A DNA stretch of 64,000 bases, from NCBI RefSeq assembly GCF_002742625.1, contig NZ_PEBF01000001.1, forward strand, positions 1,426,001-1,490,000, read 5' to 3'. Below the pieces are notes generated by a model. That model did no database searches. It worked only from the letters and a program-made list of their open reading frames with translations, and was not told the DNA's origin. This DNA comes from Caulobacter sp. FWC2 (GTDB lineage Bacteria; Pseudomonadota; Alphaproteobacteria; Caulobacterales; Caulobacteraceae). The translations under genes were made by a program, and so were the position numbers. Below are positions 1 to 64,000 of this stretch, in pieces (within the stretch, counting starts at the first letter, position 1; the number at the start of each line of letters is the position of its first letter).

Positions 1-326
1 AGGCTGGCCAACTCAAGGCCCTCGGGCGTGGAGACGAACTCGGTCATGCGCTGGGCGAAACCGTCGTCGATGCCGCCGTCGGTGTCCTCGAGGCCCTCGA
101 AGAAGTAGGAGACAGGCGCTTGCAGCAACTTGGCGGCATCATAGAGCTTGCTGGCGCTGATTCGGTTGGCGCCACGCTCGTACTTCTGGATCTGCTGAAA
201 GGTGATGCCCAGAGCGTCTGCGACTTGGGTCTGGGAAAGTCCCATCATCTTGCGGCGAATTCTCAGCCGGGCGCCCACATAGAGATCAACGGGGTGGGCT
301 GGTTCGACTGCGGGTCGATCGTTCAT
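1..326 (-). CDS. XRE-family helix-turn-helix regulator (3' end outside window)
   Basis: The reading frame opens at ATG 326 on the minus strand and stays open to base 1, so only the first 108 residues are visible. Residues of about 18-75 form a typical XRE (lambda Cro/C1) helix-turn-helix: GARLRIRRKMMGLSQTQVAD, then GITFQQIQKYERG and NRISASKLYDAAKLL. The segment after it (PVSYFFEGLED) is the usual linker in short alphaproteobacterial XRE regulators of about 130-140 aa. It is a DNA-binding cytoplasmic protein. No target can be named. The divergent neighbour is the ThiO-like gene at 544, with about 217 bp between the two starts. Confidence 0.85.
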   Translation of the reverse strand, partial: MNDRPAVEPAHPVDLYVGARLRIRRKMMGLSQTQVADALGITFQQIQKYERGANRISASKLYDAAKLLQAPVSYFFEGLEDTDGGIDDGFAQRMTEFVSTPEGLELAS

Positions 327-543
327 CCGCCTCTATTCCATCTGCGCCGCTCGGCGGCCTTCATGCCAATGTTAACGGGTATAGACACAGCTTGGCTGCA
401 TCGTCACGTCCGGACGTGCACGGAACGGGTCTTCGCGCCAAAGTGTCGCGCTCGATTTACTATCGTTAATGATGAATAGATCGAGTAACCAACATGGTCG
501 TTCCGGACTTGACGTTCACGCGTCTGGAAGGTGTTTGCGCGCC

Positions 544-1554
544 ATGAAACTTCATTCTGGCGCGCGTGTCGCCGTGGCCGGGGCCGGCGCCTTGGGAACC
601 GCCGTGGCGCTGCGCCTGGCGCGGGCCTGCTTCAAGGTCACAGTCTTCGATCCGGCCGCGCCGGGCGACAATGCTTCGGGCGTGGCCGCCGGCATGCTGG
701 CGCCGGTCAGCGAGGCGCTGTTCGACCCCGCCTCGCGCGGACACCTGGCGATCATGCGCCGGGCGCGCGATCTTTGGGCGACGTTTGCTCTGGAGCTGAA
801 CATCCCCCTGGCTCGCGCCGGCGTGCGCTTCGAGGGATCAGAGGCCTGGCGCGGCGAGGTCGGCGCGCGACTCGCAGCGCTCGGTCTGCCCGATACCGAC
901 GTGACGACCGAGGACTGGCGCCTCGAGGCGCAACCCGCCCTGGCGGCGATGCGCGTGGCGGCGGAGGCGGCGGGTGCGCGGTTCGAGACGGGAGTCGTCG
1001 AGGCCTTCGCGCCGGGCGCCCTGACGCTGGCCGACGGCCGCACCGAGGCGTTCGACGTCCTGGTTCTGGCGACCGGCCCCGGCCTGCGCGACGGCCACCT
1101 GGCGCCTGAGACCAAGGTCCTGGCGCCGATCAAGGGCCAGATTTTGAGAGTCTCCGGCGAAGTCGGTAACGTGGTGGTCCGGGGCGAGGGCGTTTATCTG
1201 GCGCCGGGCGAGGATCTGGCCATCGGCGCCACCATGGAGGTTGGCCGCGACGACCTCGCGCCCGACGCCTCCGCGACTCGAGGGTTGCGCGCGGCGGCCT
1301 GGGGGTTGCGCCCGGACCTGGATCTCGACGCCGCCAAGGTCGAGGTCGGCGTCCGCGTCACCACGCCTGACGGCCTGCCGCTGGTGGGCTGGAGCCGGAC
1401 CCCCGGCGTCATGCTGGCCGTCGGCGCGCGGCGCAACGGCTGGCTGTTCGCGCCGCTTGTGGCCGACATGGTCGCGGCGTATCTGAATGGTGATAACCTG
1501 GATCCGGACGCCATCGCGATGGACGCGCGTCGTTTCGAGAAGTCCGAGGCCTAG
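544..1554 (+). CDS. thiO: FAD-dependent glycine oxidase-like protein (ThiO family)
   Basis: A 336-aa DAO-type flavoprotein. The N-terminal Rossmann motif GAGALG is at residues 13-18, followed by an acidic end of beta-2 (VFDPAAPGDNASGVAAGML), which in this family contacts FAD. The C-terminal part carries the closing FAD motif (PLVGW..., GARRNGWLFAPL). ThiO oxidises glycine to the imine used in thiazole formation for thiamine. Here no other thi gene is adjacent, so the substrate could be another amino acid. I chose ATG 544 over the in-frame upstream ATG 469 because the extra 25 residues are not Rossmann-like and the domain begins immediately after 544. Confidence 0.75.
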   Translation: MKLHSGARVAVAGAGALGTAVALRLARACFKVTVFDPAAPGDNASGVAAGMLAPVSEALFDPASRGHLAIMRRARDLWATFALELNIPLARAGVRFEGSEAWRGEVGARLAALGLPDTDVTTEDWRLEAQPALAAMRVAAEAAGARFETGVVEAFAPGALTLADGRTEAFDVLVLATGPGLRDGHLAPETKVLAPIKGQILRVSGEVGNVVVRGEGVYLAPGEDLAIGATMEVGRDDLAPDASATRGLRAAAWGLRPDLDLDAAKVEVGVRVTTPDGLPLVGWSRTPGVMLAVGARRNGWLFAPLVADMVAAYLNGDNLDPDAIAMDARRFEKSEA

Positions 1555-1585
1555 AACAACAAAACACGCAGGGGAGGAGCACCGG

Positions 1586-2749
1586 ATGTCCGGATTCTGG
1601 TTGACCGAAGAGCAGGAAGCCATCCGCGAGGGCGTCGCCAAGGTGTGCGCCGCGTTCGACGACGAATACTGGCGCCGCACGGACGAGACCGGCGTCTTCC
1701 CCGAGGACTTTGTCGCCGCCATTGCTCAAGGGGGATGGCTGGGCGTGGCCATGCCGGAAAGCGTCGGCGGCGCGGGCCTGGGCCTGACCGAGGCCGCCGT
1801 GATGATGCAGACCGTGGCCCAGTCGGGCGCGGGCTTTTCGGGCGCCTCGGCCATCCACCTGAACATCTTCGGCCCGATGCCTCTGGTGAAGTTCGGCACC
1901 GACGAACAGCGCGAGCGCCTGCTGCCGCGGATCATCTCGGGCGAGGACAAGATGTGCTTCGCGGTGACCGAGCCGAACTCGGGCCTCGATACGTCCAGCC
2001 TGGAGACCCGCGCCGAGAAGGTCGACGGCGGCTATCGGCTGAACGGCCGCAAGATCTGGACCACCGGCGCCCAGCGCGCCAACAAGATCCTGATCATCGC
2101 CCGCACCACGCCCAAGGATCAGTGCGCCAAGCCGCACCAGGGTCTGTCCCTGTTCTACACCGACGCCGACAAGATCGAGGCCAAGCCGATCCCGAAGATG
2201 GGCCGCAAGGCCGTCGAATGTAACATGCTCTTCATCGAGGACCTGTTCGTCCCGGCCGAGGATCTGGTCGGTGAGGAGGGCAAGGGCTTCGCCTATCTGC
2301 TGCACGGCCTCAACCCCGAGCGGGTGCTGTTCGCTGTCGAGGCCATCGGCCTTGGGCGCGCGGCTCTGGCCAAGGCCACCACCTACGCCAATGAGCGGAT
2401 CGTGTTCGGCCGACCGATCGGCAAGAACCAGGGCGTGGCCCATCCGCTGGCCAAGTCGTGGGCCGAGCTGGAGGCGGCCAACCTCTTGGCCTTCAAGGCC
2501 GCCGCCCTCTACGACCAGGGCAAGGACTGCGGGGCCGAGGCCAACGCCGCCAAGTACCTGGGCGCCGAGGCCGGCTTCCACGCCTGCGAGAACGCCGTCC
2601 TCGCTCATGGCGGCATGGGCTACGCCAAGGAATACGACGTCGAGCGCTACTTCCGCGAGGCGATGATCGCCCGGATCGCGCCCGTCAGCCGCGAGATGAT
2701 CCTGAACTTCATCGCCGAGCGCGTGCTGGGACTGCCGAAGAGCTACTAG
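1586..2749 (+). CDS. Acyl-CoA dehydrogenase
   Basis: A 387-aa cytoplasmic flavoprotein of the acyl-CoA dehydrogenase superfamily, which oxidises an acyl-CoA to the 2-enoyl-CoA and passes electrons to ETF. The order of parts is as expected: helical N-domain (LTEEQEAIREGV), the middle-domain FAD/substrate motif CFAVTEPNSGLDTSS, and the C-terminal helical domain with RIVFGRPIGKNQGV and LAHGGMGYAKEYDVERYFRE. ATG 1586 follows a strong Shine-Dalgarno (GGGGAGGAG at about 1571). It lies 31 bp after the thiO-like gene, so the two may be co-transcribed. Chain-length or substrate specificity cannot be read from the sequence. Confidence 0.93.
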   Translation: MSGFWLTEEQEAIREGVAKVCAAFDDEYWRRTDETGVFPEDFVAAIAQGGWLGVAMPESVGGAGLGLTEAAVMMQTVAQSGAGFSGASAIHLNIFGPMPLVKFGTDEQRERLLPRIISGEDKMCFAVTEPNSGLDTSSLETRAEKVDGGYRLNGRKIWTTGAQRANKILIIARTTPKDQCAKPHQGLSLFYTDADKIEAKPIPKMGRKAVECNMLFIEDLFVPAEDLVGEEGKGFAYLLHGLNPERVLFAVEAIGLGRAALAKATTYANERIVFGRPIGKNQGVAHPLAKSWAELEAANLLAFKAAALYDQGKDCGAEANAAKYLGAEAGFHACENAVLAHGGMGYAKEYDVERYFREAMIARIAPVSREMILNFIAERVLGLPKSY

Positions 2750-2763
2750 GCAAGCAGAGAAAA

Positions 2764-2794
2764 GGCCGGGTCGCGGAAGGCTGGCGACCCGGCC
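2764..2794 (-). terminator. Rho-independent terminator of the tonB-like gene
   Basis: Perfect 11-bp inverted repeat GGCCGGGTCGC / GCGACCCGGCC with a 9-nt loop. Read on the minus strand the stem is followed by CTTTTCTCT, a T-rich tail, which fits termination of the tonB-like gene ending at 2820. It lies between two convergent genes, so it may also stop the acyl-CoA dehydrogenase transcript. Confidence 0.7.
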
Positions 2795-2819
2795 GCCGGT
2801 TCAGCGCCGGGGGGGGGCT

Positions 2820-3536
2820 TCAAGCGCCCGCGCTGAACCGGATCGGGATGCGGACGGTGGCGCCGTCCACGGCCTGGCCGTCCTCCATCTGCGGCTTCAT
2901 CCTGAAGAAGCGGGAAACCTTGATGGCTGCATTGCCAAAGCCCTCGTCGGCCGGGGTTTCCGACAGGACCGAGCAGTCGCGGACCGCGCCGTTGATCGCC
3001 ACTACGCAGTTCAGGGTGGCCGAACCCGACAGGCCGCGCCGCTGAGCGCTTTCTGGATAGTAGCGGGCCATGTCGTCGGCCGAAGGCAATTTTAGCCAGT
3101 TGGGACGGCTGATCATCTTTGCCTGCGGAGCGGGTGGAGCCGAAGGCGCGGGCGGAGTCGGCGCCAGGGTGGTGATCGGGCCGGTGGCCGGCGGTGCTTC
3201 GACGGTCGGATCGGCCTGTAGAGGCGGGGGCGTTTCGAACGGTGTCTGCAGCGGGATGTGCAGCCTTGGAGCGCTGGCCTGCGGCGGCGGCTGGTCCGTC
3301 GGCGGGGGAGGGGGCGGCGGCTTCGGCGGCGTATAGGGCAGCTCCAGCCTGAAGCCGGGGTCCTCCTGCGCCATCGGCAGCGGCGTGACGTACTTGGTGT
3401 AGGCCAGGTAGCCGATCAGGGCGAGGTGCGCGGCGGCCGAGACCGCGATGCCGATGACCAGCACCTTCGAGGGCTTGCGCGGGGTGTCGTCCAGGCCGGG
3501 AATGCCGGAGCCGTTGGGATGGAGAGCCAGGTTCAT
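2820..3536 (-). CDS. TonB family energy transducer
   Basis: A 238-aa protein with TonB architecture. There is a short cytoplasmic N-terminus, one membrane anchor at about residues 25-46 ([20 protein letters not shown]), a periplasmic proline-rich stretch at about 66-145 (repeated PPPP and APTPPAP), and a C-terminal TonB domain from about 155 ([19 protein letters not shown]... ending [10 protein letters not shown]). It would transmit proton-motive force from ExbB/ExbD to outer-membrane TonB-dependent receptors. exbB and exbD are not next to it. Three such receptors lie further along the window, but a functional link is only inference. ATG 3536 is preceded by GTAGGAG. Confidence 0.88.
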
Positions 3537-3689
3537 GTCGATCTCCTACGCTGAATTACAGTTGTAGGATCAGGTCAGCACGAACCTGTGGGGCTGTAAA
3601 TTGACAATCGTAATCCGAAGGGCGATTTATCTTACGCTTGTAAGAATGGGTGCGGCATGTCGTCATCCGGGGACGGCTGGGTAACGTGG

Positions 3690-3704
3690 TTAATCGCGAA
3701 TTAA
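3690..3704 (+). promoter_or_regulatory. Full CtrA binding box (TTAA-N7-TTAA)
   Basis: TTAATCGCGAATTAA followed by C matches the complete consensus TTAA-N7-TTAAC of the Caulobacter cell-cycle regulator CtrA. It ends 25 bp before the ATG of the transglycosylase gene at 3730. The site is also near-palindromic (GGTTAAT...ATTAACC). Orientation relative to the promoter is undetermined. Confidence 0.7.
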
Positions 3705-3729
3705 CCATAGTCGCCGACTCCTGAGGCCC

Positions 3730-4602
3730 ATGCCCGCCGTCAGTTCCATCCGCAGCGTCGTCGAGTCGGCGATCCAGCGCGCGTCCAGCGCGACGGGGGT
3801 CGACTTCACGTTCCTGATGGGCACGGCCAAGCGCGAAAGCGGCTTCAACCCGGCGGCCAGGGCCCGAACCTCTTCGGCGTCGGGCCTCTTCCAGTTCGTC
3901 GACCAGACCTGGTTGTCTACGCTGAAGAAGCACGGCTCCAAATATGGCTACGCCCGCTATGCCGATCTGATCTCGCAGGGACCCGACGGCCGCTATCGGG
4001 TCGACGGCGACGAGGCCCGCAAGGCCGTGCTGGGCCTCAAGGCCGATCCGCACGCCGCCTCGCTGATGGCCGGTGAACTGACCTCGGACCACGCTTCGTA
4101 TCTGCGGGGACGGGTGGGGCGCGACCCGACCGCCGGAGAGCTCTACGCCGCCCACTTCCTGGGCCCGGCGGGTTCGGCCCGGCTGATCCAGGCCGCCACC
4201 GCTTCGCCTGGCGCCAGCGCCGCCGCCATGTTCCCGGACGCGGCCCAGGCCAACAAGTCGATCTTCTACAAGGACGGCCGCGCCGCCACGGTGGGCGAGG
4301 TCTACGCCAACCTGACCAGGACCGGCGGCGCGACCCGCGTCACCGAGCAGCCGGGCACAGTGCGTCTGCCCGAGGGGGACCAAGGCTTCACGCAATATGC
4401 CGGTGGTCGCCGTCTGGAGCGGATCCGCCAGCAGGAGGCGATGGTCGACCTGATCCTGCGCGGTTCACAGGACGTCGGCAATCCGTTCGGCGGCTCGGAC
4501 AATTCGAGTATGGGCGGCGGTCAGCGCCTGGCCAGCTCGATGTTCTCAGCCGAGATGTTGCGTGTGCTGGCCGAGGCCAACGACAAAATCAAGCAGCGCT
4601 GA
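3730..4602 (+). CDS. SLT-domain lytic transglycosylase-like protein
   Basis: A 290-aa protein whose first about 160 residues form a lysozyme-like/SLT fold: the motif MGTAKRESGFNP with the likely catalytic Glu at residue 36, then SASGLFQFVDQTWL, then ELYAAHFLGPAGSARLI. Such enzymes cleave peptidoglycan with 1,6-anhydro-MurNAc formation. No N-terminal signal peptide is visible, so export may use a specialised route or a start further upstream; this is odd for a wall enzyme. The C-terminal about 130 residues are low-similarity. A full CtrA box lies just upstream, suggesting cell-cycle control. Its 3' end overlaps the convergent CoA-transferase gene by 14 bp. Confidence 0.8.
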   Translation: MPAVSSIRSVVESAIQRASSATGVDFTFLMGTAKRESGFNPAARARTSSASGLFQFVDQTWLSTLKKHGSKYGYARYADLISQGPDGRYRVDGDEARKAVLGLKADPHAASLMAGELTSDHASYLRGRVGRDPTAGELYAAHFLGPAGSARLIQAATASPGASAAAMFPDAAQANKSIFYKDGRAATVGEVYANLTRTGGATRVTEQPGTVRLPEGDQGFTQYAGGRRLERIRQQEAMVDLILRGSQDVGNPFGGSDNSSMGGGQRLASSMFSAEMLRVLAEANDKIKQR

Positions 4603-5779
4603 TTTTGGTCAGCTCGGTGATCCGATCGTCTGACCACCCTAATTCCCTGAATACAGCCTCGGTGTCCGCGCCCAGCTTCGGCGCGGGTCCGCGCGGGCCG
4701 TCTTGCGCGCCTGGGAAGCGAGCCGGCGCGGCGGGCGCCTTGAACGTGCCGCCCGCGCCGTCGGGTGTGTCGACGAAGCAGCCGGCGGCTTCGGCCTGCG
4801 CATCCACGGCCAGCTCGCGCGGCGTCTGGTAGGGCGCCCAGGTGATGTCGCCGGCGTCCAGGGCCTCGGCGGCGTCGCCATAGGCCATGGCGCCGAAGGC
4901 CTCGTCCAGGATATCGACCAGCGCCTGGCCGTTCTCGCGGCGGGCCTTGGCGTTGGCGAAGCGCGGATCCTCGACCAGCTCGGGTCGTCCGGCGGCGGCG
5001 GCGATGCGCGGCCAGTCGACCGAGCCCTGGCGAGGAAGCAGGCAGATCCAGCGGCCGTCGGCGGTCTTGTAGAAATTGGCCAGCGGCTGCAGCGCCTCGC
5101 GTCGTCCGCGCGTGGAGGCCAGCTTCCCGAACCGCAGCTGGATCGCCATGTCCGAGCCGATGGCATAGACACCGGTGCGCAGCAGCGAGGTCTCGACTAG
5201 CCGGCCGACGCCGGTGTTCGTGCGCTCGTGCACGGCCGCCAGGATCGCCGACACCGTGGCCAGCGAGGTGACGTGGTCGCCCATGCCCGTGCGGATCGGG
5301 AACGGCTCTGTCCCCTTCGGCGCGGTGATCGATCCGACCCCGGCGCGCGACCAGAAGGCCGCCACGTCCATGCCGGGCTTGTCGCGGTCCGGACCCGTCA
5401 GGCCGTAGCCCGTCAGGCTGCAATAGATCAGGCGCGGATTGATCGCCTTCAGCGTCTCGTAGTCGACGCCGGCGCGCGCCAGGGCGGCGGGGCGGACATT
5501 GGTCAGGAAGATGTCGGCGGTGGCCGCCAGGGCCTTTAGGGCGTCGCGGCCCAGGTCGGAGCGGATGTCCAGCACCACGGCCTTCTTGCCGCGGTTATCG
5601 AGTTCGAAGATCGGGTTGGCGTCCTGGTCCGAGCCGATGGTGTCGAAGAACCGCCGCATCGGGTCGCCTTCAGGCGACTCGACCTTGATCACCTCGGCGC
5701 CCCAGTCGGCCATGATCCCGGCCGCGCCGGGGGCGGCGATATAGGTCGCCAGCTCGACGACCCGCAGTCCCTCCAGCAT
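4589..5779 (-). CDS. CaiB/BaiF family type III CoA-transferase
   Basis: A 396-aa family III CoA-transferase, moving CoA between carboxylic acids by a covalent aspartyl-CoA intermediate. The N-terminus (LEGLRVVELATYIAAPGA..., DWGAEVIKVE) and the NRGKKAVVLD and SLTGYGLTGP motifs are typical. The likely catalytic Asp is residue 138 (KPGMDVAAF). Length is normal for the family. ATG 5779 follows GGGAGAG. The in-frame ATG 33 bases further upstream is less likely because the family begins at LEGLRV. The substrate pair is unknown. The stop overlaps the convergent transglycosylase gene by 14 bp. Confidence 0.93.
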   Translation of the reverse strand: MLEGLRVVELATYIAAPGAAGIMADWGAEVIKVESPEGDPMRRFFDTIGSDQDANPIFELDNRGKKAVVLDIRSDLGRDALKALAATADIFLTNVRPAALARAGVDYETLKAINPRLIYCSLTGYGLTGPDRDKPGMDVAAFWSRAGVGSITAPKGTEPFPIRTGMGDHVTSLATVSAILAAVHERTNTGVGRLVETSLLRTGVYAIGSDMAIQLRFGKLASTRGRREALQPLANFYKTADGRWICLLPRQGSVDWPRIAAAAGRPELVEDPRFANAKARRENGQALVDILDEAFGAMAYGDAAEALDAGDITWAPYQTPRELAVDAQAEAAGCFVDTPDGAGGTFKAPAAPARFPGAQDGPRGPAPKLGADTEAVFRELGWSDDRITELTKISAA

Positions 5780-5860
5780 CGCTCTCTCCCTTTTTCTCGT
5801 TGGGAGGAGCATGGGCGAGGGCGGGGGCTGGGGGAAGGCTTACCTTGGGGTAGACGGCCG

Positions 5861-7648
5861 TCAGGCGGCGGCGCGATCGGCGCGGCGGTCCAGCGCCGAG
5901 GCGTCGGCCAGGGCGCGGGCGACGCCGGCCACGGTGACCGGCTTACGCAGCATGATGTCGGCTCCGGCCTCCAGGAAACCGGTGGTCTCCTCGCCATCGC
6001 CGTCGATGATGGCGACGATCGGGGCGTGGCGGTTGGGGCCTTCGCCCTCGCGCAGGCTGGCGGTGGCGGCGGGGCCGTCCATGACCGGCATGCGGTGGTC
6101 GAACATCAGCAGGTCGAATTCGGCGATCTTGGCCAGATCGGCGGCGCGGCGGCCGTTCTGAGCGTGAACCACCTGGTGGCCCAGCTGCTCGAGGATAGCG
6201 CGCAGCATGGCCGCGTTCAGGGCGTCGTCCTCGGCGATCAGGATGCGCAGGGCGCGCGGCGCGCCGGAGGTGTCGGCGACGGCGGCCTCCATCTCCCCGG
6301 CGTCGAGCGCGCACTGGGCGTCTGGGTCGAACGGAAGGGTCAAGGTGAAGCAACTGCCGACGCCCACGGCGCTGCGCGCCTCAAGCGCGCCGCCCATCAG
6401 ACGGGCCAGCTGACGCGACAGCGACAGGCCCAGTCCGGCGCCGTTGACGCCGGCGCCGGTGCGCTCGATGCGGCGGAAGGGCTCGAAGGCTTGCTCCATC
6501 TCCTCGGCAGACAGGCCAGGGCCGGTGTCGGCGATCTCGATGGCGATCTGGCCTTCGCGCAGCTCCAGGCGAACCTCGATGCGGCCACGCACGGTATATT
6601 TGACCGCGTTGCCCAGCAGGTTGGTGATGATCTGGCGGGTGCGCAGGGCGTCGGCGACGATCGCGCCCTTGTCGCGCAGGCGCAGCAGGGGATCGATGTG
6701 GACGGCCAGTTCCAGGCCCTTGATCGCGGCGTTGGGCTTGTCCAGCAGGGCCAGGTCCTGGACCAGGCGCACCGGATCGAAAGGCTGGGCCTCCACGCTG
6801 AGGCGGCCGGATTCGGCGGTCTCGGAATCAAGCGTGGCGTTCAGCACGGCGATCAGGTCCTGGGCCGCGTCGAGGGCGGCGTTCAGTTGCTCGCGTGACG
6901 GTGCGGCGCGGCCGCCCTTGCCGGCGGCGGCGGCCAGAACGTGGGTGACGCCGGTCAGGCCATTGCGGATCTCGTGGCTCAAGGTGGCGACGATATCGGA
7001 CTTGGAGCGGGCGGTGCGCTCTGCGGCCTCCAGCACCCGCAGGCGCTCGTCGACCAGGTGCTCGTGCTGGACGGCCAGGTCGTGCTGACGGCGGAACATG
7101 CGGTTCAGGATCAGGGCCAGGGTCAGCGCCAGGGCTGTCGCGCCCCAGGTCAGCTCGCCCAGCTGGCGGTCGCCGGAGAAGGACGCGACCAGCGGACCGG
7201 CCGCCGCGATCGGCGCAACGATCAGCAGGCCCACCAGATAGGGCGCGGCGAAGAAGGCGCACAGCACCGCGCCGGCCGTGGCCAACAGCAGCAGGGGCTC
7301 GCGCGCCGGTCCCGCGCCCAGGGCGAACATGGAGACCTGCACCGAGGCCAGAGCCCAGAGCACGCCGCCCATCACCTGGACTCGGGCCCTACGGTTAAGA
7401 TCTTGCGACGCTTGGTCGCGCAACCAGTTCACCACCGCGTAGAAGGCGCCCCAGTTGATCGCGAACACCGCGAAGCTGGCGGTCATCCACACGCGGTTGG
7501 CGGCGAACGATCCGATCCACACGAAAAGCGGCAGGCTGACCGCGAAAACCCCAAGTGCGTAAGGCAATAGCGCGGCCTGGGCGTCCAGCGCCTTGGCGAG
7601 GTGCGCGCCGTCCGTCGAGATATCTTTAGGGCGGCGCTCGGCGAGCAA
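5861..7648 (-). CDS. Membrane hybrid histidine kinase with receiver domain
   Basis: A 595-aa inner-membrane sensor. Residues of about 27-183 contain roughly six hydrophobic segments as the sensor. HisKA follows with phospho-acceptor His225 in SHEIRNG, then HATPase_c with N-box NLLGNAVKYT (343-352), G1 ADTGPGLS and G2 GAGLGLSLSR. A C-terminal receiver starts at about 467 with acidic EDD (473-475), phospho-acceptor Asp517 (MFDHRMPVMDG) and Lys569 (LRKP). The usual receiver Thr/Ser switch position reads VAIID, so the switch residue appears to be lost. No cognate response regulator is adjacent. The signal is unknown. Confidence 0.9.
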   Translation of the reverse strand: MLAERRPKDISTDGAHLAKALDAQAALLPYALGVFAVSLPLFVWIGSFAANRVWMTASFAVFAINWGAFYAVVNWLRDQASQDLNRRARVQVMGGVLWALASVQVSMFALGAGPAREPLLLLATAGAVLCAFFAAPYLVGLLIVAPIAAAGPLVASFSGDRQLGELTWGATALALTLALILNRMFRRQHDLAVQHEHLVDERLRVLEAAERTARSKSDIVATLSHEIRNGLTGVTHVLAAAAGKGGRAAPSREQLNAALDAAQDLIAVLNATLDSETAESGRLSVEAQPFDPVRLVQDLALLDKPNAAIKGLELAVHIDPLLRLRDKGAIVADALRTRQIITNLLGNAVKYTVRGRIEVRLELREGQIAIEIADTGPGLSAEEMEQAFEPFRRIERTGAGVNGAGLGLSLSRQLARLMGGALEARSAVGVGSCFTLTLPFDPDAQCALDAGEMEAAVADTSGAPRALRILIAEDDALNAAMLRAILEQLGHQVVHAQNGRRAADLAKIAEFDLLMFDHRMPVMDGPAATASLREGEGPNRHAPIVAIIDGDGEETTGFLEAGADIMLRKPVTVAGVARALADASALDRRADRAAA

Positions 7649-7801
7649 GATCGCACTCCTCGTAATTGAGGGCGCACCTTAGGGCGGCGTGGTTTGTACC
7701 CGGTTACGGGGTATCGTTAATCCACAGGTACGATATTCAAACAATCATTAAGCCTAACCGTCGAGGATAGGGCTCCAAGCACCAGGTCCCGGCAAGCGAA
7801 C

Positions 7802-8953
7802 ATGGCCACCACACGCGCCGCACTCACCGATTCCGACATCCGCATGCTCGTGAAGGGCGCGACGCCTGACGAGCGCGCGCTGGCGGCGCACAAGCTCTGC
7901 CGCAGCATCGACCGTGGCGCGCTGAGCGACGAGGACCGCCAGGTCGCGCACGAAATCCTGCGGGTGATGGCCGCCGACGCCGCCGAGCTGGTCCGCCGGG
8001 CCATGGCGGTGACCCTGAAGAACTCCACGGCCCTCCCGCCGGACGTCGCCAACCGCCTGGCCCGCGACGTCGAGAGCGTCAGCCTGCCGATCATCAGCTT
8101 CTCGCCGGTGTTCACCGACACCGACCTGGCCGAGATCGTCCGCGTGGGCGGTTCGGTGCGTCAGAAGGCGGTGGCCAAGCGCCCCAAGCTCTCCAGCCGC
8201 ATCACCACCCTGCTGGTCGAGCAGGGCGACGAGGACGTGGTCGCTACGGCCTGCGCGAACGACAACGCCCGTTTTTCGGAAGTCGCGCTGCAGAAGGTCC
8301 TGGACCGCTTCGCCAAGTCCGAAAGCGTGCTGCAGGCTGTCGCCTATCGCACGGCCCTGCCGCTCTCTGTCAGCGAACGCCTGATCGACATGGTCGGCGA
8401 GCAGCTGCGCGATCATATCCTTGCCAGCCACGCCCTGTCGGCCGAGCGCACGATGGAGCTCATCCTGGGCGCCAAGGAGCGCGCCACGATCGACCTGGTC
8501 GACCAGGCCGGCCGCGCCGCTGATCCCAAGGCCTTCGTAGCGCACCTCAGCAAGGTCGGCCGCCTGTCGCCGTCGCTGCTGCTGCGGGCCCTTGCCCACG
8601 GGCACATGACCTTCTTCGAGTGGGCCGTGGCCGAGTTGGCCGGAATTCCGCACCACCGGACCTGGCTGATGATCCATGACGCTGGTCCGCTGGGGCTTAA
8701 GGCGATCTGCGAGCGGGCCGGCCTGCCGCCGCGCCTCTATTCGGCCTTCCGCGCGGGCGTCGACGCCTTTCACGGCCTGGAGTTCGACGGCGGCGCCCAT
8801 GATCGCGAGCGCTTCCAGGAGAATATGATCCAGCGCTTCCTGACCTCGTCGCACACGGTCTCGCGCGAGGACAGCGAGTACCTGATGGAGCGCATGGATC
8901 GCAGCAGCGGCCGCCGCCGCTCCGATCGCGCCAGGGACCAGGGCGCGGCCTAG
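7802..8953 (+). CDS. DUF2336 domain-containing protein
   Basis: A 383-aa protein, predicted soluble and almost wholly alpha-helical, with repeated short helical units (for example LPPDVANRLARDVESVSLPIIS) of the kind found in the DUF2336 family common in Caulobacterales and other alphaproteobacteria. The biochemical role of the family is not established to my knowledge. The C-terminus ends in an Arg-rich tail (SSGRRRSDRARDQ). It is divergent from the hybrid kinase with 153 bp between starts and is followed by the Nudix gene in the same direction after 60 bp. Confidence 0.8.
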   Translation: MATTRAALTDSDIRMLVKGATPDERALAAHKLCRSIDRGALSDEDRQVAHEILRVMAADAAELVRRAMAVTLKNSTALPPDVANRLARDVESVSLPIISFSPVFTDTDLAEIVRVGGSVRQKAVAKRPKLSSRITTLLVEQGDEDVVATACANDNARFSEVALQKVLDRFAKSESVLQAVAYRTALPLSVSERLIDMVGEQLRDHILASHALSAERTMELILGAKERATIDLVDQAGRAADPKAFVAHLSKVGRLSPSLLLRALAHGHMTFFEWAVAELAGIPHHRTWLMIHDAGPLGLKAICERAGLPPRLYSAFRAGVDAFHGLEFDGGAHDRERFQENMIQRFLTSSHTVSREDSEYLMERMDRSSGRRRSDRARDQGAA

Positions 8954-9013
8954 CCGAACGATTGTTCGAAAGGGGTCTGGGCAAGGGCGCGAGCCTGCGC
9001 CAGACTTCGCGCC

Positions 9014-9778
9014 ATGTCTGACTCTCCGCCGGGCGAGACCCGTCTCGCCGCCACCGTACTGCTGCTTCGAGACGCGCCTTCATTCGAGGTGCTGATGGTC
9101 AAGCGGCATCATCAGATCGACTTCGCCGCCGGGGCCTTGGTGTTCCCGGGCGGCAAGAGCCACCAGGGCGACAGCGACCCGCGCTGGCGCGAACTGGCCA
9201 TCGGCTTCGACGAGGTTGGCCAGGATGGCGTGGCCCTGCGCATCGCCGCGATCCGCGAGGCCTATGAAGAGGCCGGCATATTGCTGGCCCGCGACGGGGA
9301 TGGGGCCTTCTACGCCGGAGAGGCGGCCAAGGACGTCCGGGCGGCGGTGGCCGAGGACAAGGTGGCCTTTCTGGACGTGGTCCAGGACCTGGGCCTGAAG
9401 CTGGATCTCTCGGCCCTGACGGTGTTCGCCCGCTGGATCACGCCCAAGCTGATGCCCAAGCGCTTCGACACCTGGTTCTACGTCGCCCACGCGCCGTTGG
9501 CCCAGCAGGCGATCTGCGACGGCCACGAGGCGGTCGACGCCGAGTGGATCGCCCCAGGCCTGGCGTTGGACCTGGCGGCCTCAGGGCAGCGCAAGGTGAT
9601 CTTCCCCACGCGCATGAACCTGCAGATGCTGGCCGAGAGCGCCAGCCCAGCCGACGCCGTGGCGCGAGCTGTCGGGCGCGAGCTGGTCACCGTCGAGCCC
9701 TGGGTCGACGGCAGGGTGCTGCGGATCCAGGAGAACGCCGGCTATGGGCCGGTGACGGAACCCCTGGACGCGCTTTGA
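9014..9778 (+). CDS. Nudix hydrolase
   Basis: A 254-aa Nudix-fold hydrolase that would cleave a nucleoside diphosphate linked to another moiety, possibly CoA-type substrates as in NUDT7/19-like proteins. Core signature REAYEEAGI is at residues 81-89, preceded by VFPGG (43-47) and the Gly region GVALRIAAI. The insert between the PGG motif and the Nudix helix is longer than in minimal Nudix proteins, which resembles the NUDT19-like group. Cytoplasmic. Specificity is not assignable from the sequence. Confidence 0.88.
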   Translation: MSDSPPGETRLAATVLLLRDAPSFEVLMVKRHHQIDFAAGALVFPGGKSHQGDSDPRWRELAIGFDEVGQDGVALRIAAIREAYEEAGILLARDGDGAFYAGEAAKDVRAAVAEDKVAFLDVVQDLGLKLDLSALTVFARWITPKLMPKRFDTWFYVAHAPLAQQAICDGHEAVDAEWIAPGLALDLAASGQRKVIFPTRMNLQMLAESASPADAVARAVGRELVTVEPWVDGRVLRIQENAGYGPVTEPLDAL

Positions 9779-9787
9779 GCAGGCCCT

Positions 9788-10426
9788 CTAGTTCTTGGGT
9801 CCCGGCCCAGCCGCGTTAACCCAGGCCACCACGTCGCTCAGCACCTTGGCGTTGGCCTGGTCGAACGCCGGCACGATGGCCGAGACGCGGTTGTCGGCGG
9901 CCTTGACCTTGGCCTCGAAAGTCTGATCGCCGACCAGGGTGCGATCGCTATTGCGATTCAGGACGCCGCGGACGCGGACCACCACCTCGGGCGCGGACTT
10001 GGGACCGTTGACATAGTCGGCCTCGAAGGTCCGCACCTCAAGGCGCAGCACGAGGTCGGCCTTCGCCACCTCGCCCCTACCGATCAGGCGAGCGCGGCCC
10101 GGATCGTTCTCGAACGCGCGGGCGACGGCTTCCTCGAACAGGATGAAGGCCGGGGACACCCAGCGCGCGTCGGCGATATAGGCGACCTCGCCATTGGTCA
10201 CGGTCAGGATGCGGTCGCCCGCCGCGGCGCGGGTGAAGGCCGACGGGGCCTTCTGCACGCCGAACATCGCGCCTGTCGGGGCCTTGGTGACGCTGACGTC
10301 GGCGTCGCCGAAGCGATACATCGTCGCCGGCTTGGTCTTCGGAAAGACGCTGATGCAGCCGGAAAGGGCCACGGCCAGGGTCGCGACGGTCAGGCCTCGG
10401 GCAAGGTTGCGCATCATCGGGCTCAC
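9788..10426 (-). CDS. ABC-type transport auxiliary lipoprotein (PqiC/Mla-associated)
   Basis: A 212-aa lipoprotein. The signal peptide ends in the lipobox LSGC (Cys near residue 24), so it should be lipid-anchored. The mature part (TMYRFGDADV..., DRILTVTNGEVAYIADARWV..., FILFEEAVARAFE) matches the auxiliary lipoprotein family found with MCE transporters. It is the last gene of an mlaE-mlaF-mlaD-lipoprotein operon. It likely contacts the MlaD ring or the outer membrane during lipid transfer. GTG 10426 overlaps the mlaD stop (GTGA); ATG codons at 10417 and 10414 are alternative starts. Confidence 0.87.
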   Translation of the reverse strand: MSPMMRNLARGLTVATLAVALSGCISVFPKTKPATMYRFGDADVSVTKAPTGAMFGVQKAPSAFTRAAAGDRILTVTNGEVAYIADARWVSPAFILFEEAVARAFENDPGRARLIGRGEVAKADLVLRLEVRTFEADYVNGPKSAPEVVVRVRGVLNRNSDRTLVGDQTFEAKVKAADNRVSAIVPAFDQANAKVLSDVVAWVNAAGPGPKN

Positions 10427-11361
10427 GGCTTGACCTCCACTTCCTTGGCAGGGGCCTTGCTGACCACGCCACGGGGGTTCTGTTCGACGTCGCCGACCAG
10501 GCGATCCAGGGACTCGGCGGCCGACTGCAGGGTGACGATGGCCGCTGACAGCTGCGGCAGGCCGGTGCTGGCGAAGTCGCTGGTCGGACCTTCCAGCTTC
10601 GAGATCATCGAGCGCGCGTCCTTGGCGGCGGCCTTCAGTTCGGCGGCGGCGTCGCCGGCCTCCTTCAGGGTGCGCTTGGCGTCGCCCTCGACCAGCCCAT
10701 TGGCGTTGTTGGTCAGATTGGTGATCGACTGGGCGGTCGCATCGATGCTCTGCAGCGCCTTCTGGGCGTCGGCGATGATCTCCTTGCGCTCGCGCAGTTC
10801 GGCGGTGACCGCCTGGACGTCGCTGAGCGAGGCGCTGAAGGTCTTGATGTTCTGGTCGGACAGGACACGGTTGACGCGGTCCAGCGCCTCAATGGTGCGG
10901 GTCAGCACGGTGCCGCCGCCTTCCAGCAGGTCGGAAAGGGCGCTGCGCTGGCTGCGCAGGACGGGGACCTTGCCGTTCTTGACGGTGTCCTTCAGCAGCT
11001 CCTTGTTCGGCGAACCGGCGGTGATCTGCACGTAGTTGACGCCCGTGATGCCCTGCGGCTCCAGCGTCGCGTAGCTGTCGACCTTGACCGGCACGTCCGA
11101 GGTCATGCGGACGCGGGCGATGACGCGGTTCGGGTCGCTCTTGTCCAGCTCGATACGGGCGACCTCGCCGACCTTGATGCCGTTGAAGTGGACTTCGCCC
11201 CCCGTCGACAGACCGCGCACGGGGCCGATGAACAGGATATCGTAGAGGTCGTAGTCCTTGTTGAAGCTGACCTTGGCCAGCCAGACGACGAAGATCACCA
11301 GCCCCATGAACAGGGCGAGGGATATGGCCCCGACCAGGGCGTAGTTGGCGTTTCTTTCCAT
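10423..11361 (-). CDS. mlaD: MlaD-family MCE substrate-binding protein
   Basis: A 312-aa inner-membrane-anchored periplasmic protein. One transmembrane segment is at about residues 9-30, followed by an MCE domain from about 37 to 118 (FIGPVRGLSTGGEVHFNGIK, VGEVARIELD, LEPQGITGVNYVQI). The C-terminal half is long and helical (SLSDVQAVTAELRERKEII onward), as in MCE proteins that build a tunnel. It should form the lipid-binding hexamer of the Mla-type ABC transporter. Its start overlaps the mlaF stop by one base (TGATG). Confidence 0.93.
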   Translation of the reverse strand: MERNANYALVGAISLALFMGLVIFVVWLAKVSFNKDYDLYDILFIGPVRGLSTGGEVHFNGIKVGEVARIELDKSDPNRVIARVRMTSDVPVKVDSYATLEPQGITGVNYVQITAGSPNKELLKDTVKNGKVPVLRSQRSALSDLLEGGGTVLTRTIEALDRVNRVLSDQNIKTFSASLSDVQAVTAELRERKEIIADAQKALQSIDATAQSITNLTNNANGLVEGDAKRTLKEAGDAAAELKAAAKDARSMISKLEGPTSDFASTGLPQLSAAIVTLQSAAESLDRLVGDVEQNPRGVVSKAPAKEVEVKP

Positions 11362-12227
11362 CAGAAGTCCGTCCTTGCCTCGGCCGGATCCTCGGCGGTC
11401 GCGGCGGCGCGACCCCGGGGGCCCAGGAAGTATTGCTTGATCCAGGGATGATCCGAACGCTCGAGTTCGCGAACGGGCGCCACCGCGACGACCTTTTTGT
11501 CGGCCAGGACGGCGACACGGTCGGTGATGGCGTACAGGCTGTCCAGGTCGTGTGTGATCATGAACACCGTCAGGTCCAGGCTGTCCGACAGGTCCTTGAT
11601 CAGGGCGTCGAAGGCCTCGGCCGCGATCGGGTCGAGACCGGCGGTGGGCTCGTCCAGGAACAGCAGTTCGGGGTCCATGGCCAGGGCCCGGGCGAGGCCG
11701 GCGCGCTTGCGCATCCCGCCCGACAGCTCGGCCGGCTTCAAGAGCGCGGCGCGGGCGGGCAGGCCGACCATGGCGATCTTCAGATCGGCGATCTCGTCGA
11801 TCTCGCGGCGCGGCAGCCTGGTGTGTTCGTGCAGCGGCGCGGCGACGTTCTCGCGCACCGTCAGGTTCGAAAACAGGGCGCCTTGCTGGAAGAGAACGCC
11901 CCAGCGGCGCTCGACCGACGACCAGCGCCGGCGCGAGGCCACGCGCATGTCGCCGCCAAACAGCCGCACCTGGCCGCCGTCGGGCGTCTTCAGGCCGATG
12001 ATGGTGTTCAGCAGCACCGACTTGCCGGTGCCCGAACCGCCGACCACGCCCAGGACCTCGCCGCGCTCGACCTTCAGGTCCAGGCCGTCATGGATGATGT
12101 TGTCGCCGAAACTGGAGACCAGGCCCCGGACATCGATCGGATGCTTCTCGGCCTCGGCGTTGTCCTCGGCCGGCAAGGGCGCGACCTCAAGCTCATGTTG
12201 CTTCTTGGTCGTCGGAGCGCGGGTCAA
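11361..12227 (-). CDS. mlaF: MlaF-like ABC transporter ATPase
   Basis: A 288-aa ATPase of the Mla lipid transporter. Walker A is GGSGTGKS (about residues 63-70), the ABC signature is LSGGMRKR, Walker B is LLFLDEPTAGLD, and the switch His is in ITHDLDSLY. I place the start at TTG 12227, which overlaps the mlaE stop as TTGA. No ATG lies closer to the domain except one internal to the N-terminal extension, whose sequence (TRAPTTKKQHELEV) is charged and probably disordered. It supplies energy to MlaE. Confidence 0.9.
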   Translation of the reverse strand: MTRAPTTKKQHELEVAPLPAEDNAEAEKHPIDVRGLVSSFGDNIIHDGLDLKVERGEVLGVVGGSGTGKSVLLNTIIGLKTPDGGQVRLFGGDMRVASRRRWSSVERRWGVLFQQGALFSNLTVRENVAAPLHEHTRLPRREIDEIADLKIAMVGLPARAALLKPAELSGGMRKRAGLARALAMDPELLFLDEPTAGLDPIAAEAFDALIKDLSDSLDLTVFMITHDLDSLYAITDRVAVLADKKVVAVAPVRELERSDHPWIKQYFLGPRGRAAATAEDPAEARTDF

Positions 12228-13339
12228 ATGTCCAGCTCCATGTAGACCAGGGCGAAGACCGCATCGATCAGGATGATGGCGAAGATGGCGTGGACCACCG
12301 ACGCCGTCACGCGACGGCCCAGGGACTCGACGTCGTTGCCGACCTCCATGCCCTGGCGACAGCCGATCGCGGCGATGACCGCGGCCATGACGGGCGCCTT
12401 GGACATGCCGATCCAGAAGTGGGTGGCGCCGACGAAGTCGATGATCCGCTGCAGGAAGAAGGTCGGCGACAGGTCCAGCACGACCCAGACCACCAGCATG
12501 CCGCCCGCCAGGCCCGCGATCGTCGCCACGAAGACCAGCAGCGGGATGGTGAACAGCAGGGCGGCGAAGCGGGGCAGAACCAGCGCCTCGTAGGGATCCA
12601 CGCCCATGACCTGCATGGCGTCGATCTCCTGGTTCATCTTCATCGAGCCGATCTCGGCCGCGAAGCTGGAGGCCGAACGGCCGGCCAGCAGAATAGCCGT
12701 GATCAGGATGTTGAACTCGCGCATCACCGAGATGCCGATCAACTCGACCGAATAGACCTGGGCGCCGAACTCCGTAAGCATGTTGGCGCCCAGCAGGGCC
12801 ACCACCGCCCCGATGAAGAAGGTCGTGGTCGCCACGATCGGCAGGGCGTCCAGGCCGGCGCGCTCGCACAGGGCCACGACCGGCGCCCAGCGGATGCGGC
12901 GCGGATCGGCGACGCATCGGGCCACGGCGACCAGCAGGTGGCCCAGAAAGACCAGGGTGCCGTAGGCGTCCTGGAACAGGCCAAAGACGCCTCGGCCGAT
13001 CCGCTCCAGCAGGGCGTGGAAGCCGCCGGGACGAATCTCCGGCTCAGGCTCGACCTGGATGGCGGCGCGCACCAGTTCCAGCAAGCGCAGCACTTCGCGG
13101 CGCGCCTGGACGTTCCCCGGCTCGAGGTTCTCGCCGCCCGCCCGCAGAATCGCATAGGCGCCGGCGGTGTCGCAGCGATTGATCCCGGTCAGGTCCATAT
13201 CGAGCGCGCGTTTGCCGGAGAGGTCAGCGTCCAGGCGCAGGCCCGCGTCGAACAGCCCCCGCGCGGTCCAGTCCCCCGTCAGCACGGCCGTCGTGCGGCC
13301 GTCCTGATCGTTTAAGGTGAAGTCCGCCGGTAAAGCCAT
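12224..13339 (-). CDS. mlaE: MlaE-like permease with N-terminal STAS domain
   Basis: A 371-aa inner-membrane permease. Residues 1-80 are a STAS-like domain (DFTLNDQDGRTTAVLTGDWT, DLTGINRCDTAGAYAIL). In E. coli the STAS protein MlaB is separate, so this is the fused form common in alphaproteobacteria. Residues of about 115-371 contain five or six hydrophobic helices and the family signature EIGSMKMNQEIDAMQVMGVD. It works with MlaF, MlaD and the lipoprotein encoded downstream in phospholipid transport between the membranes. ATG 13339 is preceded by AGGA. Confidence 0.93.
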   Translation of the reverse strand: MALPADFTLNDQDGRTTAVLTGDWTARGLFDAGLRLDADLSGKRALDMDLTGINRCDTAGAYAILRAGGENLEPGNVQARREVLRLLELVRAAIQVEPEPEIRPGGFHALLERIGRGVFGLFQDAYGTLVFLGHLLVAVARCVADPRRIRWAPVVALCERAGLDALPIVATTTFFIGAVVALLGANMLTEFGAQVYSVELIGISVMREFNILITAILLAGRSASSFAAEIGSMKMNQEIDAMQVMGVDPYEALVLPRFAALLFTIPLLVFVATIAGLAGGMLVVWVVLDLSPTFFLQRIIDFVGATHFWIGMSKAPVMAAVIAAIGCRQGMEVGNDVESLGRRVTASVVHAIFAIILIDAVFALVYMELDI

Positions 13340-13584
13340 GAAGTCCTGGGGGCTCGTTTCCTGGTTATATCCAAGCCCCGCCATGGGCCTGACAAGCCCA
13401 AAACGCGCCAAGGCGCAGCTTGTTGCCGAATAACGTTCCGCGCCTTGAAAACCCGCGCAACGAGGCGCCTCGACATTGTAGTGCGGCGGGTGCGCGCAGG
13501 CGTCCAAATTTCAGTCTTGGTTAACGGATTCCCGTCACGAACATGGTCAACGAAATCTTATCGTCATGACCGGAGCCCCAACGC

Positions 13585-15141
13585 ATGAGCGCGCACGCCA
13601 AGCTTGATCAGCGGATGGCCTTCATGCGTTTCGACGAGCGCTCGCGCACGGCGCTGCGCGCCCTCAAACCCTTGATCGACTCTGAGATCAAGGGCGCGCT
13701 GAACAAGTTCTACAGCCAGGTCCGCACGTTCCCCGAGACGCGCGTCAAGTTTGGCGACGACGCCCACATGGCTGGCGCCGAGCGCGCTCAGGCGGCCCAC
13801 TGGAGCCGGATCGTCCAGGCCGACTACAGCGACACCTATGTCCGCGACGTCGAGCGGATCGGTCGCGCCCACGTCCACGCCGATATCCAGCCGCAGTGGT
13901 ACATCGGCGGCTACGCCCTAGTGGCCGAGGAGTTGATCCGCGCCGTCGTCGCCAAGCGCGCCAAGGGCCTGTTCAACAACGCCGCCAAGTCGGACGCCGA
14001 TCTGGCCGACGGCCTCTCCGCCCTGACCAAGGCCGTGTTCCTAGACATGGATCTGGCCATCTCAAGCTATCTCTCGGTAATGCAGGAAGAGCGCGAAGCG
14101 GTTGAAGCCGAACGCCGGGTCGCCGAGCAGCGCCAGGCCCAGGCCGTGAAGGCCGTCGGCGAGGCTCTGTCCCGGCTGGCCGCCGGCGATCTGTCGACCC
14201 GCGTCGAGGGCGATCTGGCGCCCGAATTCCACAGCCTGAAGGTCGACTTCGAGCAAGCCGTAAGCGCCCTGGCCGAAGCCATGCGTTCGGTCGAGCACTC
14301 TGCCGGCGGCATCCGCTCGGGCGTCGACGAGATCGCCCGCAGCGCCGAGGACCTGTCGCAGCGCACCGAACAGCAGGCCGCCACGCTGGAGCAGACGGCC
14401 GCCGCCGTCGAGCAACTGACCAGTGCAGTCGGCAAGACCGCAAAGAGCGCCCGCGAGGTCTCCTCGCGTGTCAGCGAAGCCTCGACCGAGGCCGAACGCT
14501 CGGGCGACATCGTCACCCGCGCCGCCGAGGCCATGACCAAGATCGAGGCGCAATCCTCGCAGGTGAACCAGATCCTGGGCATGATCGACGAGATCGCCTT
14601 CCAGACCAACCTGCTGGCCTTGAACGCAGGCGTCGAAGCCGCCCGCGCAGGCGATAGCGGCAAGGGCTTCGCCGTCGTGGCGCAGGAAGTGCGGGCCCTC
14701 GCCCAGCGCTCGTCTAGCGCGGCCAGCGAGATCAAGTCGCTAATCACGGAATCGAGCCGCCAGGTCAGCGAAGGCGTCGACCTCGTCGGCCAGACGGGCG
14801 AGGCGTTGCGCGGCATCCACGAGAAGGTCGGCGGCATCGACGAGCTGGTGAACGCCATCGCCGCCTCGGCCAGCGAGCAGGCGACGGCCCTGGGCCAGGT
14901 CAATTCGGCCGTGACCCAGCTCGATCAGGTGACTCAGCGCAACGCCGCCATGGTCTCGCGGTCGACCGAAGCCACCCACGCCCTGCGCGTCGAGGCCGCC
15001 GATCTCTCGAACCGCGTCGGCGCGTTCCGCCTGGGCGGGCGTGCGCAAGGCTTCCAGCCGACCGAGCGCGAGCAGCCGGCCGAGAACCTCGTCCACGCCG
15101 CCCGCGCCCGTGTCGCCGCCTTCGCCCGTCCGGGCCGGTAA
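13585..15141 (+). CDS. Globin-coupled sensor methyl-accepting chemotaxis protein
   Basis: A 518-aa soluble chemoreceptor with no transmembrane segment. Residues 1-165 are a sensor globin (protoglobin/HemAT type): proximal haem His is probably residue 96 in IGRAHVHADIQPQWYIGGY. A HAMP-like segment follows (LSRLAAGDLSTRVEGDLAPE), then the MCP signalling domain with hairpin tip EIAFQTNLLALNAGVEAARA and GKGFAVVAQEVRALAQRSS. It should signal oxygen to CheA/CheW for aerotaxis. The C-terminus ends in basic ARARVAAFARPGR, with no CheR/CheB-binding pentapeptide. It overlaps no neighbour and ends 3 bp before the convergent LacI gene. Confidence 0.93.
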   Translation: MSAHAKLDQRMAFMRFDERSRTALRALKPLIDSEIKGALNKFYSQVRTFPETRVKFGDDAHMAGAERAQAAHWSRIVQADYSDTYVRDVERIGRAHVHADIQPQWYIGGYALVAEELIRAVVAKRAKGLFNNAAKSDADLADGLSALTKAVFLDMDLAISSYLSVMQEEREAVEAERRVAEQRQAQAVKAVGEALSRLAAGDLSTRVEGDLAPEFHSLKVDFEQAVSALAEAMRSVEHSAGGIRSGVDEIARSAEDLSQRTEQQAATLEQTAAAVEQLTSAVGKTAKSAREVSSRVSEASTEAERSGDIVTRAAEAMTKIEAQSSQVNQILGMIDEIAFQTNLLALNAGVEAARAGDSGKGFAVVAQEVRALAQRSSSAASEIKSLITESSRQVSEGVDLVGQTGEALRGIHEKVGGIDELVNAIAASASEQATALGQVNSAVTQLDQVTQRNAAMVSRSTEATHALRVEAADLSNRVGAFRLGGRAQGFQPTEREQPAENLVHAARARVAAFARPGR

Positions 15142-15144
15142 GGC

Positions 15145-16197
15145 TTATCTCGGCGGCGGGGCCGTCGAGGCGCGGTGGATCAGGGCGAACGGTAGAAGCT
15201 CATCCACCGGTCGTTCGGGCGGATCGTTGCTCTTGGCCTGGGCGATCAGCAACTTGGCCGCCACCGAGGACATCTCCGCGACCGGCTGGCGCACGGTCGT
15301 GAGCTGCGGGCGACTGAAGCGTGAGCTGGGGCTGTCGTCGAAGCCCGCCACCGACACGTCGCCGGGCGTCATCAGTCCGGCCTCGGCGATCGCCGCGATG
15401 CAGCCCAGGGCCATGTCGTCATTGCTGGCGAAGATCGCCGTCGGGCGATCGGGCAGGGCCAATAGCGCCTTGGCCTGCTCCAGGCCGGACTGGAAGGTGA
15501 AGTCGCCCTGGCGCACCCAGTCGCCGACGACGGACAGGCCGCGCGCCTTCATGGCCTCCAGATAGCCCTGACGCCGCGCCTGGCTGGCGCCGTAGCGCGG
15601 CTCGCCGACGATGAAGCCAATGCGCTTGTGACCAAGCTCGGCCAGGTGTTCGGTCATCTCGCGCGCGGCGGCGACATCATCCATGTGCACGCGAGAGCCC
15701 GGGCCGTCCGCCCGCTCGGGTCCGACGGGGACATAGGGCGTGGCGGTCTTGTCCAGAATCTCCAGCACACCGGGATTGTCGGAGGAGGGGGGCGTCAAGA
15801 TCACGCCGTCCGGCTTCAGCGCGGCGATGAAGGCGGCCACGTCCTGGCGCACATTCGGGCCGTCATTGTCGATCAGCTCGATCAGCAGGTGATAGCCGGC
15901 CTCGCGGCACACCAGGGTCGCGCCCAACTGAATGCGGCTGAGATAGTCGGCGCCGCGCTCGCTCTGCCAGTGGTCGATGGTCAGGGCCGCGTCGACGAAG
16001 ACGGCGATCACGAACGAGCGTGAGCCGGCCAGGCTACGCGCCGACAGGTTCGGACTGTAGCCCAGGTCGCCGGCCGCCTCGAGCACGCGATCGCGCATGG
16101 CGGGCCGAACGTTCGGCTCCTTGTTCATCACCCGCGAAACGGTCTTGATCGAGACGCCGGCCCGCGCGGCGACATCGTAGATCGTCACCGAGGCCAT
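15145..16197 (-). CDS. LacI-family transcriptional regulator
   Basis: A 350-aa repressor of the LacI/GalR family. The N-terminal helix-turn-helix (TIYDVAARAGVSIKTVSRVM) is followed by the hinge helix region (LGYSPNLSARSLAG) and a periplasmic-binding-protein-like effector domain. I use ATG 16197, where the HTH begins. The upstream in-frame ATG 16359 would add 54 unrelated residues. It is divergent from an MFS transporter and the intergenic region holds a 24-bp imperfect palindrome, so it probably controls that transporter in response to a sugar. Confidence 0.92.
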   Translation of the reverse strand: MASVTIYDVAARAGVSIKTVSRVMNKEPNVRPAMRDRVLEAAGDLGYSPNLSARSLAGSRSFVIAVFVDAALTIDHWQSERGADYLSRIQLGATLVCREAGYHLLIELIDNDGPNVRQDVAAFIAALKPDGVILTPPSSDNPGVLEILDKTATPYVPVGPERADGPGSRVHMDDVAAAREMTEHLAELGHKRIGFIVGEPRYGASQARRQGYLEAMKARGLSVVGDWVRQGDFTFQSGLEQAKALLALPDRPTAIFASNDDMALGCIAAIAEAGLMTPGDVSVAGFDDSPSSRFSRPQLTTVRQPVAEMSSVAAKLLIAQAKSNDPPERPVDELLPFALIHRASTAPPPR

Positions 16198-16333
16198 CAG
16201 ATCGTCCCGACGCTGTTCTGACTCATGTTCATCGAGCCAACCTAGAGCGTCCGCGAGGGATAGGGAAACTCCCCCTTGTCTCGCAAGGAAGGCGCGGCCA
16301 CTGTCGCCCTTCGACGCGGCGTAAGATCGCGGC

Positions 16334-16357
16334 GAGTCCGTTTCGTGAAACGGGCTC
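16334..16357. promoter_or_regulatory. 24-bp imperfect palindrome between lacI-type gene and MFS gene
   Basis: Two 12-base arms, GAGTCCGTTTCG and TGAAACGGGCTC, match as inverted repeats at 10 of 12 positions, centred in the divergent intergenic region about 56 bp before the MFS start. It is the best candidate operator for the adjacent LacI-family protein. It contains one GANTC site (GAGTC), the CcrM methylation target in Caulobacter. Confidence 0.55.
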
Positions 16358-16412
16358 AATCTAAAAGTCTTAGAGCGGGGCGCTGGCCATGCTCTTGGGG
16401 GAGGTGAGTAGA

Positions 16413-17669
16413 GTGCGGCCTGACGACGGAGCGCGGCCCAAGGAGCCGGTGCGCGCGAACTTCATCGCCGCCTATACCCTGGCCCAGGTCGGGGCCTTCG
16501 TCTCGTTCCAACCGCTTTTGCAAGTCCTGCTGCCGTTGAAGGCCGAGTCGATCGACGCGGCCTCCAAGGCGGTGGTGCTGAGCCAGGTCGCCTTCTATGG
16601 CGCCATCGCGGCCAGCATCGCCAACCTGCTGGCCGGGGCGATCAGCGACCGCACCACCTCGCGCTTCGGCCGCCGGCGACCCTGGATGGTGGTCGGCGCG
16701 CTGGGGGCGTCGCTGGCCTATCTCGCCATCATGCACGCCAAGACCCCGCTGGCCCTGATCGGCGGGGTGATCCTGTTCCAGCTGACCTTCAACCTGTGCT
16801 TCTCGGCCCTGGTCGCGGTGATGCCCGACCGGGTGCCGGACAATCAGAAGGGGTCGGTGGCGGCCTTCCTCAGCCTTGGCAATCCCATCGGCACGGCGGT
16901 CGGGGCGGTGGTGATCGGCGGGCTGCTGGTCGTTGAATGGCAACGCTACGCCGTGATCTCGGCGGCGCTGCTGCTGGGCCTGGCGCCGTTCGTCATCCGG
17001 CTGCGCGATCCGCCACTGCCCAGGTCGGACGTACCGCCGTTCCATCTCATCGAGTTCATTCGAGGCTTGTGGGTCAGTCCGCGCAAGCACCCGGACTTCG
17101 CCTTCGCCTGGGTCGGGCGCTTCATGGTGCTGGTCGCCTTGAGCTTGGTGCAGAGCTACATGCTCTATTTCCTGCAGGACGTGGTCGACTATCCCAGCCT
17201 GTTCCCCGGCCATCGCTCCGAGGAGGGACTGGCGATCCTGGCGACCATCTCGACGGTGTTCAACGTCGCTTGCGCCATGCTGGGCGGAGTGCTTTCGGAC
17301 CGGCTGAAGCGGCGCAAGCTGTTCGCCTTCGGCGCCGCCCTGACCATCGCCTCGTCGATGCTCGTCTTCTCGCTGTCGCCAGCCTGGCCGGTGCTGGTCG
17401 GGGCCTATATTGTCTACGGCTGCGGCGCGGGCTGCTTCTCCGCCGTCGATATCGCCCTAGTCACCCAGGTGCTGCCCTCGCAGCGAGACGCGGGCAAGGA
17501 CCTGGGCGTCATCAACCTGGCCAACACCTTGCCCCAGGCTCTGGCTCCGGCGCTCGCGGTGTGGAGCCTTGGCTCGACCCAGGAAAACTTCCAGGTCTTC
17601 TTCTGGGTGGCCGCGGCGCTCGCGCTGGCTGGCGGTCTGGCGATCCTGCCGATACGAGGGGTGCGCTAG
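16413..17669 (+). CDS. MFS transporter (probable sugar or glycoside symporter)
   Basis: A 418-aa inner-membrane transporter with about twelve hydrophobic segments. The loop 2-3 signature reads GAISDRTTSRFGRRRPWMVV, typical of MFS/GPH carriers, and the second-half equivalent is GGVLSDRLKRRKLF. I prefer GTG 16413 because GGGGGAGG lies 8 bp upstream. The in-frame ATG 16389 lacks a visible Shine-Dalgarno. It is divergent from a LacI-family regulator, which suggests uptake of a sugar or glycoside. Confidence 0.87.
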   Translation: MRPDDGARPKEPVRANFIAAYTLAQVGAFVSFQPLLQVLLPLKAESIDAASKAVVLSQVAFYGAIAASIANLLAGAISDRTTSRFGRRRPWMVVGALGASLAYLAIMHAKTPLALIGGVILFQLTFNLCFSALVAVMPDRVPDNQKGSVAAFLSLGNPIGTAVGAVVIGGLLVVEWQRYAVISAALLLGLAPFVIRLRDPPLPRSDVPPFHLIEFIRGLWVSPRKHPDFAFAWVGRFMVLVALSLVQSYMLYFLQDVVDYPSLFPGHRSEEGLAILATISTVFNVACAMLGGVLSDRLKRRKLFAFGAALTIASSMLVFSLSPAWPVLVGAYIVYGCGAGCFSAVDIALVTQVLPSQRDAGKDLGVINLANTLPQALAPALAVWSLGSTQENFQVFFWVAAALALAGGLAILPIRGVR

Positions 17670-17689
17670 CCGCCGCCTCAGAGGTCTCC

Positions 17690-18496
17690 TTGCCGCAGTT
17701 CCATGTCGTCACCGATCCCGACGATCCCGCCGTCGCCCCGTTCCGGGCGATCAAGGAACGCGACCTGGTCGGGCGGGAAGGGCTGTTCATCGCCGAGGGG
17801 GAAACGGTGCTGCGCGCCTTCGTTCGCGATGCGCCGGAGCGCGTGGTCTCGCTGATGATCGATCCGAAACGCAAGGACAAGCTGGCCGACGTCTTCGCTG
17901 GCCTGCCGGAGGACGTCCCCATCCACCTCGCTGACCAGGCGGTGGTCGACGCCATCGCCGGCTTCCACCTGCATCGCGGCGTACTGGCGGTGGGGAGGAA
18001 ACCCGACCCGATCCCAGCGCGTGCGTTGCTGGCCGGCTTGCCGGCGCGAGCGATCGTGCTGGTGCTGTGCGGCATCGCCAATCATGACAACATGGGCGGG
18101 ATCTATCGCAACGCCGCCGCCTTCGGGGTCGACGCGGTAATCCTCGACGCCGACTGCTGCGATCCGCTCTATCGCAAGGCCATCCGCGTCTCGGTCGGAG
18201 CGGCCCTGTCGATCCCGACGGCGAAGCTGGAGCGCGGTGAGGACATCGCCGGCTTGCTGGCGGCGACCGGCTTCGAGGGGCTGGCGCTCAGCCCCTCGGC
18301 GACGGAAATCCTGGCGCGGCTGAAGCCCGCGCCTCGGACGGCGGTGCTGCTGGGCGCGGAAGGTCCCGGCCTGACGCCCGAGGTGATGGCCAGCGCGCGG
18401 ACCATCGGCATACCGATGGCGGGCGGCTTCGACTCGCTCAACGTCGCCACCACCAGCGGGATCGTGCTGCATCACCTTCGGTTCGCCGAGGGCTAG
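17690..18496 (+). CDS. TrmH/SpoU-family RNA 2'-O-methyltransferase
   Basis: A 268-aa SPOUT methyltransferase that methylates ribose 2'-OH in rRNA or tRNA. It has an N-terminal substrate-binding part (LFIAEGETVLRAF) and a C-terminal knotted domain with motif 1 around IANHDNMGGIYRNAAAFG, motif 2 LLGAEGPGL and motif 3 DSLNVATTSGIVLHHL. The start is TTG 17690 with GAGG six bases upstream; no ATG or GTG precedes the conserved region in frame. The RNA target is unknown. It sits 20 bp behind the MFS gene, perhaps transcribed with it. Confidence 0.9.
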   Translation: MPQFHVVTDPDDPAVAPFRAIKERDLVGREGLFIAEGETVLRAFVRDAPERVVSLMIDPKRKDKLADVFAGLPEDVPIHLADQAVVDAIAGFHLHRGVLAVGRKPDPIPARALLAGLPARAIVLVLCGIANHDNMGGIYRNAAAFGVDAVILDADCCDPLYRKAIRVSVGAALSIPTAKLERGEDIAGLLAATGFEGLALSPSATEILARLKPAPRTAVLLGAEGPGLTPEVMASARTIGIPMAGGFDSLNVATTSGIVLHHLRFAEG

Positions 18497-18508
18497 GAAA
18501 CCGGTTTC
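18497..18508. promoter_or_regulatory. LacI-type operator candidate
   Basis: GAAACCGGTTTC is a perfect 12-bp palindrome with the central CG step and arm sequence typical of LacI-family operators. It begins right after the methyltransferase stop and ends 47 bp before the ATG of the secreted hydrolase at 18556. Confidence 0.55.
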
Positions 18509-18555
18509 TATGCCTCTAGGGTCCCGCCACAACATCCCGTCAGAAGGCTAGATCC

Positions 18556-19530
18556 ATGCTGAACCGTCGCGGCGCCCTGGCGACCTTTGTCACCGGCTTC
18601 CTGGCTTCGCTGGCGGCCAAGAGCGTCGAGGCCGCGCCGATGGAGCCCCTAGCCGATCCCACCGAGTCCATCGTCCTCTGGCCCGCCGGCCCGCCCGGCG
18701 GCGAGACGGTCACGGTCGAGGAAGTGATCATCGAGCGAGGGGACCCCAAGGGCGTGCGCGACCGGGCCATGGCCCACACCCGCAAGCCGGTGCTGCAGGT
18801 GTTCCGCCCCAAGACTCCGAACGGCGCGGCGGTGATGCTCATCCCCGGTGGCGGCTATGTGCGCGCGGTGCTGGACAAGGAGGGCTACGAGATGGCCCGC
18901 TGGCTGAACCAGCACGGCTACACCTGCTTCGTGCTGTTCTACCGCATGCCCGGTGACGGCTGGGCGGCGGGCGCCGACACGCCGCTGCAGGACGCCCAGC
19001 GCGGCATCCGTCTGATCCGGGCCCGCGCGGCCGAGATGGGCTTCAGTCCCGACCGCGTGGCGATCATGGGCTTCTCGGCCGGCGGCCACCTGGCGGCCAG
19101 CCTGACGACCCGCTTCGCCGACAAGACCTACGATCGGATCGACGCCGCCGACGACCTGCCGGCCAAGCCCAGTCTGTCGGGCCTGATCTATCCGGTGATC
19201 AGCATGGACCCGGCCATCGCCCACGGCGGTTCGCGCAAGGAGTTGCTGACCGCCGACGCCTCGCCCGAGCGGGCCGCGGCGATCTCGCCAGAGCGCCTGG
19301 TGACGGCCGGCCTGTCGCCTGTGTTCCAGTTGCACGCCGCCGACGACAAGACCGTGCCGGTCGAGAACAGCCTGGTGATGTTCGCGGCGCTGAAGGCCAA
19401 GGCCGTGCCGACCGAGCTGCATATCTTCGAGGAGGGCGGCCACGGCTTTGGCCTGCGCGGTACGCCGGGCAAGCCCGTGGCGGCCTGGCCCAGCCTGTTC
19501 GAGACCTTCGCAAAGCGGCACGGGATCTAA
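18556..19530 (+). CDS. Secreted alpha/beta hydrolase (BD-FAE/acetylxylan-esterase-like)
   Basis: A 324-aa alpha/beta hydrolase with an N-terminal export signal containing a twin Arg (NRRGALATF) and hydrophobic core, cleaved near EAAP. The oxyanion-hole motif is IPGGGYV, the nucleophile elbow is GFSAGG with Ser174, then Asp in HAADDKTVP and His in EGGHGF. This arrangement matches bifunctional feruloyl/acetylxylan esterase-like enzymes that deacylate plant cell-wall glycans. The substrate is unproven. A LacI-type palindrome upstream suggests sugar-responsive control. Confidence 0.85.
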   Translation: MLNRRGALATFVTGFLASLAAKSVEAAPMEPLADPTESIVLWPAGPPGGETVTVEEVIIERGDPKGVRDRAMAHTRKPVLQVFRPKTPNGAAVMLIPGGGYVRAVLDKEGYEMARWLNQHGYTCFVLFYRMPGDGWAAGADTPLQDAQRGIRLIRARAAEMGFSPDRVAIMGFSAGGHLAASLTTRFADKTYDRIDAADDLPAKPSLSGLIYPVISMDPAIAHGGSRKELLTADASPERAAAISPERLVTAGLSPVFQLHAADDKTVPVENSLVMFAALKAKAVPTELHIFEEGGHGFGLRGTPGKPVAAWPSLFETFAKRHGI

Positions 19531-19537
19531 TCCAGGT

Positions 19538-20257
19538 CTAGCAATCGGCGCGTTCCTTCAGCTTCCAGGCGGCGATCTCGGCGTCGCGGAACCTGATCCA
19601 CTCGCCGCGCAGCACCGCCGGCCGCTTGCCGTGGCGTTCTTCCAGGAACTCCGCGCCGACCACGCGATCGGTGCGGAAGGTGCGGAACGCCTCGCGCAGT
19701 TCGCACCAGGCGATGATCATCCGGATCGTCTCACGATAGCCGACGGTCACCGGCCAGATCACCCGCGCGCTCACAGTTCCGGCGCCGTCGCTGTAGTCGA
19801 GGCGGATCTTGCGGCCGGCGTGGATCCAGGCGCGGACCTGGGCGACGTCGATGCGGTCGGTCTCGGGCTTCCAGGCCGGTGAGGCGCCGATCGCCGGCTC
19901 CAGCACATAGGGCCGCAGGCGGTCGGGCACGGCGGCGGCGATCTTGCTGATCAGGTCGTTGGCGGCCTTGGCCAGGACCGGGTCACCGCGTCCGGCCACC
20001 CACTGCGCGCCCAGCACCGCCGCCTCGATCTCGTCGGGGGTCAGCATCAGGGGCGGCATGTCGAAGCCGGCCTCCAGCACATAGCCGATCCCGGCCTCGC
20101 CCCGGATCGGCGCGCGCTGGCCGACCAGGGCGGCGATGTCGCGATAGACGCTGCGCTTGGAGGTCTCCAACTCGACGGCGATGGCGTCGGCGGTCACCGG
20201 CGCTCGGCTGCGGCGCAGGATCTGGATGATCTGGAAAAGGCGTTCGGCGCGTCTCAT
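19538..20257 (-). CDS. YafY-type transcriptional regulator (HTH_11 + WYL)
   Basis: A 239-aa regulator. The N-terminal winged helix (LFQIIQILRRSRAPVTADAI, ELETSKRSVYRDIAALV) is of the HTH_11/DeoR-like type and the C-terminal half contains a WYL-type domain (KIRLDYSDGAGTVSARVIWP). Such proteins usually repress a divergent gene. The divergent partner here is a GST-like protein and the shared promoter holds a perfect 20-bp palindrome. Confidence 0.9.
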   Translation of the reverse strand: MRRAERLFQIIQILRRSRAPVTADAIAVELETSKRSVYRDIAALVGQRAPIRGEAGIGYVLEAGFDMPPLMLTPDEIEAAVLGAQWVAGRGDPVLAKAANDLISKIAAAVPDRLRPYVLEPAIGASPAWKPETDRIDVAQVRAWIHAGRKIRLDYSDGAGTVSARVIWPVTVGYRETIRMIIAWCELREAFRTFRTDRVVGAEFLEERHGKRPAVLRGEWIRFRDAEIAAWKLKERADC

Positions 20258-20280
20258 GGCCTCGAATATCGCTGATCGCT

Positions 20281-20300
20281 ACTGACAGCATGCTGTCAGT
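20281..20300. promoter_or_regulatory. Perfect 20-bp palindrome, probable YafY-family operator
   Basis: ACTGACAGCATGCTGTCAGT is identical to its own reverse complement. It lies 24 bp from the start of the WYL regulator and 50 bp from the GST start. TGACAG-N-CTGTCA palindromes are typical binding sites for this regulator class. Confidence 0.75.
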
Positions 20301-20350
20301 AGCCTGGCGGTAGCAAGTCGTCACCACGACATTCGTGATGGAGAGGGACG

Positions 20351-21079
20351 ATGATCACGCTATTCGCCGCCGGAGCCGGGTTCGGGCTGCCCGAGATCAG
20401 CCCCTATGTGACCAAGACCGAGGTCCAGTTGATGATGGCTGGCCTCGACTACAAGAAGACCCAGGGCAGTCGGGAGACCGCGCCCAAGGGGCAATTGCCG
20501 TGGATCGAGGACGCCGCCGTTGCGATCGGGGACTCGACCTTCATCCGCGCGCACATCGAACAGAAGTACGGCATCGATCTCGACATCGGCCTGTCGGGCA
20601 AGGAACGCGCCCAGGCCTGGGCGATCGAGCGCATGATCGAGAACCAGCTGGGCTGGGTGTCGGCCTATTTCCGCCACCTCGATGCGGCCAACTTCGCCAA
20701 GGGCGCCGCGCGGTGGTTCGATCAGGCGCCGGAGCCTATGCGTGAAGACCTCAGGCGGGGTCTGCAGGAAGCGATCGCGGCTAATGTTCGCGCGGTCGGC
20801 GTCGGCCGGCACCTGCGCGAGGAGGTCGCCTGGCTCGGCGGGCTGTCGCTGCGCTCGCTGGACGAACTGCTGGAGGACAAGGCCTATCTGATGCGCGACA
20901 GCCATCCGGTCGGCGTCGACGCCACGGCCTTGGCCATGCTGGCGGGGATCATGACGCCGCACTTCGACTCGCCGCTGCGTCGTGAGGCCGAAGGCTATCC
21001 GCGGCTTGTCGATTATGTCGGCCGGATGATGGCCCAGTTCTATCCGGCTCATCCTTGGGGATTGAAGCAGGCGGCTTGA
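20351..21079 (+). CDS. Glutathione S-transferase family protein (metaxin/FAXC-like N-domain)
   Basis: A 242-aa GST-fold protein. The N-terminal thioredoxin-like domain has MITLFAAGAGFGLPEISPYVTK and the cis-Pro motif KGQLPWIED, then the adaptor DSTFIRAHIEQKYG, then a helical C-domain. The arrangement resembles the metaxin/FAXC-like branch rather than classical detoxifying GSTs. Substrate unknown. It is divergent from a WYL regulator with a 20-bp palindrome between them, so it is probably repressed by that protein. Confidence 0.85.
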   Translation: MITLFAAGAGFGLPEISPYVTKTEVQLMMAGLDYKKTQGSRETAPKGQLPWIEDAAVAIGDSTFIRAHIEQKYGIDLDIGLSGKERAQAWAIERMIENQLGWVSAYFRHLDAANFAKGAARWFDQAPEPMREDLRRGLQEAIAANVRAVGVGRHLREEVAWLGGLSLRSLDELLEDKAYLMRDSHPVGVDATALAMLAGIMTPHFDSPLRREAEGYPRLVDYVGRMMAQFYPAHPWGLKQAA

Positions 21080-21431
21080 AGCAAGATAACGCTGTCAAAT
21101 TGGTCGTATGAGTTCAGCCGGTCGCTAGATGATTGGTAAGGCCATTTTCAATTGCATGGCTGGCCAATTTCGTTAGGTTGGGGGCGCGCGACGGACGGGG
21201 CTTTACCCTTGTTCGATCGCTTGCTCGTCGACCAAGGCGCTGCGTACCTTGCGCCAACCTCCTCCCGGGGCGGACGACGATGGCGGCCGGAGTCCTCCCT
21301 CCGGTCGCTTCGCCGGGACTTGATGGTAAGGCCACTCCGAGGGGCGTCGGCCCGCGAGTGCTTGTGAGCCGGCGGGACGCAGGCTAGTTCTGTGACGCGC
21401 CGATCGTGGCGCCTGTCCGTGGCCGCTCTTG
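21080..21431. other. 352-bp intergenic region with a duplicated operator-like 11-mer
   Basis: No convincing gene is present; the short frames here lack family signatures. It contains the same 11-mer TGGTAAGGCCA twice, at 21134-21144 and 21324-21334. Each is one base off the TGGT-N3-ACCA pattern seen at 24752 and 40956. Being upstream of the GntR regulator at 21432, these could be autoregulatory sites. No good -35/-10 pair is obvious. Confidence 0.45.
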
Positions 21432-22196
21432 ATGTCGACCCCTTCGCCGGATTCCAGGCTCTACCAGCAGGTGGCGGCAACGATCAGCGGCGCGATCGCC
21501 GACGGCGTCTATCAACCGGGCCATCGCCTGCCATCCGAACGCGACCTGGCCGACGAGTTCGGCGTTTCACGCCCCACCGTCCGCCGCGCCGTCATCGCGC
21601 TGGAGATGCGCGGGCTGCTGGAGGCCCGCCAGGGGTCAGGCGTCTATGTGCGTCTCGACCAGCCGCCGCCGCCGGTGAAGGACCTCGACATCGGGGCCTT
21701 CGAGCAGGCCGAGGCCCGTCGCCTGTTCGAGGGCGAGGCCGCCGCCCTGGCCGCCACCCTTATCACCGACGAGGAGCTGGCCTATCTTGAGACCCTGGTC
21801 GCCGAGATGAACAGCGACGCCTCGACCAAGGAGCAGTCCGAGCTGGCCGATCGCCAGTTCCACATCTCCATCGCCCAGGCCACCCGCAACAACGCCGTGG
21901 TGCGCATCATCGAGAGCGCCTGGGACCTGCGCTACCGCTCGCGCCTGTGCATGCAGATGCTGGAAAAGGCCCGCCATGTGCGCAAGCGGCCGTTGAACGA
22001 CGAGCACCAGGAAATCATCGAGGCCCTGCGGACGCGCGATCCCAAGGCCGCGCGCGCGGCGATGCAGACCCACCTGGGCGGCCTGATCGAGAACCTGCTG
22101 CTGACCGCCGAACTGGAGGCCATCGAGCGCACCCGCGAGAGCCTGGCGGCCAAGCGCGAAGAGATCGCCCTCAGGGCCGCTAGCGCCGCGAAATAA
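21432..22196 (+). CDS. GntR-family regulator, FadR subfamily
   Basis: A 254-aa regulator. The N-terminal winged helix is classic GntR (YQPGHRLPSERDLADEFGVS, RPTVRRAVIALEMRGLLEAR, QGSGVYV), followed by an all-helical FCD effector domain with EARRLFEGEAAALAA and metal-binding-type His positions (RQFHISIAQATRN, DEHQEIIEALR). Relatives of this type respond to hexuronates or related sugar acids. It is the first gene of the pectin block and lies convergent to a receptor gene. I use ATG 21432; a TTG directly before it is an alternative. It is clearly paralogous to the regulator at 27169. Confidence 0.9.
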   Translation: MSTPSPDSRLYQQVAATISGAIADGVYQPGHRLPSERDLADEFGVSRPTVRRAVIALEMRGLLEARQGSGVYVRLDQPPPPVKDLDIGAFEQAEARRLFEGEAAALAATLITDEELAYLETLVAEMNSDASTKEQSELADRQFHISIAQATRNNAVVRIIESAWDLRYRSRLCMQMLEKARHVRKRPLNDEHQEIIEALRTRDPKAARAAMQTHLGGLIENLLLTAELEAIERTRESLAAKREEIALRAASAAK

Positions 22197-22219
22197 ATCC
22201 TCCGCCTTCCAAAAAAGGA

Positions 22220-22246
22220 GGCCGGATCCGCAGGTGGGATCCGGCC
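22220..22246 (-). terminator. Rho-independent terminator of the first TonB-dependent receptor gene
   Basis: Perfect 10-bp stem GGCCGGATCC / GGATCCGGCC with a 7-nt loop. On the minus strand it is followed by CTCCTTTTTTGG, a six-T run. It stops the receptor transcript whose coding region ends at 22286. Confidence 0.85.
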
Positions 22247-22285
22247 GCAGGAGGGGGGCCTTGGAGGCGGGGCTGGACCCGGCCT

Positions 22286-24679
22286 CTAGAAGTTCACGTC
22301 CAGGCGAGCGCCCACGTAGCGGAAGGCGTCGCGACCGGGGAACCACGTCTTGCCGAGCGCGGTCGGGATGGCCGGATTGCTGTAGCCTGACGTGCCGTTG
22401 CCCAGGCCCTGGGCGTAGCGCTTGTCGAACAGGTTGTTGGCGAAGACCGAGATCTTGTAGCGATCGCTCAGGGCGTTGACGCCCAGCTTCAGGTCGACAA
22501 TGCCGTAGGCCTTCTGGATCGTGCGCGGGTCCTGGCTCAGCGAGAAGTTCACGTCGTCCTGCCAGCGATAGGTCGCGCCGACGAAGCCCTTGAAGGGCAT
22601 GCCGGGCAGATCGATGTCGTACTGGCCGCCGATGTTGAACTTGAACTTCGGGGTGTTGTTCAGGCGCTTGCCATGCAGGTTCTGCACCCGGCCGTTGGTG
22701 GTCGGGGTGCGGTAGCACTCGCCCGGCTTGCCGACATAGCCCGCGGGCTGCAGCGGCAGGTCGGCCGTGGCCGGTTGGGCGTTGTTGCAGGGGCCGTTGG
22801 CGAAGTCGACGACGGTCGCGTCTGTGTAGGCGAAGGCGCCGTTGATCCTGAAATTTGAGCTCAGGCGCGCCACCCCGTCCAGTTCCAGGCCCTGGGTGCG
22901 CAACTGACCGACGCTGTTCAGGAAGGTCAGGAACGTGCCGTCCGGCAGGAACGACGTCACCGAGGTCTGGAAGCCCTTGTAGTCGGCCCTGAACAGGGTG
23001 GCGTTGAAATAGGCGCGGCGGTCGAACAGGCTGCTCTTGAAGCCCAGCTCGTAGTTCTTGGCCGTTTCGGGCGGCACCGGCATCTGGGCGGCGATCCGGG
23101 CGTCGAAGGTGCTGACCAGGTCGTAGGCCTGACCCTTGTAGCCGGTCGAGAAGGTCGCGAACGTCATGATGTCCGGCGTCACCTTGTATTGCGCGCCGAT
23201 CTTGCCGGTGAAGGCGTCGTCCTGGTCGGCCTTGCCGAACAGCTGGTGTGTCGTCGCCGCGCCGATGGCGGTGCTGGCGAAGATGGTCTTGTCGAACTTG
23301 TAGCTGATCTTCTGGCGATTGATCCGACCGCCGCCGGTAAGGCTGAGCCGATCGGTGAGGTCCCAGGTGGCGTTGGCGTAGGCCGAGTAGTTCTCGTTGG
23401 TGCTTTCGGCCAGGTAACGGGCCAACTGCAGCACGGGGCCGCGATTCAGGAAGCGGTCCAGGTCGTTCTTGGCGTACCAGAGGCCGGCCACGTAGCGCAG
23501 CCGTGTGTCCCCCGGCGAGGTCAGGCGGAACTCCTGGGTCCAGCTGTCGGCGTGGAAGTAGCCATTGATGACCGCGCCGCTGTTGACGCCCGAGGGGTTG
23601 GCGACGGGGAAGCCCAGCAGGAACGGTACGTCGGTGCCGTCGATGTCCTGGAAGTCGGTCATCTTCCAGCGATCGTGCGACGTGATCGACGACAGGGTGT
23701 GGCCCTTCAGCGCCGAGCCGTCGCCGAAGGCGTAGTCGAGGCGGGCGGTCGTGCCGAACACATCCGAGTTGCCGCCGCCGATACGGTCGTCGGCGCGCAG
23801 GAAGTGGTTGTTCTTGTCGATCGTGATGCCGCGCAGCGTCGTGCTGGCGGGGAAGCCCGGCTCGCCCTGATAGAACAGGCCCGGCGTCAGCTCGCTGATC
23901 ACGCTGGCGCAGCAGCTGCTGACATTGTGGTTGTAGCGTGGGGCCAGGCTGAGGGTCAGGTTCTCGGTCGGCGTCCAGACCAGCTTGGCGGTGGCGGTGA
24001 AGCCCGAGCTGCCGTTGACGTTCTTGCCGGTGGTGAGGTTCTTGACGTTGCCGTCATAGTCGCTCTTGGCGGCCGTCAGGCGAAACAGCAGGTTGTCGCG
24101 GATCGGACCCGAGACGGTGAAGGCCAGGCGACGCTCGGCGTCGTCGGTGGCCAGCGCCATGGCCTTGCCGGAGAATTCCTTGGTCGGAGCGGCGGTGACG
24201 ATGTTCAGTACGCCGGCGATGGCGCTCTTGCCGAACAGGGTGCTTTGCGGGCCGCGCAGCACTTCCACGCGCTCGACGTCGATCAGGTCCTTGAAGGCGG
24301 CGGCCTGGAAGCCGACCGGCACGTCGTCGATGACCACCGCGACATCCGACTCGACGGCGATGCCGTTCGAGAAGGTGCCGATGCCGCGCATGTTGATGCT
24401 GAAATTGCCCGGCTGGCTGCCGTAGTTGATCACCAGGCCCGGCGACAGTTTCACCAGGTCGCCCAGCTCGCGGACGTTGTTGCGGTCCAGCACGTCGGCG
24501 GTGACGGCGGTCACCGAGACAGGCACGTCCTGCAGGCGCTCGGCGCGCTTGGTCGAGGTGACGATGATCTCTTCGAGCTGTGCGGAGTCGGTGTTGGTCT
24601 GCTGAGCCAGAGCCGCGGCGGGGGCGGCGAGCAAGGCCGTCGCCGTGGAGGCGAGCAGCAGCAATCGGATGCTGGTCAT
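22286..24679 (-). CDS. TonB-dependent outer-membrane receptor
   Basis: A 797-aa receptor. A Sec signal peptide (about residues 1-25, ending ALAQQ) is followed by a TonB-box-like segment (LEEIIVTSTKRAERLQDVPV), a plug domain (NNVRELGDLVKLSPGLVINY, VEVLRGPQSTLFGKSAIAGV) and a 22-strand barrel that ends in a C-terminal Phe (GARLDVNF). It would import a sugar or oligosaccharide across the outer membrane using TonB energy. Divergent from kduI, with TGGT-N3-ACCA-type palindromes between them, it probably serves uronate-containing fragments. It is of a different subfamily from the receptors at 41077 and 52264. ATG 24679. Confidence 0.92.
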   Translation of the reverse strand: MTSIRLLLLASTATALLAAPAAALAQQTNTDSAQLEEIIVTSTKRAERLQDVPVSVTAVTADVLDRNNVRELGDLVKLSPGLVINYGSQPGNFSINMRGIGTFSNGIAVESDVAVVIDDVPVGFQAAAFKDLIDVERVEVLRGPQSTLFGKSAIAGVLNIVTAAPTKEFSGKAMALATDDAERRLAFTVSGPIRDNLLFRLTAAKSDYDGNVKNLTTGKNVNGSSGFTATAKLVWTPTENLTLSLAPRYNHNVSSCCASVISELTPGLFYQGEPGFPASTTLRGITIDKNNHFLRADDRIGGGNSDVFGTTARLDYAFGDGSALKGHTLSSITSHDRWKMTDFQDIDGTDVPFLLGFPVANPSGVNSGAVINGYFHADSWTQEFRLTSPGDTRLRYVAGLWYAKNDLDRFLNRGPVLQLARYLAESTNENYSAYANATWDLTDRLSLTGGGRINRQKISYKFDKTIFASTAIGAATTHQLFGKADQDDAFTGKIGAQYKVTPDIMTFATFSTGYKGQAYDLVSTFDARIAAQMPVPPETAKNYELGFKSSLFDRRAYFNATLFRADYKGFQTSVTSFLPDGTFLTFLNSVGQLRTQGLELDGVARLSSNFRINGAFAYTDATVVDFANGPCNNAQPATADLPLQPAGYVGKPGECYRTPTTNGRVQNLHGKRLNNTPKFKFNIGGQYDIDLPGMPFKGFVGATYRWQDDVNFSLSQDPRTIQKAYGIVDLKLGVNALSDRYKISVFANNLFDKRYAQGLGNGTSGYSNPAIPTALGKTWFPGRDAFRYVGARLDVNF

Positions 24680-24727
24680 GGTCCTGGTGTTCCTGCGCCT
24701 GCCGCTGGCTCACTGTCCCGCGGCTAA

Positions 24728-24762
24728 TTGGTATGCCCAACTGATGACTTATGGTCAGACCA
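24728..24762. promoter_or_regulatory. Two adjacent GntR-type palindromes in the receptor/kduI region
   Basis: TTGGTATGCCCAA (24728-24740) is an inverted repeat TTGG/CCAA, and TGGTCAGACCA (24752-24762) is a perfect TGGTC-A-GACCA palindrome. They lie 49-83 bp upstream of the receptor start. The form resembles operators of UxuR/ExuR-type FadR-subfamily regulators (TTGGTA..TACCAA). The rest of the 350-bp gap 24680-25029 holds a half-like site TTGGTAAT (24911-24918) and no gene I can support. Confidence 0.6.
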
Positions 24763-25029
24763 GTTGTCAAGTAGCGTCGTTCGGCGAGCGGATATGGTCT
24801 GGGTGGTTGTTTTCACTGTCAATTCGGCGAACAGCTTGGCGAACAAGGGCTAATGACAACGTTGGACATGCAATCGGCGCGCGTTCGGCCTTTACGGCGT
24901 CACCATCGGATTGGTAATGTCGGTTTCGCAACCAGCGAAAAACGGGGGATGGATGCGCGCCACGGAGCGACCGCCGGTGAATGCCGCGGCTGGCCAGCGC
25001 CCTCCCCGAAGTGGAGGCCAACTCGGCCG

Positions 25030-25878
25030 ATGAGCGTTCAGATGGACTATCGTGAGAGCACCGATCGCGCGGGCATGAGCCGCATGACGGGGCGCGAACT
25101 GCGCGACACCTTCGTCATCGACAAGCTGTTCCGGCCCGGCGAGCTGTCGCTGAGCTATCTGGAGATCGAGCGGGCGGTGGTCGGCTCGGCCGCGCCGACC
25201 GATACGCCCCTGACCCTGCCGACCCACAAGGAGCTGGCCTCGCGGTTCTTCTGTGAGCGGCGTGAGGTGGGCGTGATCAACATCGGCGGTCCTGGCGTGG
25301 TGACCCTGGATGGCGAGGGTCTCGACCTAGCGCGCCACGACAGCCTCTATGTCGGCCGTGGGACGCAGGCCGTCAGCTTCGCGAGCGACGATCCTGCCAA
25401 CCCGGCCAAGTTCTACTTCGTCAGCTATCCGGCTCACGCCAGCCACCCCAGCAAGCGGGTGCGGCGCGACGAGGCCAGGACGATCCAGGCGGGGGAGGCG
25501 ACGACCGCCAATCGTCGGGTGATCCGTCAAGCCATCCGCCCCGGCATCGTCGAGACCTGCCAGCTGGTGATGGGCTTCACCGAACTGGCCGACGGCAATG
25601 TCTGGAACACCATGCCGCCGCACACCCATCGCCGGCGCAGCGAAATCTACATGTACTTCGACACCGACCCTGGCCGGGTCATGCACCTGATGGGGGAGCC
25701 GTCCGAGCCCCGCGCGGTGTTCATGGACGAGGGCGAGGCGGTGTTCTCGCCCAGCTGGTCGATCCACAGCGGCGTCGGCACCTCGAACTACACCTTTGTC
25801 TGGTCGATGGGCGGGGAGAACCTGGAATTCGACGACATGGACGTCCTGGCGGTCTCACAGCTCGGCCCCAATACCTAG
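25030..25878 (+). CDS. kduI: 5-dehydro-4-deoxy-D-glucuronate isomerase
   Basis: A 282-aa cupin-fold enzyme that isomerises 5-keto-4-deoxyuronate (spontaneously formed from unsaturated galacturonate) to 2,5-diketo-3-deoxygluconate. Family motifs are visible: CERREVGVINIGGPG, NTMPPHTHRRRSEIYMYFD with the zinc-binding His/Glu set, and SPSWSIHSGVG. Length fits KduI (about 278 aa). ATG 25030 begins the homologous region; the longer frame from 24853 adds 59 unrelated residues. Acts in the cytoplasm downstream of the lyases and GH88/105 enzymes in this block. The next enzyme, KduD, is not in the window. Confidence 0.93.
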   Translation: MSVQMDYRESTDRAGMSRMTGRELRDTFVIDKLFRPGELSLSYLEIERAVVGSAAPTDTPLTLPTHKELASRFFCERREVGVINIGGPGVVTLDGEGLDLARHDSLYVGRGTQAVSFASDDPANPAKFYFVSYPAHASHPSKRVRRDEARTIQAGEATTANRRVIRQAIRPGIVETCQLVMGFTELADGNVWNTMPPHTHRRRSEIYMYFDTDPGRVMHLMGEPSEPRAVFMDEGEAVFSPSWSIHSGVGTSNYTFVWSMGGENLEFDDMDVLAVSQLGPNT

Positions 25879-25929
25879 GCCTAGCGCCTGGACCAAACCC
25901 ATAAGAACAAGACGGGAGAAAACGGACCC

Positions 25930-27138
25930 ATGACCTTCAAGACGCTCCTGACGGCGGCCTTGGCCGCCGCGATCCTGGCCGGCGGCGCGGCGCCGACCAT
26001 CGCCGCCCCCCGAATGTCTGCGAAGGCCGCCGTCGTCAGCGTCACGGCCTCTTCGGTCGACGCGGCCGGCCGCAAGGTCGCGGCCTGGCAGCTGGCCCAC
26101 ATGGACAACTTCGACTACGTGCCGGTCGCCGCGTTCCGAAAGGACACCGAGGCGCCCCGCGACTGGATCCAGGCGGCCTTCTATATTGGCCTGTACACCT
26201 TCGCCGACGCGACCCAGGACCCGTACCTCACCACCGCGATCCTCAAGCACGGCGAGGCGCAAGCCTGGGGCTTCGACCATCGTCCGCGCCACGCCGACGC
26301 AGACGCCACCGGCGCGGTGTGGGTCTGGGCCGCCGGTCGCACCAAGGACCAGAGCAAGCTCGCGCCGATCCGCGCGCGCTTCGACGCGGTGCTGGCCGAT
26401 CCGTCCACCGTGTCGCTGGACTTCGCGCCGAAGCCGGCCAAGGGCGACCCCTACTGCCAGGCGCGCTGGTGCTGGAGCGACGCCATCTTCATGGCCCCGC
26501 CCGCCTGGGTCAGCCTCGCCAAGGTCACTGGCGACAGGCGCTACCTGGACCACGCCGACAGCGAGTTCTGGGCGACGACCGACTATCTCTACGACAAGAC
26601 CGACCATCTCTATTTCCGCGACAGCCGCTTCATCACGCGCCGCAGCGACGCGGGCGCGAAGATCTTCTGGGGACGCGGCAATGGCTGGGCCTATGCGGGC
26701 ATCGCGCGGATCCTGCAGGACCTGCCGGCCAATCATCCCAGCCGTCCGAAGTACGAGGCGATCTTCAAGCAGATGTCGGCCAAGATCGTCACCCTGCAGG
26801 GCGCCGACGGCTACTGGCCGGTCTCGCTGCTGGAGCCGCAGAAGACGCCGGAGACCAGCGGCACGGGCTTCTTTGTCTACGGCCTGGCCTGGGGCGTGAA
26901 CCACGGCCTGCTGCCCCGCGCCAAGTACGGCCCGGCGATCGACAAGGGCTGGAAGGCGCTGGACGCGGCCATAGAGCCGGACGGTCGTCTGGGCTGGGTG
27001 CAGCGCGTCGGAGTCGCGCCTGACCAGGTGGGTCGCGATGATACTCAGCTCTATGGCGTCGGCGCGTTCCTGCTGTCGGCCAGCGAAGTTCGCAAGCTCG
27101 CGCAAGGCTCTGCTTCCAAAGGCCTGACCTCGCGCTAA
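25930..27138 (+). CDS. Unsaturated rhamnogalacturonyl hydrolase (GH88/GH105)
   Basis: A 402-aa secreted (alpha/alpha)6-barrel enzyme. The Sec signal peptide (about 1-26, ending TIAAP) is followed by the GH88/105 core, including WSDAIFMAPP with likely catalytic Asp184, FWGRGNGWAYAGIARIL and TGFFVYGLAWG. These enzymes release the 4,5-unsaturated galacturonate left at the non-reducing end by pectin or rhamnogalacturonan lyases, giving the substrate that becomes 5-keto-4-deoxyuronate for KduI. It follows kduI by 51 bp with its own Shine-Dalgarno (GGGAGAA), so the two are likely one operon. A second family member is fused to DUF4861 at 49765. Confidence 0.88.
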   Translation: MTFKTLLTAALAAAILAGGAAPTIAAPRMSAKAAVVSVTASSVDAAGRKVAAWQLAHMDNFDYVPVAAFRKDTEAPRDWIQAAFYIGLYTFADATQDPYLTTAILKHGEAQAWGFDHRPRHADADATGAVWVWAAGRTKDQSKLAPIRARFDAVLADPSTVSLDFAPKPAKGDPYCQARWCWSDAIFMAPPAWVSLAKVTGDRRYLDHADSEFWATTDYLYDKTDHLYFRDSRFITRRSDAGAKIFWGRGNGWAYAGIARILQDLPANHPSRPKYEAIFKQMSAKIVTLQGADGYWPVSLLEPQKTPETSGTGFFVYGLAWGVNHGLLPRAKYGPAIDKGWKALDAAIEPDGRLGWVQRVGVAPDQVGRDDTQLYGVGAFLLSASEVRKLAQGSASKGLTSR

Positions 27139-27168
27139 GATAGATTCTCTCCATCCAAGCGAGGTTTG

Positions 27169-27921
27169 ATGCGCACGGCGCAGGATCCCCAGAAGCTGTA
27201 CCAGCAGGTGGCCCGTTCGATCGCGGCCTCGATCGCCGAGGGGCGCTATGTCCCTGGCGACCGCCTGCCGTCCGAGCGGGGACTGGCCGACTCGTTCGGG
27301 GTCAGCCGGCCCACGATTCGTGACGCGATGATCGCCCTGGAATTCCAGGGGCTGGTCGAGGCCCGCCAGGGCTCCGGCGTCTATGTCACCACCCGGGGCA
27401 AGCCCGAGGAAGACGTCACCGAGGCCGAGGTCAGCGCTCTGGAGCTGACCGAGGCTCGCCGCCTGTTCGAGGGCGAGGCCTGCGCCCTGGCCGCCGCGGT
27501 CAGCGACGAGCATATCGCGGGGCTGGAGCGCATCGCCCGCGACCTGACCAACCTGGCCGCCACCGAGGACGGCGAGCGGCTGGAGCACGATTTCCACCTC
27601 GCCGTGGCCCACGCTACCCGCAACGCCGCCATCGTCGCGGCGGTCGAGGAGATCTGGACGCTGCGTCGGCAGTTTCCCGACTGCTCCAGCCAGTTGCGCC
27701 GCGTGCGCCTGGCCGATCCGAAGAACTTCGCCGAGGATCACCACCGCATCGTGGCCGCCTTGCGCGACCGTGATCCCAAGGAAGCGCGCCGCGCGATCCA
27801 TGATCACCTGAACCGCACGGTCGAGACTCTGTTGTCGATGGCCGAGCGCGATGCGCTGGAGCGGACCCGCCGCGAGATGGCTGAACGCCGCGACGAACTG
27901 TTGCGCCGCACTACCATCTGA
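27169..27921 (+). CDS. GntR-family regulator, FadR subfamily (second copy)
   Basis: A 250-aa regulator closely similar to the one at 21432 over its whole length: YVPGDRLPSERGLADSFGVS, then RPTIRDAMIALEFQGLVEAR and QGSGVYV, then an FCD domain (ELTEARRLFEGEACALAA, DHHRIVAALRDRDP). It lies 30 bp after the GH88/105 gene, so it is probably in the kduI operon and could feed back on it. ATG 27169 is used; GCGAGG lies 4 bp before it. A TTG one codon upstream is the alternative. Effector probably a uronate-derived acid, by analogy only. Confidence 0.9.
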   Translation: MRTAQDPQKLYQQVARSIAASIAEGRYVPGDRLPSERGLADSFGVSRPTIRDAMIALEFQGLVEARQGSGVYVTTRGKPEEDVTEAEVSALELTEARRLFEGEACALAAAVSDEHIAGLERIARDLTNLAATEDGERLEHDFHLAVAHATRNAAIVAAVEEIWTLRRQFPDCSSQLRRVRLADPKNFAEDHHRIVAALRDRDPKEARRAIHDHLNRTVETLLSMAERDALERTRREMAERRDELLRRTTI

Positions 27922-28034
27922 TGTTGTCCCTGGCTGGCTCCGACCCAGCCGCGATAATTCGTCGCACAAATCATGGGGTTGCCGTCACAGGCCTGCGCGT
28001 GCTGACCTCCCCTTAGGGAATCAGGGGGTTACTG

Positions 28035-28361
28035 ATGTCGGATAAACTCGCGCCTGCGAGCGTTGAAACGGTGCTGAAGGCGATCTCGACCGAGATGTCG
28101 ATCGCGGCGGTGGCGTGCGGGCATCTCGACGTCGCCCTCGGCAAGATCCTGGAAGTGGTTCCGGACGAGCATCGCCTGTCGGTGATGCAGGAGCTGCACA
28201 CCGTTGACCTGTTGGCTCAGCACATCACCGCGCTGACCGACTTCACCGGCAATCTGTCGCAGCAGCACGGGCAGGGTGTGCTCGAGGTCAACGACTCCCT
28301 CGGCGCCATCACCCTGGGCGATGTCGCCGGCCGCCTGCGCGCCTCGATCTCGGGCGAGTAG
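28035..28361 (+). CDS. Hypothetical small helical protein
   Basis: A 108-aa protein I do not recognise. It has no signal peptide or membrane segment and looks fully helical, with many Ala/Leu/Val positions (ETVLKAISTEMSIAAVACGH, EVVPDEHRLSVMQELHTVDL) and two conserved-looking His in the mid-part. The stretch LHTVDLLAQHITALTDF followed by SLGAITLGDVAGRLRASI suggests a four-helix bundle. Coding is supported by strong third-position GC bias and by AGGGGGTT just upstream of the start. It sits between the GntR gene and a convergent VOC protein. It may be unrelated to pectin use. Confidence 0.6.
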   Translation: MSDKLAPASVETVLKAISTEMSIAAVACGHLDVALGKILEVVPDEHRLSVMQELHTVDLLAQHITALTDFTGNLSQQHGQGVLEVNDSLGAITLGDVAGRLRASISGE

Positions 28362-28386
28362 AAGACCGGCGGACCAAGTTGCCGGA

Positions 28387-28812
28387 TCAGGGCTGGGCGG
28401 GGATGGTGTTGATCATCCACGGGATACCGAACTTGTCAGTGAGGCTGCCGTAGCCCGGCGACCAGAACGTCGCGGCAAAGTCCATGCCGACCTTGCCGCC
28501 TTCCGAGAGCGCGTCGAACACGCGCCGCGCCTCGACCGGGTCATCGGCGTGATAGGTGACATCGAAGCCGTTCTTGGGCTTGTCGATGTTCGGAGCGAAC
28601 TCGGGCGGCATGTCCGCCCCCATGATCGCCTGGTCGCCGACCTCCAGCCACGCATGCATCAGCCAGTCCTTGTACTTCGCATCGACCGGCATGTCGGGCG
28701 GGCCGTCGCCGAACGGGTAGGCGGCGGTGACCTTGCCGCCCAGGACCTGGGCGTAGAAATCGAACGCCTGGCGGCACTCGCCCTTGAAGCTGAGGCTGGT
28801 GACGATCTTCAC
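28387..28812 (-). CDS. VOC family protein (PhnB-like)
   Basis: A 141-aa protein with the two-repeat VOC (glyoxalase/bleomycin resistance) fold. Visible are KGECRQAFDFYAQVLGGKVT near the N-terminus and KVGMDFAATFWSPGYGSLTD with FGIPWMINT at the C-terminus, the hallmark of the PhnB-like/3-demethylubiquinone-methyltransferase-type subgroup. Function of this subgroup is not settled. It lies downstream of the rhamnose operon by position (same strand, after rhaT, 84 bp away) but has its own RBS (GGAGA), so it may be independent. Confidence 0.85.
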   Translation of the reverse strand: MKIVTSLSFKGECRQAFDFYAQVLGGKVTAAYPFGDGPPDMPVDAKYKDWLMHAWLEVGDQAIMGADMPPEFAPNIDKPKNGFDVTYHADDPVEARRVFDALSEGGKVGMDFAATFWSPGYGSLTDKFGIPWMINTIPAQP

Positions 28813-28896
28813 GGTAGTCTCCTCGCTGTGTCCTGGGCGCTAGGACGGCCCTTTGCGGCCGACCCTAGCGCATGACCATGACGGGAGACAGACAGG

Positions 28897-29991
28897 CTAC
28901 GCGGCCCCGATCTTGTTGCCGTAGCCGATGACGATGGTCGCCACGATCAGCAGGGCGATGCCGCCCCAGACCGTGGCTTTCACGCCCGGACGGGCGTCCT
29001 TCCACTCCCGCAGGGCAAAGCCCCAGACGGTGCCGAAGATGATGATGCTGGCCATGTGCAGCGTCCAGCTGGAGAAGCCGAACTTGCCCATCTGGCTCTC
29101 GCCCATCGTGTAGAAGAAGAACTGGAAGTACCAGGCCGTGCCGGCCAGGGCGCACAGCAGGTAGTTGGCCAGCAACGGCGGCTTGGCTTCGCCAGCGTCT
29201 TTGGAAGCCGCGTCCTCGGCAGGCGCGGCGCCGCCCAGCCACTGGCCGGCGCTCTTGTTGCGCACGATCAGGAAGCCGCACCAGACGCCGTTGGTCAGCA
29301 GGCCGCCGAACATGACCAGGCACAGCACCGGCAGGCCGGTCCACAGCGGGCCGGTGCCAGCCGCCGCCGACAGCGCCTTGATCGGCTCGCCCGCCGCCAG
29401 ACCGAAAGCGAAGCAGGCCGACATGATCCCGGAAAAGATCGCCACGGCGACGCCCTTCTTGAAGTCGAACTCGGCGATGACCGCTTTCTTGGCGTCCTCG
29501 GAGAGTGCGGCGTCCTTGCGCGCCCCGGCCAGGGCTACGACGACGATGCCAGCCAAGGTGATGACAAGGCCTAGCAGGATGATCCGGCCCGAGGCGTTGT
29601 TCAGCAGCTTCTCGGCGAAGTCGCCCTGGACGATCGGCGGGATCAGCGTCCCGAACACCGTGCAGAGGCCTAGCACCACCGCCATGCCAAGCGACAGGCC
29701 CAGATAGCGCATGGTCAGCCCGTAGGTCAGGCCGCCGAAGCCCCAGAGCACGCCGAACAGGATGCAGAGGCCGGCGATATTGCCCGGCACCTGGCTCATC
29801 ACGCCCATCAAGTCGCGGGTCTGGATCGCGGCGAAAAACCACGGCGCCAGCAGCCAGGAGAAGATCCCCCCGGTCAGCCAGAAGATCTCCCACGACCAGC
29901 GGCGCACCCCGCGATAGGGCACGTAGAAGCTGGCCGAGGCCAGGCCGCCCAGCCAGTGGAACAGCACGCCGAGCAACGGGTTGGGCGTCAT
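28897..29991 (-). CDS. rhaT: L-rhamnose/proton symporter
   Basis: A 364-aa inner-membrane protein with about ten hydrophobic segments of the RhaT (drug/metabolite transporter-like) family. N-terminal motifs match E. coli RhaT-type proteins: GVLFHWLGGLASASFYVPYR, WEIFWLTGGIFSWLLAPW, and FGVLWGFGGLTYGLTMRYLG. It should take up L-rhamnose with H+ from the periplasm after GH78 action. It is the last of six genes in the minus-strand rhamnose operon, 34 bp after the mutarotase gene. Confidence 0.93.
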   Translation of the reverse strand: MTPNPLLGVLFHWLGGLASASFYVPYRGVRRWSWEIFWLTGGIFSWLLAPWFFAAIQTRDLMGVMSQVPGNIAGLCILFGVLWGFGGLTYGLTMRYLGLSLGMAVVLGLCTVFGTLIPPIVQGDFAEKLLNNASGRIILLGLVITLAGIVVVALAGARKDAALSEDAKKAVIAEFDFKKGVAVAIFSGIMSACFAFGLAAGEPIKALSAAAGTGPLWTGLPVLCLVMFGGLLTNGVWCGFLIVRNKSAGQWLGGAAPAEDAASKDAGEAKPPLLANYLLCALAGTAWYFQFFFYTMGESQMGKFGFSSWTLHMASIIIFGTVWGFALREWKDARPGVKATVWGGIALLIVATIVIGYGNKIGAA

Positions 29992-30025
29992 GGTCTTCTC
30001 CCTTTTCTTCTTGTCTTGGATGCTG

Positions 30026-30340
30026 TCAGGCGAGGTGGAACAGGGTGTCCAGCGCGACGCTGACCGGCGATTTGTCCGGATTGACTTCCATCAGCGGCGC
30101 CATGGATCCCCACCAGCGCCGCATCACCGGATGGGCGGGCAGGTCGTCGAGCCGCTCGGGCGTGGCGCACCACATCACGGCGAACAGGGCGTTGGTCTCT
30201 GGGTCATGGTGGATGGAATAGTCGGAGATCCCGCAGCTCTTCAGCAGCGCCTCGAGTTCCGGCCACAGGGCGTCGTGCCGGCGGCGGTACTCGTCCAGCC
30301 GGCCGGGCTTGAGCCGCATGCGGGTGGCGATCTTGCGCAT
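30026..30340 (-). CDS. rhaM: L-rhamnose mutarotase
   Basis: A 104-aa dimeric alpha/beta-barrel-type mutarotase. RMRLKPGRLDEYRRRHDALW, CGISDYSIHHDPETNALFAV and RRWWGSMAPLMEVNPD are characteristic of RhaM. It interconverts alpha- and beta-L-rhamnopyranose. Here the sugar is oxidised by a dehydrogenase rather than isomerised, so the enzyme presumably supplies the anomer preferred by that dehydrogenase. ATG 30340 overlaps the stop of the lactonase gene by one base. Confidence 0.93.
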   Translation of the reverse strand: MRKIATRMRLKPGRLDEYRRRHDALWPELEALLKSCGISDYSIHHDPETNALFAVMWCATPERLDDLPAHPVMRRWWGSMAPLMEVNPDKSPVSVALDTLFHLA

Positions 30341-31248
30341 CAGAGGTCCAGGCCCAGGCGATAGAGGCGGTTGGCGTTACGGCCGAACAGGTCGCGGCGC
30401 TCGTCCTCGCTGAAGCCGGCGGTGATGGCGGCATAGGCGGTCAGGTGTCTGTCAAGGCTGCCGAACAGCTTGTCGGTCGGCACGTCGCTGGCGAACATGC
30501 AGCGGTCGGCGCCGAAGATGTCGATGGCCTCCAGGATGTAGGGGCGGATCTGATCCTGCGTCCACCGGCGATGGACGAAGCCGAAGCCCGAGAGCTTGGT
30601 CGAGACCTGGGGCAGGGCGGCCAGGGCCTTCATGCCCTCGCGCCACTGGGTCTTGCCGGCCTCGTCGGTCTCCACCGGCATGCCGGCGTGGTTGATCATC
30701 ACCGGCGTGTCGGGATGGGCGGCGAACAGGTCCACCAGGCCCAGCATCTGTCCGGGATAGCACTGCAGGTCGAACGACAGGCCGTGCTTTGCCAGCAGGC
30801 CAAAGCCCGCGCGCCAGGCCGGGTCGCCGGTCACGTCGCGCTGGGTGTAGGTGCGCTGCGGATCGGCGTGCCAGTTGACGATGTGGCGAATGCCCCGGAC
30901 GCTGCGATGGGCCGCATGGGCCTCCAGCAGCGCCTCGACGTCCGGCGCGTCCAGGGCGGCGAAGGCGACGAGGCCGCTGGGCAGGCCGCGCGCGTCCGAC
31001 AGCGCCTGCAGCCAGCGGGTCTCTTCCAGCGCTGACGCGCCTTCCGCCCCCGCATCCGCATGCACCGCCCCGACGACGTTCCAGGCCTTGGCGTCGGCCA
31101 GATAGTCGTCCAGCAGATAGGTGTGCGCGATCGCCTCGACGCTGCCGTTCGGACCGGTGTCGTCGAACGGCGGCGTCAGCCAGGGATAGCGGATGCGCGT
31201 GAGGTCCCACAGGTGGATGTGCGCATCGACGAAGGGCAGGGCGCCCAT
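30340..31248 (-). CDS. Amidohydrolase-family sugar lactonase (L-rhamnono-lactonase)
   Basis: A 302-aa TIM-barrel amidohydrolase of COG3618 type. The metal-binding HxH is in DAHIHLWDLTRIRYPW, with later motifs MINHAGMP and ADRCMFASDVPTD. This family hydrolyses L-fucono- or L-rhamnono-1,4-lactone. In the operon it fits the second step of the oxidative L-rhamnose route: lactone from rhamnose dehydrogenase is opened to L-rhamnonate. Assignment of the exact lactone is from context. Confidence 0.85.
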   Translation of the reverse strand: MGALPFVDAHIHLWDLTRIRYPWLTPPFDDTGPNGSVEAIAHTYLLDDYLADAKAWNVVGAVHADAGAEGASALEETRWLQALSDARGLPSGLVAFAALDAPDVEALLEAHAAHRSVRGIRHIVNWHADPQRTYTQRDVTGDPAWRAGFGLLAKHGLSFDLQCYPGQMLGLVDLFAAHPDTPVMINHAGMPVETDEAGKTQWREGMKALAALPQVSTKLSGFGFVHRRWTQDQIRPYILEAIDIFGADRCMFASDVPTDKLFGSLDRHLTAYAAITAGFSEDERRDLFGRNANRLYRLGLDL

Positions 31249-31295
31249 GGGTGTCCTCTCCTAAGATGCGCCCGGCATTCCGGGTCGCGCCGCGA

Positions 31296-32060
31296 TCAGA
31301 AGGTGGTCCGGCCGCCGGAAGTGTCGAAGGTGGCGGCGGTGGTGAAGCTGCATTCCTCGCTGGCCATGAAGCAGACCATCGCGGCGCTCTCGCGCACCTC
31401 GCCCAGGCGACCCATGGGGATCTTACCGCGCATGTAGTCGACCTGGCTCTTCGGCAGTTGCTCCAGGATCGGGCTCTCGAAGGTGGCGGGAGTGAGGGCG
31501 TTGGCGATCACGCCCTTGGTGGCCAGCTCCTTGCCCAGCGACTTGGTGAGGCCGATGACCCCGGCCTTCGACGCCGAATAGGCGCTGGCGTTGGGGTTGC
31601 CTTCCTTGCCGGCCACCGAGGCCACGTTGACGATCCGGCCGTAGCCGCCCGCCAGCATGTACGGCACCGTTTCGCGGCAGCAGTAGAAGATGCCGTTCAG
31701 GTTGATGTCGATCACGCGCTTCCAGCTGTCGACCGGGAACTCGTGCACCGGCACGGTGGCGCCGGTGATGCCGGCCGAGGCGACCAGGATGTCGATCTTG
31801 CCCAGGGCTTCGTTCGAGGTCTTGGCGGCCTCGGCGACGGCCGCCTGGTCGGAGACGTCGAGCGCCACGGTGTGGCTGGCGCCGATCTCAAGGCCAACCG
31901 CTTCCAGGGTCGTCGCGTCCAGGTCCCACAGGGCGACCTTGCCGCCCTCGGCGACGATGCGCGCGGCGACCGCCTTGCCGAGGCCGGAGGCCCCGCCCGT
32001 CACGACCGCGCAGCGGCCGGCGAAGCGGCCGAAATAGGGAGAGGCGTGGGTAGTGCTCAC
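31296..32060 (-). CDS. SDR oxidoreductase, probable 2-keto-3-deoxy-L-rhamnonate 4-dehydrogenase
   Basis: A 254-aa short-chain dehydrogenase. Cofactor motif TGGASGLG, NAG equivalent VASAGI, catalytic Ser in VNVASVAG and YSASK. An Asp after beta-2 (LWDLDA) suggests NAD+ preference. The C-terminal FDTSGGRTTF resembles dehydrogenases acting on 2-keto-3-deoxy sugar acids. It overlaps the diketo-acid hydrolase gene by 4 bp, which supports oxidation of L-2-keto-3-deoxyrhamnonate to the 2,4-diketo acid (LRA5 role in the Sphingomonas pathway). KduD was considered but the neighbours favour the rhamnose role. Confidence 0.8.
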   Translation of the reverse strand: MSTTHASPYFGRFAGRCAVVTGGASGLGKAVAARIVAEGGKVALWDLDATTLEAVGLEIGASHTVALDVSDQAAVAEAAKTSNEALGKIDILVASAGITGATVPVHEFPVDSWKRVIDINLNGIFYCCRETVPYMLAGGYGRIVNVASVAGKEGNPNASAYSASKAGVIGLTKSLGKELATKGVIANALTPATFESPILEQLPKSQVDYMRGKIPMGRLGEVRESAAMVCFMASEECSFTTAATFDTSGGRTTF

Positions 32061-32920
32061 TGCACGCCTTCCTGGGTCCAGGCCACGACGATCTGGCGTT
32101 GCTCGCCCAGCTTCTCGATGCCCAGGCGGATCTCGTCGCCGGCCTTAAGATAGACGGGCTCGGGCTTCTGGCCCATGCCGACGCCGGGCGGGGTGCCGGT
32201 GGTGATAAGATCACCAGGCTCGAGAGTCATGAACTCGCTGATGTACGAGACCAGCTTGCTGATCGGGAAGATCATGGTCTTGGACGAGCCGTCCTGCTTG
32301 CGCTGGCCGTTGACGTCCAGCCACATGCCGAGGTTCTGCGGGTCGCCGACCTCGTCCGAGGTGACCATCCAAGGACCGACCGGACCGAAGGTGTCGCAAC
32401 CCTTACCCTTGTCCCAGGTGCCGCCGCGCTCGATCTGGAAGGCGCGCTCGGAGACGTCGTTGATCAGGACATAGCCGGCCACGTAGTCCAGGGCCTCGGC
32501 TTCGCTGACGTAGCGGGCGCGCGTGCCGATCACGACGCCGAGTTCGACCTCCCAGTCGGTCTTCAGCGAGCCCTTGGGGATCATCACCGGGTCGTTCGGA
32601 CCGGTCAGGCAGCTGACGGCCTTGGTGAACAGCACCGGCTCCTCGGGGATCGGCAGGTTCGACTCGGCGGCGTGGTCGGCGAAGTTCAGGCCCACGGCGA
32701 TGAACTTGCTGACGCCGTTGACTGGCACGCCGTAGCGGGGCGAGCCTTCGACGAGCGGCAGCGAGGCCGGGTCGATGGCCGCCAGGGCCTTGAGGCTGGC
32801 CGGCGACAGCTGGGCGCCGGTGATGTCGGCGACGTGGCCCGACAGGTCGCGGATCTGGCCTTCAGCGTCGAGCAGGCCGGGCTTTTCGGCGCCCTTGGGA
32901 CCGTAGCGGAGCAGTTTCAT
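32057..32920 (-). CDS. FAH-family hydrolase, probable 2,4-diketo-3-deoxy-L-rhamnonate hydrolase
   Basis: A 287-aa fumarylacetoacetate-hydrolase-fold enzyme. The metal ligands are visible as the Glu pair in DWEVELGVVIG and Asp in LINDVSER, with KGCDTFGPVGPW and LEPGDLITTGTPPGVGM downstream. It would hydrolyse the C3-C4 bond of 2,4-diketo-3-deoxy-L-rhamnonate to pyruvate and L-lactate (LRA6 role). A paralogous use on L-fuconate derivatives cannot be excluded. It starts 21 bp after rhmD and its 3' end overlaps the SDR gene by 4 bp. Confidence 0.86.
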   Translation of the reverse strand: MKLLRYGPKGAEKPGLLDAEGQIRDLSGHVADITGAQLSPASLKALAAIDPASLPLVEGSPRYGVPVNGVSKFIAVGLNFADHAAESNLPIPEEPVLFTKAVSCLTGPNDPVMIPKGSLKTDWEVELGVVIGTRARYVSEAEALDYVAGYVLINDVSERAFQIERGGTWDKGKGCDTFGPVGPWMVTSDEVGDPQNLGMWLDVNGQRKQDGSSKTMIFPISKLVSYISEFMTLEPGDLITTGTPPGVGMGQKPEPVYLKAGDEIRLGIEKLGEQRQIVVAWTQEGVQ

Positions 32921-32941
32921 GGGTCTAGTCTTTCGAGAGGA

Positions 32942-34120
32942 TCAGCGGGCGTAAGGCCGGTGCAAGCCGACCTCGCGATTGAGTTCGACGCCGAAGCCAG
33001 GCGCGTCGGAGAGCTTGAGCTTGCCGTTGACCGGCACCGGTTCGCCGATCAGCTGCGGGTGGAACATCGGCACCACCTCGTCGGCCTTCGGGGCCATCAT
33101 CAGGAACTCGGCGAACGGGCTGTTATGGCGCGTGATGACGAAGTGGTAGCTGTAGACCGACGAACCGTGCGGGATGCAGAGCACGCCCCGGCTGTCGGCC
33201 AGGTTCGAGATCTTGATGATCTCGGTCATGCCGCCGCACCAGCCCACGTCGGGTTGGATGATGTCGCAGCATTCCATCTCCAGCAGCATGCGGAAGCCCC
33301 AGCGGGTGGCTTCGTGCTCGCCGGTGGTGACCAGCATGCCCTTGGGCGCGTTCTTCTTCAGGTCGCGATAGCCCCAGTAGTCGTCGGGGCTGAGGGCCTC
33401 CTCGATCCACTTGAGGCCATACTCATGGGCCTTGTGGGCCAGCTTGGTGGCGTAGTTCAGGTCCAGCGCCATCCAGCAGTCGAACATCAGCCAGAAGTCC
33501 TCGCCGCAGCGCTCGCGCATGGTCGCCAGCTCTTCGAGGTTCTTGCGCAGGCCTTCCTCGCCCTCGGCCGGGCTGTGGTGCAGGGGCATCTTGCCGCCGA
33601 TGAAGCCCATCTGCTTGGCCAGGTCCGGACGCGCGCCCGTGGCGTAGAAGGTCAGCTCGTCGCGAACCTTGCCGCCCAGCAGATGATAGACCGGCTCCTG
33701 GCGCAGCTTGCCCAGCAGATCCCACAGCGCCAGGTCGACGCCGGAGAGGGCGTTCACGACCAGGCCCTTGCGGCCGTAATACTGGGTGGAGAAGTACATC
33801 TGGTCCCAGATCTTCTCGACCTCGGCCGGGTCGCGGCCTTCCAGGAAGCGGGCCAGGTGCTTTTCGACGATGTAGGCGGCCGGCTCGCCGCCGGTGGTCA
33901 CCGCGAAGCCGATCGTGCCGTCGGTGGCCTCGATCTCGACGACCAGCGTGCCCAGCACGTTGATGCCGAAGCTTTGGCGGCTCTGGCGATATTCCGGGTA
34001 GCGCGACATCGGCGTGGCGATGTGATCGTCGATCCAGTGGCCGTCACCCTGGTCGTGATAGTCGGCCCCGCCGCCCCGGACGACATAGGCCCGCACGGCG
34101 CGGATCTTCGGAAAACTCAT
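32942..34120 (-). CDS. rhmD: L-rhamnonate dehydratase
   Basis: A 392-aa enolase-superfamily enzyme strongly resembling E. coli RhmD (YfaW): shared blocks include [55 protein letters not shown] and [13 protein letters not shown]. Metal ligands lie in MFDCW, KWIEEAL and TTGEHE; HGSSVYS carries the conserved general-base region. It removes water from L-rhamnonate to give 2-keto-3-deoxy-L-rhamnonate. First gene of the six-gene minus-strand operon. ATG 34120 matches the homologous N-terminus ([13 protein letters not shown]); the frame to 34300 is non-homologous. Confidence 0.96.
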
Positions 34121-34251
34121 CGGCGTCGACTCCCCGAGGCAGGCTCTGTTTTGGCCCAAATGCACGCTAGTCCCATATTTCGGGAACGCTCTGGCTATTC
34201 GTGGCCGTGATCTGCAAACTGACGTCCAAAATGAAGGTCCTAAGTAGTGGA

Positions 34252-34268
34252 CTTTCACAATGTGAGAG
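34252..34268. promoter_or_regulatory. Inverted repeat upstream of the IclR gene, candidate operator
   Basis: CTTTCACA-A-TGTGAGAG is a 17-bp inverted repeat with 7 of 8 arm positions matching, ending 13 bp before the IclR start. The 160-bp divergent region also has TCCC-N7-GGGA near 34171 and GTCC-N8-GGAC near 34237. One of these probably binds the IclR regulator. Confidence 0.45.
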
Positions 34269-34281
34269 GTATGTCTAGAGA

Positions 34282-35085
34282 ATGGAACAAGAGGCGTCAA
34301 TCAAGCGCGGCGATGCGGATGCGGACGGAAAACCGTCGGGCAGCCAGACCCTGCTGCGCGGCTTGGACGTGATCGAGGCCGTCGCCAGCGGTCCGATCGC
34401 CCTGACCGAACTGGCCGAGACGCTGGGCCTGACCCGCAGCACCACGCACCGCCTGGCCGCCGCCCTGGTCGACCGGCGGATGCTGACCTTCCGTCCGCGC
34501 GAGGGCTATGCGCTGGGGCCGAAGCTGCTGGAGCTGGGTTACGCCGCTCGCGAGCAGATGCACCTGCCGCAGGTCGCCCGTCCGCACCTGGAGCTGCTGT
34601 CCCATGCGACCAGCGACACCGTCCACCTTGGCATCTTGGAGGGCGATCTGGCCCTCTATCTGGACAAGGTGCCGGGCCGTCGGCGGGTCGAGATCGGCTC
34701 GCGGATCGGCGAGCGCCAGCCGCTGTCGTCGACGGGCCTGGGCAAGGCGCTGATCCTCGACCTGGGCGAAGAACGCTGGAAGCAGCTCTTCACGGCCGAG
34801 ACCGGGCCGCGCGCCCTGGGCCTGCCGGTCTGGCTGGAGCGGATGCGCGGCTACGCCGCCGCCGGCCGCGCCTTCGACCTTGAAGAGAACGAAGACCAGA
34901 TCCGCTGCGTCGCCGCGCCCATCCGGGGCGTCGACGGCCAGACGGTCGGCGCCATCAGCCTCTCCAGCGCCGCGCAGTACATGGACGACGCCCGCATGGA
35001 GGCGCTGTCGGACGATGTCCGCAACACCGCCAACGCCATCAGCCGCGAACTGGGCTGGAGCGAGCGGGCCACACGCAAGAAGTAA
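34282..35085 (+). CDS. IclR-family transcriptional regulator
   Basis: A 267-aa regulator. The N-terminal winged helix ([40 protein letters not shown]) precedes an IclR effector domain ([50 protein letters not shown]). It lies divergent to rhmD and upstream of the rhamnose dehydrogenase gene, so it probably senses L-rhamnose, rhamnonate or the keto-deoxy acid and controls both directions. It takes the place of the AraC-type RhaS/RhaR used in enteric bacteria. Confidence 0.92.
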
Positions 35086-35117
35086 CGCGTAACGGGCCAG
35101 CCCCGGGAAGGAAGCCT

Positions 35118-35879
35118 ATGTTGTTGAAGGATAAGGTGGTGCTGGTCACCGGCGCCTCTGGGGGCATCGGCAAGGCCGCGGCCATCGGCTGCGCCCAGCA
35201 CGGCGCCGACGTCGCGATCAACTACCACTCGGACGAGGCGGGCGCGGCGGACGCGGTGCGCGAGATCCAGGCGCTGGGGCGTCGCGCGATCGCCGTGAAG
35301 GGCGATGTGGCCGAGGCCGCTTCCGCCCCGGCCTTCGTCCAGGCGGCGGTCGAGGCGTTCGGCAAGGTCGACGTGTTCGTCAACAATGCCGGCATCTGCC
35401 CGTTCCACAGCTTCCTGGACATGCCGGCCGAGGTCATGGAGCGCACCATGCGGGTCAACCTGCACGGCGCCTATTACATGGTGCAGGCGGCGGCCAACCA
35501 GATGGTCCGCCAAGGTCACGGCGGCGCGATCATCGCCGTCAGCTCGATCAGCGCCCTGGTCGGCGGCGGCATGCAGACGCACTACACCCCGACCAAGGCC
35601 GGCGTGAACTCGCTGATGCAGTCGACCGCCATCGCGCTCGGCCCCTACGGCATCCGCTGCAACGCGGTGCTGCCGGGGACGATCGAGACGGCGATCAACA
35701 AGGAAGACCTCGCCGACCAGAAGAAGCGCGACTACATGGCCGGCCGCATCCCGCTGGGCCGTCTGGGCCAGCCCGACGACCTGGCCGGCCCGATCGTTTT
35801 CCTGGCCTCGGACCTGGCCAAGTACGTCACCGGCGCGGCCCTGCTGGTCGACGGCGGCGCCTTCGTGAACCTGCAATAG
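35118..35879 (+). CDS. L-rhamnose 1-dehydrogenase (SDR)
   Basis: A 253-aa short-chain dehydrogenase. Cofactor motif [15 protein letters not shown], catalytic Ser ([10 protein letters not shown]), and YTPTKAG in place of the common YxASK, and the C-terminal [16 protein letters not shown]. The start [14 protein letters not shown] matches known L-rhamnose dehydrogenases of bacteria and yeasts. It oxidises L-rhamnose to L-rhamnono-1,4-lactone, the entry step of the non-phosphorylating route. The Asn-Tyr-His after beta-2 (INYHSD) allows NADP+ as well as NAD+. 32 bp after the IclR gene. Confidence 0.9.
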
Positions 35880-35881
35880 CG

Positions 35882-37015
35882 ATGACCATCGTCTCCTCGA
35901 CCACGGACTTTCGGGAGGCGGCGCGTCGTCGCCTGCCGAGGTTCCTGTTCGACTATATCGACGGCGGCGCCTATGCCGAGCGAACCCTGGCGCGCAACGT
36001 CGCCGACCTGGCGGATCTTTCGCTGCGTCAGCGGGTCCTCAAGGACGTCTCGCAGGTCTCGACCAAGGCGACCCTGTTCGGGGTCGAGCAGGCCATGCCG
36101 ATCGCCCTGGCGCCGGTGGGCCTGACAGGCATGTACGCCCGGCGCGGGGAGTGCCAGGCCGCCCGCGCGGCGGCCAAGAAGGGCGTACCGTTCTGCCTGT
36201 CCACCGTCGGCGTCTGCGATGTCGACGAGGTGGCCAGGGCGTCCAGCGCGCCGATCTGGTTCCAGCTCTATGTGTTGCGCGACCGGGCCTTCATGCGCGA
36301 CCTGCTGGCCCGCGCGGCGGGCGCAGGGGCGACGACCCTGGTGTTCACGGTCGACATGCCCGTGCCCGGCGCCCGCTATCGCGACGCCCACTCCGGCATG
36401 AGCGGCCCCAACGCCGCCGCCCGCCGTGTGATGCAGGCGATGTTCAAGCCCAGCTGGGCCTGGGACGTCGGCGTCATGGGCCGTCCCCACACCCTGGGCA
36501 ATGTCGCCCCGGTGCTGGGCGACAACTCCGGGCTGGAAGACTTCATGGGCTGGCTGGGGGCGAACTTCGACCCGTCCATCCAGTGGAAGGACCTGGAGTG
36601 GATCCGCGAGGTCTGGAAGGGCCCGCTGGTTATCAAGGGTGTGCTGGATCCCGAGGACGCCAAGGCCGCCGCCGATATCGGCGCGGACGGCATCGTGGTC
36701 TCCAACCACGGCGGACGGCAGTTGGACGGCGTGCTGTCCTCGGCTCGCGCCCTGCCGGCCATCGCCGAGGCAGTAGGCGACCGGCTGACGGTGCTGGCCG
36801 ACAGCGGCGTACGCTCGGGCCTCGATGTCGTGCGGATGCTGGCCCTGGGCGCGCATGGCGTGCTGCTGGGCCGGGCCTGGGTCTACGCCCTGGCCGCGCG
36901 CGGCGAGGCGGGCGTGACCCAACTGCTGGACCTGTTCGAGAAAGAAATGCGCGTGGCCATGGCCCTGACCGGGGTCAACAGCGTGGCCGAGATCGACCGT
37001 TCGATCCTGGCCTGA
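35882..37015 (+). CDS. lldD: FMN-dependent L-lactate dehydrogenase (alpha-hydroxy-acid oxidase)
   Basis: A 377-aa FMN TIM-barrel enzyme of the LldD family. Visible motifs: [13 protein letters not shown], the FMN-binding [17 protein letters not shown], and [14 protein letters not shown] with the catalytic His, then [19 protein letters not shown]. It oxidises L-lactate to pyruvate and feeds quinones. Two bp separate it from the rhamnose dehydrogenase gene. Its presence is the best sign that the route in this operon makes L-lactate from rhamnose rather than L-lactaldehyde. Confidence 0.9.
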
Positions 37016-37049
37016 GCGCCCGCGACAACAAGACGACTGGGAGTAGACG

Positions 37050-39320
37050 ATGAAGCGCGTTCTGATGGCCGGCCTCGCGGCCGCTTGCCTTGCCACATCT
37101 GCATTCGGCCAGCCGATCGACCGCCACGCCCTGGTCAGCCGGCATGACGTCAGGCTGACCGCCGTCGATCCCAGCTCGCCGTTGATGGTCGGGAACGGCC
37201 AGATCGGTTTCACCGCCGACATCACCGGCCTGCAGACCTTCCCCGAGGCCTACAGCAAGATCGCGCCGCTGCTGACCGAGGCCCAGTGGGCCTGGCACGC
37301 CTTCCCCAATCCGAACCATTACACCTATGCCGACGGCACGGTTCCGATCGACGTGAGAGGCAGCAAGCAGCCCTACGCCTACATGGCCGACTGGAACGAG
37401 GGCGAGAAGCGTCCGGCCCTGCTGTGGCTGCGCGAGAACCCGCACCGCTTCTCGCTGGGCCGGGTGGCGCTGGACCTGCGCGACAAGGCCGGCAAGCCCG
37501 CCAGGTTCGAGGACCTGAAACAGACCGAGCAGACGCTGGACCTGTGGACCGGCATCCTGACCAGCCGCTTCACCTATGACGGCGAGACCGTGACGGTGCG
37601 CACGCGGGTGCATCCGACGCTGGACATGATCGTGGTCGACGTAGACTCCGCGCTGGTCGAGCAGGGCCGTCTGAAGCTGTCGGTGAAGTTCCCAGGCGTC
37701 TCCAAGACCCTCAACCCAGACCCGTCGGACTGGGATCATCCGGAACTGCACACCACCAAGGTGACCGGCGAGGGCGCGACCCGCCTCGACGTCTCGCGCC
37801 AACTGGACGAGACCCGCTACGTCGCCGCCTTGCAGGCCGACCGCGCGGTCGACTTCACGGCCGCCGGCCCGCACGCCTTCGTCGTCGCGCCCAAGGCCAA
37901 GGGGCGGGCCCTGGGGCTGGAAGTCGCCTTCTCGCGTGCGCCGCTGCCGAAGCAACTGCCGACCGTCACCCTCGCCGACCAGGCCACGCGGGCGCATTGG
38001 AAGCGCTACTGGACGCAGGGCGCGGCCGTCGACTTCTCGGGCAGCACCGACCCGCGCGCGGCCGAGCTGGAGCGCCGCGTGGTGCTGTCGCAGTACCTGA
38101 TGGCCTTGAACGGCGCGGGCGAGGTTCCGCCGCAGGAGGAGGGGCTGTTCTCCAATAGCTGGAACGGCAAGTTCCACCTCGAGATGCACGCCTGGCACGC
38201 GGGCCATTTCGCCCTGTGGAACAAGCCTGAGTACCTTGAGCGCAGCCTGCCCTGGTATGTGAGCCACCTGAAGGACGCCAAGGCTCGCGCCGCCAGTCAC
38301 GGGGTGAAGGGCGCCTGGTGGCCGAAGATGGTTGGACCCGACGGTGTCGACAGCCCCAGCAAGGTCTCGCCCTTCATCATGTGGCAGCAGCCGCATCCGA
38401 TCTGGATGTCCGAGCTGATCTGGCGCGACAAGCCGACCAAGGCGACCCTGGCCAAGTACGGCCAACTGGTTTCCGAGACCGCCGACCTGCTGGCCAGCTT
38501 CCCGCACAAGGACGACAGGGGCCGCTTCATCCTGGGGCCGCCGATCATCCCGGTGCAGGAGAACTACGATCCGCTGACCACCTTCAACCCGGCCTTCGAG
38601 CTGGAATACTATCGCTGGGGCCTGGAGAAGGCCCAGCAGTGGCGCACGCGCGCCGGCCTCAAGCGCAAGCCCGAGTGGGACGCGGTGATCAAGGGCCTGG
38701 CCCCGCTGGCGACCAAGGACGGCCTCTACCTTCCGGCCGAGTCCGGGCCGGACTTCTGGAAGGTGGCCAAGAGCGCCGCCTGCTCCAAGCACGCCGTCGA
38801 TCCCAAGTGCATGAACCGCGACCACCCCTCGTTCCTGATGGCCTACGGCCTGATCCCGGGGAAGGCCGACCCGGAGACCATGCGGCGCACGCTGCGGGCC
38901 GTGGAAACCGACTGGGACCTGCGCCAGACCTGGGGCTGGGACTATCCGATGGTCGCCATGACCGCCGCGCGTCTGGGCGAGCCGGACAAGGCCGTCGACT
39001 GGCTGTTCTACGAGGCCAAGAACAACAAGTTCGGCGTCTCGGGCATGACGCCCCGCGTGCACCAGGACGAACACGCCCAAGCCTTCGTGCCCTCTACCGT
39101 GGTGTCGGGTGGCCAGATCGTGCCGGCGGGCGAGGCGGTGGGGCCTGACGGCCCGGGCTATCGCCGCGCGGCCGAGACCTATTTCCCGTCGAACGGCTCG
39201 CTGCTGGCGGCCGTGGCGATGATGGCGGGGGGCTGGGACGGCTCCAAGGGGCCGACGCCGGGCTTCCCGAAGGACGGCAAGTGGACGGTGAAGGCCGAGG
39301 GCTTCAAGCCGTTGCCGTAG
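37050..39320 (+). CDS. Uncharacterised secreted six-hairpin-glycosidase-like protein
   Basis: A 756-aa protein with a Sec signal peptide (about 1-21, ending SAFGQ). I do not recognise a defined family. An N-terminal beta-rich region (MVGNGQIGFTADITGL, then RFTYDGETVTVRTRVHPTLD) and a helical C-terminal part (RRVVLSQYLMALNGAGEVPP, HLEMHAWHAGHFALWNKPEYL, GWDYPMVAMTAARLGEPDKA) match the layout of GH65/GH95-like enzymes: beta-sandwich plus (alpha/alpha)6 barrel. Many Trp and acidic residues fit a glycan site. It is co-directional with lldD (34 bp gap) in the rhamnose operon, so it may act on rhamnogalacturonan side chains. Catalytic residues not assigned. Confidence 0.7.
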   Translation: MKRVLMAGLAAACLATSAFGQPIDRHALVSRHDVRLTAVDPSSPLMVGNGQIGFTADITGLQTFPEAYSKIAPLLTEAQWAWHAFPNPNHYTYADGTVPIDVRGSKQPYAYMADWNEGEKRPALLWLRENPHRFSLGRVALDLRDKAGKPARFEDLKQTEQTLDLWTGILTSRFTYDGETVTVRTRVHPTLDMIVVDVDSALVEQGRLKLSVKFPGVSKTLNPDPSDWDHPELHTTKVTGEGATRLDVSRQLDETRYVAALQADRAVDFTAAGPHAFVVAPKAKGRALGLEVAFSRAPLPKQLPTVTLADQATRAHWKRYWTQGAAVDFSGSTDPRAAELERRVVLSQYLMALNGAGEVPPQEEGLFSNSWNGKFHLEMHAWHAGHFALWNKPEYLERSLPWYVSHLKDAKARAASHGVKGAWWPKMVGPDGVDSPSKVSPFIMWQQPHPIWMSELIWRDKPTKATLAKYGQLVSETADLLASFPHKDDRGRFILGPPIIPVQENYDPLTTFNPAFELEYYRWGLEKAQQWRTRAGLKRKPEWDAVIKGLAPLATKDGLYLPAESGPDFWKVAKSAACSKHAVDPKCMNRDHPSFLMAYGLIPGKADPETMRRTLRAVETDWDLRQTWGWDYPMVAMTAARLGEPDKAVDWLFYEAKNNKFGVSGMTPRVHQDEHAQAFVPSTVVSGGQIVPAGEAVGPDGPGYRRAAETYFPSNGSLLAAVAMMAGGWDGSKGPTPGFPKDGKWTVKAEGFKPLP

Positions 39321-39336
39321 CCTCCACCACCGATCT

Positions 39337-39448
39337 CCCCGGCGAATGCCGGGGCCCAGATCGTAGGGCTGTGAAGCTCACGCAAAACGCCCGCGTTCCT
39401 GACTGGGACGCGGGCTCTCTTGCATCTGGATCCCGGCATTCGCCGGGA
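39337..39448. repeat. Nested inverted-repeat element between convergent genes
   Basis: The 25-base outer arms at 39337-39361 and 39424-39448 match as inverted repeats at 22 positions. The left arm is itself a hairpin (CCCCGGC-GAAT-GCCGGGG). Between them lies another hairpin at 39389-39415 (GCCCGCGTTCC / GGGACGCGGGC). It fills the junction between the 756-aa gene and the pectate lyase gene. This looks like an intergenic palindromic repeat of the type dispersed in Caulobacter genomes and may act as a bidirectional terminator. Confidence 0.75.
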
Positions 39449-39459
39449 AGAACGGGTGG

Positions 39460-40902
39460 TTAGCGGACCAGACCGTTCACGTACTCTTCGATGTTCGTAT
39501 AGCCGTTGCCATCGCGATCCTTGGCGGCATCCGAGGCGTCCTTCGGGTTTAGCTTGTGCGCCGTCTCCCAGGCGTCGGGCATGCCGTCGCCGTCGCTGTC
39601 CTTGAGCGCGGCGGTCGAGGCGGCTTCGAACCAGCCGCCGACCTCTTTCTGGCTGTTGATGATCTTGCCGGTGCGGTCGACCACGCTCTTGACCACGCGG
39701 GCGTCGATCGGGTCGCGCTTGCGCGAGGCGCCGGCCTTGGCCAGCACCGCCTTGTAGGCGTCGGGCGCGCTTTGGGTGACGACGGCGCCGAACGCGAAGG
39801 GCGTGTCGACCACGTGTTCGCCGGGAGCGTTGGACGAGGCCAGGACCAGGGTCTTCTGATCGGCGACCAGCTTGTCGTCCATGTAGTTGCCGGCGAAGTG
39901 GGTCAGGCCGCTCTTGTTGCGAATGTAGAGCGCAAGGGGGCCGCCGGTGTTGGCGCCCTGGATGTAGTAGTTGCTCACGAAGTTGGAGTGGGTGGTCGAG
40001 TTGGTGTTGAGGTCCTCTCCTGCCGCGAACTTCGAGGCATTGTCGGGACGGCCGTAGAACGGGTCCATCGAATAGCCGCGGCTGACGCCCGGCTCCCAGT
40101 TGTAGAAGTCCGTCGTGGCGCCCTGGCCCCAGTTGTAGAAGACGTTGTTGCGGAAATCCAAGGTGATGCCCTCGGCGTCGTCCTTCGCGCCGGCGTAGTT
40201 GCCGATGCGGGGCATCCGCGCCTCGTGGTGGGCCCACAGATTGTGGTGGAAGCTGTATTTGGCGCCGAACGAGCCCTGGATCAGGCTGCCATAGCCGTGC
40301 TCGCCCTTCTCGTGGATCGAGTGGTTCAGGCTCTCGGCGATCAGCGACCACTGGATCGTGACATTGGTCAGGTGCTTGACCTCGGGCGTGACCTTCTGGG
40401 TGACCGACAGGCTCTCGTCGATCGACCAGCCCGACGAGATGTGGTCGAGGATGATGTCCGAGCCGCCGCCCAGCGATATGGAATCGTACTCCTTGCCGGC
40501 CACGTCGCCGACGCGGACGCGCAGGTAGCGGACGATCACGTGGTTGGCGTGGATCAGGAACTGGGCGTCACGAAGGGTGATCCCATAGCCAGGCGACGTC
40601 TGGCCGGCGATGGTGATGTGGTCGTTGGCGATCTTCAGGTCGCTCTTCAGGCGGATCACGCCGCCGACGTCGAACACCACGATGCGCGGACCGTCGGCCT
40701 CGACGGCGGCGCGCAGCGAGCCGGGGCCTGAATCATTCAGGTTGGTGACCTTGATCACCTTGCCGCCACGGCCGCCCTCGGCGAAACGGCCGAAGCCTTC
40801 CGCGCCCGGAAACGCCAGCGGCTTGCCCGTCTCAGCCGCCATCGCTGAATTGGTAACTCCAGCGAGAAGGCCAGCAAAAACAAACGCCTTTTGCCAGTTC
40901 AT
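39460..40902 (-). CDS. Pectate lyase with C-terminal calcium-binding repeats
   Basis: A 480-aa secreted right-handed beta-helix protein. The Sec signal (ending AMAAE) is followed by FPGAEGFGRFAEGGRGG, then NDSGPGSLRAAVEADGPRIV and VRYLRVRVGD, HHNLWAHHEARMPRIG and NNVFYNWG, all typical of PL1-type pectate lyases. It would cleave polygalacturonate by beta-elimination. The C-terminus has two EF-hand/thrombospondin-3-like calcium loops (DSDGDGMPDAWE, DRDGNGYTNIEEY). I choose ATG 40902, since GAGG lies 8 bp upstream; the in-frame ATG 40908 would be only 2 bp from it. Confidence 0.88.
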   Translation of the reverse strand: MNWQKAFVFAGLLAGVTNSAMAAETGKPLAFPGAEGFGRFAEGGRGGKVIKVTNLNDSGPGSLRAAVEADGPRIVVFDVGGVIRLKSDLKIANDHITIAGQTSPGYGITLRDAQFLIHANHVIVRYLRVRVGDVAGKEYDSISLGGGSDIILDHISSGWSIDESLSVTQKVTPEVKHLTNVTIQWSLIAESLNHSIHEKGEHGYGSLIQGSFGAKYSFHHNLWAHHEARMPRIGNYAGAKDDAEGITLDFRNNVFYNWGQGATTDFYNWEPGVSRGYSMDPFYGRPDNASKFAAGEDLNTNSTTHSNFVSNYYIQGANTGGPLALYIRNKSGLTHFAGNYMDDKLVADQKTLVLASSNAPGEHVVDTPFAFGAVVTQSAPDAYKAVLAKAGASRKRDPIDARVVKSVVDRTGKIINSQKEVGGWFEAASTAALKDSDGDGMPDAWETAHKLNPKDASDAAKDRDGNGYTNIEEYVNGLVR

Positions 40903-40955
40903 GGTCATTTCCTCGTTTCACCTAGTTAGCCGGATGCGCTGAAAACGCATCGGAT

Positions 40956-40966
40956 TGGTAATACCA
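40956..40966. promoter_or_regulatory. Perfect TGGTA-A-TACCA palindrome at the pectate lyase promoter
   Basis: TGGTAATACCA is a perfect 11-bp palindrome with the TGGT-N3-ACCA form also seen at 24752-24762. It lies 54 bp upstream of the pectate lyase start and 110 bp upstream of the divergent receptor start. A FadR-subfamily GntR protein such as those at 21432 or 27169 is the likely binder. Confidence 0.6.
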
Positions 40967-41042
40967 GAGTTGCAGCTTTTCGCGTTCTGTTGCAAGGTGT
41001 GGGTAACAGTTCCACATTCTGATATTTTGTGGAGCATCAAAC

Positions 41043-41054
41043 GACACCGGTATC
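41043..41054. promoter_or_regulatory. LacI-type palindrome upstream of the second receptor
   Basis: GACACCGGTATC is nearly palindromic around a central CCGG and lies 22 bp before the receptor ATG, directly followed by a second such site (AACCGGTT at 41056-41063). Its exact reverse complement occurs upstream of the third receptor (52219-52230). Confidence 0.6.
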
Positions 41055-41076
41055 AAACCGGTTGAGGGGAGAAACC

Positions 41077-43770
41077 ATGACCTCGGCCAAATTTCGCAAA
41101 AGCCTGATGGCCAGCGGCGCCTTCGCCGTGTCGCTGCTCGCCGCCGCCGGTGCGCACGCCCAGACCGCGCCCGCGCCCGCCGCCGAAGGGGCCTCTGAAG
41201 TCGAGCAGATCGTCGTCACGGGCTACCGCTCCAGCCTTAGCAAGGCCCTGGGCGTCAAGCGCACCAGCATCGGCGCCGTCGACGCGATCCTGGCCGAGGA
41301 TATCGCGGCCTTCCCGGACCAGAACCTGGCCGAGGCCATCCAGCGCCTGCCGGGCGTCACCATCGACCGCGTCGGCGGCGAAGGTCACCAGATCACCGTC
41401 CGCGGCCTGAACGCCGACTTCACCCGCGTCCGCATCAACGGTGTGGAAGCCATCGCCACGGGCGGCGGCAACCGCAGCCGCGGCTTCGACTTCAACGTCT
41501 TCGCCTCGGAGCTGTTCAACAGCATCACGGTGCGCAAGACCCAGTCGGCCGACATCTCGGAAGGCTCGCTGGGCGCCACGGTCGACCTGCAGAGCGGTCG
41601 CCCGTTCGACTACAAGGGCTTCAAAGCCGCAGCCTCGGCCGAGGGCAGCCTCAACAGCATCACCGATCGCGTCCTGCCGCGCGTCGCCGGCCTGCTGAGC
41701 TGGTCCAACCCCGACCAGACCTTCGGCGTCCTGGCCTCGGTAGCCTATTCCAAGCGCCAGCCGGTGGCCGAGGGCTTCAACACCACGCGCTGGCAAGGCG
41801 CCGATACGACCGACAATTTCGCCAGCTGCAGCAAGTGCGCGACGCCGGACGAACTGGCCAAGGTGCAGAATGCCTTCTACCCGCGTATCCCGCGCTACAC
41901 CGCCTCGAAGATCGACTCCGAGCGTCTGGGCGTCACCTTCTCGACCCAATGGCGTCCGAACGCGAAGTCGGAGCTGTCGCTGGACGTCCTGTATTCGGAC
42001 CTCAACCAGTTCACCGAGAGCCCGAACCTCGAGGCCATCTCGTTCAGCCGCTCGAACGCTGCCGGCGTCGGCGCGACGATCGTCCGCGACTACGCGCTCA
42101 ACGACCGCAATACCTTCACCTACGGCGTGTTCGACAAGGTCGACGTCCGTTCGGAGAACGGCACCCAGCGCGACCACACGACCTTCACCCAGGTGACCCT
42201 GGCCGGGAAGTACGAGTTCACCGATCGCCTGCGCGGCCAGGTTCGCGTCGGCGTGGCCAATTCCGACTACCGCATGCCCGAGCAGATCTCGTTCCAGCTC
42301 GATCGCAACGACGTCAACGGCTACGTCTATGACGCCCGCGCCAACGACCGCACGCCGATCATCACCTACGGCTTCGACGTCGCCAATCCGGCCAATTTCA
42401 CCCTGACCGAGATGCGCTCGCGCGAGAGCACGGCGCTGAACATCGTGCGCACCGTCAACGGCGCGCTGGAGTTCGACGTCGACGAGCACCTGAAGCTGCG
42501 GGGCGGCGTCGACGCCCAGCAGTACGTGGTCAAGTATCGCGACGCGAGCCGTAACCAGACCCTCACCGGCGCCAACCAGATCGTCGGCGTCGGCGCGTTC
42601 TCGAAGGTCGTCTCGTTCGGCCGCGACTTCCCGTTCCCCGGCGGTGACCGCAGCTACGTGGTGGCCGACATCGACAAGGCCGTCGCCTACACCAAGCTGC
42701 TCAGCTATCCGCTGATCGTGCAGACGGGCGACACCCGCGACGTGTCCGAAGACGACCTGAGCGGCTTCGGCCAGGCGGTGGTCGACGCGACCATCTTCGG
42801 CGGCATGCCGCTGCGCTCGGACTTCGGCTTCCGCGTGGCCCACACCAGGGTCACGGCCGGCGGCTTCGTGAACAACAACACCAACTACGTCACGATGAAG
42901 AACGACTACACGGACGTTCTGCCATCGATGAACATCACGCTGGAGCCGCGTGACAACTTCATCCTGCGCGGCGGCATCGCCAAGGTCATGGCCCGCCCGA
43001 CCCTGGGCAGCCTGACGCCGGGTGGTTCGGTCAGCGCCACGACCCGCACGGTCAACTTCGGCAATCCGGACCTGGAGCCGTTCCGGGCGACCAACTTCGA
43101 CCTGGCGGCCGAGTGGTACTTCGCGTCGGAGTCGCTGCTGTCGGTGGCGGTCTTCTACAAGAAGATCGACAGCTTCATCGCCAGCCAGACCAGCCGCGCC
43201 GTCTACAACACGCTGGGCCTGCCGGAGAGCATCATCACCAGCGCCGGGGCGGTGGGCTCGGACATCTTCGACGTGACCCGGCCCTACAACGGCGACGGCG
43301 GCTGGCTGAAGGGCGTCGAGTTCCAGTACCAGCAACCGTTCAACTTCCTGCCCGACTATCTGCGCGGCTTCGGCTTCATCGGCAACTTCACCTATGTCGA
43401 CTCGAACGTGAACTACGGCACCAAGGACAAGCCGAACTACAACACGCTGACGGGGCAATCGAAAACCACGGCCAACGCCACCCTCTATTTCGAACGCGGC
43501 AAGTTCAGCGCCCGCACCTCGCTGGCCAGGCGCTCGAAGTTCCTGACGGCCTTCCCAGGCTCAAACGGCAACAACATGGGCGGCACCCACGGCAGCACGT
43601 ACTACGACTTCTCGTCGAGCTATAAGCTGCGGGACAACTTCGTCATCACCCTGGAAGGCATCAACCTGGGCGACAAGTTCACCGACGCCTATGTCGACAC
43701 CGCCGACCGGGTCAGCGACTACCGTCACACCGGCCGCGAGATCCTGCTGGGCGTCCGCTGGACCTACTGA
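41077..43770 (+). CDS. TonB-dependent receptor (Xanthomonas/Caulobacter type)
   Basis: An 897-aa outer-membrane receptor. The Sec signal (ending AGAHAQ) is followed by a TonB-box-like segment (EVEQIVVTGYRSSLSKAL), a plug with DQNLAEAIQRLPGVTIDR and RGFDFNVFASELF, and a barrel ending in a C-terminal Tyr (LLGVRWTY). This matches the subfamily usually tied to plant-glycan oligosaccharide uptake. ATG 41077 is preceded by GAGGGGAG; the upstream ATG 41029 would add 16 unlikely residues. It is divergent from the pectate lyase and followed by oligogalacturonate lyase, so galacturonides are the likely cargo. Confidence 0.92.
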   Translation: MTSAKFRKSLMASGAFAVSLLAAAGAHAQTAPAPAAEGASEVEQIVVTGYRSSLSKALGVKRTSIGAVDAILAEDIAAFPDQNLAEAIQRLPGVTIDRVGGEGHQITVRGLNADFTRVRINGVEAIATGGGNRSRGFDFNVFASELFNSITVRKTQSADISEGSLGATVDLQSGRPFDYKGFKAAASAEGSLNSITDRVLPRVAGLLSWSNPDQTFGVLASVAYSKRQPVAEGFNTTRWQGADTTDNFASCSKCATPDELAKVQNAFYPRIPRYTASKIDSERLGVTFSTQWRPNAKSELSLDVLYSDLNQFTESPNLEAISFSRSNAAGVGATIVRDYALNDRNTFTYGVFDKVDVRSENGTQRDHTTFTQVTLAGKYEFTDRLRGQVRVGVANSDYRMPEQISFQLDRNDVNGYVYDARANDRTPIITYGFDVANPANFTLTEMRSRESTALNIVRTVNGALEFDVDEHLKLRGGVDAQQYVVKYRDASRNQTLTGANQIVGVGAFSKVVSFGRDFPFPGGDRSYVVADIDKAVAYTKLLSYPLIVQTGDTRDVSEDDLSGFGQAVVDATIFGGMPLRSDFGFRVAHTRVTAGGFVNNNTNYVTMKNDYTDVLPSMNITLEPRDNFILRGGIAKVMARPTLGSLTPGGSVSATTRTVNFGNPDLEPFRATNFDLAAEWYFASESLLSVAVFYKKIDSFIASQTSRAVYNTLGLPESIITSAGAVGSDIFDVTRPYNGDGGWLKGVEFQYQQPFNFLPDYLRGFGFIGNFTYVDSNVNYGTKDKPNYNTLTGQSKTTANATLYFERGKFSARTSLARRSKFLTAFPGSNGNNMGGTHGSTYYDFSSSYKLRDNFVITLEGINLGDKFTDAYVDTADRVSDYRHTGREILLGVRWTY

Positions 43771-43799
43771 CCGCTTTCTTCTTTCTAGGCCTCCTCCTA

Positions 43800-43842
43800 G
43801 GGCCTGGGGCGGTCCTTTCCCCGCCCCAGGCCCATCTTTTTG
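43800..43842 (+). terminator. Rho-independent terminator after the second receptor
   Basis: A 13-bp perfect stem, GGGCCTGGGGCGG / CCGCCCCAGGCCC, with an 8-nt loop is followed by ATCTTTTTGG. It ends about 12 bp before the GTG of the oligogalacturonate lyase gene. Confidence 0.88.
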
Positions 43843-43853
43843 GAGCATTCGAC

Positions 43854-45194
43854 GTGATCGATCGCAGAAGCATCCTGGGCCTGGCGGCGGCCGCTTTGGC
43901 CACGCCGGCTCTGGCCGGGCAAACGGCTGACGCGCCGACGCCGCCCGCGCCGATGACCAATCCTCCCAAGGACTGGATCGACCCGAAGACCGGCCACCGC
44001 ATCGTGCGGCTCTCGGAGGAGGGGGGCAGCAAGAACCTCTATTTCCACCAGAACGGCTACACGCCGCAGGGCGACAAGCTGGCGATCACCACGCCGGCCG
44101 GCATCGCCCTGGTGGACCTGAAGACCTTCACGCTGACGCCGCTGGCCAACAGCAAGGACGCCGACCTGCTGTTCTTCGCCCGCAAGTCGCGGCGGCTCTA
44201 TTATTCGGTCACCGCGCCCGGCGAAGGCCAGCCGGTGGACCGCGCCAAGACGATCTACGGGCTCGACATCGACAGCGGCAAGGCCAAGGTCGTGGGCAAG
44301 CTGGCCCAGGGCCAGATCGTTTCGGTCAATGCCGACGAGACCTTGCTGCTGGGCATCGTCACCTATGGCGGCAAGCCGCTGCAGCCCAAGACCGCGGACG
44401 ATCTCAAGCGCTTCGGCCAGGCCGAGTACGCGGCCAACGGCCCGGACGGCAAGCCGCTGTCCTTCGCCAAGGCCAAGGGCGTGCGGATGACCGAGCGCTT
44501 CGAGACGCCGACGCCGATGGAGATCTTCACGCTCGACCTGAAGACCGGCGAGCGCAAGGTCGTCCATGCCTCGGACAAGTGGCTGGGCCACGCCCAGTTC
44601 TCGCCGACCGACCCAACCCTGGTGATGTTCTGCCACGAGGGGCCCTGGCACCGCGTGGACCGTATCTGGACGATCCGCACCGACGGCTCGGCCCTGACCA
44701 AGATCCATACTCGGACCATGAACTTCGAGATCGCCGGTCACGAGTTCTTCGGCGCCGACGGCAAGTGGATCTGGTACGATCTTCAGACCCCACGCGGTCA
44801 GGTGTTCTGGATCGGCGGCTACGAGATCGCGACCGGCAAGCGCCTGTGGCGCCGGGTCGAGCAGAACGAGTGGTCGGTGCACTACAACGTCTCGGCCGAC
44901 GGGACGCTGTTCGCCGGCGACGGCGGCGACGCCGATATGGTCGCCCACGCGCCGGACGGCAAGTGGATCTATGTCTTCAAGCCCGAGACCCCGCGCGACG
45001 CGGCGACCCAGTACTATACCGACGACCTGATCACGCCCGAGAAGATGGCGTCCGAGCGTCTCGTCGACATGTCGGCTCACGACTACCGGCTGGAGCCGAA
45101 CCTGACGTTCACGCCCGATCAGAAGTGGATCGTCTTCACCTCGAACATGCACGGCGCGAACCACGTGTATGCCGTCGAGGTCGCCAAACACTAG
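43854..45194 (+). CDS. ogl: Oligogalacturonate lyase (PL22-like)
   Basis: A 446-aa seven-bladed beta-propeller-type lyase with an N-terminal Tat-like signal (DRRSILGLAAAALATPALA). Family motifs include HQNGYTPQGDKLAITTP, HAQFSPTDPTLVMFCHEGPW, IWTIRTDGSALTKI, and NEWSVHYNVSADG with a probable metal-binding His. It cleaves short galacturonate oligomers, giving 5-keto-4-deoxyuronate for KduI. Known homologues are often cytoplasmic; here the Tat-type signal implies periplasmic location. Start is GTG 43854 with GGAG upstream. A strong terminator ends just before it. Confidence 0.85.
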   Translation: MIDRRSILGLAAAALATPALAGQTADAPTPPAPMTNPPKDWIDPKTGHRIVRLSEEGGSKNLYFHQNGYTPQGDKLAITTPAGIALVDLKTFTLTPLANSKDADLLFFARKSRRLYYSVTAPGEGQPVDRAKTIYGLDIDSGKAKVVGKLAQGQIVSVNADETLLLGIVTYGGKPLQPKTADDLKRFGQAEYAANGPDGKPLSFAKAKGVRMTERFETPTPMEIFTLDLKTGERKVVHASDKWLGHAQFSPTDPTLVMFCHEGPWHRVDRIWTIRTDGSALTKIHTRTMNFEIAGHEFFGADGKWIWYDLQTPRGQVFWIGGYEIATGKRLWRRVEQNEWSVHYNVSADGTLFAGDGGDADMVAHAPDGKWIYVFKPETPRDAATQYYTDDLITPEKMASERLVDMSAHDYRLEPNLTFTPDQKWIVFTSNMHGANHVYAVEVAKH

Positions 45195-45198
45195 AGGC

Positions 45199-45288
45199 TG
45201 TCATCCCGGCCAAGCGCGTAGCGCGCCGAGCCGGGACCGTCTGAAGCTCTGAGTCTCTTGCGGTCCCGGGTCTTCGCCCGGGATGACA
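45199..45288. repeat. Nested inverted-repeat element between convergent genes
   Basis: Outer arms TGTCATCCCGG (45199-45209) and CCGGGATGACA (45278-45288) are perfect inverted repeats. Inside them are CCGGGACCG / CGGTCCCGG (45231-45239, 45261-45269) and two small hairpins. It contains one GANTC site (GAGTC, 45251-45255). It fills the junction between the oligogalacturonate lyase and GH28 genes, starting 4 bases after the stop of the former. The sequence is a different family from the element at 39337. Confidence 0.75.
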
Positions 45289-45295
45289 AGAATAG

Positions 45296-46657
45296 CTACA
45301 GCCCGACCACGCCCGAGCTCTCCACCACCTCGGGCTTCTTGCCATCCAGGGTGTCGATCCGGCAGCGGGTGAAGCGCCAGTCCTTGGCGTCGGCGATCTT
45401 GCCAGCGGCCTGGACGTCGAGATCCAGATCCTCGAACGCGAAGCGCTCCAGCGGCGCCTCGGCGAAGGCGGCGACCTCGAAGGCGGTCTTGGCGCCGACC
45501 GACCTGATCTTGCTGACCCGCACGTCGCTCAGGCGGCACAGGCCCAGCGCGCGCGGCACGGGCTGGGTCATGACCCTCCAGTAGGGCGGCGCGTCGGTCA
45601 TGCCCGCCGGGATCTCGGCGTAGCTGTAGGACGGGTTCCAGTTCAGGTTCACGCGAAACACCGTGGGCACGTCCTGCAACTGCATGTCGCTGATGTCGAT
45701 GTTCGAGATCGCCCCGCCGCGCGTGTGGGCCGACTTGAACAGGATGCCGACGGGCGTGGGATGATGCACCTTCAGGCCCGAGACCTTGATGTCGTGGAAG
45801 CCGCCCGAGGTCTCGCTGCCGAAGGTGATGCCGGCCGAGGCGTCGCGGATCACGCAGTCGCGGATGATGATGTCGCGGGTGGGCCGCGCCACGCGCAGGC
45901 CGTCGGCGTCGCGGCCGGCCTTGATGCACAGGGCGTCGTCGTTGCAGGCCACGTCGACCCGCTCGACCAGCACGTCGTGCGAGGAGTCGATGTCGACCCC
46001 GTCGGTCGACGGCCCGCGCCCGCCCTCGTTGTTGCGGATCTCCAGGTCGGCGATGTGGATGTCGTGCGAGTAGCAGACATGCACCGTCCAGAAGCCGGCG
46101 CGGCGCAGGCGGAGCCCGGCCAGTTCGATCTCCTGGCTGTCGAAGATCTGGATCAGGCGCGGGCGCTTGCAGTCGTAGTCGGCGGCCCAACGCAGGCCCT
46201 TGGGATCATACTTCCGGCGCAGGGCCCAGTAGCTGTCCCAGAACACCTTGCCGTCGCCGTCGACCGTCCCGTCGCCGACGATGCGGACATTCTTCTGCCT
46301 GTAGACATTGATCAGCGCCGCCGGCCATGTCAGCTCGACGCCAGCCACGCGGGTCGGCAGCTCGGGATAGTCGGCCAGGTTCGTCGAGCCCAGCAGGGTG
46401 ACGCCCTTGTCCAGCCGCAGCGTGACGCCGGACTTCAGGAAGATCGAGCCGGTGCGGTAGACGCCGGGCTTGAAGGCGATGGTCGCGCCGGTCTTGGCGG
46501 CTTCGTCAATGGCGGCCTGGATGGCCTTGGTGTTCAGCGTCTTGCCGTCGCCGACCGCGCCGTGGGCGTTGGCCAGGATCGCCTTGCCGGCGGCCAGGGC
46601 GAGGGTGGGCGCGGAGGCGGCCACGAGACCGAGCTGGAGGAGGGCGCGTCTCTGCAT
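45296..46657 (-). CDS. GH28 polygalacturonase/rhamnogalacturonan hydrolase family
   Basis: A 453-aa right-handed beta-helix glycosidase. It has a twin-Arg signal (QRRALLQLGLVAASAPTLA). GH28 landmarks are present in bacterial exo-type form: TDGVDIDSSHDV, CNDDALCIK with the catalytic Asp pair, GITFGSETSGG in place of the classic GHG motif, and VGILFKSA in place of RIK. It would cut galacturonate-containing chains, probably from the end. Its gene lies 8 bp after the GH78 gene in a three-gene minus-strand operon with GH78 and GH105-DUF4861. Confidence 0.9.
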   Translation of the reverse strand: MQRRALLQLGLVAASAPTLALAAGKAILANAHGAVGDGKTLNTKAIQAAIDEAAKTGATIAFKPGVYRTGSIFLKSGVTLRLDKGVTLLGSTNLADYPELPTRVAGVELTWPAALINVYRQKNVRIVGDGTVDGDGKVFWDSYWALRRKYDPKGLRWAADYDCKRPRLIQIFDSQEIELAGLRLRRAGFWTVHVCYSHDIHIADLEIRNNEGGRGPSTDGVDIDSSHDVLVERVDVACNDDALCIKAGRDADGLRVARPTRDIIIRDCVIRDASAGITFGSETSGGFHDIKVSGLKVHHPTPVGILFKSAHTRGGAISNIDISDMQLQDVPTVFRVNLNWNPSYSYAEIPAGMTDAPPYWRVMTQPVPRALGLCRLSDVRVSKIRSVGAKTAFEVAAFAEAPLERFAFEDLDLDVQAAGKIADAKDWRFTRCRIDTLDGKKPEVVESSGVVGL

Positions 46658-46665
46658 GGAAAGCC

Positions 46666-49600
46666 TCAGGCGCTGAAGGTGAAGGTATGTGAGCCCGAAC
46701 CGATCTCGACGACGCGAGAGGGCAGCTCGACGCGAGCGGTGGTGTTGGGCGGGATGGTGACGTCCAGTCGGATCCCGCCGGTCGTGCGCTTCCAGGCGCT
46801 GGAGATCCGGCCGACCACGGACTCGTAGTCGCCGGCGGCGCCCGGCAGGCGCGGGTCGATCAGCGGTCGGATGGCGATCTTGCGGAAGCCTGGCTCAAGC
46901 GCGTCGATGCCGATGATCCGTCGCCAGATGAAGCCGCAGACGGCCCCGAAGGCGTAGTGGTTCAGCGAGCCGGTGACGACGCCGTCCTTCAGCCCGTCCC
47001 AGCGCTCGAACACCGTCGTCGCGCCCTGTCCGACCTGATAGCCCCACGAGGGCAGGTCGGTCTGTAGCAAGAGGCCATAGGCGAGGTCGGCGTGGCCATG
47101 GTCGGCCAGGGCGTCGAGAATGTAGGGCGTGCCGATGAAGCCGGTCGACAGCTTGGTTTCACGCCGGCGGATGTCTGCGGCGAGGCGGTTGGCCGAGGCT
47201 TGGCGCAGGGCCGGCGGGACCAGGGTAAAGCGCAGGGCCAGGATGTGGCTAGTCTGGCTGTCGTTGCCGACCCCGCCATCGGAGCGCACAAATTCGCGGG
47301 CGAAGGCCTGGCCGATCTTGCTGCGCAGGGCGGTCAGGCGACCGGCGTCCACCGCCCGGCCGGTCGCCTTGGCCATCTGGGCCATCAAGTCGGTCGAGTG
47401 AGCCCAATAGGCGGTCGAGACCAGTTCCTTGGGCGTGGTGATGTCAGAGCGGCTCTTGGCGTCGACCGACAGCCAGTCGCCGTAGTCCATGCCTCGCGCT
47501 TTGCGCCAGACGTGATCGGGATTGAGGTCGAGCAGCCGCCGGCTCCAGCGGTCCATGGCGTCCCAGTTCTCGCTGATGATGCTGGTGTCGCCGTAACGCC
47601 GCCAGACCGTCCAGGGCAGGATCACCGCCGCGTCGGCCCAGCCGGGGGTGTTCTGGCCTAGGGCCCAAAAGGGCGCGGTGTCGGGCATCTCGCCGGTCGG
47701 CGCCTGGCCGGCCCGCACGTCGCCCATGAACCGGCGGGTGAAGGCGTCGAGGTCCATGTTGAAGGCCGCCGCGTCCCAGAAGATCTGGGCGTCGCCGGTC
47801 CAGCCCATCCGCTCGTCGCGCTGCGGGCAGTCGGTGGGAATACCCAGGAAGTTGCCGCGCTGGCTCCACAGGGTGTTGTTCACGATGGCCTGAACCATCG
47901 GGTTGTCCAGCCGCGCCGCGCCGGTCAGGGCCGCGTCGCTATGCGCGACGACGCCCTCGATATCGGTCAGCGGGCCGGTCACCTCGACATAGCGGAAGCC
48001 ATGGAAGGTGAAGCGCGGCTCCCAGATTTCGCCGGCTGGATCGCCACGCAGGACATAGGTGTCGGTCTGCAACGCCCGGCGGTTAGAGGTCGTGTTCAGG
48101 GTCCCGTCCAGCTTCAGCGCCTCGGCGTGACGGAGCGTGACTTGTTCCCCCGCCGCGCCTCTTACGCGGATGCGGCACCAACCCGAGAAATTCTGCCCGA
48201 AGTCGACGATGCGAATGCCGGCTCTTGGTGTGGTGGTCTGTGTCGGCTTCAGGATCTGGATGGCGCGTATGCCGGGGCCGGGCTGGGCGGGGACATGCAC
48301 CGGCGGCGCATCGCCTTTGCGCGCCGGGGTCCAGACACGATCGTCGAAGCCCGGCCCGTCCCAGCCGGTCTCGTCCAGGCGCGCATCATGGGTTTCGCCG
48401 TCATAGATCTCGGCCTTCAGCACGGCCGAGGGCGCCAGCTTCCAGCCGTCGCCTTCGGTGGCGATGCGTGTAATCGCGCCGTCGGGATGGCTTACCTCCA
48501 GCAAGCCCGAGAACCGGCGCGGCGGCGGGCCGAAGGCGTAGCGCAGATCAAGGAACCCGAACGGGCTGCCGAACCAGCCGTCGGCGACGAGCGCGCCCAG
48601 CACGTTGTCGCCGGCTTTCACCATGTCGGTGACGTCGTAGGCCTGGCTGAGGGCGCGACTGCGGAAGTCGGTCGACTCCGGCGTCAGAAGGCGATCGCCG
48701 ACCTTCTGGCCATTCAGACGCGCCTCATAGGCGCCAAGGGCCGTCGCGTAGAGCCGGGCGCTGGCGACGGGCTTGTCCAGCCGGAAGGCGCGGCGCAGGC
48801 GCACGGCCGGGCCGGTGACCCACGGGTGGCAAGGCGGGATGGTTCTCGCGGCGACGGCCGCCGGCCAGGCCGCGTCATCGAAATTCGCTTCGCGCCACCC
48901 GTCGGGCGCATCGAGCGCCGTGCGCCAGCCGTCCGTGGCGTGGATTCGGACGACCGAGCCGTCGGCCCTGGTGATGATCAGTCGCGCGGCCAGGGCGCCG
49001 CCCAGCACGGGACGCGGCTCGTCCAGGCGCAGGCCGGCCTCGACCGCCAGCACGTGCGGCCCGGGCGCGAGGCGGGGCAGGGTGAAGCTGGGGCCCTGGC
49101 CCCAGGCGGTGCGGTCGCCCGGCTTGATCAGGTTCGCGCCGTCGACCCACAGGCCGTTCAAGCTGTCCTTGGCGCAGACGCTGACGACGGCCGAGACCGC
49201 GTCCGCCGGCATGTCGAAGCGCCAGCGGAATTTGCGGGGCTTTGTGTCGTCGGTCGCGCCCCAGATCCATTGCATCCCCTCCAGACGCTCTTGGCGCATG
49301 GCCGGGGTCTCGGCCTCCAGCCAGCCGGCGGACCAGGGCTCCAGCAGGCCCATCTCGAACCACGCGGGCGTCGAAGCGCGGATCGACTTGCCCGCGCCGT
49401 CCCACGCCTCGACCCGCCACCAGAGGCGCTGACGCGAGGCCAGGGCCGGGCCGGCATAGGCGATATCGAAGGTGGCGTCGGACGACACCTTGCCGCTGTC
49501 CCACAGGAACGGACCGCCCGTCAGCGACGGGCGGCTGACGGCGACGCGGATCCGATAGGCGCTCTGCTTCACACCCTTCGCGCCGAACGCCTCGATCGTC

Positions 49601-49761
49601 CACGAGAAGCGCGGCGTCGGGTTGTCCAGTCCCAGGGGGCTATGGATCTGGTCGACGCGCGGCGTGGCGACGCGGGCCGTCCCCCGAGCGGCGGCCTTGG
49701 CCGCGCCGGCGGTCAGGCTGGCGCCGGCGCCCGCGACGGCCAGAAACTGGCGGCGGTCCAT
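46666..49761 (-). CDS. Alpha-L-rhamnosidase (GH78)
   Basis: A 1031-aa secreted glycosidase with a Tat signal (DRRQFLAVAGAGASLTAGAA). The order is N-terminal beta-sandwich domains, then the (alpha/alpha)6 catalytic barrel with the GH78 hallmark DCPQRDERMGWTGDAQIFWD, GATTVFERWDG carrying the likely general base Glu, and GSLNHYAFGAVCGF, then a C-terminal beta domain. It releases L-rhamnose from rhamnogalacturonan or glycosides. It lies 3 bp behind the GH105-DUF4861 gene and 8 bp before GH28, so the three are co-transcribed. Confidence 0.95.
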   Translation of the reverse strand: MDRRQFLAVAGAGASLTAGAAKAAARGTARVATPRVDQIHSPLGLDNPTPRFSWTIEAFGAKGVKQSAYRIRVAVSRPSLTGGPFLWDSGKVSSDATFDIAYAGPALASRQRLWWRVEAWDGAGKSIRASTPAWFEMGLLEPWSAGWLEAETPAMRQERLEGMQWIWGATDDTKPRKFRWRFDMPADAVSAVVSVCAKDSLNGLWVDGANLIKPGDRTAWGQGPSFTLPRLAPGPHVLAVEAGLRLDEPRPVLGGALAARLIITRADGSVVRIHATDGWRTALDAPDGWREANFDDAAWPAAVAARTIPPCHPWVTGPAVRLRRAFRLDKPVASARLYATALGAYEARLNGQKVGDRLLTPESTDFRSRALSQAYDVTDMVKAGDNVLGALVADGWFGSPFGFLDLRYAFGPPPRRFSGLLEVSHPDGAITRIATEGDGWKLAPSAVLKAEIYDGETHDARLDETGWDGPGFDDRVWTPARKGDAPPVHVPAQPGPGIRAIQILKPTQTTTPRAGIRIVDFGQNFSGWCRIRVRGAAGEQVTLRHAEALKLDGTLNTTSNRRALQTDTYVLRGDPAGEIWEPRFTFHGFRYVEVTGPLTDIEGVVAHSDAALTGAARLDNPMVQAIVNNTLWSQRGNFLGIPTDCPQRDERMGWTGDAQIFWDAAAFNMDLDAFTRRFMGDVRAGQAPTGEMPDTAPFWALGQNTPGWADAAVILPWTVWRRYGDTSIISENWDAMDRWSRRLLDLNPDHVWRKARGMDYGDWLSVDAKSRSDITTPKELVSTAYWAHSTDLMAQMAKATGRAVDAGRLTALRSKIGQAFAREFVRSDGGVGNDSQTSHILALRFTLVPPALRQASANRLAADIRRRETKLSTGFIGTPYILDALADHGHADLAYGLLLQTDLPSWGYQVGQGATTVFERWDGLKDGVVTGSLNHYAFGAVCGFIWRRIIGIDALEPGFRKIAIRPLIDPRLPGAAGDYESVVGRISSAWKRTTGGIRLDVTIPPNTTARVELPSRVVEIGSGSHTFTFSA

Positions 49762-49764
49762 CGC

Positions 49765-52023
49765 CTAGTGACCCGGGTTGAAATCGGGCTTCTGCGCGAA
49801 GACATAGGTCTCCCAATCGGCGCGCGAATGGAAGTCGAGGCCTTTGTCCCAGGCCGCGCCCATATAGTAGACGAACGGCTTGCCCGGCTCGACCTTGACC
49901 AGGATCAGCCAGTCACTCTCGGTCTCGGTGACGCCGACGATCTGCCTGGGATCGACCAACAGCGCCACGCCCATCGCGCCCTTGTCGGTCTCGGTGACAT
50001 CCCAGAACGAGAACACGCCCTTGGCCTTGTCGGCGCGCAGGTCGCCGGCCTGCTTGGCGGTCGGCTTCTTGGTGATGCCCAGGGCGACGGTGATCGGTCC
50101 CTTGGCGTTCGAGCCGAAGGTCGAGACCATGCGCGTGAAGTTCGTGCCCATCGGCAGGGTGAAGGTCCGGCTTTCCCAGACCTCGCGCTTTTCGCCCACT
50201 TTCCACGGTGCGTAGCTGACCTTGAACGAGGCCGCGTCGGGGCCATCCTTCAGGATTTTGTAGTCCTTCCAGTTGCGCGACACCCACAGCTTGCCGCCGT
50301 CCCAGACGCCCAGGCCGCCCGCGCCGCGGAAGGTCCCGACGTTGTAATAGTCGATGCCCTCGCCGTGATAGGCGTGCTGGTCGCCGGTGCGCAGCTGCCG
50401 GGTCATGAACGGGTAGCGGACGCTCTTGCCCCAGGCGTCGATGCCCGAGGTCGAGGGCGGTTCGAACTGCTCCAGCGCCGGGCCGTAGATGCGGTGGGCC
50501 GTGCGGTCGTTCTCCCACAGGATGTCGTCATACCGCTCGGGCGCGTAGCGGACGCTGGCGCGGGGCTTGTCCTGGCCGGTCGGCGGTGGGGCCATGCGGT
50601 AGATCATCTTCGGCGGCGTTGGCTGGCCCGGCGCGGCGGGCGGAACCTGGGCGGGCGCCAGGCCCGGACCCTCGATGGCCGGATCGTAGGCGAGGGCGGC
50701 GACGGCCTTCATCTCGGTGGCGTGGCGGGCTTCCTCCTCGGGACCGCGCACGGTGCGCGGCACGGGCGGGACGGGCGTCGAGGCGGCCACGAAGTCGGCG
50801 GCGTCCCGCGACGGCTCGGCCAGGGGCAGGGCGGTGGTCGGCTTGCCGAGGTTCATCACCTCCAACCCGGCCAGCAGGAAGGCGCCCGTCCCGTAGGGGC
50901 CGATGTCGTCGGCGGCTGTCGGCACCGGCTGATCGCCGGTCTTCTGCACCGAGCCGATCATGCCGCTGGGCAGCACCTGCTTTTGCAAACCGTGCCAGCC
51001 CTTGACGACCACCGGCTGATAGGTCGCGCGGTCCAGGATCCCGTGGTTGATCCCCCAGGCCAGGGCGTAGACGAAGAACGACGAACCCGAGGTCTCGGCC
51101 TCCGGGAACGTCTCCGGCTGCATCAGGCTAGACGCCCACAAGCCGTCGGCGCGCTGCAGGCCCGCGACCCGCTTGGCCATGGCCTGGAAGACGGCGACGT
51201 AGCGGGGCCGCGAGATGTAGTCCGCCGGCATCGACTCCAGCACACGGGCGGTCCCGGCCATCACCCAGCCGTTGCCGCGCGACCAGAAGAGCTTGCGGCC
51301 CTGCGCGTCGCGGCGCTCGATGAAGCGCTCGTCGCGGAAATAGAGGCTGTCGTCGGGGCTGTAGAGGCGCGCGAAGGTGCGCCACCACTGCTTGTCCATG
51401 GCGTCGAGATATTTCTTGTCGCCGGTCTGGGCGCTCATCCGCGCCAGCACCGGCGGGGCCATGAACAGGGCGTCGCTCCACCACCAGACCAGATGCTCGG
51501 GGATCGGTTGGCGGGCCAGGTGTGGCAGGGCCCAGTCCAGGCGCTGGCGCAGGGGCATGATCACGCCCTCCTGACCGCGACGGGCGTAGAGCTCCTCGTA
51601 GAGATCGCCGATCGCCATCTCGTCGGCGTTCAGCATGGCCTTGCCGTTCTTCGCGCCGCGCAGGGCGTAGTTGTAGTGCTCGGCCGCGTCGGTCAGGAAC
51701 TTCAGGGTCTCGGCGTCGCCGGTGGCCCGCGCCAGGCGCGCCGCGCCGACATAGTAGGTCGCCGACACCCAGTTGGAGGACATCTCACGCACCGCGCCCC
51801 CGGTGGTGACCGGGATCGGCTCGGCCCGCATGGCGTCGATCTGGGCCTTGTTGGCGCGGTTGAGCACCGCCAGCACGTCCGCCGGAGCGGGGAGCACGGC
51901 CACCGCCGCCGGGCGCTTCGGCGCGGCCATCACCGGCGCTCCGACGGCGCACAGGGCCGTGGCGCACAGCAAGGCGGCGAGGCCGGCCTGACGGATGGGC
52001 TTTGAACGCGGGGTCACGGGCAC
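49765..52023 (-). CDS. GH105-type unsaturated rhamnogalacturonyl hydrolase fused to DUF4861
   Basis: A two-domain secreted protein of about 752 aa. The signal peptide (QAGLAALLCATALCAVGAPV) is followed by a GH88/105 (alpha/alpha)6 domain with WWWSDALFMAPP and LFWSRGNGWVMAGTARVL, ending near residue 440. A Pro-rich linker (APAQVPPAAPGQPTPPK) leads to a DUF4861-like beta-rich domain from about 480 (YDDILWENDRTAHRIYGPAL, FPSTSG-like and YHGEGIDYYNVGTF). I place the start at GTG 52023, with GAGGAA 7 bp upstream. In-frame ATGs at 52053, 52071 and 52122 are alternatives with poor RBS. The role of DUF4861 is not established. Confidence 0.82.
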   Translation of the reverse strand: MPVTPRSKPIRQAGLAALLCATALCAVGAPVMAAPKRPAAVAVLPAPADVLAVLNRANKAQIDAMRAEPIPVTTGGAVREMSSNWVSATYYVGAARLARATGDAETLKFLTDAAEHYNYALRGAKNGKAMLNADEMAIGDLYEELYARRGQEGVIMPLRQRLDWALPHLARQPIPEHLVWWWSDALFMAPPVLARMSAQTGDKKYLDAMDKQWWRTFARLYSPDDSLYFRDERFIERRDAQGRKLFWSRGNGWVMAGTARVLESMPADYISRPRYVAVFQAMAKRVAGLQRADGLWASSLMQPETFPEAETSGSSFFVYALAWGINHGILDRATYQPVVVKGWHGLQKQVLPSGMIGSVQKTGDQPVPTAADDIGPYGTGAFLLAGLEVMNLGKPTTALPLAEPSRDAADFVAASTPVPPVPRTVRGPEEEARHATEMKAVAALAYDPAIEGPGLAPAQVPPAAPGQPTPPKMIYRMAPPPTGQDKPRASVRYAPERYDDILWENDRTAHRIYGPALEQFEPPSTSGIDAWGKSVRYPFMTRQLRTGDQHAYHGEGIDYYNVGTFRGAGGLGVWDGGKLWVSRNWKDYKILKDGPDAASFKVSYAPWKVGEKREVWESRTFTLPMGTNFTRMVSTFGSNAKGPITVALGITKKPTAKQAGDLRADKAKGVFSFWDVTETDKGAMGVALLVDPRQIVGVTETESDWLILVKVEPGKPFVYYMGAAWDKGLDFHSRADWETYVFAQKPDFNPGH

Positions 52024-52216
52024 TGGCGATTTCCTCGACGCGCCGACGCTCATGGGGTCAGCGATATTCATTATTTGGAATAGAATGTCAGATTTTGAAA
52101 AGTTGTCCACCAGCCGCGCCACTGGGTTTTGGCGGTGTCACAGCATAGGCGCACCCGCCCATTATTCCGCCTGTGGGCTTGCAAAAAATGGAAACCGATC
52201 GCAGCATGTGAAGACA

Positions 52217-52232
52217 ATGATACCGGTGTCAT
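52217..52232. promoter_or_regulatory. LacI-type palindrome upstream of the third receptor
   Basis: ATGATACCGGTGTCAT is a 16-bp palindrome matching at 14 positions, with central CCGG. Its core (GATACCGGTGTC) is the exact reverse complement of the site at 41043-41054. It ends 31 bp before the ATG of the receptor. Confidence 0.6.
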
Positions 52233-52263
52233 CAAGAACACCAACCTGGGAGGGTACGAGATA

Positions 52264-55218
52264 ATGGCTTCATCCAAGAGTTTTGCCCTGCGTGATCGCC
52301 TGCTGACGGGCGCCGCGGGCCTAGTTTTCGCCCTGGCGGCCGGCGCGGCGCAAGCGCAACAGGCCACACCGGCCCCGGCGGGCGATGACACCGTCGAGGC
52401 GGTGGTCGTCACGGGTTTCCGCAACAGTCTCCAGCAGGCCCTGAACGTCAAGCGCTCCTCGGCGGCGGCGATCGACGCCATCTACGCCGAGGACATGGCC
52501 AAGTTCCCGGACCTGAACCTGTCCGAATCCATCCAGCGCATCCCGGGTGTCGCGATCTCGCGTGACGCCGGCGAAGGCCGCCAGATCTCGGTCCGCGGCC
52601 TGGGCGCCCAGTTCACTCGCGTGCGCATCAACGGGATGGAAGCGCTCACCACCTCGGGCGGCACCGACGCCTCGGGCGGCACCAATCGCAGCCGCTCGTT
52701 CGACTTCAACGTCTTCGCTTCGGACCTCTTCAACCGCATCACGGTGCAGAAGACCGCCTCGGCCGAGACGGAGGAGGGCTCGCTGGGCGCGACCGTCGAC
52801 CTGAACACCGCCCACCCGTTCGACAAGCGCGGCTTCAACTTCGCGGTGTCGGGCAAGTACGGCTACAACGATCAGGCCAAGAAGGCCTCGCCGCGCATGG
52901 CGGCCCTGATCTCGAACACCTGGCGCGACGACACCATCGGGGCTCTGTTCTCGATCGCCTATTCCAAGCGCGACCTGCTGGACGAAGGTACGAGCACGGT
53001 GCGCTGGCAGACGGGCACGGCGACGGCGCCGGGCTTCCGCAGCGTGAAGGGCGTGACCTGCGCCACCAACGCCGCCGCCTGCGCCGAGGCCAATGGCGCG
53101 GTCCACCCGCGTATCCCGCGCTTCGACTGGTACAAGAACAAGCAGGACCGCCTGGGCATGACCGGGTCGCTGCAATGGGCGCCGGACGACAAGACCACGG
53201 TCTCATTCGACGTGCTGTACGCCGACTTCAAGGGCGAGCGTAACGAGGACTTCCTCGAGACCTTCACGCCCCAGACCGCCGGCGCCTGTACGGCGACCTC
53301 GGCGCCCTCTTGCGGCATCAACCAGGTCGACGTGGTCGACTACACGGTGGCCAGCCCCCGTTCTGGCCTCTCGGTCATGACCAAGGGGACTTGGAACAAT
53401 GTCGACCTGAAGACCGAGCAGCGCCACGACGAACTGGAGACCGAGTTCCGCCAGTTCACCCTGGCCGGCGAGCGCCAGTTCACCGACAAGTTCAAGGCCA
53501 AGGGCGTGCTCGGCTTCTCGAAGTCGACCTTCTCCAACCCGGTTCAGAACACGGTCCAGTGGGACCAGTACAACGTCCAGGGCTACAGCTTCGACTACAG
53601 CGCCGGCGACGCCTATCCGGTGATCAAGTACGGCACTGGCGACACCGTGAACGCCGACGCCTGGACCCTAGCCGAGATCCGCATGGTTCAGGGCTATGTC
53701 GACAACAGCTACAAGACCGGCCAGTTCGACCTGGCCTATGACTTCAGCGACGCCTTCAAGCTGAAGGGCGGCCTGTCCTATAAGGCCTATGGCGTCGAGA
53801 GCACGGCCTTCGCCCGGTCGAACGGTACGACGGCGAACATCAACCCGGTCAATTCAACCGACCTGAAGAACGTGCCGCGGTCCAGCTATGCCGAGACGAT
53901 CGACTTCTCCAGCCTGAAGATCCCGGGCGGCAACGTGACCTCGTGGATCACGCCGGACCTGAACAAGGCCATCGCGGCCCTGCACATGGACGACGCCAGC
54001 TACGGCAAGACCGTCACCACCACGCCGGGCACCGTCTGGGTCAGCCCGTTCGGCAATACGTGCTTCACCCAGGGCTGCGGCATCTACAACCTGGGTCGCG
54101 AGCCCAGCCTGGGCAGCAACTACTCGATCGATGAGTGGGACACGACCGGCTACGTCCAGGGCGACTTCAAGTTCGAGGTCGGCGGCGTGCCGGTGCGCGG
54201 CGACGTGGGCGTCCGCTACGTGAAGACCCGCCAGAAGGCGCTCGGCTATGGCGTGGTGCCCTCTACCGTCAACGGCGTGAACTACCAGACGATCTCGGCC
54301 ACGACCGCCACGCGCGCCTATACCGACGTGCTGCCGGCCATGAACGTGGTCGTCGAGCCGCGCGAAGACCTGCTGCTGCGCTTCGGCGCCGCCAAGGTCA
54401 TGTCGCGTCCAAACCTCGGTTCGCTGACGCCGGGCGTGAACATCGGCACCGGTTCGACCAAGTCGGTGACCTCGGGCAACCCGTTCCTGGATCCGTACCG
54501 CGCCAAGACCGCCGACGCCGCCGTCGAGTGGTACTTCCAGCCGGGCGGCCTGCTGTCCTTCGCCTACTTCTATAAGGACATCTCGACGTTCGTGCAGAGC
54601 TACACATCGGCGCTGTCGACCTTCGACCAGAACCCGTTCGGCCTGCCGGACAGCGCGGCGGTCGCGGCCTGCGGCACCACGCCGGGCTGCTCGCCCAGCC
54701 TGCCGGTCTGGCAGTTCAGCACCTCGGTCAACACGCCCGGCGGTCCGCTGAAGGGCTTCGAGATCAACTACCAGCAGCCCTTCACCTTCCTGCCGGCGCC
54801 CTTCGACAAGTTCGGCTTCCTGGGTAACTACACCCACGTGACGTCGAACGTGACGTACCTGTCCTCGACCGGCGCGGTGGCGGCCATCGGCCCGCTGACC
54901 AACCTGTCCAAGGACAGCTACAACGCCACGCTCTACTTCGAGAACAAGAAGATCAGCAGCCGCGTCTCGGCCGCTTATCGTTCCAAGTACCTGACCCAGA
55001 TCCCGGGCCGTAACGGTTCGGACGTCGAAGGCACCAAGGCGACGCTGAATTTCGACGCCTCGCTGACCTACACCTTGAACAAGAACTTCGCTTTCACGCT
55101 CGAGGGGGTCAATCTGACCAACGAGAAGCAGGACCAGTATTACGACAGCAGCCAGCTGGTGTCGTTCTACCACGAGACCGGCCGCGAGTTCTTCGCCGGC
55201 TTCCGCTACACCTTCTAA
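52264..55218 (+). CDS. TonB-dependent receptor (Xanthomonas/Caulobacter type)
   Basis: A 984-aa outer-membrane receptor. The Sec signal ends at GAAQAQ. A TonB-box-like region (VEAVVVTGFRNSLQQALN) precedes a plug (DLNLSESIQRIPGVAISRDA, RSFDFNVFASDLF) and a barrel that finishes in FFAGFRYTF. It is in the same subfamily as the receptor at 41077. Its divergent neighbours are the GH105-DUF4861, GH78 and GH28 operon, so rhamnogalacturonan fragments are the likely cargo. ATG 52264 is preceded by GGGAGGG; the frame extends upstream to 52129 but the added 45 residues are not signal-like. Confidence 0.92.
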   Translation: MASSKSFALRDRLLTGAAGLVFALAAGAAQAQQATPAPAGDDTVEAVVVTGFRNSLQQALNVKRSSAAAIDAIYAEDMAKFPDLNLSESIQRIPGVAISRDAGEGRQISVRGLGAQFTRVRINGMEALTTSGGTDASGGTNRSRSFDFNVFASDLFNRITVQKTASAETEEGSLGATVDLNTAHPFDKRGFNFAVSGKYGYNDQAKKASPRMAALISNTWRDDTIGALFSIAYSKRDLLDEGTSTVRWQTGTATAPGFRSVKGVTCATNAAACAEANGAVHPRIPRFDWYKNKQDRLGMTGSLQWAPDDKTTVSFDVLYADFKGERNEDFLETFTPQTAGACTATSAPSCGINQVDVVDYTVASPRSGLSVMTKGTWNNVDLKTEQRHDELETEFRQFTLAGERQFTDKFKAKGVLGFSKSTFSNPVQNTVQWDQYNVQGYSFDYSAGDAYPVIKYGTGDTVNADAWTLAEIRMVQGYVDNSYKTGQFDLAYDFSDAFKLKGGLSYKAYGVESTAFARSNGTTANINPVNSTDLKNVPRSSYAETIDFSSLKIPGGNVTSWITPDLNKAIAALHMDDASYGKTVTTTPGTVWVSPFGNTCFTQGCGIYNLGREPSLGSNYSIDEWDTTGYVQGDFKFEVGGVPVRGDVGVRYVKTRQKALGYGVVPSTVNGVNYQTISATTATRAYTDVLPAMNVVVEPREDLLLRFGAAKVMSRPNLGSLTPGVNIGTGSTKSVTSGNPFLDPYRAKTADAAVEWYFQPGGLLSFAYFYKDISTFVQSYTSALSTFDQNPFGLPDSAAVAACGTTPGCSPSLPVWQFSTSVNTPGGPLKGFEINYQQPFTFLPAPFDKFGFLGNYTHVTSNVTYLSSTGAVAAIGPLTNLSKDSYNATLYFENKKISSRVSAAYRSKYLTQIPGRNGSDVEGTKATLNFDASLTYTLNKNFAFTLEGVNLTNEKQDQYYDSSQLVSFYHETGREFFAGFRYTF

Positions 55219-55229
55219 GTGCTCGTGCG

Positions 55230-55265
55230 CGGCGCGGTTCTTCGGAGCCGCGCCGTTTCGCTTTT
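55230..55265 (+). terminator. Rho-independent terminator after the third receptor
   Basis: Stem CGGCGCGG / CCGCGCCG around a 10-nt loop (55230-55255) followed by TTTCGCTTTT. It is 12 bp after the receptor stop. Confidence 0.78.
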
Positions 55266-55332
55266 GGAGGGGGCGGACCTATACGGTTCCGAAGTTGATA
55301 TCGGGCTGGCGTCCGGTTTGAGGAGTAGAGTG

Positions 55333-56037
55333 ATGGGCGGTTTGCGGCGACGCGAAGTCCTGGTCGGCGGCGGCGCCCTCGCGGGCGGTCTGTTGGCGAG
55401 CGGCGCGGAGGCGATGACCCGGCTCCCGGGGCCGACCCGCTGGGTCTTCGACCGTCTATCCAACATCGGCGGCGTCGGCACCACGGTCGAAGGCGAGCCG
55501 ACGCTGGTCGACAGTCCCTATGGCAAGGCCGTTCAGTTTGACGGCGTCGACGATCGCCTGGTCATCGGAAAACATCCGCTGGCCGGCATGAGCCAGTTCA
55601 CCTTCGAGGCCCTGTTCCGCCCCGACGGCGGGGTCTTCGCCCAGCGCTGGTTCCACCTCAACGAGGAAGACGTAACGCCCGGCGCGCCGCCCTCGGTGAC
55701 GCGCATCCTGTTCGAGATCCGGGTTAAGGACGGCGCCTGGAGCCTGGACGCCTTCGCAACGGGGCAGGGCTACAAGCAGACCCTGCTGTTCCTGGACAAG
55801 ACCTATCCGATCGGCCCCTGGTACTGGGTGGCCCAGAGCTATGACGGCAAGACCTATCGGTCGTTCGTCAACGGCGAGCTGCAGGGCGAGGCCGACATCG
55901 CCTACGCGCCGCAAGGTCAGGGCCGCAGCTCGGTCGGCGCCCGCATGAACAAGGTCGACTACTTCAAGGGCGCGATCCGCGAAGCCCGCTTCACGCCCCG
56001 GGCGCTGGCGCCAGCGGCGCTGCAGAAGACCCGCTGA
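55333..56037 (+). CDS. Secreted LamG/concanavalin-like domain protein
   Basis: A 234-aa protein. Its N-terminus is a Tat-like signal (LRRREVLVGGGALAGGLLAS). The rest is a LamG-type beta-sandwich: GKAVQFDGVDDRLVIGKHPL, QFTFEALFRPDGG, WYWVAQSYDGKTYRSFVNGE, and FKGAIREARFTPRALAP. These match the jelly-roll pattern of LamG_3 domains. Such domains bind or are accessory to carbohydrates. It follows the third receptor after a terminator, so it might be part of its transport or binding function. No catalytic residues are apparent. ATG 55333 has AGGAG upstream. Confidence 0.8.
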   Translation: MGGLRRREVLVGGGALAGGLLASGAEAMTRLPGPTRWVFDRLSNIGGVGTTVEGEPTLVDSPYGKAVQFDGVDDRLVIGKHPLAGMSQFTFEALFRPDGGVFAQRWFHLNEEDVTPGAPPSVTRILFEIRVKDGAWSLDAFATGQGYKQTLLFLDKTYPIGPWYWVAQSYDGKTYRSFVNGELQGEADIAYAPQGQGRSSVGARMNKVDYFKGAIREARFTPRALAPAALQKTR

Positions 56038-56198
56038 GGGGCGCTTGATCGTCACACCGGCCTGAGTCCTGGTATCGCGTCGCGCTGTCCCGTGTGCCCG
56101 TCAGCGACTTGGCGCTGCACATGTCACTGCCAAACATATCCGTGGATTCCGGGAAGTAACCTCCGGCCGACCCGGCTCGACTCGCGTATCGCCAACCC

Positions 56199-56480
56199 AT
56201 GAAGCGCGAAGACATCGACCATCTGCTCGACATCATGGCCAAGGAGGCGGCCGACAAGGGCGATGCCGCCTACCTGCCGGCCGCGATCACCTTCAATTCC
56301 GACACCTGGGTGAAGATGTCGAAGAAGGACCTGCCTACGACATGCGTCAGCACGGGCGTGGGCATCCGCTATCGCGGCGTCCAGGTGCTGATCAGCGCGG
56401 CCCGTGATGACAAGGTTCTGAACCGGGCGGAGGACGGCGGCGAGGGCAAGCCGCACTTCGACCTGGAGCCGCGCGGCTAG
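56199..56480 (+). CDS. Hypothetical 93-aa protein
   Basis: A small soluble protein I do not recognise. N-terminal helix (REDIDHLLDIMAKEAADKG), then AAITFNSDTWVKMSKKDLPT and a beta-strand-rich part (VSTGVGIRYRGVQVLISAAR). No signal peptide or membrane segment. Codon use is GC-rich at third positions, which supports coding. It marks the return from the pectin block to core genes. Confidence 0.6.
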   Translation: MKREDIDHLLDIMAKEAADKGDAAYLPAAITFNSDTWVKMSKKDLPTTCVSTGVGIRYRGVQVLISAARDDKVLNRAEDGGEGKPHFDLEPRG

Positions 56481-56620
56481 GCCTGCGCCGGTTCTGAAGG
56501 ATCGGCCGGCGGCTCGACCCGCCGGACCGCACGCCACTAAGGCAAGGCGCCAGCAAACCCAGGCCGAATTTAAGGCGGGGCCTTCTTCGTTATCTGGCCG
56601 AATTTGTGGGAAGAGGAGAG

Positions 56621-56695
56621 TGGTGGATGCTGCAGGGATTGAACCTGCGACCCCCTCGGTGTGAACGAGGTGCTCTCCCGCTGAGCTAAGCATCC
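56621..56695 (-). tRNA. tRNA-Val (anticodon CAC)
   Basis: A 75-nt minus-strand cloverleaf with encoded CCA. Acceptor stem GGATGC/GCATCC, D-arm TTAGCTCAGCGGGAGAGC, anticodon arm CCTCG-TTCACAC-CGAGG giving anticodon CAC, and T-arm GCAGGTTCAATCCCTGC. It reads GUG. Confidence 0.96.
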
Positions 56696-56743
56696 GCCTT
56701 GTCGGTTCGGGCCGCGAGGGACCGATCCGCGAGAGGAGGGGGC

Positions 56744-57457
56744 CTATAGCCCGGTGTTCGGCGCGGGGCAAGAGGCCAAAAGCGTCTTACAGGCCTCGGG
56801 GACGTCCAAAAAGCTGTGGATGACCAGATCGGCGCCCAGGGTCTCGACCGGATCCTCGGTGTAGCCGAAGGACACCAGCACGCTGGGAACGCCGGCGTTG
56901 CGGGCTCCAAGGGCGTCGTTGATGCTGTCGCCAATCATGACGGCGCGAGCCGGATCGCCGCCGACGGCGGCGATGGCCGCGGCCACGTGGCGGCCGTCGG
57001 GCTTGGCGGCGGGGGCCATGTCCGCGCCGATCACCGCGTCGAAGAACGACGTCAGCGCCACGGCGTCCAGCAGGGCGACCGACAGGTTGGTCAGTTTGTT
57101 GGTGCACACGACCAGCTTGGCGCCGGCGGCCTTCAGCTCGCTGAGCACCTCGACCACGCCGGGGAAGGGCGCGCTTTCGTCGGCGATGCGCTCCAGGTAG
57201 ACGGTGATGAACCGCTGGACCAGCGACGGGGCGTGCTCGGCGTCCATGGGCGCGCCGGCGGCGGCGAAGCCGCGCTCCAGCAAGGCGCGCGCGCCGCGAC
57301 CGACCATCAGCCGCACCTCGTCGAAGGGGAGGGGCGGCAGGGTTTCCTGGGCCAGGATGGTGTTCAGCGCGCCGACCAGGTCTGGCGCGGTGTCGACCAG
57401 GGTTCCGTCGAGGTCGAAGGCGATTGTCGCCCCGTTCAGGTCATGAAGCTCGCTCAT
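56744..57457 (-). CDS. gph: Phosphoglycolate phosphatase (HAD)
   Basis: A 237-aa HAD hydrolase. Motif I is FDLDGTLVDTAPDL (nucleophile Asp in FDLDG), motif II is VVCTNK, then KPDGRHVAAA with the motif III Lys, and motif IV GDSINDALGARNA. The order and helical cap fit Gph, which removes phosphate from 2-phosphoglycolate, including that from DNA repair. It is divergent from glmU with 68 bp between starts. Confidence 0.9.
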   Translation of the reverse strand: MSELHDLNGATIAFDLDGTLVDTAPDLVGALNTILAQETLPPLPFDEVRLMVGRGARALLERGFAAAGAPMDAEHAPSLVQRFITVYLERIADESAPFPGVVEVLSELKAAGAKLVVCTNKLTNLSVALLDAVALTSFFDAVIGADMAPAAKPDGRHVAAAIAAVGGDPARAVMIGDSINDALGARNAGVPSVLVSFGYTEDPVETLGADLVIHSFLDVPEACKTLLASCPAPNTGL

Positions 57458-57525
57458 GGGTCTGGCCTTTCCGCCAATTGGGCGGCTAATGCAACGCTGG
57501 AAGCGTCCCAGGGAGTCGCCAGTCC

Positions 57526-58917
57526 ATGACTGATTCCGTTTCGAGCCTACCCCGTCCGCGCGCCGCCGTGATCCTGGCCGCCGGCCAGGGGACGCGGATG
57601 AAGTCGCCGACGCCCAAGGTGTTGCACAAGGTCGCCGGCCGCACCCTGCTGGACCTGGCCATCGACGCCGCCGAGGGCCTGAACTGCGAGCGGATCGTCG
57701 TCGTGGTCGGCGCGCACAGCCCGCAGGTCGGCGAGAGCGCCCGCAAGCGCCTCGGCCCGAACGCGACCGTGATCCAGGATCCGCCGCTGGGCACCGGCCA
57801 CGCCGTGCTGGCGGCGCGCGACGCCCTGGCCGATTTCGACGGCGACGTGGTCGTCACCTATGCCGACTGCCCGTTGACCACCGCCGGAGTGATCGCGCCG
57901 CTGTTCGACCTGATGGCCGCCGGGACCGACGTCGCGGTGCTGGGCTTCGAAGCCGCCAACCCGACCGGCTACGGCCGCCTGATCATGGCCCCCGGCCACG
58001 TGCTGCTGCGCATCGTCGAGGAGAAGGACGCCGACCTCGCCACCAAGCAGGTCAAGCACTGCAATTCCGGCGTGCTGGCCGCTGACCGCGCTACGCTGTT
58101 CAGCCTGCTGGCCGACGTTCGCAACGACAACAGCAAGGGCGAATACTACCTGACCGACGTCGTCGGCCTGGCGCACGACCGCAAGCTCTCGACCCGCGCG
58201 GCCTTCGCGCCCGAGCCAGCGGTGCAGGGCGTCAATTCCCAGGCCGAGCTGGCCGCCGCCGAGGCGGTCTGGCAGCGGGGCCGCCGCAACGTCCTGCTGA
58301 CCGAGGGCGTGACCATGTCCGCGCCCGAGACCGTGCACCTGTCGTGGGACACCAAGATCGCCGGCGGCGCCATCGTCGAACAGTTCGTGGTCTTCGGCCC
58401 GGGCGTCAGCGTCGAGACCGGCGCGGTGATCAAGGCCTTCAGTCACCTGGAGGGCGCGACCGTGGGCGAGGGGGCGCTGATCGGCCCCTATGCCCGCCTG
58501 CGTCCGGGCGCCGAGATCGGGCCCGAGGCCCATATCGGCAACTTCGTCGAGGTGAAGAAGGTCAAGGTCGGAGCGGGCGCCAAGGCCAACCACCTCAGCT
58601 ATCTGGGCGACGGCTCGATCGGCGAGAAGGCCAACATCGGGGCCGGCACGATCTTCTGCAATTACGACGGCTTCGAGAAGTTCGAGACCCATGTCGGCAA
58701 GGGCGCCTTCATCGGTTCCAACAGCGCCCTGGTCGCGCCCGTGCGGGTAGGCGACGGGGCGATGACCGGCTCGGGCTCGGTGATCGTCAAGAACGTGCCG
58801 GCCGAGGCCCTGGCCCTGGGGCGGGCCGAGCAGGTGATCAAGGCCGGCTGGGCCGCGAAGTTCCGCGCCGCCAAGCAGGCGGCCAAGGACAAGAAGAGCA
58901 AGAAGGACAAGACATGA
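57526..58917 (+). CDS. glmU: Bifunctional GlcN-1-P acetyltransferase / UDP-GlcNAc pyrophosphorylase
   Basis: A 463-aa bifunctional enzyme that makes UDP-GlcNAc for peptidoglycan and lipopolysaccharide. The N-terminal uridyltransferase domain has the signature [20 protein letters not shown]. The C-terminal half is a left-handed beta-helix of hexapeptide repeats ([36 protein letters not shown]) for acetyl transfer. The tail is Lys-rich (DKKSKKDKT). Its stop overlaps rpiA (ATGA). Confidence 0.96.
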
Positions 58918-59597
58918 GCGCCGACGACCAGAAGCGCATCTCCGGCGAAGCCGCCGCCCAACTCGTCGAGAACGGCATGGTGGTGGGCCTGGGCACCGGC
59001 TCGACCGCCGCCTGGTTCGTCAAGGCGCTGGCGGCCCGTGGTCTTAGCGATATCCGTGGCGTGCCGACCTCGGACGCCACCGGCGCCTTGGCTCGCGAGC
59101 TGGGCATTCCGCTGGTGGCGTTGGACGACGTCAAGACCATCGACCTGACCGTGGACGGCGCCGACGAGGTCGGCCCCGGCCTGTCCCTGATCAAGGGCGG
59201 CGGCGCGGCCCTGCTGCGCGAGAAGCTGGTCTGGGAAGCCTCCAGCCGCTGCGTGGTCATCGCCGACGCCGCCAAGAAGGTCGACGCCCTGGGCAAGTTC
59301 CCGCTGCCGATAGAGGTGGTCCGCTTCGGCCACGTCCACACAAGCTGGCGCCTTGCCGACATTGCCGCCGAGTTCGACCTGCCGCCGCCGCGCCTGCGCA
59401 TGGCCGACCGGGGCGTGGTGGTCACCGACGGGGGCAACCTGATATACGACATGGCCTCCGGCGTGATTGCCGAACCCACGGCTCTTGCCGCGGCGCTGAA
59501 GAGCGTCACCGGCGTGGTCGATCACGGCCTGTTCCTCGATCTGGCCGACGAGGCCCTGTTCGGCACGGACGAGGGTGTGGTGCGCCTGGTCCCCTGA
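58914..59597 (+). CDS. rpiA: Ribose-5-phosphate isomerase A
   Basis: A 227-aa enzyme interconverting ribose-5-P and ribulose-5-P in the pentose phosphate pathway. Typical motifs: [49 protein letters not shown], and [13 protein letters not shown]. Start ATG 58914 overlaps the glmU stop by 4 bp, which also supports an operon. Confidence 0.96.
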
Positions 59598-59639
59598 CGT
59601 CCTACATAAGCCCACCCGTTAAGCTTGCCGGAGGCCACC

Positions 59640-61040
59640 GTGGCTGACTACGACTTCGATCTCTTCGTCATCGGCGCCGGTTCCGGTGGCGTGCGAGCGG
59701 CCCGTTTGGCGGCCATGAGCGGCGCGAAGGTGGCCGTGGCCGAGGAATATCGGGTGGGCGGCACCTGCGTGATCCGCGGCTGCGTGCCCAAGAAGTTCAT
59801 GGTCTATGCCAGCGAGGTCACCGGCCAGCTGAAGACCGCCAAGGGATATGGCTGGACGATCGAAGACGCCAAGTTCGACTGGAAGGGCTTCCTGCACGAC
59901 AAGGACGTCGAGATCGCCCGCCTGTCGGGCATCTACGTCACCAACCTGCAGAAAGCCGGCGCACACCTGCTGCACGGCCGCGCCCAGATCGTCGACGCCC
60001 ACACCGTCGAGGTGCTGCCCAAGGAAGGTAGTCAGGACGCCGGGACCTATACCGCCAGGAAGATCCTGGTCGCCACCGGCGGCCGCCCGGTGAAGCCCGA
60101 CTTCCCGGGCGCGGAGTTCGGGATCACCTCGGATGAAGCCTTCCACATTCCGAAGCTGCCCAAGAGCATCCTGGTCGTCGGCGGCGGCTACATCGCCGTG
60201 GAGTTCGCGGGCATCTTCAATGGCCTGGGCGTCGAGACCACGCTGCTCTATCGCGGCGCCAACATCCTGCGCGGTTTCGACGACGACGTCCGCTCGCACC
60301 TGGCCGAGGAGCTGGAGAAGCGCGGCATCAAGGTGGTGCTGGGCTGCTCGCATACCAGTATCGAGAAGCAGCAGGACGGCACGCTGCTAAGCACCCTGAC
60401 CAGCGACCTCACGTTCGAGACCGAGGCGGTGATGTTCGCTACCGGCCGCGAACCCTATGTCCACGGCCTGGGGCTGGAGAAGGCCGGCGTGAAGCTGAAC
60501 GACAAGGGCGCGATCGCGGTCGACGCGCATTCCAAGACTAGCGCCGCTACCATCTGGGCCGTCGGCGACGTCACCGATCGCATCAACCTGACGCCGGTCG
60601 CCATTCGCGAAGGCGCGGCCTTCGCCCAGACCGAGTTCTACAACAACCCCACCAGCTTCGATCACGAACTGGTCGCCTCGGCGGTGTTCTCGCAGCCGCC
60701 GGTCGGCGCGGTCGGCATGACAGAGGCCGAGGCCCGCCACGCGTTCGGCACGGTCGACGTCTACCGCTCGGTGTTCCGGCCGATGAAGATCACCTTCTAC
60801 GGCGGTCAGGAGCGTTGCCTGATGAAGCTGGTAGTCAAGTCCGATGACCAGAAGGTGGTCGGCGTCCACGTGGTGGGCCCGGACTCGCCCGAGATCATCC
60901 AGATGGCCGCCATCGCCGTGAAGATGGGCGTGACCAAGCCCCAGTGGGACTCGACCTGCGCGGTGCACCCGACCCTGGCCGAGGAACTGGTCACGATGCG
61001 CGAGAAGTACGTGCCGGTCGAAGTCGGCGGGGTTGGATGA
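59640..61040 (+). CDS. gor: Glutathione-disulfide reductase
   Basis: A 466-aa FAD-dependent pyridine nucleotide-disulfide reductase. The FAD motif is GAGSGGVRAARLA and the redox pair is in GGTCVIRGCVPKK. NADPH binding region is VVGGGYIAVEFAG, and the C-terminal His-Glu is in CAVHPTLAEE. It keeps glutathione reduced. GTG 59640 is chosen because GGAGG lies 5 bp upstream; an in-frame TTG at 59625 is a poorer alternative. Its stop overlaps the next gene's ATG. Confidence 0.94.
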   Translation: MADYDFDLFVIGAGSGGVRAARLAAMSGAKVAVAEEYRVGGTCVIRGCVPKKFMVYASEVTGQLKTAKGYGWTIEDAKFDWKGFLHDKDVEIARLSGIYVTNLQKAGAHLLHGRAQIVDAHTVEVLPKEGSQDAGTYTARKILVATGGRPVKPDFPGAEFGITSDEAFHIPKLPKSILVVGGGYIAVEFAGIFNGLGVETTLLYRGANILRGFDDDVRSHLAEELEKRGIKVVLGCSHTSIEKQQDGTLLSTLTSDLTFETEAVMFATGREPYVHGLGLEKAGVKLNDKGAIAVDAHSKTSAATIWAVGDVTDRINLTPVAIREGAAFAQTEFYNNPTSFDHELVASAVFSQPPVGAVGMTEAEARHAFGTVDVYRSVFRPMKITFYGGQERCLMKLVVKSDDQKVVGVHVVGPDSPEIIQMAAIAVKMGVTKPQWDSTCAVHPTLAEELVTMREKYVPVEVGGVG

Positions 61041-62272
61041 CGCTGGCGGTGGCCTCTGCCGAGAGTCCCGAGCGCCGCACGCGGTGGCTGGGGGCGCTCG
61101 CCGTCTTCCTGATGGTGATGACGCCACTGGTCGGCTACCTGGCGCCGCTAGGCTTCGCGCCGCTGCTGGCCGTGGTCGGCCTGCTGGCGACGCCCAGCCT
61201 GGCGCGCTCGCGTCCGCCGCTGCTGCCGCTGTTCGCCCTGATGCTGCTGGTGCTGTGGGCGCTGGTCAGCCTGAGTTGGAGCCCGGCCGCGCCGGCCTTG
61301 TCCGAGCTCAAGCGCGACAAGGACATCGGCGCCTTCACCGCCCTTAAGCTGGTTCTGGAGCTGGGGCTCTACGGGACCGCGGCCGCCACGCTCGGAACCC
61401 TGTCGCACCGCTCGGCGCGGCTGGCGGGGCGGGTGATGCTGTTCGGCATGATCGCCCTGGCGGCGCTGACCTTCCTCGACGCCGCGATGCAGGCCAGGAT
61501 CTACCAGGCGATCCGGGCCGCGACCCACGACCCCATTCGGCCCGACCTGGCGGTGGTGAAGGTGTCGATGCCGATCTATCCGCTGGTGCTGCTGTTCTGG
61601 CCCTGCGTGCGGCTGCTGGACGCCTGGGGCTTCCGCGGTCGCAATGTGCTGATCGCGACCCTGGCGCTGATGATCCTGGCGGCCTCGCACTTCACCAGCG
61701 CCGACGCCTCGGGCGCCGCCCTGCTGCTGGGCGGTGTGGCCTGGCTGGGGGCGCGGATCATCGGCAAGCCGTTCGTGCGCGGCATGATCCCCGCCGTCTC
61801 GACCCTGTTCATCTTCGCGCCGATGGTGGTGCTGTGGGGCGTGCGCTCGGGCCTGTTCGCGTGGCTGCACGCCATAGCCCCGCCGTCGTGGGACGCGCGG
61901 CTGAACATCTGGGCGTTCGCCGCCAACAAGATCGTCGAGCACGCCCTGCGCGGCTGGGGCATCGACGCCAGCCGGGTCTTCGGCGCGGCCATCCCGCTGC
62001 ACACGCACAACGCCGCCCTGCAGCTGTGGCTGGAGCTGGGCGCCCTGGGCGCGGCCCTGGCGGCGGCCTTCTTCGCCTGGGTGCTGTATCGGATCGTGGC
62101 GTGGACCGGCGAGAACCGCCGAGACGGCGCGATGGCGGCGGCGACACTGACGGCCTATGTGATGATCGGCGGGCTCAGCTTCGGCGTCTGGCAGGAGTGG
62201 TGGCTGGCCCTGGGCGTCATCGCGGCCGTCGGTTGTTCGATCGCGCAAAAATCGAGCGCCGCACGGCGTTAG
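61037..62272 (+). CDS. O-antigen ligase/polymerase-like membrane protein
   Basis: A 411-aa inner-membrane protein with about eleven hydrophobic segments. It has a long periplasmic loop toward the C-terminus (APPSWDARLNIWAFAANKIV, HTHNAALQLWLELGALG) containing the Arg and His typical of the Wzy_C/O-antigen ligase family. It might ligate or polymerise a surface glycan. It overlaps gor by 4 bp (ATGA), an unusual partner. Function not assignable more precisely. Confidence 0.85.
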   Translation: MTLAVASAESPERRTRWLGALAVFLMVMTPLVGYLAPLGFAPLLAVVGLLATPSLARSRPPLLPLFALMLLVLWALVSLSWSPAAPALSELKRDKDIGAFTALKLVLELGLYGTAAATLGTLSHRSARLAGRVMLFGMIALAALTFLDAAMQARIYQAIRAATHDPIRPDLAVVKVSMPIYPLVLLFWPCVRLLDAWGFRGRNVLIATLALMILAASHFTSADASGAALLLGGVAWLGARIIGKPFVRGMIPAVSTLFIFAPMVVLWGVRSGLFAWLHAIAPPSWDARLNIWAFAANKIVEHALRGWGIDASRVFGAAIPLHTHNAALQLWLELGALGAALAAAFFAWVLYRIVAWTGENRRDGAMAAATLTAYVMIGGLSFGVWQEWWLALGVIAAVGCSIAQKSSAARR

Positions 62273-62383
62273 CGCGACCACGACTTTCTCACCTTGGCGG
62301 ATCTACGGTGTTCAGCCGCACGATTTTGCCTTTTAGTTCCTTTCGCGGTATCTACGCCGCCCTCTCAGTTATCGAGCTCCGTC

Positions 62384-63763
62384 ATGACCGCCCGCTGGAC
62401 ACCCGCCGCCTGGAGAGCCAAGCCCGCCAAGCACATGCCCACGGATTATCCGGACAAGGCCGCGGTCGAGCGGGTCGAGCAGACCCTGCGCCAGATGCCG
62501 CCGCTGGTCTTCGCCGGAGAAGCGCGCCGCCTGAAGAGCCTGCTGGGCGATGTGGCCGAGGGTCGGGCGTTCCTGCTGCAGGGCGGCGATTGCGCCGAGA
62601 GCTTCAAGGAATTCCACGCGGACAACATCCGCGACACCTTCCGCCTGATCCTGCAGATGGCGGTGGTGCTGACCTTCGCTGGCGGCAAGCCGGTGGTGAA
62701 GGTGGGCCGTATCGCCGGCCAGTTCGCCAAGCCGCGCTCGGAGCCTATCGAGACGATCGGCGAGACGACCCTGCCGTCCTATCGTGGCGACATCATCAAC
62801 GGCATGGACTTCACGTCCGAAGAGCGCGTGCCCGATCCGGACCGCCTGATGAAGGCCTACGGTCAGTCGGCCGCGACCCTGAACCTGCTGCGCGCCTTCG
62901 CCAACGGCGGCTACGCCGACCTGCACAACATCCACCGCTGGACCCTGGGCTTCGTCGGCGACAGCCCGCAGGGCGCTCGATATCGCGAGCTGTCCGACAA
63001 GATCACCGAGAGCCTGGCCTTTATGGCCGCCATCGGCGTCACCCCCCAGAGCCATCCGGGCATGCATCAGGTGGAGTTCTTCACTAGCCACGAGGCCCTG
63101 CTGCTGGGCTTCGAGGAAGCCATGACCCGCGTCGATAGCACCTCGGGCGACTGGTACGACACCAGCGCCCACCTGCTGTGGATCGGTGAGCGCACCCGTC
63201 AGCTGGACGGGGCGCACATCGAGTTCATGCGCGGCGTGAAAAATCCGATCGGCCTGAAATGCGGCCCGACCATGGAGGGCGACGATCTCCTGCGGCTGAT
63301 CGACGTGCTGAACCCCAACAACGAGCCGGGCCGCCTGACCCTCTACGGGCGCTTCGGTTCGGACAAGATCGCCGACCGCCTGCCGCGCCTGATGAAGGCC
63401 ACCAAGTCGGCCGGCCGCTCGGTGGTCTGGGCCACCGATCCGATGCACGGCAACACGCTGAAGGCCTCGACCGGCTACAAGACCCGTCCGTTCGACCGCA
63501 TTCTCGCCGAAGTGAAGAGCTTCGTGGAGATCGCCCAAGCCGAAGGCGTCCATCCGGGCGGCGTGCACCTGGAGATGACCGGCCAGAACGTCACCGAATG
63601 CCTGGGCGGCGCCCGGGCGGTTTCGGAGACGGATCTAGCCGATCGCTACCACACGCACTGCGACCCGCGTCTGAACGGCGAGCAGGCGCTGGAGCTCGCC
63701 TTCCTGGTGGCCGAGAAGCTGAAATCCGATCGCGACGACCAGCGCCGGCAAGCGGCGGGTTAA
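62384..63763 (+). CDS. 3-deoxy-7-phosphoheptulonate synthase, class II
   Basis: A 459-aa class II (plant-type) DAHP synthase catalysing the first shikimate step, phosphoenolpyruvate plus erythrose-4-phosphate. Motifs: [57 protein letters not shown], and [16 protein letters not shown]. Class II DAHP synthases are the usual type in Caulobacter. ATG 62384 begins the family N-terminus ([10 protein letters not shown]), not the upstream ATG 62294. Confidence 0.95.
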
Positions 63764-63908
63764 GCCTGCGGCTGGCGATCGTCGCTGGTGCGGCGATCCT
63801 GAGTGATCGCTGTTCAGCTTGAGCGAACATTGAAAGGTTTGCGATGCGGCGCGACGCGTCTTGACCCGTCGCGCGGCGCTCTCCAATGGTTGCTTAAGGG
63901 AGAGATGA

Positions 63909-64000
63909 ATGCGTTTGCGTCAGAAGATTAAGCGGGAAATCCGCTTCCTGAAGGGCCTGTCCCGGACGCTGAAGCGCGTGAAGTCCATCGCTCCCGACAG
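63909..64000 (+). CDS. Start of an unidentified gene (cut by window end)
   Basis: ATG 63909 opens a frame that runs to the end: MRLRQKIKREIRFLKGLS then RTLKRVKSIAPDS. GGGAGAGATGA lies upstream as a Shine-Dalgarno (AGGGAGAG). The basic N-terminus is reminiscent of Caulobacter acyl-CoA synthetases, but 30 residues are too few to be sure. The 145-bp gap before it holds a hairpin, GCGCGACG / CGTCGCGC at 63849-63874, which has no T-run and might weakly terminate the DAHP synthase transcript. Confidence 0.5.
   Translation, partial: MRLRQKIKREIRFLKGLSRTLKRVKSIAPD

Follow-up and report, generated by a model that had tools for sequence, protein, structure and literature searches.

Pectin and rhamnose genes lie side by side in the genome of Caulobacter sp. 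FWC2, which raises the question whether they constitute one utilization system, of what kind it would be and how it came together. In the window (i.e. the whole stretch of 64,000 nucleotides that was analysed) these genes form a block at 21.4-56.0 kb, whose proteins were compared with Pfam and NCBIfam profiles. The best explanation overall, to which we give a probability of roughly 0.8, is that the block is a composite island for the use of pectin and rhamnosides, and that it belongs to the TonB-receptor (CUT) kind already known. As such it is one more well-resolved TonB-receptor sugar locus, and it illustrates assembly from three modules that are separate in relatives. The main lead is a conserved 756-aa protein of predicted hydrolase fold (u756), whose gene context narrows the substrate towards 6-deoxy-L-hexosides and which could define an enzyme family.

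Extent and kind of the locus

Family calls for the block are Pfam matches over curated cut-offs, together with NCBIfam bit scores relative to their cut-offs; compartments and signal peptides were assigned by eye. The content found in this way comprises three TonB-dependent receptors, PL22, a PelZ-like lyase, GH28, GH78, two GH88/105 proteins, KduI and the rhamnose genes, so that the claim of an earlier note on this DNA, which had placed three TonB receptors among GH28, GH78, GH88/105, KduI and oligogalacturonate lyase, is borne out by matches over curated Pfam cut-offs. At 28035-28812 the block is interrupted by two genes that have no evident connection with the breakdown of sugars, and no inner-membrane transporter for uronate was seen within it. 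Its placement between ordinary genes also stands, with GST/WYL at one border and tRNA-Val/HAD at the other (tRNA-Val(cac), 56621..56695, minus strand). Two minus-strand ORFs (36975-39080 and 43797-45191) were rejected as genes by their third-position G+C pattern.

As to its kind, the block belongs with the TonB-receptor carbohydrate utilization (CUT) loci, which are already known. CUT loci, as outlined by Blanvillain et al. 2007 (PMC1790865), consist of TonB receptor(s) and degrading enzymes, with a regulator and an inner-membrane transporter. The block is alike in that TonB receptor genes adjoin matching degrading enzymes, and in having an inner-membrane transporter (RhaT) and regulators (two GntR/FCD and one IclR); it goes beyond the loci of that paper in having three receptors and in carrying u756 and genes for a rhamnose catabolic route. 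The same text describes a putative pectin locus (XCC0120-0122) that seems unique to its strain, as well as several other CUT loci conserved in Caulobacter crescentus. Bacteroidetes SusC/SusD loci share with the block the clustered depolymerases, a TonB-dependent porin and regulators, whereas the whole genome studied here gave no match to SusD_RagB (PF07980; Bacteroides control positive), which agrees with the earlier description of a TonB-receptor pectin locus without a SusD-like protein. Plasmid pASTEX01 of Asticcacaulis excentricus CB 48 (NC_014818.1) likewise combines kduI, PL22, a GH88-family gene, a TonB receptor, GH28 and pectate lyase, and also holds a u756 relative, annotated as 'hypothetical protein'; unlike the block, its stretch has no annotated rhamnose catabolic gene and includes GalB and DUF4450.

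Pectin degradation and the nature of the substrate

Module A (gntR1-kduI-GH105-gntR2) is composed of GntR/FCD regulator 1 (gntR1, 21429..22196, plus strand; PF00392 and PF07729 over cut-off), KduI (24853..25878, plus; NF002091 375 bits, cut-off 250), a GH88/GH105 unsaturated-uronyl hydrolase (25930..27138, plus; PF07470, nearest solved structure 4ce7) and GntR/FCD regulator 2 (gntR2, 27166..27921, plus; Pfam). Since its family match begins at residue 64, the true start of KduI is probably downstream of 24925. The variable part of the module is TonB-dependent receptor 1 (22286..24679, minus; Pfam over cut-off, siderophore-receptor-like by NCBIfam below cut-off), which is full length in only one of the eight relatives read at this site (G182) and missing or cut in the other seven.

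The pectinase set includes the PelZ-like pectate lyase (39460..40908, minus), for which the earlier call of a pectate lyase is backed by a match to 9buj (E 3e-47) and by the NCBIfam PelZ model below its cut-off (171 of 840 bits). Next to it are TonB-dependent receptor 2 (41029..43770, plus; Pfam over cut-off) and the PL22 oligogalacturonate lyase (43854..45194, plus; PF14583 86.9 bits, cut-off 30). The GH28 protein (45296..46657, minus; PF00295, twin-arginine-like signal) resembles rhamnogalacturonidase and polygalacturonase types alike, neither over cut-off, its best NCBIfam model being rhamnogalacturonidase (191 of 650 bits) and its best solved structure an exo-polygalacturonosidase (3jur). 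These are followed by the GH78 alpha-L-rhamnosidase (46666..49761, minus; five domains over cut-off), a GH88/105 protein fused to DUF4861 (49765..52122, minus; PF07470 and PF16153 over cut-off) and TonB-dependent receptor 3 (52129..55218, plus; Pfam over cut-off, true start probably 52264). A LamG/ConA-like protein with a twin-arginine-like signal (55219..56037, plus; PF13385) closes the set, as it does in four of the eight relatives read (54-61% identity). Our literature search found no paper joining DUF4861 with GH105, nor any on DUF4861 or DUF4450.

Judging by these families, the outer enzymes (PelZ-like lyase and GH28) would cleave pectin and TonB receptors 2 and 3 would take up the oligomers, which in the periplasm may be trimmed by PL22, both GH88/105 proteins, GH78 and u756 to unsaturated uronate, galacturonate and L-rhamnose. 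KduI would then pass the uronate product on to another locus at a distance of some 1.86 Mb (C1 3.334-3.348 Mb), where the galacturonate/KDG catabolism genes (KduD, UxaC, altronate dehydratase and partners) are located; Pfam found no UxaABC, KduD, KdgK or aldolase among the block proteins scanned. With the galacturonate arm at that distance, the two sugar arms are not completed within the block, contrary to the earlier note, according to which they are encoded together.

Rhamnogalacturonan as the backbone substrate of the block is unproven. The rhamnogalacturonan lyase model PL11 (RGL11_C) had no match in the genome with its control positive, and the PL4 search (PF14683) was silent in the genome but equally silent in all 14 controls. 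The lack of a PL11-type lyase would suit some other glycan rich in both rhamnose and uronate (such as ulvan, a gum/arabinogalactan cap or bacterial exopolysaccharide) in place of pectic rhamnogalacturonan, as would the fact that the solved structure closest to each of the two GH105 proteins, 4ce7, is an unsaturated 3S-rhamnoglycuronyl hydrolase. However, PL22 and the PelZ-like lyase indicate homogalacturonan, PL10-like genes and GH28 occur near u756 in 23 and 20, respectively, of 70 loci in relatives, and no sulfatase was matched by Pfam among the block proteins scanned, which makes such a glycan unlikely as the substrate.

The rhamnose genes and their regulation

The oxidative L-rhamnose route in the block is apparently complete, and is accompanied by a mutarotase, RhaT and L-lactate dehydrogenase. 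That the whole route is present had been claimed before, and this is supported by models over cut-off for L-rhamnose 1-dehydrogenase Lra1 (35118..35879, plus; NF053807 460 bits, cut-off 400), L-rhamnonate dehydratase Lra3 (32942..34300, minus; NF011968 772 bits, cut-off 393) and 2,4-didehydro-3-deoxy-L-rhamnonate hydrolase Lra6 (32057..32920, minus; NF053535 508 bits, cut-off 500), while two steps are placed by family and position only: the putative L-rhamnonolactonase, an amidohydrolase (30340..31248, minus; PF04909, L-fucono-1,5-lactonase model below cut-off), and the putative 2-keto-3-deoxy-L-rhamnonate 4-dehydrogenase, an SDR (31296..32060, minus; PF00106 and position, the SDR subfamily level not being separated). 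The dehydratase probably starts downstream of its ORF start, as the family match begins at residue 61. The remaining genes encode the L-rhamnose/H+ symporter RhaT (28897..29991, minus; NF010024 545 bits, cut-off 468), the L-rhamnose mutarotase RhaM (rhaM, 30026..30340, minus; PF05336 96.5 bits, cut-off 23.4), an IclR-family regulator (34282..35085, plus; Pfam) and the L-lactate dehydrogenase LldD (35882..37015, plus; NF033901 648 bits, cut-off 550).

The products of 2,4-didehydro-3-deoxy-L-rhamnonate hydrolase are pyruvate and L-lactate. Rhamnose imported by RhaT would therefore be converted to these two products by RhaM, Lra1, the lactonase, Lra3, the SDR and Lra6, after which the L-lactate would be oxidised by LldD. 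The block shares Lra1, Lra3 and Lra6 with the diketo-hydrolase variant of the non-phosphorylative L-rhamnose pathway (LRA), reportedly described by Watanabe and Makino, and has RhaT, RhaM and LldD besides. A related aldolase variant is mentioned for Azotobacter and Sphingomonas in a further paper (PMC3870299).

The IclR regulator probably governs the rhamnose genes. In a palindrome search upstream of these genes (16 relatives and the window), the commonest repeat listed occurred in 11 relatives and not in the window, and a 5-base GCAGC repeat with a spacer of 8 was common to seven relatives and the window, from which nothing is inferred. For gntR1, kduI/TonB receptor 1 and TonB receptor 2, binding of a GntR/FCD regulator to TTGGTAAKACCA-like sites in front of them is probable, as suggested by operator-like sites at 21131 and 21323 upstream of gntR1, a putative operator pair between TonB receptor 1 and kduI (24728..24765; sites at 24728-24739 and 24749-24765) and the putative operator GATTGGTAATACCAGAG (40953..40969, plus) ahead of receptor 2. 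The site counts are weak alone, with two exact sites being reached in 5 of 100 shuffles, and two of the four best hits of the operator matrix are its own training sites. The site ahead of receptor 2 is absent in genomes G166 and G213.

Arrangement of the modules in relatives

In close relatives, module A, the rhamnose genes and the pectinase set are mostly found at separate places; in the window they are united in a variable stretch beside tRNA-Val. These separate positions rule out one ancestral 35-kb unit, and with it the earlier idea of the block as a single unit. The close relative Caulobacter sp. 602-1 (G176) is without 39.3-55.25 kb (i.e. the 16-kb pectinase part), and no PL22 match was found in its genome. 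No repeat of at least 12 bases links the tRNA-Val stretch to another place in the window, and the longest sequence common to the two block borders is not above 11 bases.

Could the sugar genes then be unrelated, and merely have collected in a variable stretch by a tRNA gene without a common function? This would fit the GST-to-HAD distance, which ranges between 3 and 159 kb in 23 of the genus genomes compared for gene places (31 in all). It would also fit the positions of u756 and L-rhamnonate dehydratase: among 16 genus genomes that have both, only 5 have the two genes no further than 20 kb apart, and in the other 11 the distance exceeds 20 kb or the contigs differ (on one contig in nine of the 16). 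Yet G161 keeps u756, pelZ, TonB receptor 2, PL22, GH28, GH78, GH105-DUF4861 and LamG at another site with content and order retained, PL22 and L-rhamnonate dehydratase occur together in 32 genus genomes and are at most 20 kb apart in 21 of these, and the same operator-like site is found in module A and in the pectinase set, so that a chance neighbourhood appears very improbable. u756 and PL22 are within 20 kb in 11 of 15 genus genomes; in seven close relatives the rhamnose genes have another PL22 next to them, a second copy with 54-57% identity to that of the window. Linkage in related genomes, which the earlier note had set beforehand as the test of its reading, thus speaks differently for the whole and for its parts: taken whole, the block is a composite of recent date, while the sub-modules are met with repeatedly and do not adjoin by chance. 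For the composite island, the joining of the three modules at the window site would accordingly be a recent step.

A predicted hydrolase of 6-deoxy-L-hexosides

Between the rhamnose genes and the pectinases lies u756 (37050..39320, plus), a protein with a signal-like N-terminus that is without a Pfam or NCBIfam family: the GH65-type Pfam models stay under cut-off (PF03632 14.1 bits, cut-off 27; PF14498 13.7 bits, cut-off 27.7) and no NCBIfam model is over cut-off. Members of GH65, GH95 and GH139 share a fold of a beta-sandwich plus an (alpha/alpha)6 barrel, and the AlphaFold2 model of u756 (pLDDT 91.4, pTM 0.92) fits this fold and is GH65/GH95-like. The top Foldseek match is 7fe3 (E 4.8e-24, TM 0.64/0.72, rmsd 6.9), and the fold neighbours include GH65 alpha-1,2-glucosidase, GH95 enzymes and, lower down, GH139 fucosidase. 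The overall fold is alike across these families (Foldseek E 5e-24 to 7e-15), but at only 10-14% identity, and profile matches are weak (7fe3 E 2e-4, 3wiq E 7e-4). An alignment of 35 rows contains invariant Glu/Asp residues, e.g. E378, E504, D591 and D631.

From fold and gene context, u756 is predicted to be an exo-acting alpha-L-rhamnosidase-like enzyme. Of 70 loci with a u756 relative, 49 have rhamnose or pectin genes nearby and one more has an unrelated rhamnose pathway, compared to five with an L-fucose cluster and 15 without rhamnose, pectin or fucose genes. The fold neighbours named above, together with five Sphingomonas relatives that adjoin FucP and an L-fuconate-dehydratase-like gene, could instead mean that u756 cuts an alpha-L-fucoside (or an alpha-1,2-galacturonide) and not a rhamnoside. 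The fucose context is, however, that of one clade, whereas the rhamnose contexts belong to several clades with two different pathways, and FucP alone is no marker of fucose, because a FucP-family transporter (34-39% identity) also adjoins u756 in Brevundimonas-type rhamnose loci; we consider a fucoside or galacturonide substrate doubtful. The wider form of the rhamnosidase reading is itself put forward tentatively, the odds being against it as a whole: u756 may found a GH65/GH95-fold family, unassigned in Pfam and NCBIfam, that frees 6-deoxy-L-hexoses in terminal position, mainly the alpha-L-rhamnose of rhamnosides, whether pectic or not, and that has spread in Alphaproteobacteria, Oxalobacteraceae and Steroidobacteraceae, in many cases along with rhamnose catabolism, of which two unrelated types are involved, one Sphingomonas clade having switched to L-fucose. 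If true, such a rhamnosidase family would differ from GH106 as well as from the adjacent GH78.

In public records, relatives of u756 carry the label 'hypothetical'. The earlier note had overlooked u756, as well as rhaM, the DUF4861 on the second GH105 and the LamG protein.

Gene content and comparison with known systems

In kind, the block (about 21.4-56.0 kb of the window) is a CUT locus. According to PMC1790865, a putative pectin CUT locus has already been named in Xanthomonas, and other CUT loci are conserved in Caulobacter. The rhamnose route of the block is likewise the known non-phosphorylative one. Since both the CUT locus and the rhamnose route are already known, the composite is not new in kind; any novelty would lie in u756, a 756-aa exported-looking protein (37050..39320, + strand).

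The window corresponds to positions 1426001-1490000 of contig 1 in a 5.5 Mb genome, and the loci closest to it, ranked by u756, are from Caulobacter. Genes were chosen from an ORF list filtered by third-position G+C, together with family scans, by which the earlier gene calls in the block proved correct, with additions. According to the family scans, the left end consists, in order, of a GntR/FCD regulator, TonB receptor 1, KduI, GH88/105 and another GntR/FCD regulator, followed rightward by a 108-aa ORF without a family, a glyoxalase-like gene, RhaT and RhaM. The rhamnose part continues with an amidohydrolase, an SDR, Lra6, Lra3 (L-rhamnonate dehydratase), an IclR regulator, Lra1 (L-rhamnose 1-dehydrogenase) and LldD, after which come u756, a PelZ-like lyase, TonB receptor 2 and PL22. 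The right end holds, in order, GH28, GH78, GH105-DUF4861, TonB receptor 3 and a LamG protein. The nearest outside genes are a GST (20351) on the left, and tRNA-Val (56621) and a HAD hydrolase (56744) on the right. For GH28, NCBIfam leans towards rhamnogalacturonidase and solved structures towards polygalacturonase, neither decisively. Further to the left, at 13585-15141, a methyl-accepting chemotaxis signalling domain is joined to a protoglobin domain.

The earlier note had import, polymer breakdown and catabolism together in the block; this is correct for rhamnose, but not for galacturonate, whose catabolic genes lie at 3.334-3.348 Mb of the contig. That galacturonate/KDG locus encodes a PfkB kinase, a KDPG-type aldolase, KduD (424 bits versus a cut-off of 339), a second KduI, UxaC, a LacI regulator, altronate dehydratase and, as the presumed UxaB, a gene of the mannitol-dehydrogenase type. 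In the stretch read around it (L094, G000:C1:3332000-3351000), a GntR-operator-like site precedes the UxaB-like gene. A third pectin-type spot, at 3.954-3.974 Mb (L095, G000:C1:3954000-3973900), has a TonB receptor, two more GH28 and a LacI regulator. Genome-wide, SusD_RagB gave 0 matches (with a positive control) and PL11 gave none, while in the PL4 search the controls were silent too.

Putative GntR operators

The motif TGGTNNNACCA occurs twice in the window, each time between divergent genes, at 24752 (kduI/receptor 1) and 40956 (before receptor 2), a count also reached by 5 of 100 shuffles. Allowing one mismatch raises the count to 20, versus 11.1 expected; many of these matches lie inside genes, and none of 100 shuffles reaches 20. 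The site before receptor 2 is kept as TTGGTAAKACCAGAG in four relatives (G160, G161, G182 and G158) and is not kept in G166 and G213. A matrix built from five sites, with a threshold score of 14, finds four places in the window (two of which are training sites) versus 0.3 expected from 60 simulated windows. Further good matches (15.0-19.1) precede gntR1 in five relatives and fall at the kduI start in four, and the remote galacturonate locus has one of 14.6 between altronate dehydratase and uxaB. These putative sites suggest that one GntR regulon may span scattered loci. The rhamnose module has no matrix match of at least 14, and the single match with two mismatches there, at 31543, falls within a gene.

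Borders and history of the block

The stretch from GST to HAD was read in eight relatives (G213, G182, G203, G212, G176, G042, G116 and G189), in all of which tRNA-Val adjoins HAD. Module A with the small ORF (gntR1-kduI-GH105-gntR2-orf108) is in place in five of them (G213, G182, G203, G212, G176) and missing in three (G042, G116, G189), and TonB receptor 1 is full-length there in one and partial in one. Of the 31 genomes compared (56 had a GST match), 23 gave GST-HAD distances of 3 to 159 kb. The variable interval beside tRNA-Val spans 20351-57457 of the window, and no attachment repeats were found.

The 20-40 kb around u756 was read in G158, G160, G161, G166, G179, G182, G203 and G213; a gene missed may lie beyond the end of such a stretch. 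Among these eight, PL22 and GH28 are each found in seven, TonB receptor 2 and GH105-DUF4861 each in six, LamG in four (54-61% identity), PelZ in three and GH78 in two, and neither Lra1 nor Lra3 occurs in any of the stretches. An SDR in the G158 stretch is 80% like that of the window, and in OR37 (L009; G213) the distance from u756 to RhaT is 8.4 kb, which places RhaT just beyond the G213 stretch read. G161 keeps the gene order of the window without receptor 3, and the pectinase set is 3.2 Mb (G160) or 1.1 Mb (G161) from HAD on the same contig. Caulobacter sp. 602-1 (L004; G176) shares the rhamnose genes and u756 with the window at 90-99% identity, but there LamG directly follows u756, and the equivalent of 39.3-55.25 kb is missing. 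PL22 has no match anywhere in the 602-1 genome, which is more likely a loss, because seven of the eight relatives keep PL22 by u756 (G203 has none there either). From these sequence comparisons we conclude that, within the variable stretch next to tRNA-Val, module A is probably the older content; the addition of the rhamnose genes and pectinase set would have taken place in the lineage of the window and 602-1.

Across 75 genomes of the genus (own genome included), PL22 was found in 32, L-rhamnonate dehydratase in 35 and u756 in 16. PL22 and the dehydratase lie at most 20 kb apart in 21 of the 32 genomes with both (on one contig in 22), u756 and PL22 in 11 of 15, and u756 and the dehydratase in 5 of 16 (on one contig in 9), some assemblies, e.g. 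G193, being too fragmented to judge. In seven genomes (G158, G160, G161, G166, G179, G182, G213) the dehydratase-side PL22 is a second copy, 54-57% like that of the window, while the u756-side PL22 is 74-90% like it. In an order-wide sample, u756 is present in 6 of 150 genomes, and an Asticcacaulis excentricus plasmid also carries a u756-containing pectin set.

Possible activity of u756

No Pfam or NCBIfam family exceeded its cut-off for u756, and a single-sequence search against solved structures gave no match. An AlphaFold2 model built from a 35-row alignment (pLDDT 91.4, pTM 0.92) gave as best solved Foldseek match 7fe3, a GH65 alpha-1,2-glucosidase (E 4.8e-24, 14% identity, rmsd 6.9), ahead of GH95 and further GH65 enzymes, with GH139 lower in the ranking; the alignment profile weakly matches 7fe3 and kojibiose phosphorylase. 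Among 70 reference-genome loci, each taken with flanks of up to 10 kb as far as its contig reached, 49 have rhamnose-catabolic (23) or pectin (39) genes and 21 do not, by thresholds that we set ourselves. These 21 include Phenylobacterium deserti, with L-rhamnose isomerase and a RhaEW-type aldolase/dehydrogenase (both over cut-off), and five Sphingomonas that carry FucP (the one tested was over cut-off) along with an L-fuconate-dehydratase-like gene; the remaining 15, some on short contigs, show none of these genes. In a tree made by a quick method, with several deep forks open and context labels set by hand (two from RhaT alone), the fucose type forms one clade, and rhamnose types occur in Hyphomonadaceae/Parvularculaceae, the window's clade, Brevundimonas and kin, Phenylobacterium and Sphingomonadales. 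The simplest reading is that u756 is an exo-acting 6-deoxy-L-hexosidase, for which we propose rhamnosides as the most likely substrate. The likeness to GH65 would also suit an alpha-1,2-galacturonidase as an alternative reading.

In the plasmid collection, nine records hold a u756 relative, called 'hypothetical protein' in seven and without annotation there in two. Distant relatives occur on Actinomycetota plasmids, beside GH3 (L138:11998-14133, 37.5% identity) and near GH97 (L137:11893-14283, 42%). Relatives of the GH88/105 fused to DUF4861 (49765-52122) lie near u756 in 25 of the 70 loci, and those of a DUF4450 protein in 16. The latter (~1118 aa) stands beside PL22/GH28 at L005:16722-20075 and on an Asticcacaulis plasmid (L136:24570-27935); a literature search on DUF4450 found no paper. 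In several Sphingomonas and Steroidobacteraceae loci, a twin-arginine, exported-looking oxidoreductase, with an inositol dehydrogenase match below cut-off, lies near u756 (L023:8427-9878; also L052, L053, L054, L056, L070 and L073).
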